Shown in pieces: positions 1-64,000 of a stretch of DNA of 64,000 nucleotides (the first letter of the stretch is position 1; every line of letters begins with the position of its first letter). The notes beneath the pieces are model-generated. The model had not been told where the DNA came from. It did no database searches and worked only from the letters and a program-made list of their open reading frames with translations. The position numbers were made by a program, and so were the translations under genes. This DNA is from Sacculina carcini. Lineage: Eukaryota > Arthropoda > Thecostraca > Sacculinidae. The stretch covers positions 9,637,354 to 9,701,353 of the forward strand of contig OU696577.1 of NCBI GenBank assembly GCA_916048095.2, given 5' to 3'.

Positions 1-418
1 GGGCTGTCTGGCTGACAGACAGACAGATAGACAGAGAGGATTATTGGTGGCGTTCACACATACATTCATATGGATTCGAACTCACATTGAATACACACGT
101 ATTAGCACACACACACAAGACTGAGGTGGCCATACGTTCCGAGATATTTCCTCGTTTTTCGGGACTATTCTGTCTGTTTGGGTTCCTATTGTAAAATCTT
201 TCAAATGTCCGGGGTTTCCAAAATTTGACATAAAAAAGGTCAATTTAAGCGTTTGGCTCATAAAGAATGGGTCATATTTCATTGAAAATGTCCATTTTTC
301 ACGCACGCGCTCGCGGTAAATGCTCTTATAGAAAAGTCACCTGTTTTTAGGTCGCGGAATAAGGTCACCCTACACAAGCATGTTGCTGTCTGGGTCTTTT
401 ATTCATGTGCGTCTCTGT

Positions 419-465
<47 letters not shown>

Positions 466-764
466 TACGTGTCTGTGTGTCAATTTTAATGTCAATTTGA
501 TGTATTGCCACACATAGACAACAAAACAAGTTATACAGTAAACACAGATTAATAAGGCAACGATTCGTCGAGCCGTGGCTCTTGCACGAACGGATAGTGT
601 AAAGTGCATTCAGTTGTACAATCATGTGAATGTGAAGTTGTACAATCATGTGAATGTGAAGTTGTACAATCATGTGAATGTGGGTGTGTGTGTGTGTGTG
701 TTTGTGCGTGTCTGTGTGTGTGTATTTGTGTGTGTCTGTGTGTGTGTGTATTTGTGTGTGCGTC

Positions 765-799
<35 letters not shown>

Positions 800-972
800 T
801 TGTGTGTTTGTGCGTGTGTGTGTGTCTGTCTGTGTGTGTTTGTGTATTTGTGTGTGTGTGTGTGTATTTGTGTGTTTGTGCGTGTGTGTGTGTGTGTCTG
901 TCTGTGTGTGTTTGTGTATTTGTGTGTTTGTACGTGTCTGTATGTGTACTTGTGTGTGTGCGTGTGTGTCAG
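1..972 (+). repeat. RBM26 intron with (GT)n tracts running up to the acceptor
   Basis: Positions 1–360 are unique AT-rich sequence without a recognisable exon. A (GT)n tract lies at 412–470. A near-perfect 20-bp unit built around GTTGTACAATCATGTGAAT is repeated three times at 610–680, followed by GT-rich sequence with TTTGTG and CGTG interruptions that runs directly into the CAG at 970–972. The long Cys/Val or His/Thr open frames here are translations of the repeat and are not genes. Confidence 0.8.
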
Positions 973-1977
973 GTGAGTTTCGGCGGAGATCCGGCAGCGG
1001 CACTGGTGACATTTGCGCGACCGGTCGACGCCAAGGCAGCGTACAAGTGCACCGAGGCCGTACTCAATAACCGCTTCATCAAACTCTTCTGGCATAACAA
1101 TAACAACAATGCTGCCACTACCGGCGGCGGCGAGGTACATTCACACACACAAACAAACGAACAAACACACATACATATACACACAGCCATACAGGAGTAA
1201 TAGTTCATAGTTCATATATATACAGGAGTAATAGTTTACAGCAGCCTTTCACCAGAAAGTCACATTTCAAATATAGTCAAGAAAGCGAATAACAAGATAG
1301 CGAACATAAAAGCAGCATTTTCGTACATTGATGAGGGGATACTAGCGAAATTTATTACATCCACCATTCGGCCAACATTGGAATACGCAGAAATTGTTTG
1401 GAGTCCACATTTACAAAAACATATTAAAAAACTGGAGAAGGTACAGAAATATTAGGGAGCATCAAACATTTGGCATATTTCGACAGACTAAAAAAGTTAG
1501 GTTTGACAACGCTAGAAGAAAGGAGAGTTAGAGGGGATTTAATCTCAGTTTATAGATGTTTTACGGGGAAGGATAAAATGGAAAATCAGAAGTTGTTTCA
1601 ATTCTCAAACTCTAATAGGAATCACAGTTTTGGCCTACAAAAACGCAGGATTAAAAAGAACATCCAAAAATATAGTTTCCCAAACAGAGTAGTAGATAGA
1701 TGGAATATGTTGCCAAGCGACGTAGTACACCAGCCAACGACACAACTGTTTAACAAGACATATGACAACTGGAAGGCGGCAGTCACGAGCCTGTCTGACT
1801 CATTACTGCCAAGACAACTAGTAACAACAACTAGTAAGAACACACATAAACAAACACACACAAACGTACATAAACATACACATACATACACACACATTGT
1901 ATGTATGTGCATGATGCGTGTATGTGTCTACAATCAAATGTTCAATAAACCTATGTTAAAAAGCTGTGTGTGTTTTG

Positions 1978-2012
<35 letters not shown>

Positions 2013-3388
2013 TTGTGTAGGAGATGCTAGGACAGAGTCAGCAGAGAACAGAGGAAGAGAGCGGTGGCGGTGTTGTTATGTCAGTGAGTGCACATAACAA
2101 GACCGACACAACAACAACAACAACAACAACAACATCAGACTGTCCCAACAACAACAACAACAACAACAACAACGGTAGCAGCAGTAAGAAGGCAGCCGAT
2201 ATTGACGCCATTCAGCGCAGCCAGCAAATTCTCGCCGCCACTCTCTCACTGCAGGCCAAGACCAAGGAGAAACAGAAAGTGAGTTTAACGTGATATTATT
2301 ATTATTATTACTATTATTATTATTATTATTATTTTTATTGTTGTTGTTGTTATTATTATTATTTTTTTTATTATTATGATTATTATTATTGTTATTATTG
2401 TTGTTATTATTTTTATTATTATTATTTTTGTTATTGTTATTATTGTTATTATTGTTATTATTATTATTATCTGTAGCGATACCTCACCAGTACACGCGCC
2501 TATCACCGCGTGTACAGGTGTATTTATGCGTGTGTGTATATAAACGTTGTGTGTCGACTAACTCTTTTCTGCCCCGCGAAGGACAACGCAGGAGCTACTT
2601 CTAAGCTCGTCACTCATGCGTGCAAGTTCTCACATGTCCTGACTACATAAATGGCAGCCTTATTCAAATATGTGTAGTCATAATGATGACATATGGCAAG
2701 CATGAACACAGTGTATACAAGTAGCGTGACATATATATGTTACGCTGGGCAGGAAAGGGTTAAGTGTGAAGTTGGTTCGAGTGTGTATGCGTGTGTGTGT
2801 GTTTGTGTAGTTGTGTATGTGCGTGTGTGTGCTGCTGTAATGGTTGTGTGATTTTAGCTTGAATGAATATGGTGTGTATTTGCTCTACACGATTCGATTT
2901 TCGTATTTGGCAGTCTGGGTTGGGTGCATGTTACACACACACACACACACACTCATACACACACATTACAATTGTGCTCGTGTATTCACGCTGTTTCGGC
3001 TTCGCATTCACGCACAGGAACGTGCGCGCATAAGCACTCAGAACAGTATCATATCATATTGCTATTATCTTCTGCAGTAGAATGAAATCAAACAGACACA
3101 GCGAGAATGGTAGTAAAATTGGTATCATCGTGTCTGTATATATCAGTGCCTTTTCACCTCTGCATCGCTACCCAGGGTCGTACCGCATGTTGCGCACGTA
3201 CAACATACACACACACACGCATACAAATTCGTCATGTGTCAACACGAACACAACTAGAATTAACATAAATGATCAACAATGTAGAGTAAGACAGAAACAC
3301 GTGATACGTGGGACTGAATCGTCCGTCGAACAAAAATCTTCCTAGTCAGCATGCTGGGTTTACTAGCAACACGTTATGCACACGTGTG

Positions 3389-3419
<31 letters not shown>

Positions 3420-3538
3420 CAATGTTTGTGTGTTTGTGTTTGTGTGTGGGCCAGTGTATATTTGTGTGTGTGTGTGTGTCAATGTTTGTGTGTTTGTGTG
3501 TGGGCCAGTGTATGTTTGTGTGTGTGCCAGTGTATATT

Positions 3539-3570
<32 letters not shown>

Positions 3571-5022
3571 GGCCAGTGTGTGTTTGTTTGTGTGTGTGTG
3601 TGTGTGTGTGTGTCAATGTTTGTGTTTGTGTGTTGGTATTAATGTGTATGTGTGTGTGTCAAGATGTGTGTGTGTGTGTGTCAATGTTTGTGTTTATGTG
3701 TATGTGTGTGTCAATTTGTTTTTGTTTGTGTGTGTGTGTATGACGTCGGCGGTTGATGTTGTTGATGATCACAGGAGGCACAGCGGTTGGCCTTGGATCT
3801 TCGCAAGCGCAAGCACGAGCTGCTCGACAAGCAGCTGCAGCAGCAGAAACAGCTGTTGCAGCGGCTGGACAGCGGTCGGCTGACTCGTCACGAACGAGCC
3901 ACCATTGTCGCCACGATCAAGGAGCTGCAGCAGGCGATTGTATCGACCCGCCACGACGCATCAGCGGCAGACGCGGCAGCCAACACATCCGCCACGGCTA
4001 CACCAGCCACGACCGGCGCACAACAAGCGGTGTGTCTGTCTGTCTGTCTGTCTTTCTCTCAGTCTGTACCGTTTCAGTGTGGTTTTCTGTTTATGTCTCT
4101 GTCTGTCTATGTTTATGCCTCTATCTGTCTATGTTTATGTTTTTGTCTCTGTCTGTCTATGTTTATATCTCTGTATGTCTATGTTTATGCCTCTGTTTGT
4201 CTATGTTTATGCCTTTGTATGTCTATGTTTATGTTTTTGTTTCTGTCTGTCTATGTTTATGTTTTTGTTTCTGTCTGTCTATGTTTTTGTATCTGTCTAT
4301 CTATGTTTATGTTTTTGTATCTGTCTGTCTATGTTTATATCTCTGTATGTCTATGTTTATATCTCTGTCTGTATATGTTTATGTCTCTGTCTGTCTGTCT
4401 GTACTGTTTCAGTGATGATCTGTATGTCTGTGTGATTGTTCTGTGCATTCTTTCAGTGTGGTTTTGTGTCTGTACTGTTTTAATGTCTGTCTATCTGTTT
4501 CAGTGTGATTGTCTGTACACTGTTACAGTGGGGTTCAATATCTGTCTGTCTGCCTATGTTATTTCATCATGCATTCATGCGGGTTAGCATTTGTGTGTGC
4601 ATGCCTGTGTGTGTGTGTGTGTGTGTGCGTGTGTGTGTGTGCATGTGTATGTGTGTGTGTGTGTGTGTGTATAACTGTGTATTCCTGGGTGTGTGTGTGT
4701 GTGTGTATTCCTGTGTGTGTGTGTGCATGTGTATGTATGTATGTGTTACATTTGTGTCAGACTGAGAAGGAGATGTTGGACGTGGAGATGGAGTTATACC
4801 AGCGACAGCAGGAAGGCACCGACACCAGCGAGTTGCAGAGACGCGTGGCGCAGCTCAAGCTACAATTACGGCGCAGTCACGTGACTACACGAGGCCGCCA
4901 CTCGGCCGGGCGTCGCTTCAGGTCAGTGACCCGTCGCTGGCGGCTGCTTCAGTTGCCGGGGTCATTCATCTCACAAATCGTCACAATTCTAGGCGTTTTT
5001 TTGTCCAGTGTGACCCCACTCC

Positions 5023-5081
<59 letters not shown>

Positions 5082-7127
5082 TCCGTATGTAGAAGTAGAA
5101 TATTCATTTTACTCAGAGTCAAATACAGTATCGGACACAGCTCCTAATTTACACACACATCAAACAACAAGCATAAAACTAACAACAATATTGCATTTAT
5201 AGTATGTTATGTTATAGTATGTTATATTATGTTATTATGTTTACAAATACATGTGTGTTTGTGTTTGTATATATAGATCGCGTCGCGGCGCCGTGTTTGC
5301 GTCGTCTTCGTTGTCGGCGACTGGCACGGGGGGCATTTCTCGCAGCGGTACGTCGTTGGATCATCGGTCTACACGAGTGTGTGTGCGTGGTCACTCTGCC
5401 TGCGACCGTCCAGCACTCATCACTCATCTGGCAGTGCGTGCTCTCTTCCTCTCTGTGTTTCTTTATCTCTCGCTCTCTTTCTCTCTCTGTGTTTCTTTAT
5501 CTCTCTCGCTCTCTTTCTCTCTGTGTTTCTTTATCTCTCTCGCTCTCTTCCTCTCTGTTTCTCTAACGCTCCGTCTCTTTATCTGTGTTTCTTTATATTT
5601 CTCGCTTTCTTTCTCTGTGTTTCTTTATCTCTCTCGCTATCTTCCTCTCTGTGTTTCTTTATCTCTCTCGCTCTCTTTCTCTCTGTGTTTATTTATCTCT
5701 CTCGCTCTCTTTCTCTGTGTTTCTTTATCTTTCTTTCTCTGTGTTTCTTCATCTCTCTTTCTCTGTGTTTCTTTATCTTTCTTTCTCTGTGTTTCTTCAT
5801 CTCTCTTTCTCTGTGTTTCTTTATCTCTGTTTCTTTATCTCTCCGTCTCTTCCTCTGTATTTATTTATCTCTCGCTCTCTTTCTTTATATTCCTTTATCT
5901 CTCCCTCTCTCTTTTGCTCTGTTTCTTTATCTCTTCCTCCCTCGTCCTCTTTGTTTTTATATCTCCCTTCTCTCTCTCTTCTCCCTTCCTTGGGTGCATT
6001 CACTTTATCTTTCCTTCTTGATCTATTATTTGTATCTGTTTTCTATTCTCTCTTCTGTGTGCTGTATGTGCCTGTGTATGTGTATGTATATATATATATG
6101 TGTGTGTGTGTGTGTCAGAAATTCGGCGACATCACCAGTGTGGATGAGGGTGACAGTGGTGACGAGGTGGCTGGCTGTGTGCGAGTTGTCTACGCCACCA
6201 GACAACAAGCCGAACTGGCCGTGCTCAAAGCTCGCTCATTCAACGGCCATTTGCTGAGCGTCGGTTGGGACCACGTCACACCAGCGCCATCTACCGGCCA
6301 ACACGCAAACTACCAGCCACAAACACTGGATGCAGCGGCTCACACAGCCGCCAACGGTGTTCTCACCACCAATGAACACAAGGTACTTCACCTCTACCCT
6401 ATCTGTAATTGTTTTCTGTCTAGTAGCTCAGCGGCTTAGGCGCCGAACTCTCGCTTGTGTATCAGAGGTTGGCGGTTCGAATCCCGGCAGTTACTCGGTT
6501 TTATAGGGGCCCACACAGCTGGCCTTTCGTGTACGCTAGAATTGCCGTTTCTTTTGCATGTTTCGCTTGTCTCAGTCGATTTTTGTATTGTCTATTATGT
6601 AAGTTTATTCAGATGTTAATATGAAAGAGAGGTGCTTTGATCAATATGTCACATGATGTTATTGTTTATACTTTGTCGTGATTAGAATGAACGGTATTCA
6701 CGGAGGTTTGAAATTCGTGAGTGTGCTAGAGAGGATGGTAATATGCTGTAGTGTAGTGTGATAGTGTCTATAATGTTTGCGTGATTGACTTGTTCCTGTT
6801 TCGTATTTTACTATTGTTAAATATACTTCTACATATTGTTTCTGTTTTATGCTATTCATTGATGTTAGTGGAATGGCAAAAAACGCTCATAATAGAAGGA
6901 ACGTTCTACGTGTATCCGAGTTCTGTTTCGAGGCGTTGTTTCATTGTGAATCATTTTACACGTTATCTTTGATTATGATGATCGTACAGATCGAGAGTGA
7001 TTGTGCGGACAATGGAGATCGCTTCTGTGATTCTGCTGCGATGGCCGATCAAGCCAAGACCGGAGTGGAGGAAGACATTGATGAAGACGATGACGAAGGC
7101 GAACAGGACCGCTCCTGGAAGCGCTGA
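973..7127 (+). CDS. RBM26/27: RBM26/RBM27-type RNA-binding protein, C-terminal part (7 exons, 5'-partial)
   Basis: Exons read at 973–1134, 2021–2278, 3775–4029, 4761–4921, 5277–5433, 6119–6382 and 6990–7127 (TGA). All junctions are GT–AG and phases match (0,0,0,2,0,0), giving 464 residues. The first exon is the second half of an RRM ending [14 protein letters not shown], a signature of RBM26/27 (Drosophila swm). Exon 2 has poly-Thr and poly-Asn runs, exons 3–4 a Gln/Lys-rich coiled coil, exon 4 a short Arg/Gly stretch, and exons 5–6 a second RRM-like fold ([12 protein letters not shown] to LLSVGWDH). The acidic tail ends DRSWKR, close to the family's SRSWRR end. Family members bind RNA and work with the nuclear exosome-targeting (PAXT) machinery. 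The N-terminal PWI-like and CCCH regions are expected left of the window. Identity is confident; RBM26 versus RBM27 cannot be separated, and invertebrates usually have one gene. Confidence 0.88.
1225..1812 (+). mobile_element. Truncated non-LTR retrotransposon (LINE) 3' end
   Basis: Lies in the first visible RBM26 intron. Two frames carry the end of a reverse transcriptase. 1261–1455 reads [15 protein letters not shown], then [15 protein letters not shown] and HIKKLEKVQ before a stop. 1470–1800 (another frame) reads [20 protein letters not shown], then [15 protein letters not shown]. These are the characteristic last motifs of CR1/RTE/jockey-like LINE polymerases. The frame break and stop show a dead, 5'-truncated copy. 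No poly-A tail is seen; the copy fades into a short AACAACTAGTAA-type end and then CA-rich sequence. The exact clade is not assigned. Confidence 0.8.
2289..2475 (+). repeat. (TTA/TTG)n trinucleotide microsatellite in an RBM26 intron
   Basis: About 185 bp of TTATTATTG-type triplets begin 10 bp after the donor at 2278/2279. The remainder of this intron to 3774 holds unique sequence (about 2480–3370, including a CA tract at 2935–2952) and GT-rich sequence at 3385–3745 with a recurring GGGCCAGTGT interruption. No additional exon is supported. Confidence 0.75.
4030..4760 (+). repeat. CTGT/TATG minisatellite and GT tract filling an RBM26 intron
   Basis: Immediately after the donor at 4029/4030 come CTGTCTGTCT repeats. 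To about 4400 these become an irregular minisatellite of about 20–28 bp with core CTGTCTATGTTTATG. From 4595 to 4745 the intron is GT-rich. The next acceptor, TTTGTGTCAG at 4751–4760, follows directly. Confidence 0.75.
5446..6118 (+). repeat. CT-rich minisatellite then TA/GT tract, RBM26 intron
   Basis: 5446–5990 is an irregular pyrimidine minisatellite of about 30–36 bp with core TGTGTTTCTTTATCTCTC. It is followed by about 60 bp of unique sequence, a TATATATA run and a (GT)n run ending in the CAG at 6116–6118. The open frames of 200–290 residues across it (Ser/Leu/Phe-rich) are repeat artefacts. A separate (GT)n tract lies in the preceding intron at 5022–5078. Confidence 0.75.
6418..6560 (+). 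mobile_element. tRNA-derived SINE head in the last RBM26 intron
   Basis: A pol III internal promoter is visible. Box A-like TAGCTCAGCGGC is at 6424–6435 and a perfect box B, GGTTCGAATCC, at 6474–6484, separated by the spacing normal for a tRNA. The segment cannot form a complete acceptor stem and runs on into a non-tRNA body (CAGTTACTCGG and onward), so it is read as a SINE head rather than a functional tRNA gene. The 3' end is not defined. Confidence 0.6.
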
Positions 7128-7337
7128 TTATTACGCGCGATCATGTCCTCGCGCGTCGCTCATTGGGCCCCCTCTCAGAAGTACATTGCGTGTTATGTAT
7201 ACACCTGTCTGTATGTGTGTGTGTGTGTCTGTGTGTGTGTGTGTGTGTGTGTGTTGTCCCTTCACTAGGAAGTGTGTGTTGTTTTTTGTTGTTTGTTTGT
7301 TTATGTATATTTCACAGTGTTTTGTGTGATGTGTCTT

Positions 7338-7368
<31 letters not shown>

Positions 7369-7699
7369 TACGGATTCGGGTCTATCGTTCGCATATGTGT
7401 ATTTATATGTGTGATATATAAAGCACCGTTGTTTGTGTGTATTTTCCCGGTCGAGACGAACGAACACAGTTCTGCATGTATTATCTGCATGTTCATCGTG
7501 CCGTTTTCCTTCTATCCACTGTTCTCTCTCGTCTCCTGTTTTCTCTCACTTTCGTTTTGTATGCTGTTTTTATTATTATTTTTTCGGTACATTTCGATCT
7601 GTTTTCGGCTGTAGAATTGTGTAATTTTAATTTCATATTATTTTCTGTGTGTGTGTGTGGTTTTGGGTGTTGTTCGGTTGGGTTGGATGTATGTGTGTA

Positions 7700-7750
<51 letters not shown>

Positions 7751-9642
7751 ATAACTCTATCAAATGCGCATGTGCGCCAGTGTTCTGTTGTGTGTGTGTG
7801 TGTGTGTGTGTTTTCACCGTTGTGAATTTTCGTCGCTGTGTGTAGTGATGTATTGCTAGACGTGTGTTCACTCAACTTCTACACTAATTGAAAAAAATTC
7901 CGGGAACTGGGCAGTAAGAGGAAAAAAATCAACAAAAATACAATTAAGTTCCAGTTTTATCAGACGTTTTTTCAATCATTTCGTCGAGTCGGGTTTGTGC
8001 GCTTCACCACTACACTTGTTTCGAATGAAAAGCGAGACGTTAATGGTGTTGGGACGTCAAAATTGTTCGCTTCACAGTCATTGTTAAATTCGGGTAATAG
8101 CTGTCCTATTCTAGATACCATCTTCACTATTTGCATAAGGAAGGTACTAGTGGAGGCCCCATCCATTATTTCATTCAGTCCTCCATTCAACCGGCCTGCG
8201 AAAAATGCCCGAACTGAACCGTGTAATAAACATTTGCAGTCTTTATTACTGGATTATAATTTGGCAAAAGTTTTCAAAAGTTTCATTTATTCCATTCCAA
8301 AGGCGTTCCAGTTAATTTGATCTAAATTCATTTGCCAAACTTTTTACGCAGCATTGTACACAGAAAAACGTCATGGCATCAATGGGATTTGGCTATCCCC
8401 TTGCTTTGAACTTTCTGCTTTATCGTTACTGCATCTATCCTTTCACTCGGGATTTAGCTAAATCTCATTTTAAGCAAAGTCTTTAAACTTGACCATTTAT
8501 ATATTTTTTGTAAAGATACGTATCAAAATTCAATTTAGGTTGATTTTTGATCCATATATCTGAAATTTTTAGTTTAAACCTTAGTTTAAGGTCACAGGAC
8601 GCAGCCTGAGAGTGGAACGAATATTTTGGTCAGTCTGGCATCCTCAATAAAATCTCAACGATCCGCGTCGGTCTTGCCGCAGCGTTGGGGTAGTTATATG
8701 GTGGTGTTCGCGTATTTCTGCAAAATTTCGGTGCCTATTGCGGTCGTTTCTTTATACTGATTGTGTTAAAATTCACTTCTGGTCATTTCTGCCCCGAAAG
8801 TTTTGCATCGTCCATAATTTGGTCGCATTTATCTGCGAAAGTTCGATGTGATCAATCTGACAGTTGACCGCCATTTCGGTTGAATTCGTCTATCCTGCTT
8901 CCGCCAGGGTTTCGCCTGTGTTTGCTGGATTATGTGACGTCTGCGGTGAAATACCAGTGTTTTTTGCGTCGGCGGTGAAAAAATTCGAAGTTTTCATGGT
9001 AATTTTATATATTTCAAATATTTTTATACATGTCCTTTTAGCGTTCGTTTGCTGGGTCGCTTTGTTTGTGGCTTTGCGCTTGTGTATTTGCTACTTTACT
9101 TTGGAGTTTTGCTGTTGTTTTTCATATTGAATATTTTATTTCAATTTTGATGTAGTTTCCTATCCAGTAATATATTTTTATGTGGCAGTTGGAAATGGTA
9201 TCTCAGTATTTCTGTCAACCAGGGTTATCGCTGCATTTTGTGGCGATTTAATATTATTTCTCAACGCATTTTACATTAATCACTATTTCGGTCGGTTCAC
9301 GGATATTCACAGCTGGATCAAAGTTGCATTGTTGCTTTAATTGTAAATTATTGCAGACTTCGTTTCAAATTGTATACATCTGGATTTCGAGTAGTCCATT
9401 CAACATTGAATTTTCGATTTATACTACACTGGATCACGCAAAAGCAGTCTCTGCTCTTTTATCATGGTCGGGCTGATTTCTTTAGTTTTTTAGCTGTTAT
9501 ACAGTATGCGTTGTAAGGAAGAAATCAATTACTAACTACAAATATTAATTGTTAATATTCGGTCAATTGGTTCAGTGGAAGATCTTCTTGGTGTTTACGT
9601 TGTGTGTGTGTGTGTGTGTGTGTGTGTCATTGAAGGCTGGCA
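7128..9642 (+). other. RBM26 3' UTR and spacer to the zinc-finger gene
   Basis: Contains GT tracts at 7213–7253 and 7705–7749 and a CT tract at 7341–7366. Candidate AATAAA signals lie at 8225–8230 and 8646–8651. From 7860 the sequence is unique and AT-rich; a 72-codon minus-strand frame at 7972–8190 has no recognisable motif. A (GT)n tract at 9601–9627 is followed by CATTGAAG (to about 9635), which could be an acceptor for the exon carrying the zinc-finger start codon at 9643, so an upstream 5' UTR exon is possible. Confidence 0.5.
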
Positions 9643-12600
9643 ATGGATGTATCGCGATCGAGTGGTCGGTCGCCCAGCTCCGCCTCTAGGTCGACATCCA
9701 GTCAGGCCTCATCTTCATCTTCGGCGTCTGTCCCGACCGGTCGCTCCATCGACTCGAGGAACGCGTCCCCGGCGACGGTCGGTGTTGGCGCTCTGATTCA
9801 CGGCTTTCACGCACCAGCAGCCGCGCAACTGTGCTACCCACAGTCTACGCGCGGAGCAGCAGCGGCGGCTGTGTGGCAGCCGGGCGTCGAGCCTTCGACG
9901 ACGTTCGCTCTCAACATGGCGGCCGGCGACAAGTGGCAGCAGAACGCAGCGGCGGCGGCAGCGGCCGGCTCGCTGGTCTGGGCGCAGCCGCTGTCGTACG
10001 CCGTCGACGCCATCCGCCAGCCAAGCGCGTTGGCGCCTCCTCCGCCAGCCGGCATGCGTGACTGGCGGGCGGGCGACGCGCTGATCAAGGATGCCAACGG
10101 ACATGCACGTGCCTCGCTGGGAGGCGGAGGCAAGGAGTGGAACCAGTTTTCGCCGCCTCAGTCAAGCGCCGGACCGGGCAAATCAGATTGGCGGCGCACG
10201 ACCACATCGTCATCGGGCAGCAGTAGCGCAGGCAGTGGCGGAGGCAGCGGCAGACTGACACAGGCAGGATCCAGCAAGTTGTCGGCCTATGATGGCGGCG
10301 GCGGCGGCGGACAACAAATGGAGCAGGGAGATATGTTGTCCCCGAGCGCCATGGCCATTCTTGAACAACCTGGTCAGTATAAGACAACACACTACATCTC
10401 ACTCACAAACCACATACACTCACACACACTCATACATACACGCACACATACATACATATATATTTATGTCTAAAGAATTTGTTCAATGTGTGATTGCTTT
10501 AATTTTTTCTACTAAGTTTAATTTGCAACTGGAGATTTTCACCTGATATTTGTTTTGTGATGTTTTTTAAACGTTTAATGTTTTCATTTAAAAACAAGTC
10601 TGTTGTGTCCAGTATGTGATTTTGTGTTTGTTTTCCGTTTTGTCGTTTAACACCTGTTGTGTTTATATTGTCTTTATTTGATTTTCACATGTTTTGTTGT
10701 GCTCAATTGTTGTGCCTTGTTTTTGTGTGTGTGTTTGTGTTTTTGCTAATCATATTCCAGTTTTAACCCCACTGATCATGTTTTGTCAATTTTATGTGCT
10801 CAATATTTCAAGATGTTTTTGTGTGTTTATTTTTTGCCGTTTATTTTTTCGTGTTTTATCATGTTTTTCGTTTGTTTGTCTGTTTTTGTCTGTGTGTTTT
10901 TTCGTTGTCACGTCATTTATGTCTCGTGTTATGTTCGTTGTTGTGTTGTGTTTGCGTACTCGTCGTTCTAATTGTTCTCGTATATCAAGCTGCTGCTTTC
11001 ATGTACCGAGCGGTTTTCAACCGAACGCGGCCAGCTTTCCCAGCCTTGACACGCTAGACTCGGTGATGATTTAAGCCCCTGGGGACAAAACTTAACATAA
11101 GTCAATTTAGTAGACTGAAGTCCTATATAGCTGTGATTTGTGCTCGAAGAAAGACTGCTAAAGCCAGCTGTGCGGACGCAATACAAGATTGGGTAGGATT
11201 CAGTAGACTTGGTAACCTTTTCATTGATTATATGTCAATGCCTTCGATGTCAATCCCTTCGACGGTGGCTTGAAAACCGCTACGTCAGATTTCGAGAGAA
11301 TAAGCTCGTGTGTGAGTGAGTGAGTGTATGTGAGTGTGTTGCTGGTGTGTGTGTGTGTGTGTGTGTGTTGATTTTGACGTTGCGAGTGCCGTTCACACTG
11401 TTGTGTGCGCACGCGCGCACATGTGTGTGTGTGTGTGCGTCTGTGTGTGTGTGCGCGTGTCTGTGTGTGACTGTGTAGTGTGTTCGATGGTGGTTGAAGG
11501 CGGTTCTGATTCCGGCGGTTCTCCGTCATCGTACGGCGGCGCGGCCAACGCAGCGGCGGCCGGCGGTGGGGGTGGCGCGGCTGGAGGAAGCGGTGGCGGC
11601 GAGCAGTGGCGCTGTGATGATTGCGGTCGCGTGCTGTCATGTGCCGCCAGTTTGCGGCGTCATCGGGCCGTTCACAGCGGCGTGCGACCTCACGTTTGCA
11701 ACCAGTGTGGTCGTGCGTTCACCACTCAGGCCTATCTGAACGGGCACATGCGCTCGCACACCGGGGAGAAGCCGTTCATGTGTCCGATTTGTGCGCGTTG
11801 TTTCACGCGTTCCACAGGTCTCACGCGCCACATGGAGCTGCACGTGTCCAACAAGCTGGGCGGCGGAGGCGGCGGCGGAGGTCAGAATACGTCCGGGTCC
11901 GGCGGCGGCGGCGGAGGTGGCGGTCGTCATCACCATCATCAACATCAACAACAACAGCAACATCACGGCGGCGGTGGTGGTGGAGGACATCACCACCACG
12001 GAGGAGGAGGAGGACATCACCAGCACGGAGGAGGTGGAGGACATCACCAGCACCACCACGCGCCACATCAGCAACACCACGGCGGTGGAGGACATCAGCA
12101 GCAGGTGGGCGTACAGTCGGGCGGCGGCGGTGCTTTCTCGCTGAACTGCGGTGGTGGCAGTGGCGGAGGCGGCGGCGGTAATAACGCTGGCGCCGGCGGG
12201 CTCACCGAGATGGTGCCCGTCGCTCCACTGTTGGCCACCGTGTCTACACCGTCGATGGGTGGTCCTCCGTCGGCCGGCTCAAACAACAGCTCGGCGGGCC
12301 GCGGGCGTCACCAGTGTCCCATCTGCTCCAAGATGTTCACGCGCCAGCTCAGCGTCAAGGTGCATATGCGCATACACACAGGCGAGCGACCGCACAAGTG
12401 CCAGCAGTGCGACAAGACGTTCAAGAACGCCTCGCACATGCGCGTCCACATGCGCACGCACACTAACGAGCGTCGCTACCCGTGCGGCGTGTGTGGCAAG
12501 CGTTTCACCGAGTCGAGCAGCTTGCGCCGGCACATGCGCATTCACACGGGCGAGCGGCCGTACGAGTGTGAGTTTTGCGGCAAGGAGATGCGCTACCTGA

Positions 12601-13271
12601 ACCACATGAAGTCTCACCGTCGCAAACACACCGGCGAGACTCCCTATCAATGCACCATCTGTGGCCAGCTGTTCCGTCACCAGCAGACATACCGGCTGCA
12701 TGTGCGCAAACATAACGGCGAGCTGCCGTCGTGCGATATGTGTGGCAAGTCGTTCAGCAACCGTGCACGCATGGAGGAGCATATTCGTCTGGCGCACTCG
12801 ATGCCCGACGATCCCAACCGGCCGGTGGATCCGTCGGTGGCTGCCGTCGTGCAGGAGACAGCGGCGGCCGGCAGTACGGCCAAGGCTCGTCATTTTCTCG
12901 ACATGATGCGTCAACATGCCGGCGACGACTGCGTGTCGCCCGACGTGTCGGCGCAGCAGGGACTGGACTTTCGCTGTCGTGTCGACGTTGGCGGCGGTGA
13001 CAAGACGTCGTCCGACAAGAACTCGGGGCCGGTCGGCGTGGATTTTGGCGGACACGGCGGGCCTCCTCCGCCACCAGTCGTCAGCATGTCGTATCCGCTG
13101 ATGGGGCGCGTGTTGCCGCCGCCTCCGCGTCCTCATCCGGCACTGGTGGGCGCCGGACAGCCGCCACCGCCGCCGGCTCAACATTCGCCACGTCTGTTGC
13201 CCGGGGCGCCCGGCGGATATCACCCACACAGCTCGCCTCAACAGCAGGCACACACCAACTCCATGTGCTAA
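9643..13271 (+). CDS. C2H2 zinc-finger protein with nine fingers in two blocks
   Basis: Two exons, 9643–10372 and 11479–13271 (TAA), joined in phase 1, encode 840 residues. Residues 1–243 are a low-complexity Ser/Ala/Gly-rich leader. A three-finger block spans about 288–365 (CDDCGRVLSC..., CNQCGRAFTT..., CPICARCFTR...). A very long Gly/His/Gln linker at about 370–520 follows. A six-finger block at about 522–683 (CPICSKMFTR..., CQQCDKTFKN..., CGVCGKRFTE..., CEFCGKEMRY..., CTICGQLFRH..., CDMCGKSFSN...) has TGERP-type linkers between several fingers. Finger 7 (CEFCGKEMRYLNHMKSH) lacks the usual Phe. The tail is Pro/Gly-rich and ends SMC. It is presumably a nuclear DNA-binding transcription factor. 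I cannot name an orthologue, and the target is unknown. Confidence 0.85.
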
Positions 13272-13722
13272 CCACATCACCCATCCATCTAACAGGCAGG
13301 TAGACACATGTGTGTGTGTTATCGCCTGGTCGCGCATCACGCATCATCGCCACGATGAAGATGCCTCAAATCAAGAGAGCGAGAGAATTGAACGAGACAG
13401 ACTGTCAGAAAAAGAGGATTTTTTTTCAATAAGAGGATATTGGTTGATTTTTTGCCACTTGTGTGTGTGTGTGTTTGCGTATGTAAATATGTGTGTGTGT
13501 GTAACATTTATTCTCTCTTCTACTATTTGTGTGTGTGTGTGGTCGTATTTTGCGTGACAACGGTGTTCGTATGCGATTGACTGTGTATGTGTGTGTGTGC
13601 ACATGCATTTGCTTCGTGTGTTTGTTCGCCGCTCACATCAACCGACACGCTCGTAAATTTTTTCTGTAAGTAAATCTGTGTGTATGTGTGTGTGTGTTAT
13701 TCGGTACAACGCAGTGTGTACG

Positions 13723-13766
<44 letters not shown>

Positions 13767-14051
13767 ATATACCCAGAACATACACATGTTTGTTTGTATA
13801 TTTGTGTGTGTTTGTGTGCTGATGAGGTGCTATTCACCATTCACGCACGCGCGCACACACATTTCCATCGTCGCATAACTGCATAAATATGCCTGTATTA
13901 TATACCCTCACGTATACACACTGTCATACGTACAGACATACATACATACAGTATACATTCGTGTGTGTGTCGGATTGTGTGTATGTACATGCGTGCACAA
14001 TTTTGTCGTGGTGTTCAATTATGTTTTCGGTTGGTTTTTCGTTGTGAACTT

Positions 14052-14119
<68 letters not shown>

Positions 14120-15109
14120 TCACTTCTGTAAGTAGATTCGTGCATCATTGTGTAAGATTTGCGTTTGCGTTAGTGGACCGTAAGTACTCTTATGTGTGCG
14201 CTCGTGTGTATGTATGTGTGTGTGTGTGTGTATGTGTGTGTGCTGCTGGCGTGCCTTGGGATTGGTGGAAATTCCCGATCAAATGCCAACATTCTGTGTG
14301 TGTGTGTGTGTTTTGTGTATGTCTCGTATTGTTTGTTCGTGTTTGTGTGTGTGTGTGTCGTTCATTCGAGGCGTTGTGCATACATGCGCATCTCTATGTA
14401 GAACTGCACATTCACATGCACCTTTATATCTGTCTATGTGTGTGTGTGGCTTTTTAAACCGTCGTCGTCTGCTTTTCATCAATGTTCATCTCTTTTGTGT
14501 GTGAGAGTGTGTGTGTGTGTTTATGTTTGTATGAAATAGGTGTTACCATGGTGTGTGTGTGTGTGTGTGTGTGTGTGTCACATTCTAGATTAGCTCGTTC
14601 ACGTGTAGTATATGGAGCGGAGTTAGTGGTTTCTGCAAGATTGCTTGTGTGTGCGCGCCTATCTGTCTGTCCGTGTGTGTGTGTGTGTGTGTGTAAGTTG
14701 GACACTGGAGTGTTTGATATTGCAGCGTGCTTGTTGCATGCTGGTCCTCTCACACTCTGCTTCTCTCTCTCTCTCGTCTGACTCCCGAGGACTCGCGATA
14801 TGCTGATTCTGTGTATCGTGCGTGTGTGTGTATCATTGATTGAACTTGAATTGATGTTTGTTATTGGTGGGCGCGGCTCATTGGTCATGGTCCTTTTATG
14901 TTCTCAGGCACGCGCTGATATCATTTCTGTCCTCTCTCGCTCGCTCTGTCTCGGTTTCTAGACTCAATCATAAGTTAGTATAAGTTTACACTCGATTTCA
15001 ATATATAGACATTCACTAAGTGTGTGTTTTTCTTCTTCGCTGTTTGTTAGCGGGCTACAACTCTGCATATTTGCACCGTCGCTTAACGCTGATTCCAGGA
15101 TACTCTGCC
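13272..15109 (+). other. Downstream of the zinc-finger gene: GT/TA-rich, no further gene seen
   Basis: Likely 3' UTR followed by spacer. It is dominated by short (GT)n tracts (13723–13765, 14215–14240, 14548–14580, 14672–14694) and a pure (TA)n of about 65 bp at 14054–14118. The many small Cys/Val frames are microsatellite translations. No convincing polyadenylation signal was picked out. Confidence 0.5.
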
Positions 15110-15411
15110 CAGTGTTTCTCAACATGGGCCATATTACCCCTTGGGGGACACGGGAATTTTCTGAGGGGCCGCAGGGCCAAATTTCAAAAATGGGGAGCCA
15201 CAATATTTGATCACGGGCCACGAAACATTTGTTGAAACAATTTAATAGTTTATATTATTATTGTCGATGTTGTAAATTTCAATCGTGTGTTTCGGTTGTC
15301 GGTGGCAATAGTCACCGGCGTACATGAGCTAATCCTATGAATCCTATGGGAGCCACAAGGACTCGCATTGTTCTTAAAGGGGCCACGGCAAGAAAAGGTT
15401 GAGAACCACTG
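15110..15411. mobile_element. hAT-type MITE (CAGTG...CACTG ends)
   Basis: A 302-bp element with terminal inverted repeats CAGTGTTTCTCAAC at the left and GTTGAGAACCACTG at the right, the classic form of non-autonomous hAT elements. The ends contain the usual GGGGCC-rich subterminal stretches. The 8-bp flanks (ACTCTGCC and TTCTAGCC) match only in part, so the target-site duplication has decayed. No coding capacity. Confidence 0.8.
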
Positions 15412-15864
15412 TTCTAGCCGACACGGGACCTTGTCAGTGACGCTCTCAATGTGAGGTCTTAATTCCGTGGATGACGTTGAAACCGGGTCTGTTTCAAAAC
15501 GGTGTAATTGAAAAACACTGAATAACTTATTGCAGTCGAGAAATATTTCGATTGGAGGAAGTTTTGAGTAATGGTGATGTCACCACTTCAATGGTAGGTG
15601 TCGTTCCTGTTCTTTTTTTCTACGGTATATTCCGCGATCATACCAGCTTCTATAGTTATATGAAAAAATGATGAAAATGCAACCAACGTTTAAGAGCATT
15701 AAGAATATAGTGTTTTTTTTCTCAGGATAAAATGTAAAACAGATAAAACGAATGTTTTATTCAATTTTTCGCAGAAATCCTCGCACCTAAAGAGTGCAAG
15801 CACCCCCGATTAAATCCATGAATTAGTGTCCAGATACAAACAGTCTGCATGAAAAACAATGGTG
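15412..15864. other. Gene-free spacer between the MITE and the MCM7 3' end
   Basis: Unique AT-rich sequence. No open frame, repeat or RNA gene that I can support. Confidence 0.4.
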
Positions 15865-15870
15865 TTTATT
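15865..15870 (-). terminator. Candidate polyadenylation signal of MCM7
   Basis: AATAAA on the minus strand (TTTATT on the plus strand), about 235 bp beyond the MCM7 stop codon. Position and sequence fit; cleavage was not tested. Confidence 0.5.
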
Positions 15871-16105
15871 ATTGAACAACAAACACAATGATACAGTAGA
15901 AAGTGACAGAACACATGGCAAATGCACTTCTAATCTAACCAGAGCTAAAGAAGCTCTTTTACCACGCGCTACGCAACTATCGTCACCTGCACTTCGTAAT
16001 GCGAATTACTTCGGAAAGCTAGTGAACTACACAATGAAGAGATCAGCGCAATAAAAAAAACGCGGCTGCTTGTTGGCTACTAGTAGACTCTATCTTGCTA
16101 TCACG

Positions 16106-18271
16106 CTAGACAAACGTGAGTCTGCTGCGCGCCTGGTTCAGTTGCCACACATTCAGCTGTTCGTACTGCTCCAGACACTCGTCCAGTTGGTCGGGAGTGT
16201 AGCCCTTGTTGGCGCAGGTCTCCTGAATCTCCTGCACGCGCACGTTGGCGGTTCCAGCGGCCAACTGTCGCACGAGCTCGTAAATCTGACTGTTGGTGTT
16301 GACCATCGGGCGCTGACGGTCCAGCTCACGATTAAGCGAGTCCTTCGACTTCTCCATCAACCGGATCGCCTCATTCACATCTTCCTTCTCCACCACGTCG
16401 ACGAGACGAAGCCGCGCCAGAGCGCTGGCCAGACGCAAGATGGCCAGCAAGTTACGCGCCGACGTGAAAGTCATGTCCTTGTTGTTGCGAGCCTCGCGTC
16501 GCAGCTCCACATAGGCGGCCACGATGTAGTCGGTGAGAGTCTCGGAAACGCGCGGCTGTTTGCGACGACACAGAGCAATATAGCGCCGAATCAGTCGCAT
16601 GTCGAGCGGCTTGAAGCGACTAGGAGGCTGGACGCAGTTCTGGTGCACGTAGGTGATGTGCTGCGCCAGCCGCAGGTCGGTGTCACGATCGGCCTTGTCC
16701 AGAATCAACCAGAGCAGATCGAAGCGAGACAAGAGAGCAGCCGGCAGCTGGATGTTGGCTTCGACCGAGCGTTTTGGGTTGTAGCGACCGTGTGCCGGAT
16801 TAGCGGCGGCCAGAATAGACACGCGAGCGTTCAATGACGTCATGATGCCCGCCTTGGCGATCGAGATGGTCTGCTGCTCCATCACCTCATGAATGGCCGT
16901 GCGGTCATGATCGGCCATTTTGTCGAACTCGTCGATGCAGCAAACGCCCTGGTCGGCCAGCACCAGCGCACCTCCCTCCAGTACCATCTGCTCGGTCAGG
17001 GGATCCTTCATCACGGCCGCTGTCAAGCCCACCCCCGACGAGCCGCGTCCTGTCGTGTACTGACTGCGGTGAGCCACCCGGTCCACATAACCCAGCAGCT
17101 GGGACTTGGCCACGCCCGGGTCTCCCATCAAACAGATGTTTATGTTGCCACGGATCTTCATGTCGCTCGGGTTATTATCCACTCCGCCTACCAACAGCAA
17201 CAGCAGCGCCTTCTTCACGTCCTCCATGCCGAAGATCTCGGGCGCGATCGACTGCGACAGCTTCTCGTAGAAATCGTCCTGAGACACCTGCTGAATCTCG
17301 TCCTCGGTCAGCAGCTCGCTGTCGGCCGCGTCATCGGCCATTTTGTTGAGCTGGCTCACGCGGTGCGCCTGCAGACACGTGTCGCTGGTGAGGCCGGCCG
17401 TGAGCGCGGCGAAACCACCGCTGCGCGCCACCGGCAGGAAGATGCCGGCAATGGCCACGTGATCGCCGGGCATGGCCTGACGTGTCAGCTCGCCGCGACA
17501 CACGACCGACATCGAGCGCGGGATATTTCCCACCGGCACCTGGTCACTGTGCTCTTGAACGCGCAGCTCCTGGAACTTGACAAACTTGGAGCCGCGCGTC
17601 TGCAGGTACAGCCGTCCACCCGACTTATTAACTCGGCAGTCCTCACTCGGACACATCAGCAGTGGCATGAAACTGGGTCCTCCCACCGGCTGATACGTCT
17701 CCGCGCCACATTGGTCGCACGTGTACGTCGCCACCTCCAACATCGGCTTAACTTCAGTGGCGCGCGTCACAATGCCCTTGATCAGCACCAGCTTGCCGAC
17801 GCACTCGGCCTTCACACTGCGGATCGACATATGCTTGGCCGAGGCGGGCGGTCGGAAAACGACCTCGAAGCGCCGCATCAGCTGCGGAGGATACTTGTTG
17901 CGCACGTCTCGCACTTCACCCGGCTGACGAAGACGCTGCTCCATCAACAGCCGGTGCTCGATGTAAATGTCGAGCGCGTCGCGGGCCACGGCCACGCCAG
18001 TTTTGTACTCGGGCAACAGTTCGAACACAACGTCCGAAAAAAGAGTGACGTAACGGCTAGCGTTCTGCTGAATTGCCGCACACAGATCCGAGTCGAACTG
18101 GTCGACATCGTTCAGGTCGATCATCAGTTGGATTTGCTCCCGATGCGCCAGATCAGTGAGTGCGCGTGCGTAGACGAAATCCTTGCCACCCCCGGCATCA
18201 TCGGTTCTGTAGAATTCCACAAGAAACTGCCTGATCTTCACCTTCTCGTCGCCGTAATCGCGCGAAGACAT
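16106..18271 (-). CDS. MCM7: DNA replication licensing factor MCM7 (intronless)
   Basis: 721 residues, against 719 in human. The start is the ATG at 18271, giving [20 protein letters not shown] like other MCM7 N-termini. The in-frame extension upstream is non-conserved, and CACAG at 18285–18289 looks like the acceptor of a 5' UTR intron. The N-terminal zinc ribbon has C185, C188, C207 and C212. The AAA+ core has Walker A GDPGVAKS (383–390), Walker B CIDEFD (445–450) and the SRF arginine finger (515–517). The C-terminal winged-helix region ends [19 protein letters not shown] and QHITYVHQ mark MCM7 rather than another MCM. It is a subunit of the MCM2–7 ring, loaded at origins in G1 and active in the CMG helicase. 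All catalytic residues are intact, so it is probably functional despite lacking introns. Confidence 0.96.
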
Positions 18272-18289
18272 GATGTAAGGCAGTCTGTG

Positions 18290-19289
18290 AAACACATTAG
18301 TTTTTATATCAGTTTTACACTCAAGCATAAAACTAGATATAACCATCAATTTGCTAATTATAAGTAACATTAAATAGATCAGTCCAATTTGAACATTCCA
18401 GTGAAAATACAAGTTGGAGTTAATCAATTATGTTTCTCATAAATAAAGCTAACCGATTTAAAACAGCCGATGGCAGAGAAAACGTAAATTTCGTGGCGCC
18501 AACATTAACAATAGTGATGATTGTCAGATCAAATACAGTATACGTACAAATCTGAGTACAGTCTTCTTATAATTGTACAAAATGAATTTCAAAAGTGATA
18601 ATGAGATGATGTTTTCCATTCAGATATAATGGAAAGTAGTATTTATTGGAAAATTATTTATTTTTTGGCAATATATCCTTCCATTTTCACATTTCTGAAT
18701 CGATAAAATCAAATTGAGGAAAATAAAACTCGAATAATGAGACAACTCATACCCATAGCAATATATGGAAGTTTGAATGCCAAAATATTGTTTCGTTTTT
18801 TGAGTATTTTATTTTGTTTTGTTGTCTCTAATCTGGCGCATGTAGTAACATAAGCGCAGCATCTAGTGCAGCCAAGAGAATACTACGGTGGTGCATGCAT
18901 TCATCTTCTACCTTCCATACATTTAGCGAATGTAACCATTCTATCCCTATGCTCGATTCATGTATCACTTTATGTATTAGCAAGACGGCGTGAAATGGTC
19001 GGTTCGGCCAAAACGCCCAAACGACAACAACAGTGGTGCATGTCGTTTTTTTAATCATTGTGTTTTAGTTGATATTTTTGTTTGCAGATTTTGTGGCGTA
19101 TCATGTGATGAAATCGGTGAAGAATTTGATGAAGTGTTTTTCTTATTGAATTGAATTGATGACATGGAGGAGAGTGCAGTTGGCTGAGACTGAATGCATG
19201 TGTGATTGGTCTGTATTAATTTGTGTTCATTTCTGTTGAATTTAATTTCCCATTCGTTACGAAGCATTTGAAAAATTATTGACTTGACC
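18290..19289. promoter_or_regulatory. Divergent spacer between MCM7 and the QSER1-like gene
   Basis: About 1 kb of AT-rich unique sequence separates the two head-to-head coding starts, so both promoters probably lie here. The first bases on the MCM7 side may be a 5' UTR intron. I see no TATA box or clear factor sites, and no extra gene. Confidence 0.4.
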
Positions 19290-20558
19290 ATGGCGCCGGA
19301 TTCACCAGAAATCAGTGAATTCGAATTGGCATTCCGAGCGTTTGTCGACGACTACCTTTTATCATCTGTGAATCCTCGTGAGTCCAGTCCGAATGCCGGC
19401 GCCAGAATTGCAAGCGAAAAAGCAGCAAAAAATACTGCTCTGACTTCGTCTAGCGATCACCGCTTTCCATCATCAATTCCAAATACAGTTGGTTGCGCCA
19501 CCACGTGTATCCAATCAAATATTGCCGCTGGTAATTGTTTGGTAGCGTGTACGAACGCCCCGACCAAGTCTGCCGAATCTACCGCATCAGCCTCTGTACG
19601 GCCGCTTCAAGCGATTACGCAACTGACAAGACAAACCGGTCAAGCTAGTTCACCTGTGAATTTCATTTTTGACAAAACTTTTTCGAACTTGTATTCTCGG
19701 TCCAGCCGGCAGGCTCCGGTGTATGTTTCTGCTGCGTTTAATTCTGCTTCGGCGTCCACTGCCGCCGCCGCCGCCACCGCCCGTAATGTCGACTGTTTGC
19801 GCGCCAGGCTTCCTTCACTTATTCTCCGTCCTTGCACAGTTCCATCCGCGGCATCTTGTAGAACCTCGAGTGCCGCATCTTGCTCGGCCGTTGCAGCTGC
19901 AGTTGTCCCGCCGGCTCGAGCGGCAGTGGTCGGCGAGATGTCTGTGCACCAAGCTGGAGGCAGACACAAGCAAGTCAGCAGCGCTGCGAGTTCAGAAACG
20001 ACAGCACGAGCCGTCGAGAAAGCAACTGCACGACAGAATATCCAGGTAATTGACACATTATCAAGGTGTGTCCAGACAGCATCAACACAAAAGTCCACAC
20101 ACACACACACACACAGACTGGACAATACACTCAGCCTGGCCAGACTGCTGTTCAATACGCACCGGCACTGTGCGATACTGACGCTCCAAACTACCCTTGA
20201 CAGGCAGGTACTAGACACACGTCAACACACACACACACACACACACTCACTCAGACATACATACACTCACTTTTTATCTACATCGTCCAATGTGAACTGA
20301 GCTGGTGTATGGACTGAATCCTAGACGGAGGACACACACACAGGATAGACACACTAGAGGATAGACACACACTCAGACAGAGACACCGACAGACAAACAC
20401 ACACACATACACACACAGGCATTACATTACATTACATTAAGACATTTATATAGCGCTTTTCACCAGAAGGTCTCAAAAGCGCTCACACACATACGCACAC
20501 ACACATGCACATGCACTTACTCAAGCACAAGAGTCATACACATAAACAATCACGCGCA

Positions 20559-20598
<40 letters not shown>

Positions 20599-22809
20599 AC
20601 AGACAAGTACTTATACTCAGAAACACAAACATACACTCACGCTTACATACTCAAAAACACAAAAATACACACGCACACACACATACATATTGAATAAGAC
20701 ACACACACACACACACAGGCAGACAAACACAAACATATACACACAGAACAACACACAGACAAACACACACTCACAAACAGACAAACACACACACACAGAG
20801 ACAGACTACTGTCATTTGTAGCCACGTTCAGGCACGCATTCAGATGGTGGCGTTATGTTTGTCTCACTGTGCAATCTTGTCGCACAGATTGGTGATTTCG
20901 TGGTGGCGCGGGAGCATGCGTCCCACGCGCTGTCACAGCCAGTCATCTGGCGAGTTGACAGACATAATGTTCTACAGCGATTCTTCCGTCTGCCCGGCCA
21001 AAGCAATCCGTTCTTTGAGAGTTCGTCCAAGGTGATTCAACTTGGATTCAACTTGTTCTACATTCAACGCTTTGCAATTCTTGGCGTTTGCGCCGAATGG
21101 GATTAAGCTCTCCCTTTCCAAAATGTTTCCATCAACTCCTCAACATCAACAAACAAGAACTTCACTAAAAGAGGTCAAGAAAACATGTATTTCTGTATAA
21201 TTTGTTGATATAAGCATTATCGCAGAGCATATTCTCACATTATTATTGTGTGTGTAAATGTGTGTGTATATAATTGAAAAATGTTCCATAAGTCATGACC
21301 TTCACACGCTACCTAGCCACTCGTACATAATTCAACCCTCTTCATATTGCACTCTGGATCCGCCATGTAATTAATAATTATTACAATAATGATAATACTT
21401 GGAAACTTGTCGCCCGGGGCAGTTTGAAGTTATCTCTGTCCTTATTTAGTTAATTAATTCTCAATGAAACACTTCTCAAGTGTTGTTGAGCGTGAAGAAA
21501 ATGTATACATGTGTGTGTAATATATTTGTATGTTATTTATGTATGCGTATGTGTGCGTGTGAGTGTAAGTTTGTCTTATGTCTGTATGTGTGTGTGTGTG
21601 TTGACGTGAGTGCAGTACCTGCCTGTCAAGGGTAGTTTGGAGCGCCAGTATCGTACAGTACCGGTGCGTATTGAACAACAATCTGGTCAGGCTGTGTGTA
21701 TTGTTCAACTGCTAGCCGAATGGCCCTCACAACCTCCATCACAACAACAACAACAACAACAGCAGAGACAGCCGCCGGCCACCAGACCCGGCCAGAATCT
21801 CGCCTCATTAACAAACTCGATCGCCTCGTCTCACAACAAACGTGTCGCCTCGTTGGCCGACACTGCCGCATATCTGGCCGATTTCGAGATTTACATTCAA
21901 GTACTGGTGTCGCACGCGCTCGACGCCAACTTTCTGCCTCAAATCGTGCACGCAAACGGTACCAAGCTTGACCGCTCGCTTTCTGTGTGTGTGTGTCTGT
22001 TTGTCTATTGGCTTCTGTAGTGTACTCGGGCTGTTCAAGAGATGAGAGAGAATATTTCTTGCAGCCCATATCCGTGCCACACTGTGTTTTCTATCCATCC
22101 TTTCTGTCATTCATTCCATTTCGCTCTGGCATTTGGTTAAATTTGTTTGTTTTTTTTGGTCAATTTTGTCCATTTGTGTCTTACTGAATTTTTCATTGTG
22201 TATTTCATTCTCTTCATTCATGTGTTTCAGACACTTTTTTTCTGAAGAGTCTGAGCACAATCGACAAGATTAATGCGGTGCGCATGAGAAAACTGCTTGT
22301 TCTAGCCAAATGGTCTGCCAATATTGAGGTTCGCTCACAATACTCTCCTCACAACATTGACTACGCCTTGAACTGCACACAAACAATATATATATATGTA
22401 TATTTTAATCAAGATTTCGCTGGTTTATGTTACAACTGGTGTTTTCTCTTTGAGTTCAACTCTTATGTTTGTGTGTTTGTGCTAGTAAGACTTATCTACG
22501 TTTAGTAGATAGCAATAGCAAGTCTGTGTGTGTATGTTTGTGTGTGTGTGTGTAATAGTAATAGTAACGTATTGCCACAACAAGCACAAGAAAAGCAATA
22601 TTAATAAAGTACAATAGCATAGTCTGTCAAGCCAATTATTGGCTTCTCAACAGACAGAGAAAAAACCGCTATGCAAAAAAACTTAGCAAAAAACCTTCAG
22701 ACTAATTAACCTTGAGAACTTATAATATAAACAAATACAACATGACAACAATACAACAACAAGACATAAATCCATTAACATCAACAATTAGAGACATAGT
22801 CACAAATTG

Positions 22810-22883
<74 letters not shown>

Positions 22884-25800
22884 TGTGTGACAGGGTTGTC
22901 TGCGCTTGCATCCATATCTACTGGTTGAACAGTTAGGTGAGCCGCTGTCATCACGACCAGTCACATCACATGATGCCAGTGTTGGTGGTGGTGGACGGCG
23001 CGTGTGTCAGTTATGTTGCTCCAGTTCTTCTGCTATCGAGTGCCGGTTGAAAGTGACTCGACGTCGCTACGACCCGGCCACCTTGAAAATGCACGTCTCG
23101 CCCCCTCATCCCTCCTCATCCTCATCCACCGCCCCCCACCACTTGATCTACCGCACCTGCTGTACTTGCGCCAATATCGCCGACCTTTTCAACAAGGTAT
23201 GTTTGTGTGTCAGTATGTCAGTGTATGTCAATGTGTCAGTGTGTCAGTGTGTATCAGTGTGTGTGTGTGTGTGTGTATCAGTGTATGTCAATGTGTCAGT
23301 TTGTGTGTGTGTGTGTGTGTCAGTGTATCAGTGTGTGTGTGTGTGTGTGTATCAGTGTGTGTGTGTGTCAATGTGTCAGTGTGTATCAGTGTGTGTGTGT
23401 GTGTGTTTTTTGTATGATTTTGTTGTTTGTGTAAATGTGAGTGTGTGTATAAACGTATATTTAATATAATGTATTGTTATGTGTATGATTATGTTTGTTT
23501 GTGTGTTAGGTGGTACACTTGCAGTATCACTTGTTTGTTTGTTTGTTAGGTGGTACACTTGCAGTACCACTTGTTTGTTTGTTTGTTAGGTGGTACACTT
23601 GCAGTATCACTTGTTTGTTTGTTTGTTTGTTAGGTGGTACACTTGCAGTACCACTTGTTTGTTTGTTTGTTTGTTAGGTGGTACACTTGCAGTATCACTT
23701 GTTTGTTTGTTTGTTAGGTGGTACACTTGCAGTACCACTTGTTTGTTTGTTTGTTAGGTGGTACACTTGCAGTACCACTTGTTTGTTTGTTTGTTAGGTG
23801 GTACACTTGCAGTACCACTTGTTTGTTTGTTTGTTAGGTGGTACACTTGTAGTACCACTTGTTTGTTTGTTTGTTTGTTAGGTGGTACACTTGCAGTACC
23901 ACTTGTTTGTTTGTTTGTTAGGTGGTACACTTGCAGTATCACTTGTTTGTTTGTTTGTTAGGTGGTACACTTGCAGTACCACTTGTTTGTTTGTTTGTTA
24001 GGTGGTACACTTGCAGTATCACTTGTTTGTTTGTTTGTTTGTTAGGTGGTACACTTGCAGTACCACTTGTTTGTTTGTTTGTTAGGTGGTACACTTGTAG
24101 TATCACTTGTTTGTTTGTTTGTTTGTTAGGTGGTACACTTGCAGTACCACTTGTTTGTTTGTGTGTTAGGTGGTACACTTGCAGTACCACTTGTTTGTTT
24201 GTTTGTTAGGTGGTACACTTGCAGTATCACTTGTTTGTTTGTTTGTTAGGTGGTACACTTGCAGTACCACTTGTTTGTTTGTTTGTTAGGTGATACACTT
24301 GTAGTATCACTTGTTTGTTTGTTTGTTAGGTGGTACACTTGCAGTACCACTTGTTTGTTTGTTTGTTAGGTGGTACACTTGCAGTATCACTTGTTTGTTT
24401 GTTTGTTAGGTGGTACACTTGCAGTACCACTTGTTTGTTTGTTTGTTAGGTGGTACACTTGCAGTACCACTTGTTTGTTTGTTTGTTTGTTAGGTGGTAC
24501 ACTTGCAGTACCACTTGTTTGTTTGTTTGTTAGGTGGTACACTTGCAATATCACTTGTTTGTTTGTTTGTTAGGTGGTACACTTGCAGTACCACTTGTTT
24601 GTTTGTTTGTTTGTTAGGTGGTACACTTGCAGTACCACTTGTTTGTTTGTTTGTTAGGTGGTACACTTGCAATATCACTTGTTTGTTTGTTTGTTAGGTG
24701 GTACACTTGCAGTATCACTTGTTTGTTTGTTTGTTAGGTGGTACACTTGCAGTATCACTTGTTTGTTTGTTTGTTAGGTGGTACACTTGCAGTATCACTT
24801 GTTTGTTTGTTTGTTTGTTAGGTGGTACACTTGCAGTACCACTTGTTTGTTTGTTTGTTAGGTGGTACACTTGCAGTACCACTTGTTTGTTTGTTTGTTT
24901 GTTAGGTGGTACACTTGCAGTATCACTTGTTTGTTTGTTTGTTAGGTGGTACACTTGCAATACCACTTGTTTGTTTGTTTGTTTGTTAGGTGGTACACTT
25001 GCAATACCACTTGTTTGTTTGTTTGTTTGTTAGGTGGTACACTTGCAGTACCACTTGTTTGTTTGTTTGTTAGGTGGTACACTTGTAGTACCACTTGTTT
25101 GTTTGTTTGTTAGGTGGTACACTTGCAGTACCACTTGTTTGTTTGTTTGTTAGGTGGTACACTTGCAGTATCACTTGTTTGTTTGTTTGTTAGGTGGTAC
25201 ACTTGCAGTATCACTTGTTTGTTTGTTTGTTTGTTAGGTGGTACACTTGCAGTATCACTTGTTTGTTTGTTTGTTAGGTGGTACACTTGCAGTACCACTT
25301 GTTTGTTTGTTTGTTAGGTGGTACACTTGCAGTACCACTTGTTTGTTTGTTTGTTTGTTAGGTGGTACACTTGCAGTACCACTTGTTTGTTTGTTTGTTT
25401 GTTAGGTGGTACACTTGCAGTACCACTTGTTTGTTTGTTTGTTAGGTGGTACACTTGCAGTATCACTTGTTTGTTTGTTTGTTAGGTGGTACACTTGCAG
25501 TATCACTTGTTTGTTTGTTTGTTAGGTGGTACACTTGCAGTATCACTTGTTTGTTTGTTTGTTAGGTGGTACACTTGCAGTATCACTTGTTTGTTTGTTT
25601 GTTAGGTGGTACACTTGCAGTACCACTTGTTTGTTTGTTTGTTAGGTGGTACACTTGCAGTATCACTTGTTTGTTTGTTTGTTAGGTGGTACACTTGCAG
25701 TACCACTTGTTTGTTTGTTTGTTAGGTGGTACACTTGCAGTATCACTTGTTTGTTTGTTTGTTAGGTGGTACACTTGCAGTATCACTTGTTTGTTTGTTT

Positions 25801-28800
25801 GTTAGGTGGTACACTTGCAGTATCACTTGTTTGTTTGTTTGTTTGTTAGGTGGTACACTTGCAGTATCACTTGTTTGTTTGTTTGTTAGGTGGTACACTT
25901 GCAGTACCACTTGTTTGTTTGTTTGTTTGTTAGGTGGTACACTTGCAGTATCACTTGTTTGTTTGTTTGTTAGGTGGTACACTTGCAGTACCACTTGTTT
26001 GTTTGTTTGTTTGTTAGGTGGTACACTTGCAGTACCACTTGTTTGTTTGTTTGTTAGGTGGTACACTTGCAGTACCACTTGTTTGTTTGTTTGTTTGTTA
26101 GGTGGTACACTTGCAGTACCACTTGTTTGTTTGTTTGTTTGTTAGGTGGTACACTTGCAATATCACTTGTTTGTTTGTTTGTTTGTTAGGTGGTACACTT
26201 GCAGTACCACTTGTTTGTTTGTTTGTTAGGTGGTACACTTGCAGTATCACTTGTTTGTTTGTTTGTTAGGTGGTACACTTGCAGTACCACTTGTTTGTTT
26301 GTTTGTTTGTTAGGTGGTACACTTGCAGTATCACTTGTTTGTTTGTTTGTTAGGTGGTACACTTGCAGTACCACTTGTTTGTTTGTTTGTTAGATGGTAC
26401 ACTTGCAGTATCACTTGTTTGTTTGTTTGTTAGGTGGTACACTTGCAGTACCACTTGTTTGTTTGTTTGTTAGGTGGTACACTTGCAGTATCACTTGTTT
26501 GTTTGTTTGTTTGTTAGGTGGTACACTTGCAGTATCACTTGTTTGTTTGTTTGTTAGGTGGTACACTTGCAGTATCACTTGTTTGTTTGTTTGTTAGGTG
26601 GTACACTTGCAGTACCACTTGTTTGTTTGTTTGTTTGTTAGGTGGTACACTTGCAGTATCACTTGTTTGTTTGTTTGTTAGGTGGTACACTTGCAGTACC
26701 ACTTGTTTGTTTGTTTGTTTATTAGGTGGTACACTTGCAGTACCACTTGTTTGTTTGTTTGTTTGTTAGGTGGTACACTTGCAGTATCACTTGTTTGTTT
26801 GTTTGTTTGTTAGGTGGTACACTTGCAGTACCACTTGTTTGTTTGTTTGTTTGTTAGGTGGTACACTTGCAGTATCACTTGTTTGTTTGTTTGTTAGGTG
26901 GTACACTTGCAGTACCACTTGTTTGTTTGTTTGTTAGGTGGTACACTTGCAGTACCACTTGTTTGTTTGTTTGTTTGTTAGGTGGTACACTTGCAGTATC
27001 ACTTGTTTGTTTGTTTGTTAGGTGGTACACTTGCAGTATCACTTGTTTGTTTGTTTGTTAGGTGGTACACTTGCAATATCACTTGTTTGTTTGTTTGTTA
27101 GGTGGTACACTTGCAGTACCACTTGTTTGTTTGTTTGTTTGTTAGGTGGTACACTTGCAGTACCACTTGTTTGTTTGTTTGTTAGGTGGTACACTTGCAG
27201 TACCACTTGTTTGTTTGTTTGTTAGGTGGTACACTTGCAGTACCACTTGTTTGTTTGTTTGTTTGTTAGGTGGTACACTTGCAGTATCACTTGTTTGTTT
27301 GTTTGTTAGGTGGTACACTTGCAGTATCACTTGTTTGTTTGTTTGTTTGTTAGGTGGTACACTTGCAGTATCACTTGTTTGTTTGTTTGTTAGGTGGTAC
27401 ACTTGCAGTACCACTTGTTTGTTTGTTTGTTTGTTAGGTGGTACACTTGCAGTATCACTTGTTTGTTTGTTTGTTAGGTGGTACACTTGCAGTACCACTT
27501 GTTTGTTTGTTTGTTAGGTGGTACACTTGCAGTATCACTTGTTTGTTTGTTTGTTTGTTAGGTGGTACACTTGCAGTATCACTTGTTTGTTTGTTTGTTA
27601 GGTGGTACACTTGCAGTACCACTTGTTTGTTTGTTTGTTAGGTGGTACACTTGCAGTACCACTTGTTTGTTTGTTTGTTTGTTAGGTGGTACACTTGCAA
27701 TATCACTTGTTTGTTTGTTTGTTAGGTGGTACACTTGCAGTATCACTTGTTTGTTTGTTTGTTAGGTGGTACACTTGCAGTACCACTTGTTTGTTTGTTT
27801 GTTAGGTGGTACACTTGCAGTATCACTTGTTTGTTTGTTTGTTTGTTAGGTGGTACACTTGCAGTATCACTTGTTTGTTTGTTTGTTTGTTAGGTGGTAC
27901 ACTTGCAGTATCACTTGTTTGTTTGTTTGTTAGGTGGTACACTTGCAGTACCACTTGTTTGTTTGTTTGTTTGTTAGGTGGTACACTTGCAGTACCACTT
28001 GTTTGTTTGTTTGTTTGTTAGGTGGTACACTTGCAGTACCACTTGTTTGTTTGTTTGTTAGGTGGTACACTTGCAGTACCACTTGTTTGTTTGTTTGTTA
28101 GGTGGTACACTTGCAGTATCACTTGTTTGTTTGTTTGTTAGGTGGTACACTTGCAGTACCACTTGTTTGTTTGTTTGTTAGGTGGTACACTTGCAGTATC
28201 ACTTGTTTGTTTGTTTGTTAGGTGGTACACTTGCAGTACCACTTGTTTGTTTGTTTGTTTGTTAGGTGGTACACTTGCAGTATCACTTGTTTGTTTGTTT
28301 GTTAGGTGGTACACTTGCAGTATCACTTGTTTGTTTGTTTGTTAGGTGGTACACTTGCAGTACCACTTGTTTGTTTGTTTGTTAGGTGGTACACTTGCAG
28401 TATCACTTGTTTGTTTGTTTGTTTGTTAGGTGGTACACTTGCAGTATCACTTGTTTGTTTGTTTGTTAGGTGGTACACTTGCAGTATCACTTGTTTGTTT
28501 GTTTGTTAGGTGGTACACTTGCAGTACCACTTGTTTGTTTGTTTGTTAGGTGGTACACTTGCAGTACCACTTGTTTGTTTGTTTGTTAGGTGGTACACTT
28601 GCAGTATCACTTGTTTGTTTGTTTGTTAGGTGGTACACTTGCAGTATCACTTGTTTGTTTGTTTGTTAGGTGGTACACTTGCAGTACCACTTGTTTGTTT
28701 GTTTGTTAGGTGGTACACTTGCAGTACCACTTGTTTGTTTGTTTGTTTGTTAGGTGGTACACTTGCAGTACCACTTGTTTGTTTGTTTGTTTGTTAGGTG

Positions 28801-31800
28801 GTACACTTGCAGTATCACTTGTTTGTTTGTTTGTTAGGTGGTACACTTGCAGTATCACTTGTTTGTTTGTTTGTTTGTTAGGTGGTACACTTGCAGTATC
28901 ACTTGTTTGTTTGTTTGTTAGGTGGTACACTTGCAGTACCACTTGTTTGTTTGTTTGTTAGGTGGTACACTTGCAGTACCACTTGTTTGTTTGTTTGTTA
29001 GGTGGTACACTTGCAGTATCACTTGTTTGTTTGTTTGTTTGTTAGGTGGTACACTTGCAGTATCACTTGTTTGTTTGTTTGTTTGTTAGGTGGTACACTT
29101 GCAATATCACTTGTTTGTTTGTTTGTTTGTTAGGTGGTACACTTGCAGTATCACTTGTTTGTTTGTTTGTTAGGTGGTACACTTGCAGTATCACTTGTTT
29201 GTTTGTTTGTTAGGTGGTACACTTGCAGTATCACTTGTTTGTTTGTTTGTTAGGTGGTACACTTGCAGTACCACTTGTTTGTTTGTTTGTTAGGTGGTAC
29301 ACTTGCAGTACCACTTGTTTGTTTGTTTGTTAGGTGGTACACTTGCAGTATCACTTGTTTGTTTGTTTGTTAGGTGGTACACTTGCAGTATCACTTGTTT
29401 GTTTGTTTGTTAGGTGGTACACTTGCAGTACCACTTGTTTGTTTGTTTGTTAGGTGGTACACTTGCAGTATCACTTGTTTGTTTGTTTGTTAGGTGGTAC
29501 ACTTGCAGTACCACTTGTTTGTTTGTTTGTTTGTTAGGTGGTACACTTGCAGTATCACTTGTTTGTTTGTTTGTTAGGTGGTACACTTGCAGTACCACTT
29601 GTTTGTTTGTTTGTTTGTTAGGTGGTACACTTGCAGTACCACTTGTTTGTTTGTTTGTTTGTTAGGTGGTACACTTGCAGTATCACTTGTTTGTTTGTTT
29701 GTTTGTTAGGTGGTACACTTGCAGTATCACTTGTTTGTTTGTTAGGTGGTACACTTGCAGTATCACTTGTTTGTTTGTTTGTTAGGTGGTACACTTGCGG
29801 TACCACTTGTTTGTTTGTTTGTTAGGTGGTACACTTGCAGTACCACTTGTTTGTTTGTTTGTTTGTTAGGTGGTACACTTGCAGTATCACTTGTTTGTTT
29901 GTTTGTTAGGTGGTACACTTACAGTATCACTTGTTTGTTTGTTTGTTAGGTGGTACACTTGCAGTATCACTTGTTTGTTTGTTTGTTAGGTGGTACACTT
30001 GCAGTACCACTTGTTTGTTTGTTTGTTTGTTAGGTGGTACACTTGTAGTACCACTTGTTTGTTTGTTTGTTAGGTGGTACACTTGCAGTACCACTTGTTT
30101 GTTTGTTTGTTAGGTGGTACACTTGCAGTATCACTTGTTTGTTTGTTTGTTAGGTGGTACACTTGCAGTACCACTTGTTTGTTTGTTTGTTAGGTGGTAC
30201 ACTTGCAGTACCACTTGTTTGTTTGTTTGTTTGTTAGGTGGTACACTTGCAGTATCACTTGTTTGTTTGTTTGTTTGTTAGGTGGTACACTTGCAGTACC
30301 ACTTGTTTGTTTGTTTGTTAGGTGGTACACTTGCAGTACCACTTGTTTGTTTGTTTGTTAGGTGGTACACTTGCAGTATCACTTGTTTGTTTGTTTGTTA
30401 GGTGGTACACTTGCAGTATCACTTGTTTGTTTGTTTGTTAGGTGGTACACTTGCAGTACCACTTGTTTGTTTGTTTGTTTGTTAGGTGGTACACTTGCAG
30501 TATCACTTGTTTGTTTGTTTGTTAGGTGGTACACTTGCAATACCACTTGTTTGTTTGTTTGTTAGGTGGTACACTTGCAGTACCACTTGTTTGTTTGTTT
30601 GTTAGGTGGTACACTTGCAGTACCACTTGTTTGTTTGTTTGTCTGTTAGGTGGTACACTTGCAGTATCACTTGTTTGTTTGTTTTTTTGTTAGGTGGTAC
30701 ACTTGCAGTACCACTTGTTTGTTTGTTTGTTTGTTAGGTGGTACACTTGCAGTATCACTTGTTTGTTTGTTTGTTAGGTGGTACACTTGCAATATCACTT
30801 GTTTGTTTGTTTGTTAGGTGGTACACTTGCAGTATCACTTGTTTGTTTGTTTGTTAGGTGGTACACTTACAGTATCACTTGTTTGTTTGTTTGTTAGGTG
30901 GTACACTTGCAGTACCACTTGTTTGTTTGTTTGTTAGGTGGTACACTTGCAGTACCACTTGTTTGTTTGTTTGTTTGTTAGGTGGTACACTTGCAGTACC
31001 ACTTGTTTGTTTGTTTGTAAGGTGGTACACTTGCAGTACCACTTGTTTGTTTGTTTGTTAGGTGGTACACTTGCAGTATTACTTGTTTGTTTGTTTGTTT
31101 GTTAGGTGGTACACTTACAGTATCACTTGTTTGTTTGTTTGTTTGTTAGGTGGTACACTTGCAGTACCACTTGTTTGTTTGTTTGTTTGTTAGGTGGTAC
31201 ACTTACAGTATCACTTGTTTGTTTGTTTGTTAGGTGGTACACTTGCAGTATCACTTGTTTGTTTGTTTGTTAGGTGGTACACTTGTAGTATCACTTGTTT
31301 GTTTGTTTGTTAGGTGGTACACTTGCAGTACCACTTGTTTGTTTGTTTGTTAGGTGGTACACTTGCAGTACCACTTGTTTGTTTGTTTGTTAGGTGGTAC
31401 ACTTGTAGTATCACTTGTTTGTTTGTTTGTTTGTTAGGTGGTACACTTGTAGTATCACTTGTTTGTTTGTTTGTTTGTTAGGTGGTACACTTGCAGTACC
31501 ACTTGTTTGTTTGTTTGTTTGTTAGGTGGTACACTTGCAGTATCACTTGTTTGTTTGTTTGTTAGGTGGTACACTTGCAGTACCACTTGTTTGTTTGTTT
31601 GTTAGGTGGTACACTTGCAGTATCACTTGTTTGTTTGTTTGTTAGGTGGTACACTTGCAGTACCACTTGTTTGTTTGTTTGTTTGTTAGGTGGTACACTT
31701 GCAGTACCACTTGTTTGTTTGTTTGTTTGTTAGGTGGTACACTTGCAGTATCACTTGTTTGTTTGTTTGTTTGTTAGGTGGTACACTTGCAGTATCACTT

Positions 31801-32763
31801 GTTTGTTTGTTTGTTAGGTGGTACACTTGCAGTACCACTTGTTTGTTTGTTTGTTAGGTGGTACACTTGCAGTACCACTTGTTTGTTTGTTTGTTAGGTG
31901 GTACACTTGCAGTACCACTTGTTTGTTTGTTTGTTAGGTGGTACACTTGCAGTACCACTTGTTTGTTTGTTTGTTAGGTGGTACACTTGCAGTACCACTT
32001 GTTTGTTTGTTTGTTTGTTAGGTGGTACACTTGCAGTACCACTTGTTTGTTTGTTTGTTTGTTAGGTGGTACACTTGCAGTATCACTTGTTTGTTTGTTT
32101 GTTAGGTGGTACACTTGCAGTACCACTTGTTTGTTTGTTTGTTAGGTGGTACACTTGCAGTACCACTTGTTTGTTTGTTTGTTAGGTGGTACACTTGCAG
32201 TACCACTTGTTTGTTTGTTTGTTAGGTGGTACACTTGCAGTACCACTTGTTTGTTTGTTTGTTTGTTAGGTGGTACACTTGCAGTATCACTTGTTTGTTT
32301 GTTTGTTAGGTGGTACACTTGCAGTACCACTTGTTTGTTTGTTAGGTGGTACACTTGCAGTATCACTTGTTTGTTTGTTTGTTAGGTGGTACACTTGCAG
32401 TACCACTTGTTTGTTTGTTTGTTTGTTAGGTGGTACACTTGCAGTACCACTTGTTTGTTTGTTTGTTAGGTGGTACACTTGCAGTACCACTTGTTTGTTT
32501 GTTTGTTAGGTGGTACACTTGCAGTATCACTTGTTTGTTTGTTTGTTTGTTAGGTGGTACACTTGCAGTACCACTTGTTTGTGGAATGTCGGCGCGAGGT
32601 TGACAATGTTTCTCAACGTATTTCCACCTCTGCTAATGGTAATAACAATACTCGAGTGTTGGGTGACGGCGATGATGATATACAAGTGTTATGCTCGGGC
32701 AATATGCCCCCTGTCACGCATCTGCTCAAAACAGTCATGTCTAACTCGGCCTGGATACAACAG
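19290..32763 (+). CDS. QSER1/PRR12-like protein with DUF4211-type C-terminal domain (6 exons, 3' end unresolved)
   Basis: Exons: 19290–20045, 20888–21031, 21616–21958, 22231–22328, 22894–23196 and 32554–32763; phases 0,0,1,0,0 agree. They give 618 residues before the donor at 32764. Residues 1–252 are Ser/Ala/Thr-rich. 253–300 ([10 protein letters not shown]...VIWRVDRHN) resembles the chromatin-reader-like segment preceding DUF4211 in QSER1 and PRR12. Poly-Gln is at 343–350. About 385–618 is DUF4211-like: [39 protein letters not shown]2C (RVCQLCC), [16 protein letters not shown], then [16 protein letters not shown] across the last junction. The function of the invertebrate proteins is unknown; vertebrate QSER1 is nuclear and linked to DNA-methylation control. 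Exon 2 could also begin at 20822. No exon after 32763 could be identified. The family call comes from remembered motif order, not a search. Confidence 0.65.
20060..20820 (+). repeat. CA-rich intron 1 of the QSER1-like gene with a TTATATAGCGC element
   Basis: (CA)n tracts are separated by short unique pieces. At 20440–20485 an ATTACATTACATTA run is followed by TTTATATAGCGCTTTTCACC and AAAGCGCTC, a short inverted GCGCTTT motif. Similar TATATAGCGC pieces occur at 61658–61668 and 62077–62116, so this is a dispersed repeat fragment. Confidence 0.55.
21110..21374. mobile_element. GGATCCGCC-family MITE, copy 1 (intron 2 of the QSER1-like gene)
   Basis: Shares the cores ATTTGTTGATATAAGCATTA and CAACTCCTCA with four other copies in the window (37.7, 41.7, 43.6 and 50.0 kb) and ends CTCTGGATCCGCC at 21353–21365. 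It contains no coding sequence. Classed as a non-autonomous DNA element because complete copies carry inverted ends. Confidence 0.6.
22811..22890 (+). repeat. (GT)n tract forming the acceptor region of exon 5, QSER1-like gene
   Basis: About 80 bp of nearly pure GT run to GTGACAG, directly before the exon start at 22894. It stands where a polypyrimidine tract would normally be. Confidence 0.85.
23494..32582 (+). repeat. 9.1-kb satellite of a duplicated splice acceptor and exon start (about 220 units)
   Basis: Each unit is (TTTG)3–4 with GTTAG, then GTGGTACACTTGCAGTAY and CACTTG. Basic length is 40 bp, with many 44-bp units (one extra TTTG) and rare 36-bp ones (near 29735 and 32335). The last unit is the true acceptor: TTAG at 32550–32553 followed by GTGGTACACTTGCAGTACCA, reading [10 protein letters not shown] into unique exon 6. 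Every upstream unit therefore copies the end of the intron plus the first 24–28 exon bases. The main internal variant is TAC/TAT; minor ones alter CAG to TAG-, CAA- or ACA-type triplets. The first acceptor-like copy is at 23506–23509. Before it, 23200–23420 is GT-rich with GTCAGTGT motifs. The 60–140-residue open frames on both strands are unit translations. Confidence 0.97.
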
Positions 32764-34240
32764 GTTAGCATACAAACACACACAAACACACACACAAGAA
32801 CGTTAAGAAATACACACACATCGACTTCTATTGGTGCTTTAACAAGTGAATATTTCAATTATCCTGGAAGATGTCAACATTCGCTGTCAGTCATGAAAAA
32901 TATGTACAATTAGCACGTGATGTTAAAAACGAGGGTCCTTCAATTTATCACAAATTGTCAGAGTTTGAAAAAACGTTTTTTCTATGGTTTTTTTTTAGAA
33001 AAAAAAACAAAAAACGTTGGGTTTTTTGGTTTATTTGGGTTTTTTTCACACTTTGCACACACAAATCAAAAAAGAATAATACCATGCTATTTAGTACATA
33101 GTTAAACATGTTAGTACCACTTACCAAGAGTTTTGTAAATATTTGAAAATGATGAAAATAAAATCAAGTGTTTTTCATAGAAACTCAAATGTTTTGTCGT
33201 AAAGATATAGGATTTCTCATAAATACCAACTACAATGCTTTCCCAGCAGAAACCAAAAATGTTCATAAATATTACTTTTTGACATGATTTTAAGGGTTTG
33301 CACGATATGGGAAACAATTTTATTAAAACTTATTTACTAAACTTAAAATAATTTTACATTTATTATGTTTTTGAAAAAAAACACTGTTAATTTTGCAATC
33401 GAAACTATAAAAGAAATTTGGTAGACGCCGATAGAAGCTCAAACAGGACACTTTTTGCTCTTAAACGAGCAGAGAATGTAATTAAATGTGTGTGTGTGTG
33501 TGTGTGTGTGTTGGATAGTGTTTTAACGCTCGTCGAATATTGTGGGCCGATATAGACGAAATGGCAGCCAAGGGTGGACAAACGGCGGTCACTGTCTGAT
33601 ACAAGCCACAATTGTCTCAATTCCACTGTCTGATACACGCCACAATTGTCTCAATTCCACAACGTCTGACACACGCCATACTCTTGTCCATATCATTATT
33701 TGAATGTTAAACTATTAAACTTGTTGTCGATGAGAGTTTTTGCGTTGATATTTTAATACGGGCAAGTTGTACTTATGAAAATGTTCTTCGCGTGCCATAT
33801 ATACTAATACACTCTCATGTACTGTGTGTGTCATGTATTGTGGCGGTATCCACGAAGATTGTGAAAATTTAAAAAAAACGTATTCATTGGAGCAATGTTA
33901 CAAGAATTTACTCGAATTTCAACATGTTCTTATACTTGGGTTTGAAATCGAGTTTTTTGCCTCTCAAAAGCTGGTTGTCATAGAAACACCGCAGCGCGCG
34001 TGACAAACAACTTGACGCACGCCCGAAATTCCACTCTTTTAGTCTATTTTTACGCGAGTTCGCTAGGCTTGGCTTGTTTTTGGGTGCTGCAAGGATTAGT
34101 GCGAAGAACGACGAAAGCACATAATCTGTTAAATTTTTACAACTGGTCAGTGCAAAGACGAAGCAGGCATGAAAAGCGACAACGCCAACAACACGCTGAA
34201 TACCAACGACTGAAGGCGCTCCTTTGTTCGCACCACTCCA
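32764..34240. other. Spacer or intron after exon 6; no exon confirmed
   Basis: AT-rich with poly-A/T runs (32990–33050), a (GT)n tract at 33487–33511 and a 2–3-copy direct repeat of about 38 bp (CACTGTCTGATACA...) at 33590–33680. If the QSER1-like gene continues, its next exon may be here, but no open frame resembles the expected C-terminus. Reading through the donor at 32764 gives a stop at 32911–32913. Confidence 0.4.
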
Positions 34241-34249
34241 TCACACAGC

Positions 34250-34610
34250 ACCCTGTGCGCATGCGCACAACAGGCTTTGTGGAGCGCAGTCATGTAGGCG
34301 ATGAGACGGTCCCGCTCCCCCACCACCCAGTCTACAATCCCCAGCTGGGGAGAAAGCTAGCGAGCTCGCCATTGGTCGAAGCTAAGTTCATGTGTGACGT
34401 CATAGACACACAACGCCATCTAGTCGACGTTTTGTCAACTATCTGCGTCGGTAGAAAGTTCATTCGTTGAGAGGTGCCAGTTGGTTGTGGGTGCGTTCGC
34501 TGCTTTGTCTGGGTTTCCTTTGTTCTTTGGCTGTGCGTGCGCTACGTTGGATTCTGCACCTTCTATGTGTCGAGCCTAGCCGTTGTTTTGAATTCTGCAT
34601 CAATCTGCTG
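34250..34610 (+). promoter_or_regulatory. BTG promoter region with NRF1-like, CCAAT and CRE sites
   Basis: In the 360 bp before the BTG start codon: the palindrome TGCGCATGCGCA (NRF1-like) at 34256–34267, an inverted CCAAT box (ATTGG) at 34371–34375, and a full cAMP-response element TGACGTCA at 34395–34402. The sequence is GC-richer than its surroundings and no TATA box is seen. A CRE fits the immediate-early, CREB-responsive behaviour known for vertebrate BTG2. The sites are seen; their use is inferred. Confidence 0.6.
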
Positions 34611-34615
34611 CTGTC

Positions 34616-35155
34616 ATGAAGTGCGAGGTGTATTCTGCTGCTGATTTCATCGCCAACCTACTGCGAGTGGGACATGCGTCATCGCTGAACGAACTCCAGT
34701 TGATGGCGTTCCGAGATACGCTCATCGTGATGATGCGAAACCACTACCAGAACCACTGGTTCCCCGACCGACCGTTCAAGGGTTCAGGCTATCGTTGTAT
34801 TCGTATTAACGGGCAGATGGACCCATTGGTAGCGTCGGCGGGCGAGGCTTGTGGTATGCCTCCTGCTCATCTGCGGGCACTCTTTCCCAGCGAGCTTACC
34901 ATGTGGGTCGACCCGTGGGAGGTGTCCTACCGCATCGGCGAGAACGGTTCCATCTGCGTTCTGCTCGATAGCAAAACTGTGATGGCGGCGGCGGCTGCTG
35001 CGAGTGCTTCGGTGCCGGAATCAGAAGTGTCGATTTCTGCTTCGGCGAGGTCTTACAGCGGCAGTTCTTGTAAGACAGTTCCGTCGCCGGCGGTCGGTCA
35101 GAGGCAGTGGTCGGAGGCAAACGGAGCAGCAACATCGGCCTGTGTTTTCAGCTAA
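34616..35155 (+). CDS. BTG1/2: BTG1/BTG2-type antiproliferative protein (intronless)
   Basis: 179 residues from MKCEVYSAADFIANLLRVG to CVFS. The BTG domain occupies residues 1–117. Box A is NHYQNHWFPDRPFKGSGYRC (42–61) followed by IRIN. Box B is LFPSELTMWVDPWEVSYRIG (89–108), then ENGSICVL. RCIRINGQMDPL and YRIGENGSICVL match BTG1/BTG2 better than TOB or BTG3. Residues 123 onward form an Ala/Ser-rich tail without a PAM2-like motif. These proteins bind the CAF1 (CNOT7/8) deadenylase of CCR4–NOT, promote mRNA deadenylation and restrain cell-cycle entry. Vertebrate BTG1/2 genes have an intron inside this domain; here the domain is uninterrupted. Start choice is secure because it matches the family N-terminus. 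Confidence 0.93.
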   Translation: MKCEVYSAADFIANLLRVGHASSLNELQLMAFRDTLIVMMRNHYQNHWFPDRPFKGSGYRCIRINGQMDPLVASAGEACGMPPAHLRALFPSELTMWVDPWEVSYRIGENGSICVLLDSKTVMAAAAAASASVPESEVSISASARSYSGSSCKTVPSPAVGQRQWSEANGAATSACVFS

Positions 35156-36900
35156 GCGGTGTGAATTCAGGTGCACTCAGGTGATTCTCGCTTACACAAA
35201 TCACACCCTGTCTCAGCGCGTTGTTCTAACATTCTCTTCGTCGTTCTTCGTCGTTCGTTGTCGTCTGTTCTATGTTGCCTACGGTTTATAATTGGCGCGC
35301 GTGTACATACATAAATATAGATATATAGACATGCATATACATATACATATATATGTATATATATAAAGGTGTTTTGTGTTACAATTATGGCGGGTGTATG
35401 ATCGTCCTGTTTCTGAGTGTCCGTGCTGTCGTCGATGTGTGCCATGATCTCACCAGTCTCCCGCTCTCTCCCCTTCTCCCTCGCTCTCTCCCCTTCTCAC
35501 TCTCTCCCCCTTCTCCCTCACTCTCTCCCCTTCTCCCGCTCTCTCTTCTTCTCCCTCACTCTCCCTGTCTGTGTCACGCATCTTGATTTCTCCCGATTGA
35601 CCTTCTGTTATTCTGTCTATTCGTTTGTGTGTGCGTGTGTGTGTGTGTCTAAATGTGTTTGTCACTCAAAAAGCCAGTCGTTAGTTGACTTTCATATGTT
35701 TGTGTGTATGAGAGAGGTTTATTGAACGTACGGACATGAGAATTACATTTATAATCCACTCAACAGTAGTCATAAAACAAGTGATAACTGTTTATGCTGT
35801 CTCTCCTTCTGGTATTGTTTATGTTTGTTGTTGGCAGTGTTTTTGGAACGACTTTGTTCCTTCGAGTCAATTTTGTATCTTTTGCCACCACCGCTTGTGT
35901 GACCATGCTCGTTGATTTTCCGATGTACCCGCTCATCGCGCCGATAGTAATTTATTTTATTCACATTTTTGTATGACCAAAGCTTATATACAAGATCGTG
36001 TTCCATAAATGGACTTCGAGGGGCGCTGACGTGTATGTCTGTCTGTCTGTGTGTGTGTGTGTGTTTGTCTTTCGGATGGCATTTGGATTGGTTAAACGAC
36101 AAGTATTTTTGTGTGTTTGTGTTTGTCTGTGTTTCTTATCTTGCAATCGGTACCTGTCAACGGTTTCTTTTTATTGTTTTTTGTATCACTCTCGTTCTCC
36201 TAATGCGCGCGCTCGTGTGTGTGTGAATCCTTCGTGATCTCTTGTATGCGTGCGTGCGTGTGTGTGCGTGTTTGGTTACTGTTTCGCATTGTTGAGACTA
36301 CCATAAGTACAAAGTGAGTGGTGCGTTTTCACGTGCGTTCTCTATCGGGCCACCTCCGGCTGGACGGATTATAAAGTTCGGGCGTGTCTGCCCCGCCATA
36401 TTTGTATATATACTGATATTTATATATATATATATATATATATATAAATATTATATGTATGTGTGTGTGCATGCATATATAAGTTTTGATATATTTGCTG
36501 ATTGCTTGCGTGTCGATAATGCAGTACTTAGCAAGCGCGTGGTTGTGAACGGCCATGTACAAACAGTGTGCCTCTGTGATCGATCGGTCGGGTGGGGAGA
36601 AGGGGGTAGGGAGGGGGTTATTGTGAAAGGTGTATTGTGGCTTTACCAGCGGCAGTGACGCTTGCGAGTGTGTTGGGGGCTTGTCTGAGCGAACCTGTGT
36701 GTGTGTGTATATATATTATATAGTCACCTTTTGTTGGGCTGTGGTGTTCATATTGAGAAGTATAGATTGTGCAACTCTATCATAGGCGCCGTGTTGCGCG
36801 CACTCTCAAAATCTTATTTTGTTTGTCTTGACACCATGACGCTGCGTGGTGTTCTCTGCAATGTTTTTGTAAACAAACAATAAAATCTAATCCCAAAGCG
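35156..36900 (+). other. Long BTG 3' UTR (inferred) with CT, GT and TA microsatellites
   Basis: No gene is visible between the BTG stop and the AATAAA at 36879. It includes TA-rich sequence at 35310–35365, a (CT)n/CCTTCTCCCTC tract at 35460–35570, GT tracts near 35630, 36045 and 36255, and a (TA)n at 36418–36446. Small frames here are not coding. Confidence 0.5.
36879..36884 (+). terminator. Candidate polyadenylation signal for BTG
   Basis: AATAAA followed by ATCTAATCCC and, about 17 bp later, GT-rich sequence, the expected order for a cleavage and polyadenylation site. No closer AATAAA was noted after the BTG stop. Confidence 0.5.
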
Positions 36901-37122
36901 CTGGTGTTTGCTGTCTGCTGTGTGTGTGTTTATTTGGTAGTGTTTGGTTCATTGGCTTATGTTGTGTGCTAATAATATCCAGTAAGTAGCAGTAAATGCC
37001 GACTGTCACGACTTCTACACGATGCACCGATCATAGTGGAAGAAGGGTGGTAATCTTGTTTCGTGACAATAGACGCAATGACAGCCATTTTGGTCAATGT
37101 TTACATTGACGCAAGAATACGG

Positions 37123-37510
37123 AATACGATGCGATGAATATCGACCTAGCCGAAATGGTACATGTTGTGAGTGCATCTGATAGTGACTGAAGGTTAAGCG
37201 AGTGACCATCTTGGCCAATCTTTCCTCAGTTGTATGTAGTTCAGTGGTTTTCAAACTATTGAACGCTGAATCATATCGTTAGGTTAGGTTAGTGAACGTG
37301 TGAAATTTGTCAATGCAAATACACGATAAGGCCTTCGAATGTTACCTTTAAGCGTTCAAAAGTTTGAAAACCACTGAACTACATACAGTTGAGGAAAGAT
37401 TGGCCAAGATGGTTACTCGCTTAAGCTTCAGTTACTAGATACAACACTGTCAGATGCACTCACAACATGTACCAATTTAGCCAACATCAAATATGCATCG
37501 CATCGTATTG
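37123..37510. mobile_element. Foldback element: long imperfect inverted repeat centred on hAT-like ends
   Basis: Left arm 37123–37268 and right arm about 37351–37510 are imperfect reverse complements, sharing for example GGTACATGTTGTGAGTGCAT, CATCTTGGCCAATCTTTCCT and TGTATGTAGTTCAGTGGTTT. The inner part has the typical hAT end CAGTGGTTTTCAAACT and its mirror AGTTTGAAAACCACTG. The loop is about 80 bp. Transcription of either strand would give a hairpin of about 145 bp. Confidence 0.75.
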
Positions 37511-37704
37511 CGATGAGACAAAAAACAAAAACAAAAAAAACAGTGAATTTTTTGTCAACCACATCCAAACCTCCGGCGTTATAGTTAACAATATTATTTT
37601 TATTATTAATCATATCTTATATTTGTATACGTAAACTCTGTTGAATGTAAACGGTTTTTCATTCACGTGTGCAAAAGAATTAATTTCACACAAGATTGAG
37701 CACC

Positions 37705-37900
37705 GGCGGATCCAGGGGGAAGCTCAGAAGGCTGAATCCCCCTCGCAAACATTTTCATCAACTCCTCATAACCAAGAGGTTCAATGAAAGAGGTCAAGAA
37801 AATTATATTTCTGTAGAATTTGTTGATATAAGCATTATCGCAAAGACGTTGCATAATGATGCATGTACATGACTGAGGCAAAACAAATCAGGCAATATAA
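37705..37900. mobile_element. GGATCCGCC-family MITE, copy 2
   Basis: Begins CACCGGCGGATCCAGG at 37701, then has CAACTCCTCATAACC and GAATTTGTTGATATAAGCAT. It shares TTGCATAATGATGCATGTAC with copy 4 in opposite orientation. The far end is truncated or diverged. Confidence 0.6.
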
Positions 37901-38061
37901 GTGTCATAAACTGAGGTATCACGCACAATGCAATGCACGTGAAATAATTTTATCATCTATATGCACCGCATCAGACAGGATTGCCGTTAATATCCCATTT
38001 TCTTTACCAACTACCTCAAGGCCGAAATCGCTCGTCCCGTTGCATTGTGTTGATAACATGA

Positions 38062-38106
<45 letters not shown>

Positions 38107-38699
38107 TGTGTGTGTGTACCGAATTTGGTGTGTTAGGAACGTCTAATTTTTCGAGCTAGAAAACAAAATGTTGTGGATAGAGTGAAAATATAATAAGAAG
38201 AAAAAGTAGGCAGTATTTTTTTCTAATATACACTTTTGATAGGTTTATTATTACAAGAATTGTGATTTTATTTATATTTGGCTGCTGTTTTGAATGGCCT
38301 CCGATCAGCCATATTTGTCTGTGTGACGTCACATGACGTGTTAGCGTCTGTTTTCTTGTTAAAATTCCACGTGCAGTAAGTCCTGTGCGTCTTTCACTAA
38401 CAACGGACATCACGTATGCCTACTGACGTCAGGTTTCTATACATACATGCGCGCAGGATTTTTACGTTGGTTTGTGTAAGTAAAATTCCTTCTTTTTTCT
38501 CTACGTTTCTCATACATAATTCCAAATCCGAAAATTATCTGATTCTCATTTTGAGCTTTAGTTGTGATCGTTCCGTGTCGACTTTCCGTGTGTGTTTGTG
38601 TTTGTATTTCGCTAGTTTACCGGTTTTTTAACCTCTGTACACTTTCCTGCAACAGTACACGGATTATTAAGCTACGTTTTAGGTAGATACGAAAATATA

Positions 38700-38920
38700 T
38701 AGCATAATATGAAGGCGAATAGATGTCTTCAAGTGTTGATCGAATTCAGCCGTGAAAATTGTCCAATTTGTCTGAGGGAGTGCGTTTTAAAAGACAACTG
38801 CTTTTTTGCTGTCGGAAAGAATGACTGCAAAAAAGATCTGCAAGAAGAATGGGCGTCTTTACGGCACGTGATTTATTTGATGGGCCAACTGTCGTGCCGA
38901 AAAAGCCGCCATTAATTATT
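38700..38920 (+). other. Short open frame 38709–38915, no recognised family
   Basis: A 68-codon ATG frame reading MKANRCLQVLIEFSRENCPI with three closely spaced cysteines in its first half and a basic end. Surroundings are unique and AT-rich (37.9–39.7 kb), with a CRE-like TGACGTCA at about 38327. No splice signals or relatives are evident; it may be chance. Confidence 0.2.
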
Positions 38921-39761
38921 AGTCTGCTATCTGTGAAGCGTTCCAGTGGCGGCGCCTTGATTTTCCCCGTGGGGAGCTTGTGGTGAGGAAAGACATGATG
39001 CTTGGCGAAACATGATGAGCTACACTGTTCTGAGGTGAGTGTTCATGATGAGGATTTCAGCTCTTCCCTCCACCTCTCGTCATCTTGGCGCCGCTTCTGA
39101 AGCGTGGCAGAAACAGAACCGTCCATCAAAAATGTTCCGCGAAAGACAAATCATCTCGGTCCGCTTTCATTCCCAGATCTCTCTGCCGACAATGAAACGA
39201 CGGACTCATCAATATTGTGATGGTCGTCTGTGTTGGCTGACTTTGTCATCGAATTTCACAATTGGCATTTGTGTAATATTTCTATACGAGAAAAAGTCGA
39301 GAAATAAGTAGAAAAGATCATGGTAAAGTTGAAAATCATAAGAGGAATATGATAGCTATATGAAAATATACAGATGAAAACGACGTAATACCAAAAACAA
39401 ATTTATTCAATATTCAATCATACAACTCCTTTAAGACGATTAAGCAAAACTACGTTTTTCAGGAAAATAAATGCATATGTTTAACATACAATTTCCTTAA
39501 TAATAAATTTACAGAAATCATCGCGCACCCTAGGAGCCAGACTGGCACCCCTAGGGGGTACGAGTAATCCGATCATGAACCGCTGGGTTATATAAAAGGT
39601 CTATTAAGTCTTTTTTGTAAATACAAGTGCAGATGTGTTTGTGAACGCTCAACGATGAGGAATAATCGTACATCATTTCTCCATTGCAAGGTGGAAGAAG
39701 ACTCAATACCAGTAGTGGCATAGTATATGTAGATAATGTGAGAAGGTTTTACCGTTTTAAG

Positions 39762-40079
39762 CAGGGATTCTTAACCGGGGATATTCATAGCCCTTGGGGG
39801 TATGGGAACAAAAGACCGGGGCTATGGGTTTTCTGGGTACTGTTATAAAATATCAAGGCTTATAAATAATAAAATTCTCAATTATTACGTTATTTCCTGG
39901 TAATGCGTATCTAAAGTGCAGTAAATTCAAGCGATTGAAATACTCGTGGATCTGGAAGACATACTGGCAAATAACAGAGGATTGGTGATAATTATTTGAA
40001 CAGTCAAGTAAAGGGGGTATGGGACCATATTCGACAATCCATTGGGGGTATGGAACCATCCACAGGTTAATAACCCCTG
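39762..40079. mobile_element. hAT-type MITE with near-perfect 8-bp target-site duplication
   Basis: Ends CAGGGATTCTTAACCGGGG and GGTTAATAACCCCTG are imperfect inverted repeats of the hAT type. Flanks GTTTTAAG (39754–39761) and GTTTAAAG (40080–40087) match at 7 of 8 positions. Internal GGGGGTATGGGA motifs recur near both ends. No coding capacity. A poly-C run (about 18 C) lies just outside at about 40121. Confidence 0.85.
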
Positions 40080-40347
40080 GTTTAAAGGCAATGCCGTTCC
40101 TGTACTCAGAACCGTAACACCCCCCCCCCCCCCCTCCCCCCGGCCGGGGCATCCGTTGACTCACGCATAATATTGATATTTATCATAAAACAGCGCATAA
40201 AAGTACTGTAAGTCCACAGGAAACGAAGGCAGGGCTGCTTGAAACTGCATTTTCCCAAAATCTAACCTCCATTATAATGATGCTTTATCTATAATGAATG
40301 CCCCAATTATTGTGTTCTGGGGGGATGGGGCATAAGACCATGTAGCA

Positions 40348-40389
<42 letters not shown>

Positions 40390-40391
40390 TG

Positions 40392-40850
40392 TACTGATCG
40401 TTTTCTCAATAACCCAGGCCTCCATGTTGATCTCTGGTTGCCTCAATGTTCTGCTCCGAATGTGGGTCTGCCACACCTCGTCGTGCATCATTCGTGCTGC
40501 CACAACAAAACAAGCAATGCTGCACCGCTGCGCCGTGTTGCATGACTTGCTAGAGATAGAGAAAGAGAGAGAGAATGACAGAGATAGAGAGAAAGAGGGT
40601 GATGTGTCTGTTTTATGTCTATGTGCCACTGTTGTTGCATCGTATCCCAATTGCGACCGCTATTGATATCACACACTGACACACATACACACACATACAC
40701 ACATGTCCATGAGGAAGGCTTTTGTAGCTGGGTGCAGCACAGCGCCAAATCCAAACATCTTATGTGTGTGTGTGGATCAGACAGGTTTGTGTGTGTGCCA
40801 GTCTACTCGAGCTAAACATCGCCCAATATGGCTGCTTGTGAGCTGCATAA
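40392..40850. other. Exon-like islands between CA/GT tracts, strand unresolved
   Basis: Three non-repetitive pieces (about 40411–40548, 40703–40763 and 40801–40853) sit between microsatellites, as the true exons here do. On the minus strand, a strong acceptor (CTCTATCTCTAG) precedes a frame reading RMMHDEVWQTHIRSRTL, and another piece reads KMFGFGAVLHPATKAFL. On the plus strand an acceptor (CTCAATAACCCAG with TACTGAT upstream) precedes a frame with ASMLISGCLNVLLRMW. Neither matches a family I know. Confidence 0.25.
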
Positions 40851-41547
40851 CACACACTGACATACACACACTGACACACACACACACATACAGGTGTGTC
40901 GTATTTGTGCCATGAAGGTGTGCTGGATGTGAAACGGTAGGAACTTTGACGTCGGCAGTTTCATAATTTGACATTTTCATACTGGAAATGAGGTCATTTC
41001 ATCAGATGAATGGCGGGAGAGTTGTCTTTTTCAACGACACTGCATGATGCAGTTGTACTGGTAATCTTGAGCTGGACTTGAGCGCACATCATTATCGCTT
41101 TTCCGTACAAGAGCAGCGAAATCGCTTTAATAAACAGCTTTAATTTCGTCACAATATCCACTCACTTCAAACTATTGCGGTTTCTTGTTTGTTAGCTAGA
41201 CTAGTCTTACCTGAAAACTGTTGTTTTATTGTATATGTTTCGATTTTTCTAATTTACAATAGATTTTATCTTAAAAACTCTAAAATGATTTATAACTTAT
41301 GCCATTTTTTACACGTGATTTCGACCATGTTCACAAATGTTAATTTTTACACGAAAAATCCAGATTTGGATTACAAATATATTGTTTTCGTCCGTTCGTT
41401 CGTTAATCGCTCAGTTTGGTTGTAGTTGTTGCGCTTTCTTCATCGTATTTTCTTGTTTCGTATTCGTGTTTTGCAAGGGAAAAAATTACCACCCATTTCG
41501 TTTCTTGTATATCTTCGTTTTCAAATACAAATTTGCCCACTATTTCT

Positions 41548-41630
41548 TCATCATCTTCTTTCATCTTCTTTCATCTTCTTTCATCTTCTTTCATCTTCTT
41601 TCATTTTCTTTCATCTTCTTTCTTCATCTT
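41548..41630 (+). repeat. TTTCATCTTC decamer tandem repeat
   Basis: About seven copies of a 10-bp unit TTTCATCTTC, one with TTTCATTTTC, in gene-free AT-rich sequence. Confidence 0.85.
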
Positions 41631-41684
41631 CGTTCCATACCTGAACCATACACGGGCGAGTACATACCTAATTATGCAATGGAC

Positions 41685-41880
41685 ACTGGTGCATCCAGGG
41701 AGGGGGACTCAGGGGGCTGAAACCAACCCCCCCCCCCCCAAATGCTTCCATCAACTCCTCATAACCAAAAGGTTCACTAGAAGTGGTCAAGAAAAAGTAT
41801 CTTTTTGTAGAATTTGTTGATATAAGCATTATCGCAAAGCATATTCGCACAGTATTGTGTGTGTAAATGTCTTAATTTGA
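41685..41880. mobile_element. GGATCCGCC-family MITE, copy 3
   Basis: Starts CACTGGTGCATCCAGGG, then a GGGGGCTGAAACC stretch and a poly-C run, CAACTCCTCATAACC, and GAATTTGTTGATATAAGCAT followed by CGCAAAGCATATTCGCACA. Same orientation as copies 1 and 2. Confidence 0.6.
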
Positions 41881-42304
41881 TTTAATTGTGCGGGCTGTCG
41901 CTTTTCTCTGATCTGCTTCAATCAATCTAGATAATAAAAAAGTCTCATACAATAACAGTAATAAGTTTATACACAAAAACAGTTGGATAATGGAAAAGTT
42001 TAATTATTGAAAACGGTTGACGTTGTACTAATATTGTTCAACGTATTGTTACGTTATTTAACGGAAAATTTGTTATGTTTGTATAGCACGTGGCATGAGG
42101 TCATATGTACCTCCAGCTCAATTTACTCACCGTTTTTGCGACTCCTAGGGACCCATTGAATTTTCAGCCAAAAAAACTGTTATAATTTTTTTAAAGGATT
42201 GACTTGAATTCATCATAGGAATTATTGAATTCCTCATCGCTCTAATCAGAAATATTTCAACTGGAGTCAGATATAATGACATACTGGCGCTAAAACACTT
42301 ACTC

Positions 42305-42600
42305 CCATGTATAAGATACCCCTATTTTTAATGAGAAAACATATACCAAAAAAGGTATCTTATACATAGGCCTATGAGGGTATGGGGGATATATACCCCC
42401 ACAAAATGACTGAGGCGTAAGAATATGCAATTATACCAGCTGATAATTCTGTTAACATATGTGTGTTGTTAATGTATTGTAGACATAAAATAGTTCAGGT
42501 CCACATGGAATTGACCAACTGAATCAACAACTTTGAACACTAATGCATGATGGCTGTCATCCCCCCGAGCCTCGACACAAATCTACACCCCTGCTCTGAT
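42305..42600. mobile_element. Dispersed repeat fragment shared with 50.45–50.70 kb
   Basis: Begins with a short inverted repeat (TGTATAAGATACC and GGTATCTTATACA). Shares GGGGGATATATAC, GACTGA...CTGATAATTCTG and GACATAAAATAGTT-type blocks, in the same order, with 50455–50700. It ends near ACAAATCTACACCCCTGC, complementary to the GTAGATTCTGGGGG start of the other copy. A weakly defined non-autonomous element family. Confidence 0.4.
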
Positions 42601-42837
42601 ATGACACTGGAAAATGTCGATGCTTGGTCTGCCGATTATTTCATTTAGCTTGGCAACATTTACCGCTGCTCATTGATCAAACATTGAGCAGCACATAATC
42701 CGTGCAATTATAAAATTGAATTTTAATTGCATGGTACCGTTGAATCTGTCTAATGCCGGGCCGCACGTGAAGGATTTGAGGTCGGTTTGGCGAGCGAATC
42801 ACAGACAAATCAAGATAAACTTACAGATAATAAATAG

Positions 42838-42875
<38 letters not shown>

Positions 42876-43040
42876 GTTTATCAAGAAACCACGAACTAGC
42901 CCGGTAACTCCATGTAATCGAGGGAAATTAATTGAGTAAAGTTGGTTTGTTAAAAATTTCACATTTACCTCAATTTCAACGCTGGCCACATTTCTTCATA
43001 TTCTCGTCAGGAGATGATTTCATTGCTCCGTGTATGTGTA

Positions 43041-43071
<31 letters not shown>

Positions 43072-43374
43072 TGTCTCTTATGATCTTCTCTCTCCTACAG
43101 GTCTTTTTCCACTACTCTTTGTACATATCTTCTCGGTGTCTCTTCTGTTGAATAATTATATTGTGTGAATAACTGTTTGATTTATTGATCCGTAGTTATT
43201 TTCAGTTGTTCTTTCATAGTATATCACTGCTTATATCTTTATTTATGCGATACTGTTTTGTTAATTCCACATTGTATACATTTTATAACTAGCCGTTCCT
43301 CGCGCCTATGATAATTAGAGCGCTATATCAAATACATGTGTTGTTGTTGTTTTTGTTGTTTTTGTTGTTGTTGT

Positions 43375-43465
43375 CAGTGGCGGCGCCAGGAACTTTCCAG
43401 TGAGGGGGGGGGGGGGGCTCAGAGGAATTGGCACATTTCGCCCCCCCCCCCTGGCGCCGCCACTA
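43375..43465. mobile_element. Very short MITE with CAGTGGCGGCGCCAGG ends
   Basis: 91 bp. Left end CAGTGGCGGCGCCAGG and right end CCTGGCGCCGCCACT are near-perfect inverted repeats, with poly-G and poly-C runs inside that can also pair. The last base is A instead of G. No clear target-site duplication. A single similar end (CCAGTGGCGGCGCC) occurs at about 38943. Confidence 0.7.
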
Positions 43466-43566
43466 TTGTAAGCTCAAGCAGTTCAAGCAGATTTCCTTGA
43501 AGGAATCGGGCAAGCGTTGATAACACATCGTCTGTATTGATGAACTCTCTTAGTGCTGATCCTCAA

Positions 43567-43785
43567 TGCGGAGGCGGATCCAGATTGCAATTTTGGCAGG
43601 GGCTGAATTAATTTTGGGGTCGATCAGTCATGTACATGCATCATTATGCAACGTCTTTGAGATAATGCTTATCTGAACAAATTCTACAGCAAGATACTTT
43701 TCTTGGCCTCTTTCCGTGTACCTCTATGGTAACATTTGGGGGGTTCATTACCCTGAGCCCCCTCTCTGGATCCGCCAATGCTTCA
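43567..43785. mobile_element. GGATCCGCC-family MITE, copy 4 (inverted; both ends present)
   Basis: Most complete copy: left end GGAGGCGGATCCAGATT, right end CTCTCTGGATCCGCC, with the family core in reverse orientation (ATAATGCTTATCTGAACAAA, TTCTACAGCAAGATA). The inverted termini define the family. Confidence 0.7.
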
Positions 43786-44780
43786 ATGCTAAGCTAAACT
43801 TGCTTTTTCACCTTGACGAGTGAAGAATAGAACGGCGACCAGATTTGACCAGATCAATTGCGACTAATCCGCCGACTGGCTGTGACTTCGCTAACTACGC
43901 GGTGTAGTTTCAACAGCAGTTTCTTGGATGAAGAACATCATTGCAGAGCTGTAGCAACCGCCCCCCGAACCCCTCGACAACATGTCAGCATTTATAATAA
44001 ACCAGCGCGTAAAAGTGCCCAGTTTAATGGAGACTGAGGCTGTTTGTAACTGCATTTTCCCAAAGTCGTACTTCTCTTAATATGACAATTTACTTATATT
44101 GAGAGCCCCCAGTATTGCATTGGGGACCCCATACGACCTCGTTAAGGCCCTGCCAAAGCGGGCAATTCAAGGTCGGACAGAAAGACAAATGTGCGTGTTT
44201 TTATCAATCCGATTTTGTTTCGTATATTTTCGTTTGTACTCACTCGATTTTTGGATGCAACGACTTAATTTGAATCCATCTTTTCAGCGCTGTTGTGTTG
44301 GTAGGGGAAAATGAGCTGCGTTGACTCATTATACATAAGAAGTGAGCAATCAGAGATGGAGAGAAATACTGTGATCACGGGCCATAGTTGTGAGAGATCT
44401 CTCGTTGTGGGATAATTCAGTTGGTCGTTGTGACACGACGTCATGTACGATGACCGAATTTTTGATGGGCAACGGTCGCGACACCAGATGCTATCATCTC
44501 TCCCTGTCTGTGTGTCTGTGTGTAGGTGCGTGTGTATGTGACGGTCGCGGATCTGTTTCTCCTGGGCAAAATCTCCCTACCCCTCTGCCTTATTCGAATC
44601 TCACTGGGCTTGGTCGTCTCGGTCGCTCTCTGCCCCTTTCTTTCTCTCTATCTATCTATCTTTCTCTCTCGCTGCTTGTATGTGTGTGTGTGTGTGTGTA
44701 GTGGGGGTGTAAGGGGAGGCATGTGAGATGTGTATCATTGTGAGTGTCTGGCGGGAGACAAGTGTTCCACAACCGATTAT
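43786..44780. other. Gene-free spacer with short GT tracts
   Basis: Unique sequence with a small (GT)n at 44680–44699. A 71-codon frame at 44099 and 103-codon frame at 44390 show no motif. Nothing else supported. Confidence 0.35.
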
Positions 44781-44787
44781 TCTGCTC

Positions 44788-45320
44788 ACCACACACACTG
44801 ACATACACACACACACACTAACATACACTGACATACACACAGACACACTGACATACACACACACACTGACATACACACATACACTGACACTGACACACAC
44901 GCACACTGACACACACACTGATACACACACACTGACATACACGCACACACACACACTGACATACACACACACACACTGACATACACACACACTGACATAC
45001 ACACAGACACTGACACACACGCACACACTGATACACACACATTGACATACACGCACACACACACACTGACATACACACACACTGACATACACACACACTG
45101 ACATACACACACACTGACATACACACACACCGACATACACACACACACTGACACACACGCACACACTGATACACACGCACACACACTGCCATACACACAC
45201 TGACACACACTCACACACTCACACATACTGACACACACACACACTGATACACACACACACACTGACACACACATACATTGATATACACACACTGACACAC
45301 ACACACACTGACACACACTG

Positions 45321-45354
<34 letters not shown>

Positions 45355-45912
45355 ACACACTCACACACACTGACACACACACTGACACACACGCACACTG
45401 ACACACACACACTGACACACACACTGACACACACGCACACTGACACATACACTGACACACACGCACACTGACACACACACTGACACACACGCACACTGAC
45501 ACACACACTGACACACACGCACACTGACACACACACTGACACACATACACACTGACACACACGCACACTGACACACACACTGACACACACACACACTGAT
45601 ACACACACTGACACACACACTCATACACACATACACTGACACACACACTGACACACACGCACACTGACACACACACTGACACACACGCACACTGACACAC
45701 ACACTGACACACACGCACACTGACACACACGCACACTGACACACACACACACACTGACACACGCGCACACTGACACACACGCACACTGACACACACTGAC
45801 ACACACACACACTGATACACACTGATACACACACACACACTGATACACACACTGACACACACTGACACACACACACACTGACACACACACTGATACACAC
45901 ATACACTGACAC
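44788..45912 (-). repeat. 1.1-kb CACTGACACACA minisatellite
   Basis: Irregular tandem units of 12–20 bp: CACTGA(C/T)A followed by (CA)n, some with CGCA. In 45365–45720 the units form a 28-bp higher-order repeat (a 12-bp unit alternating with a 16-bp CGCA unit). On the minus strand the motif is GTGTGTCAGTG, the same word that makes up the CHCHD3 intron satellite. The long Cys/Val frames (up to 378 codons) are repeat translations. Confidence 0.9.
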
Positions 45913-45919
45913 ACTCTGT

Positions 45920-48838
45920 CATATTTTTATTTATCTCCTTTTGTTATCATTGAATTGATTGTTTGTGTATGACAATAAATACAAATCTACACACACACAC
46001 ACACATAAGGATTCGCTCGCTTGTTCGATCCTCCTTCGTGTATTGCGCACCTGATTTCAATAAAGGTATGCTTGATTGACCACTGCGCTGCGCAGAAAGG
46101 GCGGTGGCTGAGAAAATGCAAAATGTGCAGGTTATATTTGTGTGTGTCAGTGTATGTGTCAGTGTGTGTGTGTGTGTCAGTGTGTGTGTGTGTGGTTTTA
46201 CGGCGAAATATTCACGTGATTTTTGAGGCGATTCATGACGCAGCCGCTTGATGCAATGCCTCCATATTTGCATATCTCCATATTTGCATGGTTCCACTCA
46301 GTAAAGGCGATCCCAGACGGGGGTTTGGAGGGGATGAAACCCCTAGAAGATGAAAAGCTTTCCCGTGACCCCCGCCCCAAAAAAACAATTCCTGATCTTT
46401 GAATATCCACTGGAAAAATTCAGGCGTCGCTAGTGTGTGTGAGGGAAAAGTGAAGTTTTTTGTCCAAGCGCCTCGTATCCGGCTGTTGTTTCGTTGTTAA
46501 TCCACTGGCCACTCAGAAGTGCCCACACAAATACATCACGTGCATACGTGCGTGTTTTTCTCTATAGCATGCATGAGTAGTGCTGCATGATGCAATCCTA
46601 CATAAATAAATAAATCACACACACATACACACACACACGTACACACACACACACACACCAACACACACATTTGAAAAATCATTGAAACTGAGATTTTTTA
46701 AGTGTCTAAATTAGTGAATGATAATAAGAGAGAGGAGGTTGGCTGGGAATAGAGTCACGTTTCTCTAGCAGCATTATTTTATATATTTGCCTATTTGATC
46801 ACTGATGCCTCAGTATGGCTCAGTATATTTCATGCTTTTCCCACCATCACATCATTTTTAGCTTTGTTTTATTCGTATAAAGAGATAGCACACAATGTCA
46901 CAAACGATGGAGAAACACACCGCTCTATGCGGATACAAACTATTAACAACGGTCACATATTGTATAAGACAATTTCAACATTTTGTAAACAATTTCAACA
47001 TTTCGTCCGCTGACGCAGTTTCATGTCCACATGAGTGCCAACAATGTCTTCACAACGGAAATAGCAATTCACAATTCCATTGTGTGCTTCTTCGCACAGT
47101 CAACCACATTGTTCTGGCAAGTTCTTGTGTGTAATTCGTTGAAATCAGAAAAGAGTTTCACATTAGTGTGAATCATTTATGCCGCAGCGCTAAACAGTTC
47201 TGTGAATTTGGTTAAATTACTTCAAACCAGTGTTAAAATGTTGTTTGCTCGACCTAAAAAACCGTGATATAAAAATACAAACATAGATAAAAATAGCAGC
47301 TAGCAAAAACATTGCTAAGCCATGCACATACATTGCTACGCATGAACTAAGCCTCAAGGAGCACTCCCAGTTATTTCGTTTCTATTGCGCAGATGCAGAT
47401 AGACGCCAAGCACAGCCACGTAGACGGCCCACTCGACACGCCGTCGGGCCACGCAGTCAGAGCGGTGAGACGACCCACTATCAACAGTGTCTACGTCATA
47501 CAGTGACGTCACAGCCTTAATGGCCGAATCCATTTCCTTTGTATATTGCGCAGTACGGCAGGGGTTTATTGCGTCGCCAATAGCAATATGTGGCCATTTC
47601 CTGAACAAATCTCGTGATTGACTCAGGAAAGTACTGGGAAAAAATCCACATATTGAAAACAAATGGACTTTCCGTTGCTAACTGCAGAAACATCGATATT
47701 TCCATTTTTATGTGTTCATTTGATATCTTCAATCACTCCTGCGCACGCGAGGTGAATGCATTTGTTACACACAAGGATTTTCCCCTTAAAACTCAGCTTT
47801 GCTACCCAGATCTGCCATGATATATTTATATAGAATGAACTTCCCCAAATTTCACTCATAAAGTTCATTTCTCTTTAGTTATCCATTCTTTCCTAAATTT
47901 CAGCTGCTAATACAGGGTGATAAAAAGTCACGCTCATCGACAAGAAGTTCCCTGAACAATAGATATGTCGTTTTGCCAAAAAAGCGATAATTGTGGAATA
48001 ATTCTACATTCGTATAGTGTAACAGGTAGACGAATGTTTCTGAAAGATACCAAAGTCAGCAAAGTTGTGGGATGTGTTGGCGGTGAGTCGCGAGATATTT
48101 TGTCGTCTTTTTTGCAGCTTGTACGTCGGTGTTGAGTTCAGTGTTGTTGAGTTTGGTTCAGTATTGAGTTCGCTCTTGGTATAACGTGGTTATAGCAGAA
48201 CAAATCAATACTCCTCATTATAGGAGGAATAAAAGGTCGGACAGGAGGACATATGTGTGAGTGTATTATATTGTATTGACACGAAAAACTCAATGAAATA
48301 ACACACACACACTGACAAACTGCAATTTTAACAAAATTATTCAAATCAGGCACATTTGTGCACTATTATTGTATATATACAATTTAGTGTTATGCCGGGC
48401 CAATGTATACAAACACACACACACGTACACATACTAATCATGGCTACAATGTATGTATGTGTGTGTGTGTGTGTGTATGTTTGCACCACACACACACAGA
48501 ACCGCTTCTGATCACATATACAAACACACACACACACAAACCGATATACCGAAGTACTGGGAACAAAGAGAACGGCCATCTTACACGACTGCTCTCATCC
48601 TCTGTCCTCGGTGCGCCGACGGGGATGATCGGGGACAGAGTGGGAGAGTACGAGCGAGTGTGGGGTGATCGTGTGTGTGTGTGGGGGGAGCGTAACGGTA
48701 GGGGGATGAGGGGGGTGAAACAATCATTGGCTCACACACACACACACATACTAGAAAGAGTTCGTGTGCATAAGGGATAGAGCATAGGAGGAACCTGGGG
48801 CAATGTAGCCATGGCTCCAGCGACCTAACATACACACA

Positions 48839-48878
<40 letters not shown>

Positions 48879-49475
48879 CACACACATACACAGGGAGGTC
48901 AACACACAGTTACGGTGAGTGTGTAATATAGCACACACACACACCACACACTCACACACACATTCAGTATATCAAACACACACGCACGCATACACTTACA
49001 GACATACACACAGACAGACAGACACACACACACACACAGAGACAGACACACAAACACACGAGGAATATATATACATAATGGTTGAGTTTGCACAAATATT
49101 GTGTGATGTTTCTGTTTTTTCAACGAGTTTTTTCATTGCCACAATGCACGATAATTTCATTTAGGTATTATTCAGTTGATTTTATGAAACTGGAAATATT
49201 TTTATGAAGAGAAGAGAAGAAAAACAATTTCGAATGCAAAACGAAATAAAAACGACAAAAATTGAATTCACAGATGCAGAGTGAAAATAAAAATGGCCGA
49301 GTTAATAATGGCGCCAGACAAAACACAACACACGCACGTGACTCGTATGAGGATAATACTCCGACTGTCGACTAAAAACTGTTGTTGTCTTCAGAGACAG
49401 GCTTTGAAAAGGCAAATTATTTTGTTGTTCCACTTTCAACCAACGTATGTATGTCTGTGTGTCTTTACTCACGTG

Positions 49476-49512
<37 letters not shown>

Positions 49513-49843
49513 TTCGTTGTGGCTGTAGATCGTGACGTCTATCGCACAAACACACACACACACTCACACAAACACACAAACACACACACACACATACACT
49601 CACACACACTCACACTCACACACACTCACACACACACACAGGCTGAAAACACGGCACCAAAACAACAATCAAAGCATCAAACAAACAAACACACACACAC
49701 ACACACACATACACACACACATACAATGCGTCATCCTTCGCAAAGCGCGTATTATTTGCCTTAAACCCGGAAATTTCTACACACTGACACACACACGCAC
49801 ACGCACACACACAAAATACATGTGCGTGAGTGTATGCAAGTGT

Positions 49844-49900
<57 letters not shown>

Positions 49901-50020
49901 TTTGGCTCCATTAACAGTGGATACAAACTATTTTTGCACAAAATATTTTGAAAAATGAAAAATATTCCACGACATTTGTCTTTTTCAATGCATTTTGCTA
50001 AAATTAGATACAGCTAACAG
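45920..50020. other. Gene-poor stretch: CA/GT microsatellites and unique AT-rich DNA
   Basis: Microsatellites: GTCAGTGT-type at 46140–46195, CA at 46618–46665, GT at 48457–48476, CA at 48733–48895 and 48945–49060, GT at 49480–49508, CA at 49545–49640 and 49687–49720, GT at 49850–49896. Unique pieces between them contain no frame with a recognisable domain. 47350–47530 is comparatively GC-rich but not identifiable. Confidence 0.4.
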
Positions 50021-50026
50021 CAGTGG

Positions 50027-50312
50027 CGTATTCAGAGCGCAATTTTGGAGAGGGTTGAATTATGTATGAGTTACTAGGTAGCGAGTGAAGGTCATGACTT
50101 ATGGGACATTCTTCAATTATATACACACACATTTATACACATAATAATGTGCGAATATGCTTTGCGATAATGCTTATATCAACAAATTCTACAGAAATAT
50201 ATTTTTTCTTGACCTCTTTTAGTGAAGTTCTTGGTTTTGAGGAGTTGATGGAATCCTATTGGAAGGGTAGCTTAAGCCCCTTGAACCCCCATGTGGATCT
50301 GCCAGAGTACCA
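50027..50312. mobile_element. GGATCCGCC-family MITE, copy 5 (inverted, near full length)
   Basis: Starts CAGTGGCGTATTCAGAGC at 50023 and ends GTGGATCTGCCAG near 50306. It contains the core reversed (GATAATGCTTATATCAACAA, GAGGAGTTGATGG) and shares AGGTAGCGAGTGAAGGTCAT with copy 1 (there reversed). About 285 bp, apparently the longest member. Confidence 0.7.
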
Positions 50313-50794
50313 CATAGAATGAGTTGATACAGTGAGAGGTAGTTCATCATCACTATTACACCACATAGATCGGGCGCATTCACTCTATTACAGTGGCCAT
50401 TTGCAGTTGGCTTTTGAAGTGTTTATTGGTGTTTGTCAGGCATGATCTAGCGATATGTAGCCATGGATGTAGATTCTGGGGGATGTGGGGATATATACAT
50501 AACCCTGACAAATTGACTGATAATTCTGCTGAGCTCACTTAATTGATTATATTGTCATTAAAATATGATTATAAAAAGTAACAATACACGACAAGCATGT
50601 ATGTATGCAAATATCTTGAATATACTTTTCATTGAGGTTTGTGGGTTGTAATTGACTAGGCATAAAATAGTTTCCAATGCATTCAGCTGGTTAGTTGAAT
50701 AAAAATTATCAATTTCTTTTTCAGTTTTCCTCGGTTTTTCGTCATTCTCGCATGCTTGCTGTCATCCTCATCTCATTCGCGTCTTCCAATAATT

Positions 50795-51275
50795 TCGGTG
50801 TGTTTATGTGTATGAATGTGTATGTGTGTAGGTATGAATGTGTTTGTGTAGATATGAATGTGTTTGTGTATGAATGTGTGTGTGTGTTTGTGTGCTTATG
50901 TGTATGTGTGTTTATGTGTAGTAAAGTGTATGTGTGTAGATATGAATGTGTGTGTATGAATGTGTATGTGTGTGTATGAATGTGTATGTATGTATATATG
51001 AATGTGTATGTATGTATATATGAATGTGTATGTGTGTAGATATAAATGTGTATGTGTGTAGATATAAATGTGTATGTGTGTAGATATAAATGTGTATGTG
51101 TAGATATGAATGTATGTGTGTATGTGCATGTGTGTGTATTGTATGTGTATGTGTTTGTGTGTGTAGACATAAATGAGTGAGTGTGTATGTGTGTAGATAT
51201 GAATGTGTTTGTGTGTGTGTGTGTAGATATGAATGTGTTTGTGTGTGTAGACATAAATGAGTGTGTACAGTGTAC
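50795..51275 (+). repeat. GTGTGTAGATATGAATGTGT minisatellite
   Basis: Irregular units of about 18–24 bp, TGTGTGTAGATATRAATGTGTA with variants, ending in an ACAGTGTACAGTGTGTGG piece. Frames on both strands are artefacts. The next 150 bp (51290–51440) are GC-rich with an open plus-strand frame (LEVVLERLVTTTPPLLSRRL) that could be an exon, but no family is recognised. Confidence 0.7.
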
Positions 51276-51289
51276 AGTGTGTGGATTAG

Positions 51290-52530
51290 AGGTTGTGTTG
51301 GAACGCCTCGTGACGACAACGCCGCCGCTGCTTTCTCGCCGTCTCCCGCATAATCCTGCCGCGTGCATTTCTCATGGGCGTGCAGCGTGATGAGGCTGGC
51401 CATCGCTGGCTGCATTCACCACTGCCACGACGCTCACGCTGATCAACCAGCGCCGAAAATAACACGCCGGCGTCCGCTGCTTTTTGCCGGGGCGGCGGCG
51501 TCGTCCCTGTGACACGCTTTCATTTGTCGCGAGCAAGAGAGAGGCCAGAGGGAGGGCAGGAAAGAGTTTGGGAGTCGTGACGTCATGTCAGCTGTTCTTT
51601 GTTTGGATTGTGAGTGCGCGCGCGGCGTCCTCCCCCATCATCCCTTACCCATCCCCCACGCCCCTCTTCTCGTTTGCCCTGCTATAACAGCCAAACTTGA
51701 TGCGCTGCCGAACTAGAGTGTTTTTTTTATCAGACTAGAAGACTGTTATACCTGTATCTATACTGGCGTTGATCTTGTGCAGGAATAATTATTTTGTGAT
51801 TTAAAACAAGAAATCATCATGCAATTTGTGGATAAGTTTTTTTACAACTGGATAAGTATTTACTCAAATAGTGGAAGCTCAAACATCAGGCTACCACTGA
51901 TTACAAACAAACAAACCATGTATTTGGTATAGCGCACTAATTTGCAAAGGCGCGAAAACGTACAAAGTAGAGCAAAATGAGGTGTAAAAAGTGATAGGGG
52001 CTCAAAAAGAACAAAATTATATGAGCTGAAGTGAAAAGGCACAAAAAATATCAAGAGCAGGAAATATATACAACAATCAAGAAGATCAAGAAAATATATA
52101 CAGCGCATTACCACTTGTACCACTAATACCATTCACAATACCACTTATTACCACGTATACTATTAACTTTACCACTCATTACCACTCTTTTTACCACCTA
52201 TTACCACTCGTTGCTCAAAATTAGCCGTTTTTGCAGCCACAGTTTGGCTAATTTTGCGATCTGGCATCCCGTTGTCACCGGATGCTGCCAAACACCGGGG
52301 CAGGTGTTCCCCTGGCTCATAAAGCGAGCTGCGCGCGCGTCTCGTGTGTGAATAACATCATGGGGCCGCGTCCTCGGCGTCCCCGCGTCCCAGGGACTCC
52401 AGCCGTGTATCCGCCCCATTGAAATAGCAGTAGCGTGCGCATTCACGCACGAATTCAGGCGCGCAGGCGGTCGGCACAGACAGGGCAGGCCAGGTGAAAA
52501 ACGACCCGCTTCACAAACAGCCACATGTCA
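51290..52530. other. Two GC-rich, CpG-containing islands of unknown role
   Basis: 51290–51680 and 52240–52510 are GC- and CpG-rich compared with the flanking AT-rich DNA and could be promoter or exon material. They hold open frames on both strands without recognisable domains. Between them, 52090–52210 repeats TTACCAC motifs (ACCACTTGTACCACTAATACC...). Confidence 0.3.
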
Positions 52531-52729
52531 TCCGAGATGTGAAAGCAAAAATGGGCAGTAAATAATTGTGCGCTGCTGATTACGGGCGTGCATTATAGAA
52601 TATGATATGAATACTGATACAGCGGCCAGATTAGCACTGATTTTACTGTTCTCACTGTTCTGTTCTGTTCTCACTATTCTCACTGTTATATTTGGCAACC
52701 AACAATCCTTATTTCAAATGTTACACGAT

Positions 52730-52820
52730 TTAAGATGTAATATGATGCTCTATGATGATGCTAATATGATGCTGATGTAATATAATGCTGATGTAATATG
52801 ATGCTGATGTAATATGAATA
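52730..52820 (+). repeat. 18-bp ATGATGCTGATGTAATAT tandem repeat
   Basis: About four copies of an 18-bp unit, GATGCTGATGTAATATAA with variants. The surrounding 52530–53580 is unique and AT-rich; no gene is seen before CHCHD3. Confidence 0.75.
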
Positions 52821-53581
52821 CTAATTTGTTAGTATTTAACTAATCTTATTAGTTGTCTAGCCTAACCGCCGTAATTCAATTTCTAGCTATATGCTGGTTC
52901 GTTTTGAGATGAGAAAAAGTAATTGTACTCAACAATAATATTTGTTTTATCAAGAAAATAGACATTATACCAAGACAATTATACATTATACAAATGCTCC
53001 AAATATTTTGCTTCAAGGTACACTATCGGATAACCCCTCAAAAGCAAGCAAAATTGTTTTAATATTGTTGATATGTAAACTATAAAAAAATTTGGTGAAG
53101 TATATATATTCCATTTAGTAAGTTATTTCACGGTTGCTACTTGAGGCATAATCAAGTAACCTGCGTTGATTACTGCGCACTGTCTCATGAGTTTTCGCTG
53201 TTGTGTCTTGAGAGAGGTTTGTGTGAAAAATACGTGCAATTTCATTTTTGGTGGGTTCGGCGAACACATATTGATTCAAGTAGCGTACGTATAAGAACGT
53301 ATGTGATTTATTCCTTAAGTCTTAGCCATGTTTACAGCGAGGAATATACTCGCAGAAACTGAGCTGCGGCTGACACAGCAAAAACTGGCGTAAAATTGCT
53401 AGTGTTTTTTGTTAAATTATTAATACACAGGCAAAATCACATTTCTTAAGCTGTTGGCTGACTATTTTAACTACTGACAATTCGGTGACGTTCTTTAAAA
53501 CCGTTCTCTCCGCGCTCACCAAATACCAATTCCGTGTCGTTCTACTCTCCGTTTTTTGTGTGTCTAGTGGAACGGGGCGTC

Positions 53582-56500
53582 ATGGGCGGTTCTGTTAGCT
53601 CGTCCCGCATGACGGTCGATAATGAAAACGTTGAAAATGTAATTACGGTGAGTGCAAATCTCTCTGTTCTTCTCTAATTCTTTTTTCTTGAAACTTTGTT
53701 CCATTTATTTTGTTTTATTATCGCTCTACTTCTAATTAATGTCCCCTGCATGCTCGCCGTATGATATGCAGGTGGAATTCATACGCATACATTATCCTCT
53801 TTGTGTGAGTGTGTGCTTATATATACTTTGTCTCTATGCCACATTGTGCAGATATCCGAGTCTGTGGTGGAGCTAATTCGCGACGACCTGAAAAACGCGC
53901 AGTCGCCGCCCGCCGGTGACCTTTCAGCTGGCACCTCTCAAGCATCACCATTGCCTCCACCCGCCGCCGCCACGCCGGCAGATGGCGCCACAAGTGTTGA
54001 TTCAGCGTCATCATCGGCGGGCGCAAGTGATGATGGCGCGGCGTCGTGGGCGTTCTCGCCCGAGGCGGTGATGACAGTGGTGCGAATGCGGCAGGAGCGC
54101 GAGACGGCCCTGCAACAGCTGGACGCTGAGTGGCGCCAACGACTGGCCGCAGTCGAGCAGCAGCAGCGCCATCTACCGGCACTGGCCGACAAGGCGTTCT
54201 GTGAGGCGGCGCACGACACGCGCCAACTGTTCACCAGCACCGCCTCCGTCAATAACCAGTGTGTGCACTGTCAGGTGTGTGTCAGTGTGTTATTCAGGTG
54301 TGTGTCAGTGTGTCATTCAGGTGTGTGTCAGTGTGTTATTCAGGTGTGTCAGTGTGTTATTCAGGTGTGTCATTGTGTCATTCAGGTGTGTCAGTGTGTT
54401 ATTCAGGTGTGTGTCAGTGTGTTATTCAGGTGTGTCATTGTGTCATTCAGGTGTGTCAGTGTGTTATTCAGGTGTATCAGTGTGTCATTCAGGTGTGTCA
54501 GTGTGTTATTCAGGTGTGTGTCAGTGTGTCATTCAGGTGTGTCAGTGTGTCATTCAGGTGTGTCAGTGTGTTATTCAGGTGTGTCAGTGTGTTATTCAGG
54601 TGTGTGTCAGTGTGTCATTCAGGTGTGTGTCAGTGTGTTATTCAGGTGTGTGTCAGTGTGTCATTCAGGTGTGTCAGTGTGTTATTCAGGTGTGTGTCAG
54701 TGTGTCATTCAGGTGTGTCAGTGTGTTATTCAGGTGTGTGTCAGTGTGTTATTCAGGTGTGTGTCAGTGTGTTATTCAGGTGTGTGTCAGTGTGTCATTC
54801 AGGTGTGTCAGTGTGTCATTCAGGTGTGTGTCAGTGTGTTATTCAGGTGTGTGTCAGTGTGTTATTCAGGTGTGTGTCAGTGTGTTATTCAGGTGTGTGT
54901 CAGTGTGACATTCAGGTGTGTCAGTGTGTCATTCAGGTGTATCAGTGTGTTATTCAGGTGTGTCAGTGTGACATTCAGGTGTGTGTCAGTGTGTCATTCA
55001 GGTGTGTCAGTGTGTCATTCAGGTGTATGTGTCAGTGTGTCAGTCTGTGTTATTCAGGTGTATCAGTGTGTCATTCAGGTGTGTCAGTGTGTCATTCAGG
55101 TGTGTCAGTGTGTTATTCAGGTGTGTGTCAGTGTGTCATTTAGGTGTGTGTCATTTAGGTGTGTGTCAGTGTGTTATTCAGGTGTGTGTCAGTGTGTTAT
55201 TCAGGTGTGTCAGTGTGTTATTCAGGTGTGTGTCAGTGTGTCATTCAGGTGTGTCATTCAGGTGTGTGTCAGTGTGTCATTTAGGTGTGTGTCAGTGTGT
55301 TATTCAGGTGTGTGTCAGTGTGTTATTCAGGTGTGTGTCAGTGTGTCATTCAGGTGTGTGTCAGTGTGTCATTCAGGTGTGTGTCAGTGTGTCATTCAGG
55401 TGTGTCAGTGTGTCATTCAGGTGTATGTGTCAGTGTGTCATTCAGGTGTGTGTCAGTCTGTGTTATTCAGGTGTATCAGTGTGTCATTCAGGTGTGTCAG
55501 TGTGTCATTCAGGTGTGTCAGTGTGTTATTCAGGTGTGTCAGTGTGTCATTCAGGTGTGTGTCAGTGTGTTATTCAGGTGTGTATCAGTGTGTTATTCAG
55601 GTGTGTGTCAGTGTGTTATTCAGGTGTGTCAGTGTCATTCAGGTGTGTGTCAGTGTGTTATTCAGGTGTGTGTCAGTGTGACATTCAGGTGTGTCAGTGT
55701 GTCATTCAGGTGTATGTCAGTGTGTCATTCAGGTGTGTGTCAGTGTGTTATTCAGGTGTGTATCAGTGTGTCATTCAGGTGTGTGTCAGTCTGTGTTATT
55801 CAGGTGTATCAGTGTGTCATTCAGGTGTGTCAGTGTGTCATTCAGGTGTGTCAGTGTGTTATTCAGGTGTGTCAGTGTGTCATTCAGGTGTGTGTCAGTG
55901 TGTTATTCAGGTGTGTCAGTGTGTCATTCAGGTGTGTCAGTGTGTCATTCAGGTGTGTCAGTGTGTCATTCAGGTGTGTCAGTGTGTCATTCAGGTGTGT
56001 CAGTGTGTCATTCAGGTGTGTCAGTGTGTCATTCAGATGTGTGTCAGTGTGTCATTCAGGTGTGTGTCAGTGTGTTATTCAGGTGTGTCAGTGTGTTATT
56101 CAGGTGTGTGTCAGTGTGTTATTCAGGTGTGTGTCAGTGTGTCATTCAGGTGTGTCAGTGTGTTATTCAGGTGTGTCAGTGTGTTATTCAGGTGTGTGTC
56201 AATGTGTCATTCAGGTGTGTGTCAGTGTGTCATTCAGGTGTGTGTCAGTGTGTTATTCAGGTGTGTGTCAGTGTGTTATTCAGGTGTGTCAGTGTGTTAT
56301 TCAGGTGTGTCAGTGTGTCATTCAGGTGTGTGTCAATGTGTTATTCAGGTGTGTCAGTGTGTCATTCAGGTGTGTGTCAGTGTGTTATTCAGGTGTGTCA
56401 GTGTGTCATTCAGGTGTGTCAGTGTGTTATTCAGGTGTGTGTCAGTGTGTCATTCAGGTGTATCAGTGTGTCATACAGGTGTGTCAGTGTGTCATTCAGG

Positions 56501-59500
56501 TGTGTGTCAGTGTGTTATTCAGGTGTGTGTCAGTGTGTCATTCAGGTGTATCAGTGTGTCATTCAGGTGTGTGTCAGTGTGTTATTCAGGTGTGTGTCAG
56601 TGTGTCATTCAGGTGTGTGTCAGTGTGTCATTCAGGTGTATCAGTGTGTCATACAGGTGTGTCAGTGTGTCATTCAGGTGTGTGTCAGTGTGTTATTCAG
56701 GTGTGTGTCAGTGTGTCATTCAGGTGTGTCAGTGTGTCATTCAGGTGTGTGTCAGTGTGTTATTCAGGTGTGTTATTCAGGTGTGTCAGTGTGTCATTCA
56801 GGTGTGTGTGTCAGTGTGTCATTCAGGTGTGTCAGTGTGTTATTCAGGTGTGTTATTCAGGTGTGTCAGTGTGTCATTCAGGTGTGTCAGTGTGTTATTC
56901 AGGTGTGTCAGTGTGTTATTCAGGTGTGTCAGTGTGTCATTCAGGTGTGTCAGTGTGTCATTCAGGTGTGTGTCAGTGTGTTATTCAGGTGTGTGTCAGT
57001 GTGTTATTCAGGTGTGTGTCAGTGTGTCATTCAGGTGTGTCAGTGTGTCATTCAGGTGTGTGTCAGTGTGTTATTCAGGTGTGTCAGTGTGTCATTCAGG
57101 TGTGTCAGTGTGTCATTCAGGTGTGTGTCAGTGTGTTATTCAGGTGTATCAGTGTGTTATTCAGGTGTGTCAGTGTGTCATACAGGTGTGTCAGTGTGTT
57201 ATTCAGGTGTGTGTCAGTGTGTCATTCAGGTGTGTGTCAGTGTGTTATTCAGGTGTGTGTCAGTGTGTTATTCAGGTGTGTCAGTGTGTTATTCAGGTGT
57301 GTGTCAGTGTGTCATTCAGGTGTGTGTCAGTGTGTTATTCAGGTGTATCAGTGTGTTATTCAGGTGTGTGTCAGTGTGTCATTCAGGTGTGTGTCAGTGT
57401 GTCATTCAGGTGTGTGTGTCAGTGTGTTATTCAGGTGTGTCAGTGTGTTATTCAGGTGTGTGTCAGTGTGTTATTCAGGTGTGTCAGTGTGTCATTCAGG
57501 TGTGTCATTCAGGTGTGTGTCAGTGTGACATTCAGGTGTGTCAGTGTGTTATTCAGGTGTGTGTCAGTGTGACATTCAGGTGTGTGTCAGTGTGTTATTC
57601 AGGTGTGTCAGTGTGTTATTCAGGTGTGTCAGTGTGTCATTCAGGTGTGTGTCAGTGTGTTATTCAGGTGTGTCAGTGTGTCATTCAGGTGTATCAGTGT
57701 GTTATTCAGGTGTGTCAGTGTGTCATTCAGGTGTGTCAGTGTGTCATTCAGGTGTGTGTCAGTGTGTTATTCAGGTGTATCAGTGTGTTATTCAGGTGTG
57801 TCAGTGTGTCATACAGGTGTGTCAGTGTGTTATTCAGGTGTGTCAGTGTGTTATTCAGGTGTGTGTCAGTGTGTTATTCAGGTGTGTGTCAGTGTGTTAT
57901 TCAGGTGTGTGTCAGTGTGTCATTCAGGTGTGTCAGTGTGTCATTCAGGTGTGTCAGTGTGTTATTCAGGTGTATCAGTGTGTTATTCAGGTGTGTCAGT
58001 GTGTCATTCAGGTGTGTGTCAGTGTGTCATTCAGGTGTGTGTGTCAGTGTGTTATTCAGGTGTGTGTCAGTGTGTTATTCAGGTGTGTGTCAGTGTGTCA
58101 TTCAGGTGTGTCAGTGTGTTATTCAGGTGTGTGTCAGTGTGTTATTCAGGTGTGTGTCAGTGTGTTATTCAGGTGTGTCAGTGTGTTATTCAGGTGTGTC
58201 AGTGTGTCATTCAGGTGTGTGTCAGTGTGTCATTCAGGTGTGTGTGTCAGTGTGTTATTCAGGTGTGTGTCAGTGTGTCATTCAGGTGTGTCAGTGTGTT
58301 ATTCAGGTGTGTGTCAGTGTGTTATTCAGGTGTGTGTCAGTGTGTTATTCAGGTGTGTGTGTCAGTGTGTTATTCAGGTGTGTGTGTCAGTGTGTTATTC
58401 AGGTGTGTCAGTGTGTTATTCAGGTGTGTCAGTGTGTCATTCAGGTGTGTGTCAGTGTGTCATTCAGGTGTGTGTGTCAGTGTGTCATTCAGGTGTGTCA
58501 GTGTGTCATTCAGGTGTGTGTGTCAGTGTGTTATTCAGGTGTGTGTCAGTGTGTTATTCAGGTGTGTGTCAGTGTGTCATTCAGGTGTGTGTGTCAGTGT
58601 GTCATTCAGGTGTGTCAGTGTGTTATTCAGGTGTGTGTCAGTGTGTTATTCAGGTGTGTCAGTGTGTTATTCAGGTGTGTGTCAGTGTGACATTCAGGTG
58701 TGTCAGTGTGTCATTCAGGTGTGTCAGTGTGTCATTCAGGTGTGTGTCAATGTGTTATTCAGGTGTGTGTCAGTGTGTTATTCAGGTGTGTGTGTCAGTG
58801 TGTCATTCAGGTGTGTGTCAGTGTGTCATTCAGGTGTGTGTCAGTGTGTTATTCAGGTGTGTGTGTCAATGTGTTATTCAGGTGTGTGTCAGTGTGTTAT
58901 TCAGGTGTGTCAGTGTGTCATTCAGGTGTGTGTCAGTGTGTTATTCAGGTGTGTGTCAGTGTGTTATTCAGGTGTGTGTCAATGTAAGTGTATCATTGTG
59001 CCAATGTATCAGTGTGTCAATGTATCACACTGATACAGGTATGTGTGTGTGTGTCATTTAGGTGTGTCAGTGTGTCATTTAGGTGTGTCAGTGTGTCATT
59101 TAGGTGTGTCAGTGTGTCATTTAGGTGTGTCAGTGTGTCATTCAGGTGTGTATCAGTGTGTCATTCAGGTGTGTCAGTGTGTCATTCAGGTGTGTGTCAG
59201 TGTGTCATTCAGGTGTGTCAGTGTGTCATTCAGGTGTGTCAGTGTGTTATTCAGGTGTGTGTCAGTGTGTTATTCAGGTGTGTGTCAGTCTGTCATTCAG
59301 GTGTGTCAGTGTGTTATTCAGGTGTGTCAGTGTGTCATTCAGGTGTGTCAGTGTGTCATTCAGGTGTGTATCAGTGTGTCATTCAGGTGTGTCAGTGTGT
59401 TATTCAGGTGTGTGTCAGTCTGTGTTATTCAGGTGTGTCAGTGTGTCATTCAGGTGTGTGTCAGTGTGTTATTCAGGTGTGTCAGTGTGTCATTCAGGTG

Positions 59501-60034
59501 TGTGTCAGTGTGTCATTCAGGTGTGTGTCAGTGTGACATTCAGGTGTGTCAGTGTGTCATTCAGGTGTGTCAGTGTGTTATTCAGGTGTGTGTCAATGTA
59601 AGTGTATCATTGTGTCAATTTGTCACACTGATACAGGTATGTGTGTGTGTGTCAGTGTGTAATTGTGACAATGCGTCAGTGATTACTCTGATTAATCTCA
59701 GGTGTTTTTCTGTGGCTGCCAGGAGAGCGTAACCTCGTGCTACTTGAAGAACTCTGGTCGTCCCCTGCTCTGCGATCAAGAAGTTCAAAAATTCGCCGAC
59801 TGTGTCAAACAGGCACGAACGGTGAGCAGAACTTTGCTCAAGAATTACTAGAAAAAACAGCGCATTTATCATATAGATTCTCTCTGAATCGTTATCATAT
59901 ATGTGTGCGTATATGTGCCATTATACATATTGCACTTACGGATATTATATTCCAACTTAGCGGGACGGTAGCGTATCAGCACCAACTGTACGTGTTTGTA
60001 TGTCTGTGTGTTTCAGAGTCTGTTGGCGAGCTAG
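53582..60034 (+). CDS. CHCHD3: MICOS subunit CHCHD3/MIC19 (4 exons)
   Basis: Exons 53582–53647, 53852–54274, 59723–59821 and 60017–60034 (TAG), all phase 0, encode 201 residues (human has 227). The N-terminus MGGSVSSSRMT keeps the N-myristoylation signal (Gly2). ENVENVITISESVVELIRDD matches the family start. Residues 38–92 are Pro/Ala/Ser-rich, and 93–150 form a charged helix (MRQERETALQQLDAEWRQRL). The CHCH domain has the twin CX9C: C159–C169 and C180–C190, spaced as in human CHCHD3. The first pair forms only if exon 3 starts at 59723 (GCTGCCAG|GAGAGC), which fixes that acceptor. The last exon adds SLLAS, matching the short human tail. The protein sits on the inner mitochondrial membrane facing the intermembrane space and supports cristae junctions. 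An extra cysteine (C162) lies between the first pair. Confidence 0.93.
54275..59655 (+). repeat. 5.4-kb satellite of donor-like CAG|GTGTGT units in CHCHD3 intron 2
   Basis: Starts at the first base of the intron. Units are (GT)3–5, CAGTGTG, then TTATTCAG, TCATTCAG or ACATTCAG: 21, 23 or 25 bp, over 200 copies. Each unit begins with GT and ends with CAG, so each joint reads CAG|GTGTGT like the genuine exon 2 donor (CTGTCAG|GTGTGTGTCAG). At 58981–59050 and again at 59595–59650 the array is interrupted by the same piece (AATGTAAGTGTATCATTGTG ... CACTGATACAGGTATGTG), 614 bp apart, showing block duplication. A few units read TCATTTAG (around 55140, 55270 and 59055–59120). No stop occurs in long stretches of all three frames, so the 500–999-codon frames here are not genes. 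Confidence 0.96.
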
Positions 60035-60055
60035 TGGGCGTTCGCTTTCAACCAA

Positions 60056-60093
<38 letters not shown>

Positions 60094-60338
60094 GGAATAT
60101 TGCTGTAATCACGCCAACGCAAAATGGTGCTGCATAATGGATTTGGCAAATTGCCTGTACATTTGGCGAACGCTAGCGTGTCTGTCTGTCTGTGTGTGTG
60201 TGTGAACATATGACAAGACAATTGAGTGTGTAGAAAGAAAGTCAAGCCAACGCAAGCGGTTTTCAGTTATTATCACAACTTGCCCTCGATACAAACACAA
60301 AACACACACACTAACACTAACACTAGATATGGATGCAG

Positions 60339-64000: not shown

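What the first reader, a model, noticed from the sequence alone, without database searches (positions are those of the whole stretch)
23494..61441. Three independent genes in 64 kb carry splice-junction-seeded tandem arrays
One acceptor array and two donor arrays, with unrelated unit sequences and lengths (40/44, 35/37, 21/23/25), each anchored at the junction it copies. Chance placement of three intronic satellites exactly at exon borders is unlikely, so this genome may have a process that amplifies exon–intron borders, for example slippage on junction-flanking microsatellites or R-loop-linked replication errors. This may be an undescribed genome-wide phenomenon.
Basis: inference. Interest (0 to 1): 0.93.

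Follow-up and report, generated by a model that had tools for sequence, protein, structure and literature searches.

The report
Tandem repeats copying exon–intron borders
Three introns in this animal genome are swollen by tandem repeats that begin at an exon edge, and at least one clearly copies the edge itself; this resembles the "mirages" already described in lancelet genes, here in an animal that is probably not a lancelet.

Summary
A3 (MRPL42 gene, minus strand) is a clear donor-border array: 12 copies plus the real border, each carrying the coding end of the exon and the start of the intron. A1 is an acceptor-border array of 220 sites with AG at all 220 and near-constant exon-side sequence, but its gene has no Pfam or database match and undistinguished codon usage. 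A2 (MIC19/CHCHD3-like gene) starts at the donor, but its likeness to the exon end is marginal (5 of 115 control 21-mers do as well). Tandem duplication of exon–intron borders is not undescribed: it is called "mirages" in lancelet genes. What may be new is the host and the size (9.1 and 5.3 kb). A genome-wide process is not shown: 14 anchored exons elsewhere had no border-copying array, and I saw none in 13 of 46 arrays read in 280 kb of random blocks. Within the window, ends of large arrays meet exon edges more often than under rotation (P 0.011 within 20 nt), but that figure is post hoc.

The parts
22891..23196 (+). putative upstream exon of gene 1, ending AAG|GTATGT
   Evidence: open frame; start of the exon is a guess; no homologue
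23197..32553 (+). putative intron of gene 1, 9357 nt, 97% of it array A1
   Evidence: splice signals and lengths
23492..32582 (+). A1: acceptor-border array, 220 sites TTAG|GTGGTACACTTG, spacing 40/44/36
32554..32769 (+). putative downstream exon of gene 1; its first 29 nt are the last array unit
   Evidence: open frame in phase with the upstream one; codon score ordinary
53852..54274 (+). MIC19/CHCHD3-like exon ending CACTGTCAG|GTGTGT
   Evidence: PF07956
54257..59599 (+). A2: array starting at the donor, unit 21/23/25 nt with AG|GT
54275..59722 (+). MIC19-like intron, 5448 nt, 98% of it array A2
   Evidence: acceptor CCAG|GAGAGC scores 25.9 bits against 20.9 for TCTCAG|GTGTTT
59723..59821 (+). 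next MIC19-like exon
61440..61625 (-). MRPL42 exon ending KHSWYPN at CCCCAA|GTTAGT
   Evidence: PF10210; border
60993..61451 (-). A3: donor-border array, 13 sites, spacing 35/37; units carry coding end plus GTNAGT
60394..61439 (-). MRPL42 intron, 1046 nt, 43% of it array A3
60339..60393 (-). last MRPL42 exon
   Evidence: joined match to PF10210

Best explanation
Border minisatellites of the kind called mirages in lancelets. A short tandem duplication, about 35-44 nt, straddled a splice site; unequal exchange or slippage then multiplied it inside the intron, where length is free to grow. The cell keeps splicing at the copy next to the true exon (first donor, last acceptor), probably through exon definition, so the protein does not change. 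Shown: the array structure; copying of an old coding end in A3; copying of an open frame's start in A1. Inferred: that the A1 frame is an exon, the duplication mechanism, the splice choice, and that A2 belongs to the same class.
For: A3: PF10210 matches through the spliced border, residues 2-103 of 106, so the exon end is old coding sequence and the array derives from it; GT at 12 of 13 sites; the three copies nearest the exon have spacing 35 and one difference each in 21 nt, the nine further ones spacing 37 and more differences (counted by eye). A1: sites chosen by exon-side sequence alone give AG at 220 of 220 and AG|GT at 219; of the first 24 exon-side positions 20 are constant or have one exception, three vary in 4, 8 and 10 sites, one is split C 115 / T 105. 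Array ends near exon edges: 2 observed, 0.14 expected. Lancelet mirages have both donor and acceptor forms, AG/GT in many units, and normal splicing.
Against: No transcript data. Gene 1 is unidentified and codon usage does not mark its exons (43% and 18% of 1249 open control windows score as high). A2's likeness to the exon end is reached by 5 of 115 controls (2 of 115 when the last 4 nt are left out). Counting exon edges inside or near any tandem repeat shows no excess, in the window or in three other genes. No further border-copying array was seen outside the window.
Confidence: 0.72

Rival explanations
1. Intron-filling repeats: introns here are often G/T-rich repeats from donor to acceptor, so array ends meet exon edges for want of room, and what looks like copying in A2 (perhaps A1) is incidental.
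For: TG repeats lie close to several putative exon edges, for example next to the gene 1 donor and shortly before exons near 3775 and 4760; A1 and A2 fill 97% and 98% of their introns; A2 likeness to the exon is marginal.
Against: A3 units hold conserved coding sequence and A3 fills only 43% of its intron. The general edge-in-repeat count is not raised.
Confidence: 0.2
2. Intron birth: the arrays are the introns' origin, by tandem duplication of an AGGT-bearing exon segment (Rogers model).
For: A1 and A2 units carry AG|GT (219 of 220; 226 of 232). A potato intron arose from a duplication crossing an intron-exon boundary (PMC4974935 abstract).
Against: A3 units have AA|GT, and its intron ends in a separate acceptor about 600 nt beyond the array. 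A1 and A2 introns have unarrayed sequence at the other end. Age of these intron positions was not tested.
Confidence: 0.05
3. Ordinary or element-borne minisatellites that landed beside exons.
For: A 30-nt minisatellite next to a carrier exon in L030 resembles copies in two random blocks with shared flanks.
Against: A3 and A1 units match their own exon. The 40-nt A1 exon border occurs once in the genome within 3 mismatches; the bare units were not searched genome-wide.
Confidence: 0.03

Closest known systems
Mirages of lancelet genes (Adh3, globins BflGb6 and BflGb9, PGBD5, troponin C)
   Same: Tandem units spanning an exon-intron border, at donors or acceptors, many with AG/GT signals; described in passages of PMC3087553 and PMC3902484.
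   Different: Host is probably not a lancelet (MCM7). A1 and A2 have over 200 units; the lancelet globin case has 3 and 6 units in two haplotypes with units of 150-160 bp. Unit numbers for Adh3 were not seen. Splicing and instability are untested here.
Intron gain by tandem duplication (Rogers model; potato RdRp case)
   Same: Duplication across or beside a splice border; AG|GT in A1 and A2.
   Different: Here arrays lie within introns that have other sequence too; no sign was sought that the introns are new.
Minisatellite intron of earthworm metallothionein genes
   Same: A 10-19 kb repetitive region of minisatellites inside an invertebrate intron (PMC12783039 passages).
   Different: The passages do not say that units copy an exon border.

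Membership tests
Mirage (lancelet-type border minisatellite) | Tandem units that include sequence from both sides of an exon-intron border | tested here: met
   A3 met; A1 met only if the open frame is an exon; A2 inconclusive
Mirage (lancelet-type border minisatellite) | Splice signals present in many units | tested here: met
   A1 AG 220 of 220; A2 AG|GT 226 of 232; A3 GT 12 of 13
Mirage (lancelet-type border minisatellite) | Normal splicing is kept | not testable with these tools
   no transcripts held; joined exons match domain models for A2 and A3, which is indirect
Mirage (lancelet-type border minisatellite) | Length instability between haplotypes or cells | not testable with these tools
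   one assembly only
Intron gain by tandem duplication | AGGT in the duplicated segment | tested here: inconclusive
   A1 219 of 220 and A2 226 of 232 have AG|GT; A3 has AA|GT
Intron gain by tandem duplication | Intron absent at that position in relatives | not tested
   no relative's gene structure was examined

The most novel reading that the evidence does not exclude
A1 and A2 are long arrays of AG|GT sites, that is, of zero-length exons. If splicing can run from any AG|GT to any later one, gain or loss of units is silent in the mRNA, and border duplications that carry AG|GT can expand with little cost, perhaps being removed stepwise as in recursive splicing. Border arrays would then be a recurrent, splicing-neutral route of intron growth well beyond lancelets.
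Probability: 0.12. Interest if true: 0.78.

Novelty: new member of a known kind. Interest (0 to 1): 0.42.

Why it matters
Mirages were proposed as a source of new introns, and the border-copying arrays that my paper searches brought up are from lancelets. Finding them in another animal lineage, with over 200 units, would point to a general way for introns to grow, and gives a natural test of how splicing picks one of some two hundred near-identical sites.

Tried and rejected
Organism. MCM7: among the 120 listed of 7994 matches no named one exceeds 71% identity. A tree of 47 sequences (the query and 46 of the 120 hits, chosen by me; no support values printed) groups it with two unnamed sequences on a long branch near arthropods, possibly long-branch attraction. 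COX1 was not found in the assembly. I guessed a chaetognath; one splice-leader motif quoted in PMC2566580 gave 4 hits against 13 for the reversed control, so the guess has no support. The phylum stays open; 'probably not a lancelet' rests on MCM7 alone.

Gene 1 (A1). Pfam scans, a protein search and codon scores gave no support. In one search the scores of frames holding stop codons are unreliable because of how stops were counted; only open frames are used here. A likeness to RNase P/MRP zinc-ribbon subunits was a thought from recall only. MRPL42: a protein search with the joined exons gave nothing (2 candidates), so no relative's transcript could confirm the splice.

Genome-wide test. TRF listed 46 arrays of period 12 or more and score 120 or more in the blocks; I read the flanks of 13 of the 46 by eye (one partly masked) and saw no border copying, but few exon borders are known there. 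One (C3 block 3945-4321) starts 11 nt from what looks like the acceptor of an immunoglobulin-like exon (my own look, no domain search). The other 33 were not read. The statistic showed no excess; that did, in the window only. Some exon edges typed for differ by up to 10 nt from the final coordinates.

Papers. Searches; most results were seen as listings only. Passages seen: PMC3087553, PMC3902484, PMC12783039, PMC12460157, PMC2566580, PMC2481426. PMC4974935: outline and abstract. The 2002 Adh paper is not held and is known here only through PMC3087553. The Rogers model and recursive splicing are otherwise from recall and from listings.

Full report
What is there. The window is part of contig C9 of a 264-Mb animal genome in 43 contigs. 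A1, 23492-32582, has 220 junction-like sites spaced 40 (144), 44 (73) or 36 (2) nt. A2, 54257-59599, has 232 CAG|GTGT sites spaced mostly 21, 23 or 25 nt. A3, 60993-61451, read on the minus strand, has 13 sites spaced 35 or 37 nt.

A3 is the clear case. The minus-strand exons joined across the array match Pfam MRP-S32 (MRPL42) at E 1.2e-19, over residues 2-103 of 106. The exon ends KHSWYPN at CCCCAA|GTTAGT. Units repeat about 21 nt of this coding end and about 15 nt of the intron; GT stands at 12 of the 13 sites, also when sites are picked by exon-side sequence alone. The three copies nearest the exon have spacing 35 and one difference each in 21 nt; the nine further copies have spacing 37 and differ more. 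Because the domain match runs through the border, the exon end is old coding sequence and the array derives from it. A database search with the joined protein found no relative, so no transcript confirms the splice.

A1 looks the same at an acceptor. Picked by exon-side sequence alone, 220 of 220 sites have AG and 219 AG|GT. Of the first 24 exon-side positions, 20 are constant or have one exception, three vary in 4, 8 and 10 sites, and one is split C 115 / T 105. The last unit runs on into an open frame (32554-32769) in phase with an upstream open frame ending AAG|GTATGT. TTGTTTG stands on both sides of the junction, a plausible slippage site. But no homologue or domain was found and codon usage does not set the frames apart (43% and 18% of 1249 open control windows score as high), so that these are exons remains an inference.

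A2 is the weakest. The gene is MIC19/CHCHD3-like: DUF1690 matches at 25.9 bits if the intron ends at CCAG|GAGAGC and at 20.9 bits if it ends at TCTCAG|GTGTTT, both under the curated cut-off of 29.7. The array starts at the donor, but the likeness of the exon end to the unit (score 16) is reached by 5 of 115 coding 21-mers that end in CAG, or 2 of 115 when the last 4 nt are left out. It may be a TG repeat that begins with the donor's own GTGTGT.

More than chance? Ten arrays of 300 nt or more lie in the window. Two of their ends fall within 20 nt of the 11 edges of MIC19 and MRPL42 (rotation mean 0.14, P 0.011). With four gene 1 edges added, two fall within 20 nt (P 0.016) and three within 30 nt (mean 0.29, P 0.005). 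This is post hoc, since the window was chosen for the pattern. In three carrier genes elsewhere (14 exons, 28 edges taken as ends of domain matches) one end falls within 20 nt (mean 0.18, P 0.17), and that array resembles a 30-nt minisatellite of two random blocks with shared flanks. A looser count, exon edges inside or near any tandem repeat, shows no excess in either set. In seven random 40-kb blocks 46 arrays were listed; the 13 whose flanks I read showed no border copying that I could see. A genome-wide process is neither shown nor excluded.

What it is. Tandem duplications of exon-intron borders are known as mirages. In lancelet globin genes one case copies the end of an intron with the start of an exon, another the end of an exon; Adh3 has them too, with somatic length instability, and splicing was reported as undisturbed (PMC3087553 passages). 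PGBD5 and troponin C are further lancelet cases (PMC3902484 passage). A3 fits this, A1 very likely, A2 perhaps. MCM7 of this genome is 67% identical to that of Branchiostoma, which stands 92nd of the 120 listed matches, and in a rough tree it sits away from it, so the host is probably not a lancelet; its phylum stays open. My paper searches on this point (mostly listings) brought up no border-copying array outside lancelets other than duplications discussed as intron gain, such as the potato case (abstract). That is a statement about those searches only.

How it probably works. A short duplication over a border, by slippage or unequal exchange, is harmless if the cell still splices at the copy next to the exon. 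Inside the intron the copies can then multiply: A1 and A2 now make up 97% and 98% of their introns, A3 43%. Exon definition would favour the first donor or the last acceptor, since those bound the true exon; this is inference. A1 and A2 units also carry AG|GT (219 of 220; 226 of 232), so splicing between any two units leaves the same junction, which would make their growth silent in the mRNA. A3 has AA|GT, so that property is not required.

Noticed in passing
window 3391-3739, 4606-4746, 22812-22889, 23205-23402: TG-rich repeats stand close to putative splice sites of plus-strand genes. The sense-strand bias is not absolute: carrier gene L030, on the minus strand, also has GT repeats on the plus strand. 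Not quantified.
   Followed up: partly
L030:3468-4075: A 30-nt minisatellite begins a few nt after a carrier exon's donor and resembles arrays in two random blocks with shared flanks, probably an interspersed element.
   Followed up: partly
G000 contigs C15, C20, C24, C31: Clustered protein-kinase matches in very long open frames, up to 2897 aa, several domains per frame.
   Followed up: no
window 16109-18310 (-): MCM7 as one uninterrupted open frame.
   Followed up: no
window 34592-34870 (+): BTG-family gene downstream of gene 1 (PF07742, E 4.8e-23).
   Followed up: no
window 60551-60873: A 177-nt unit, 1.8 copies at 93% match, in the same MRPL42 intron as A3.
   Followed up: no
random blocks on C1 (1.0 Mb) and C4 (3.0 Mb): Recurring 342-460-nt tandem units shared between blocks on different contigs.
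   Followed up: no
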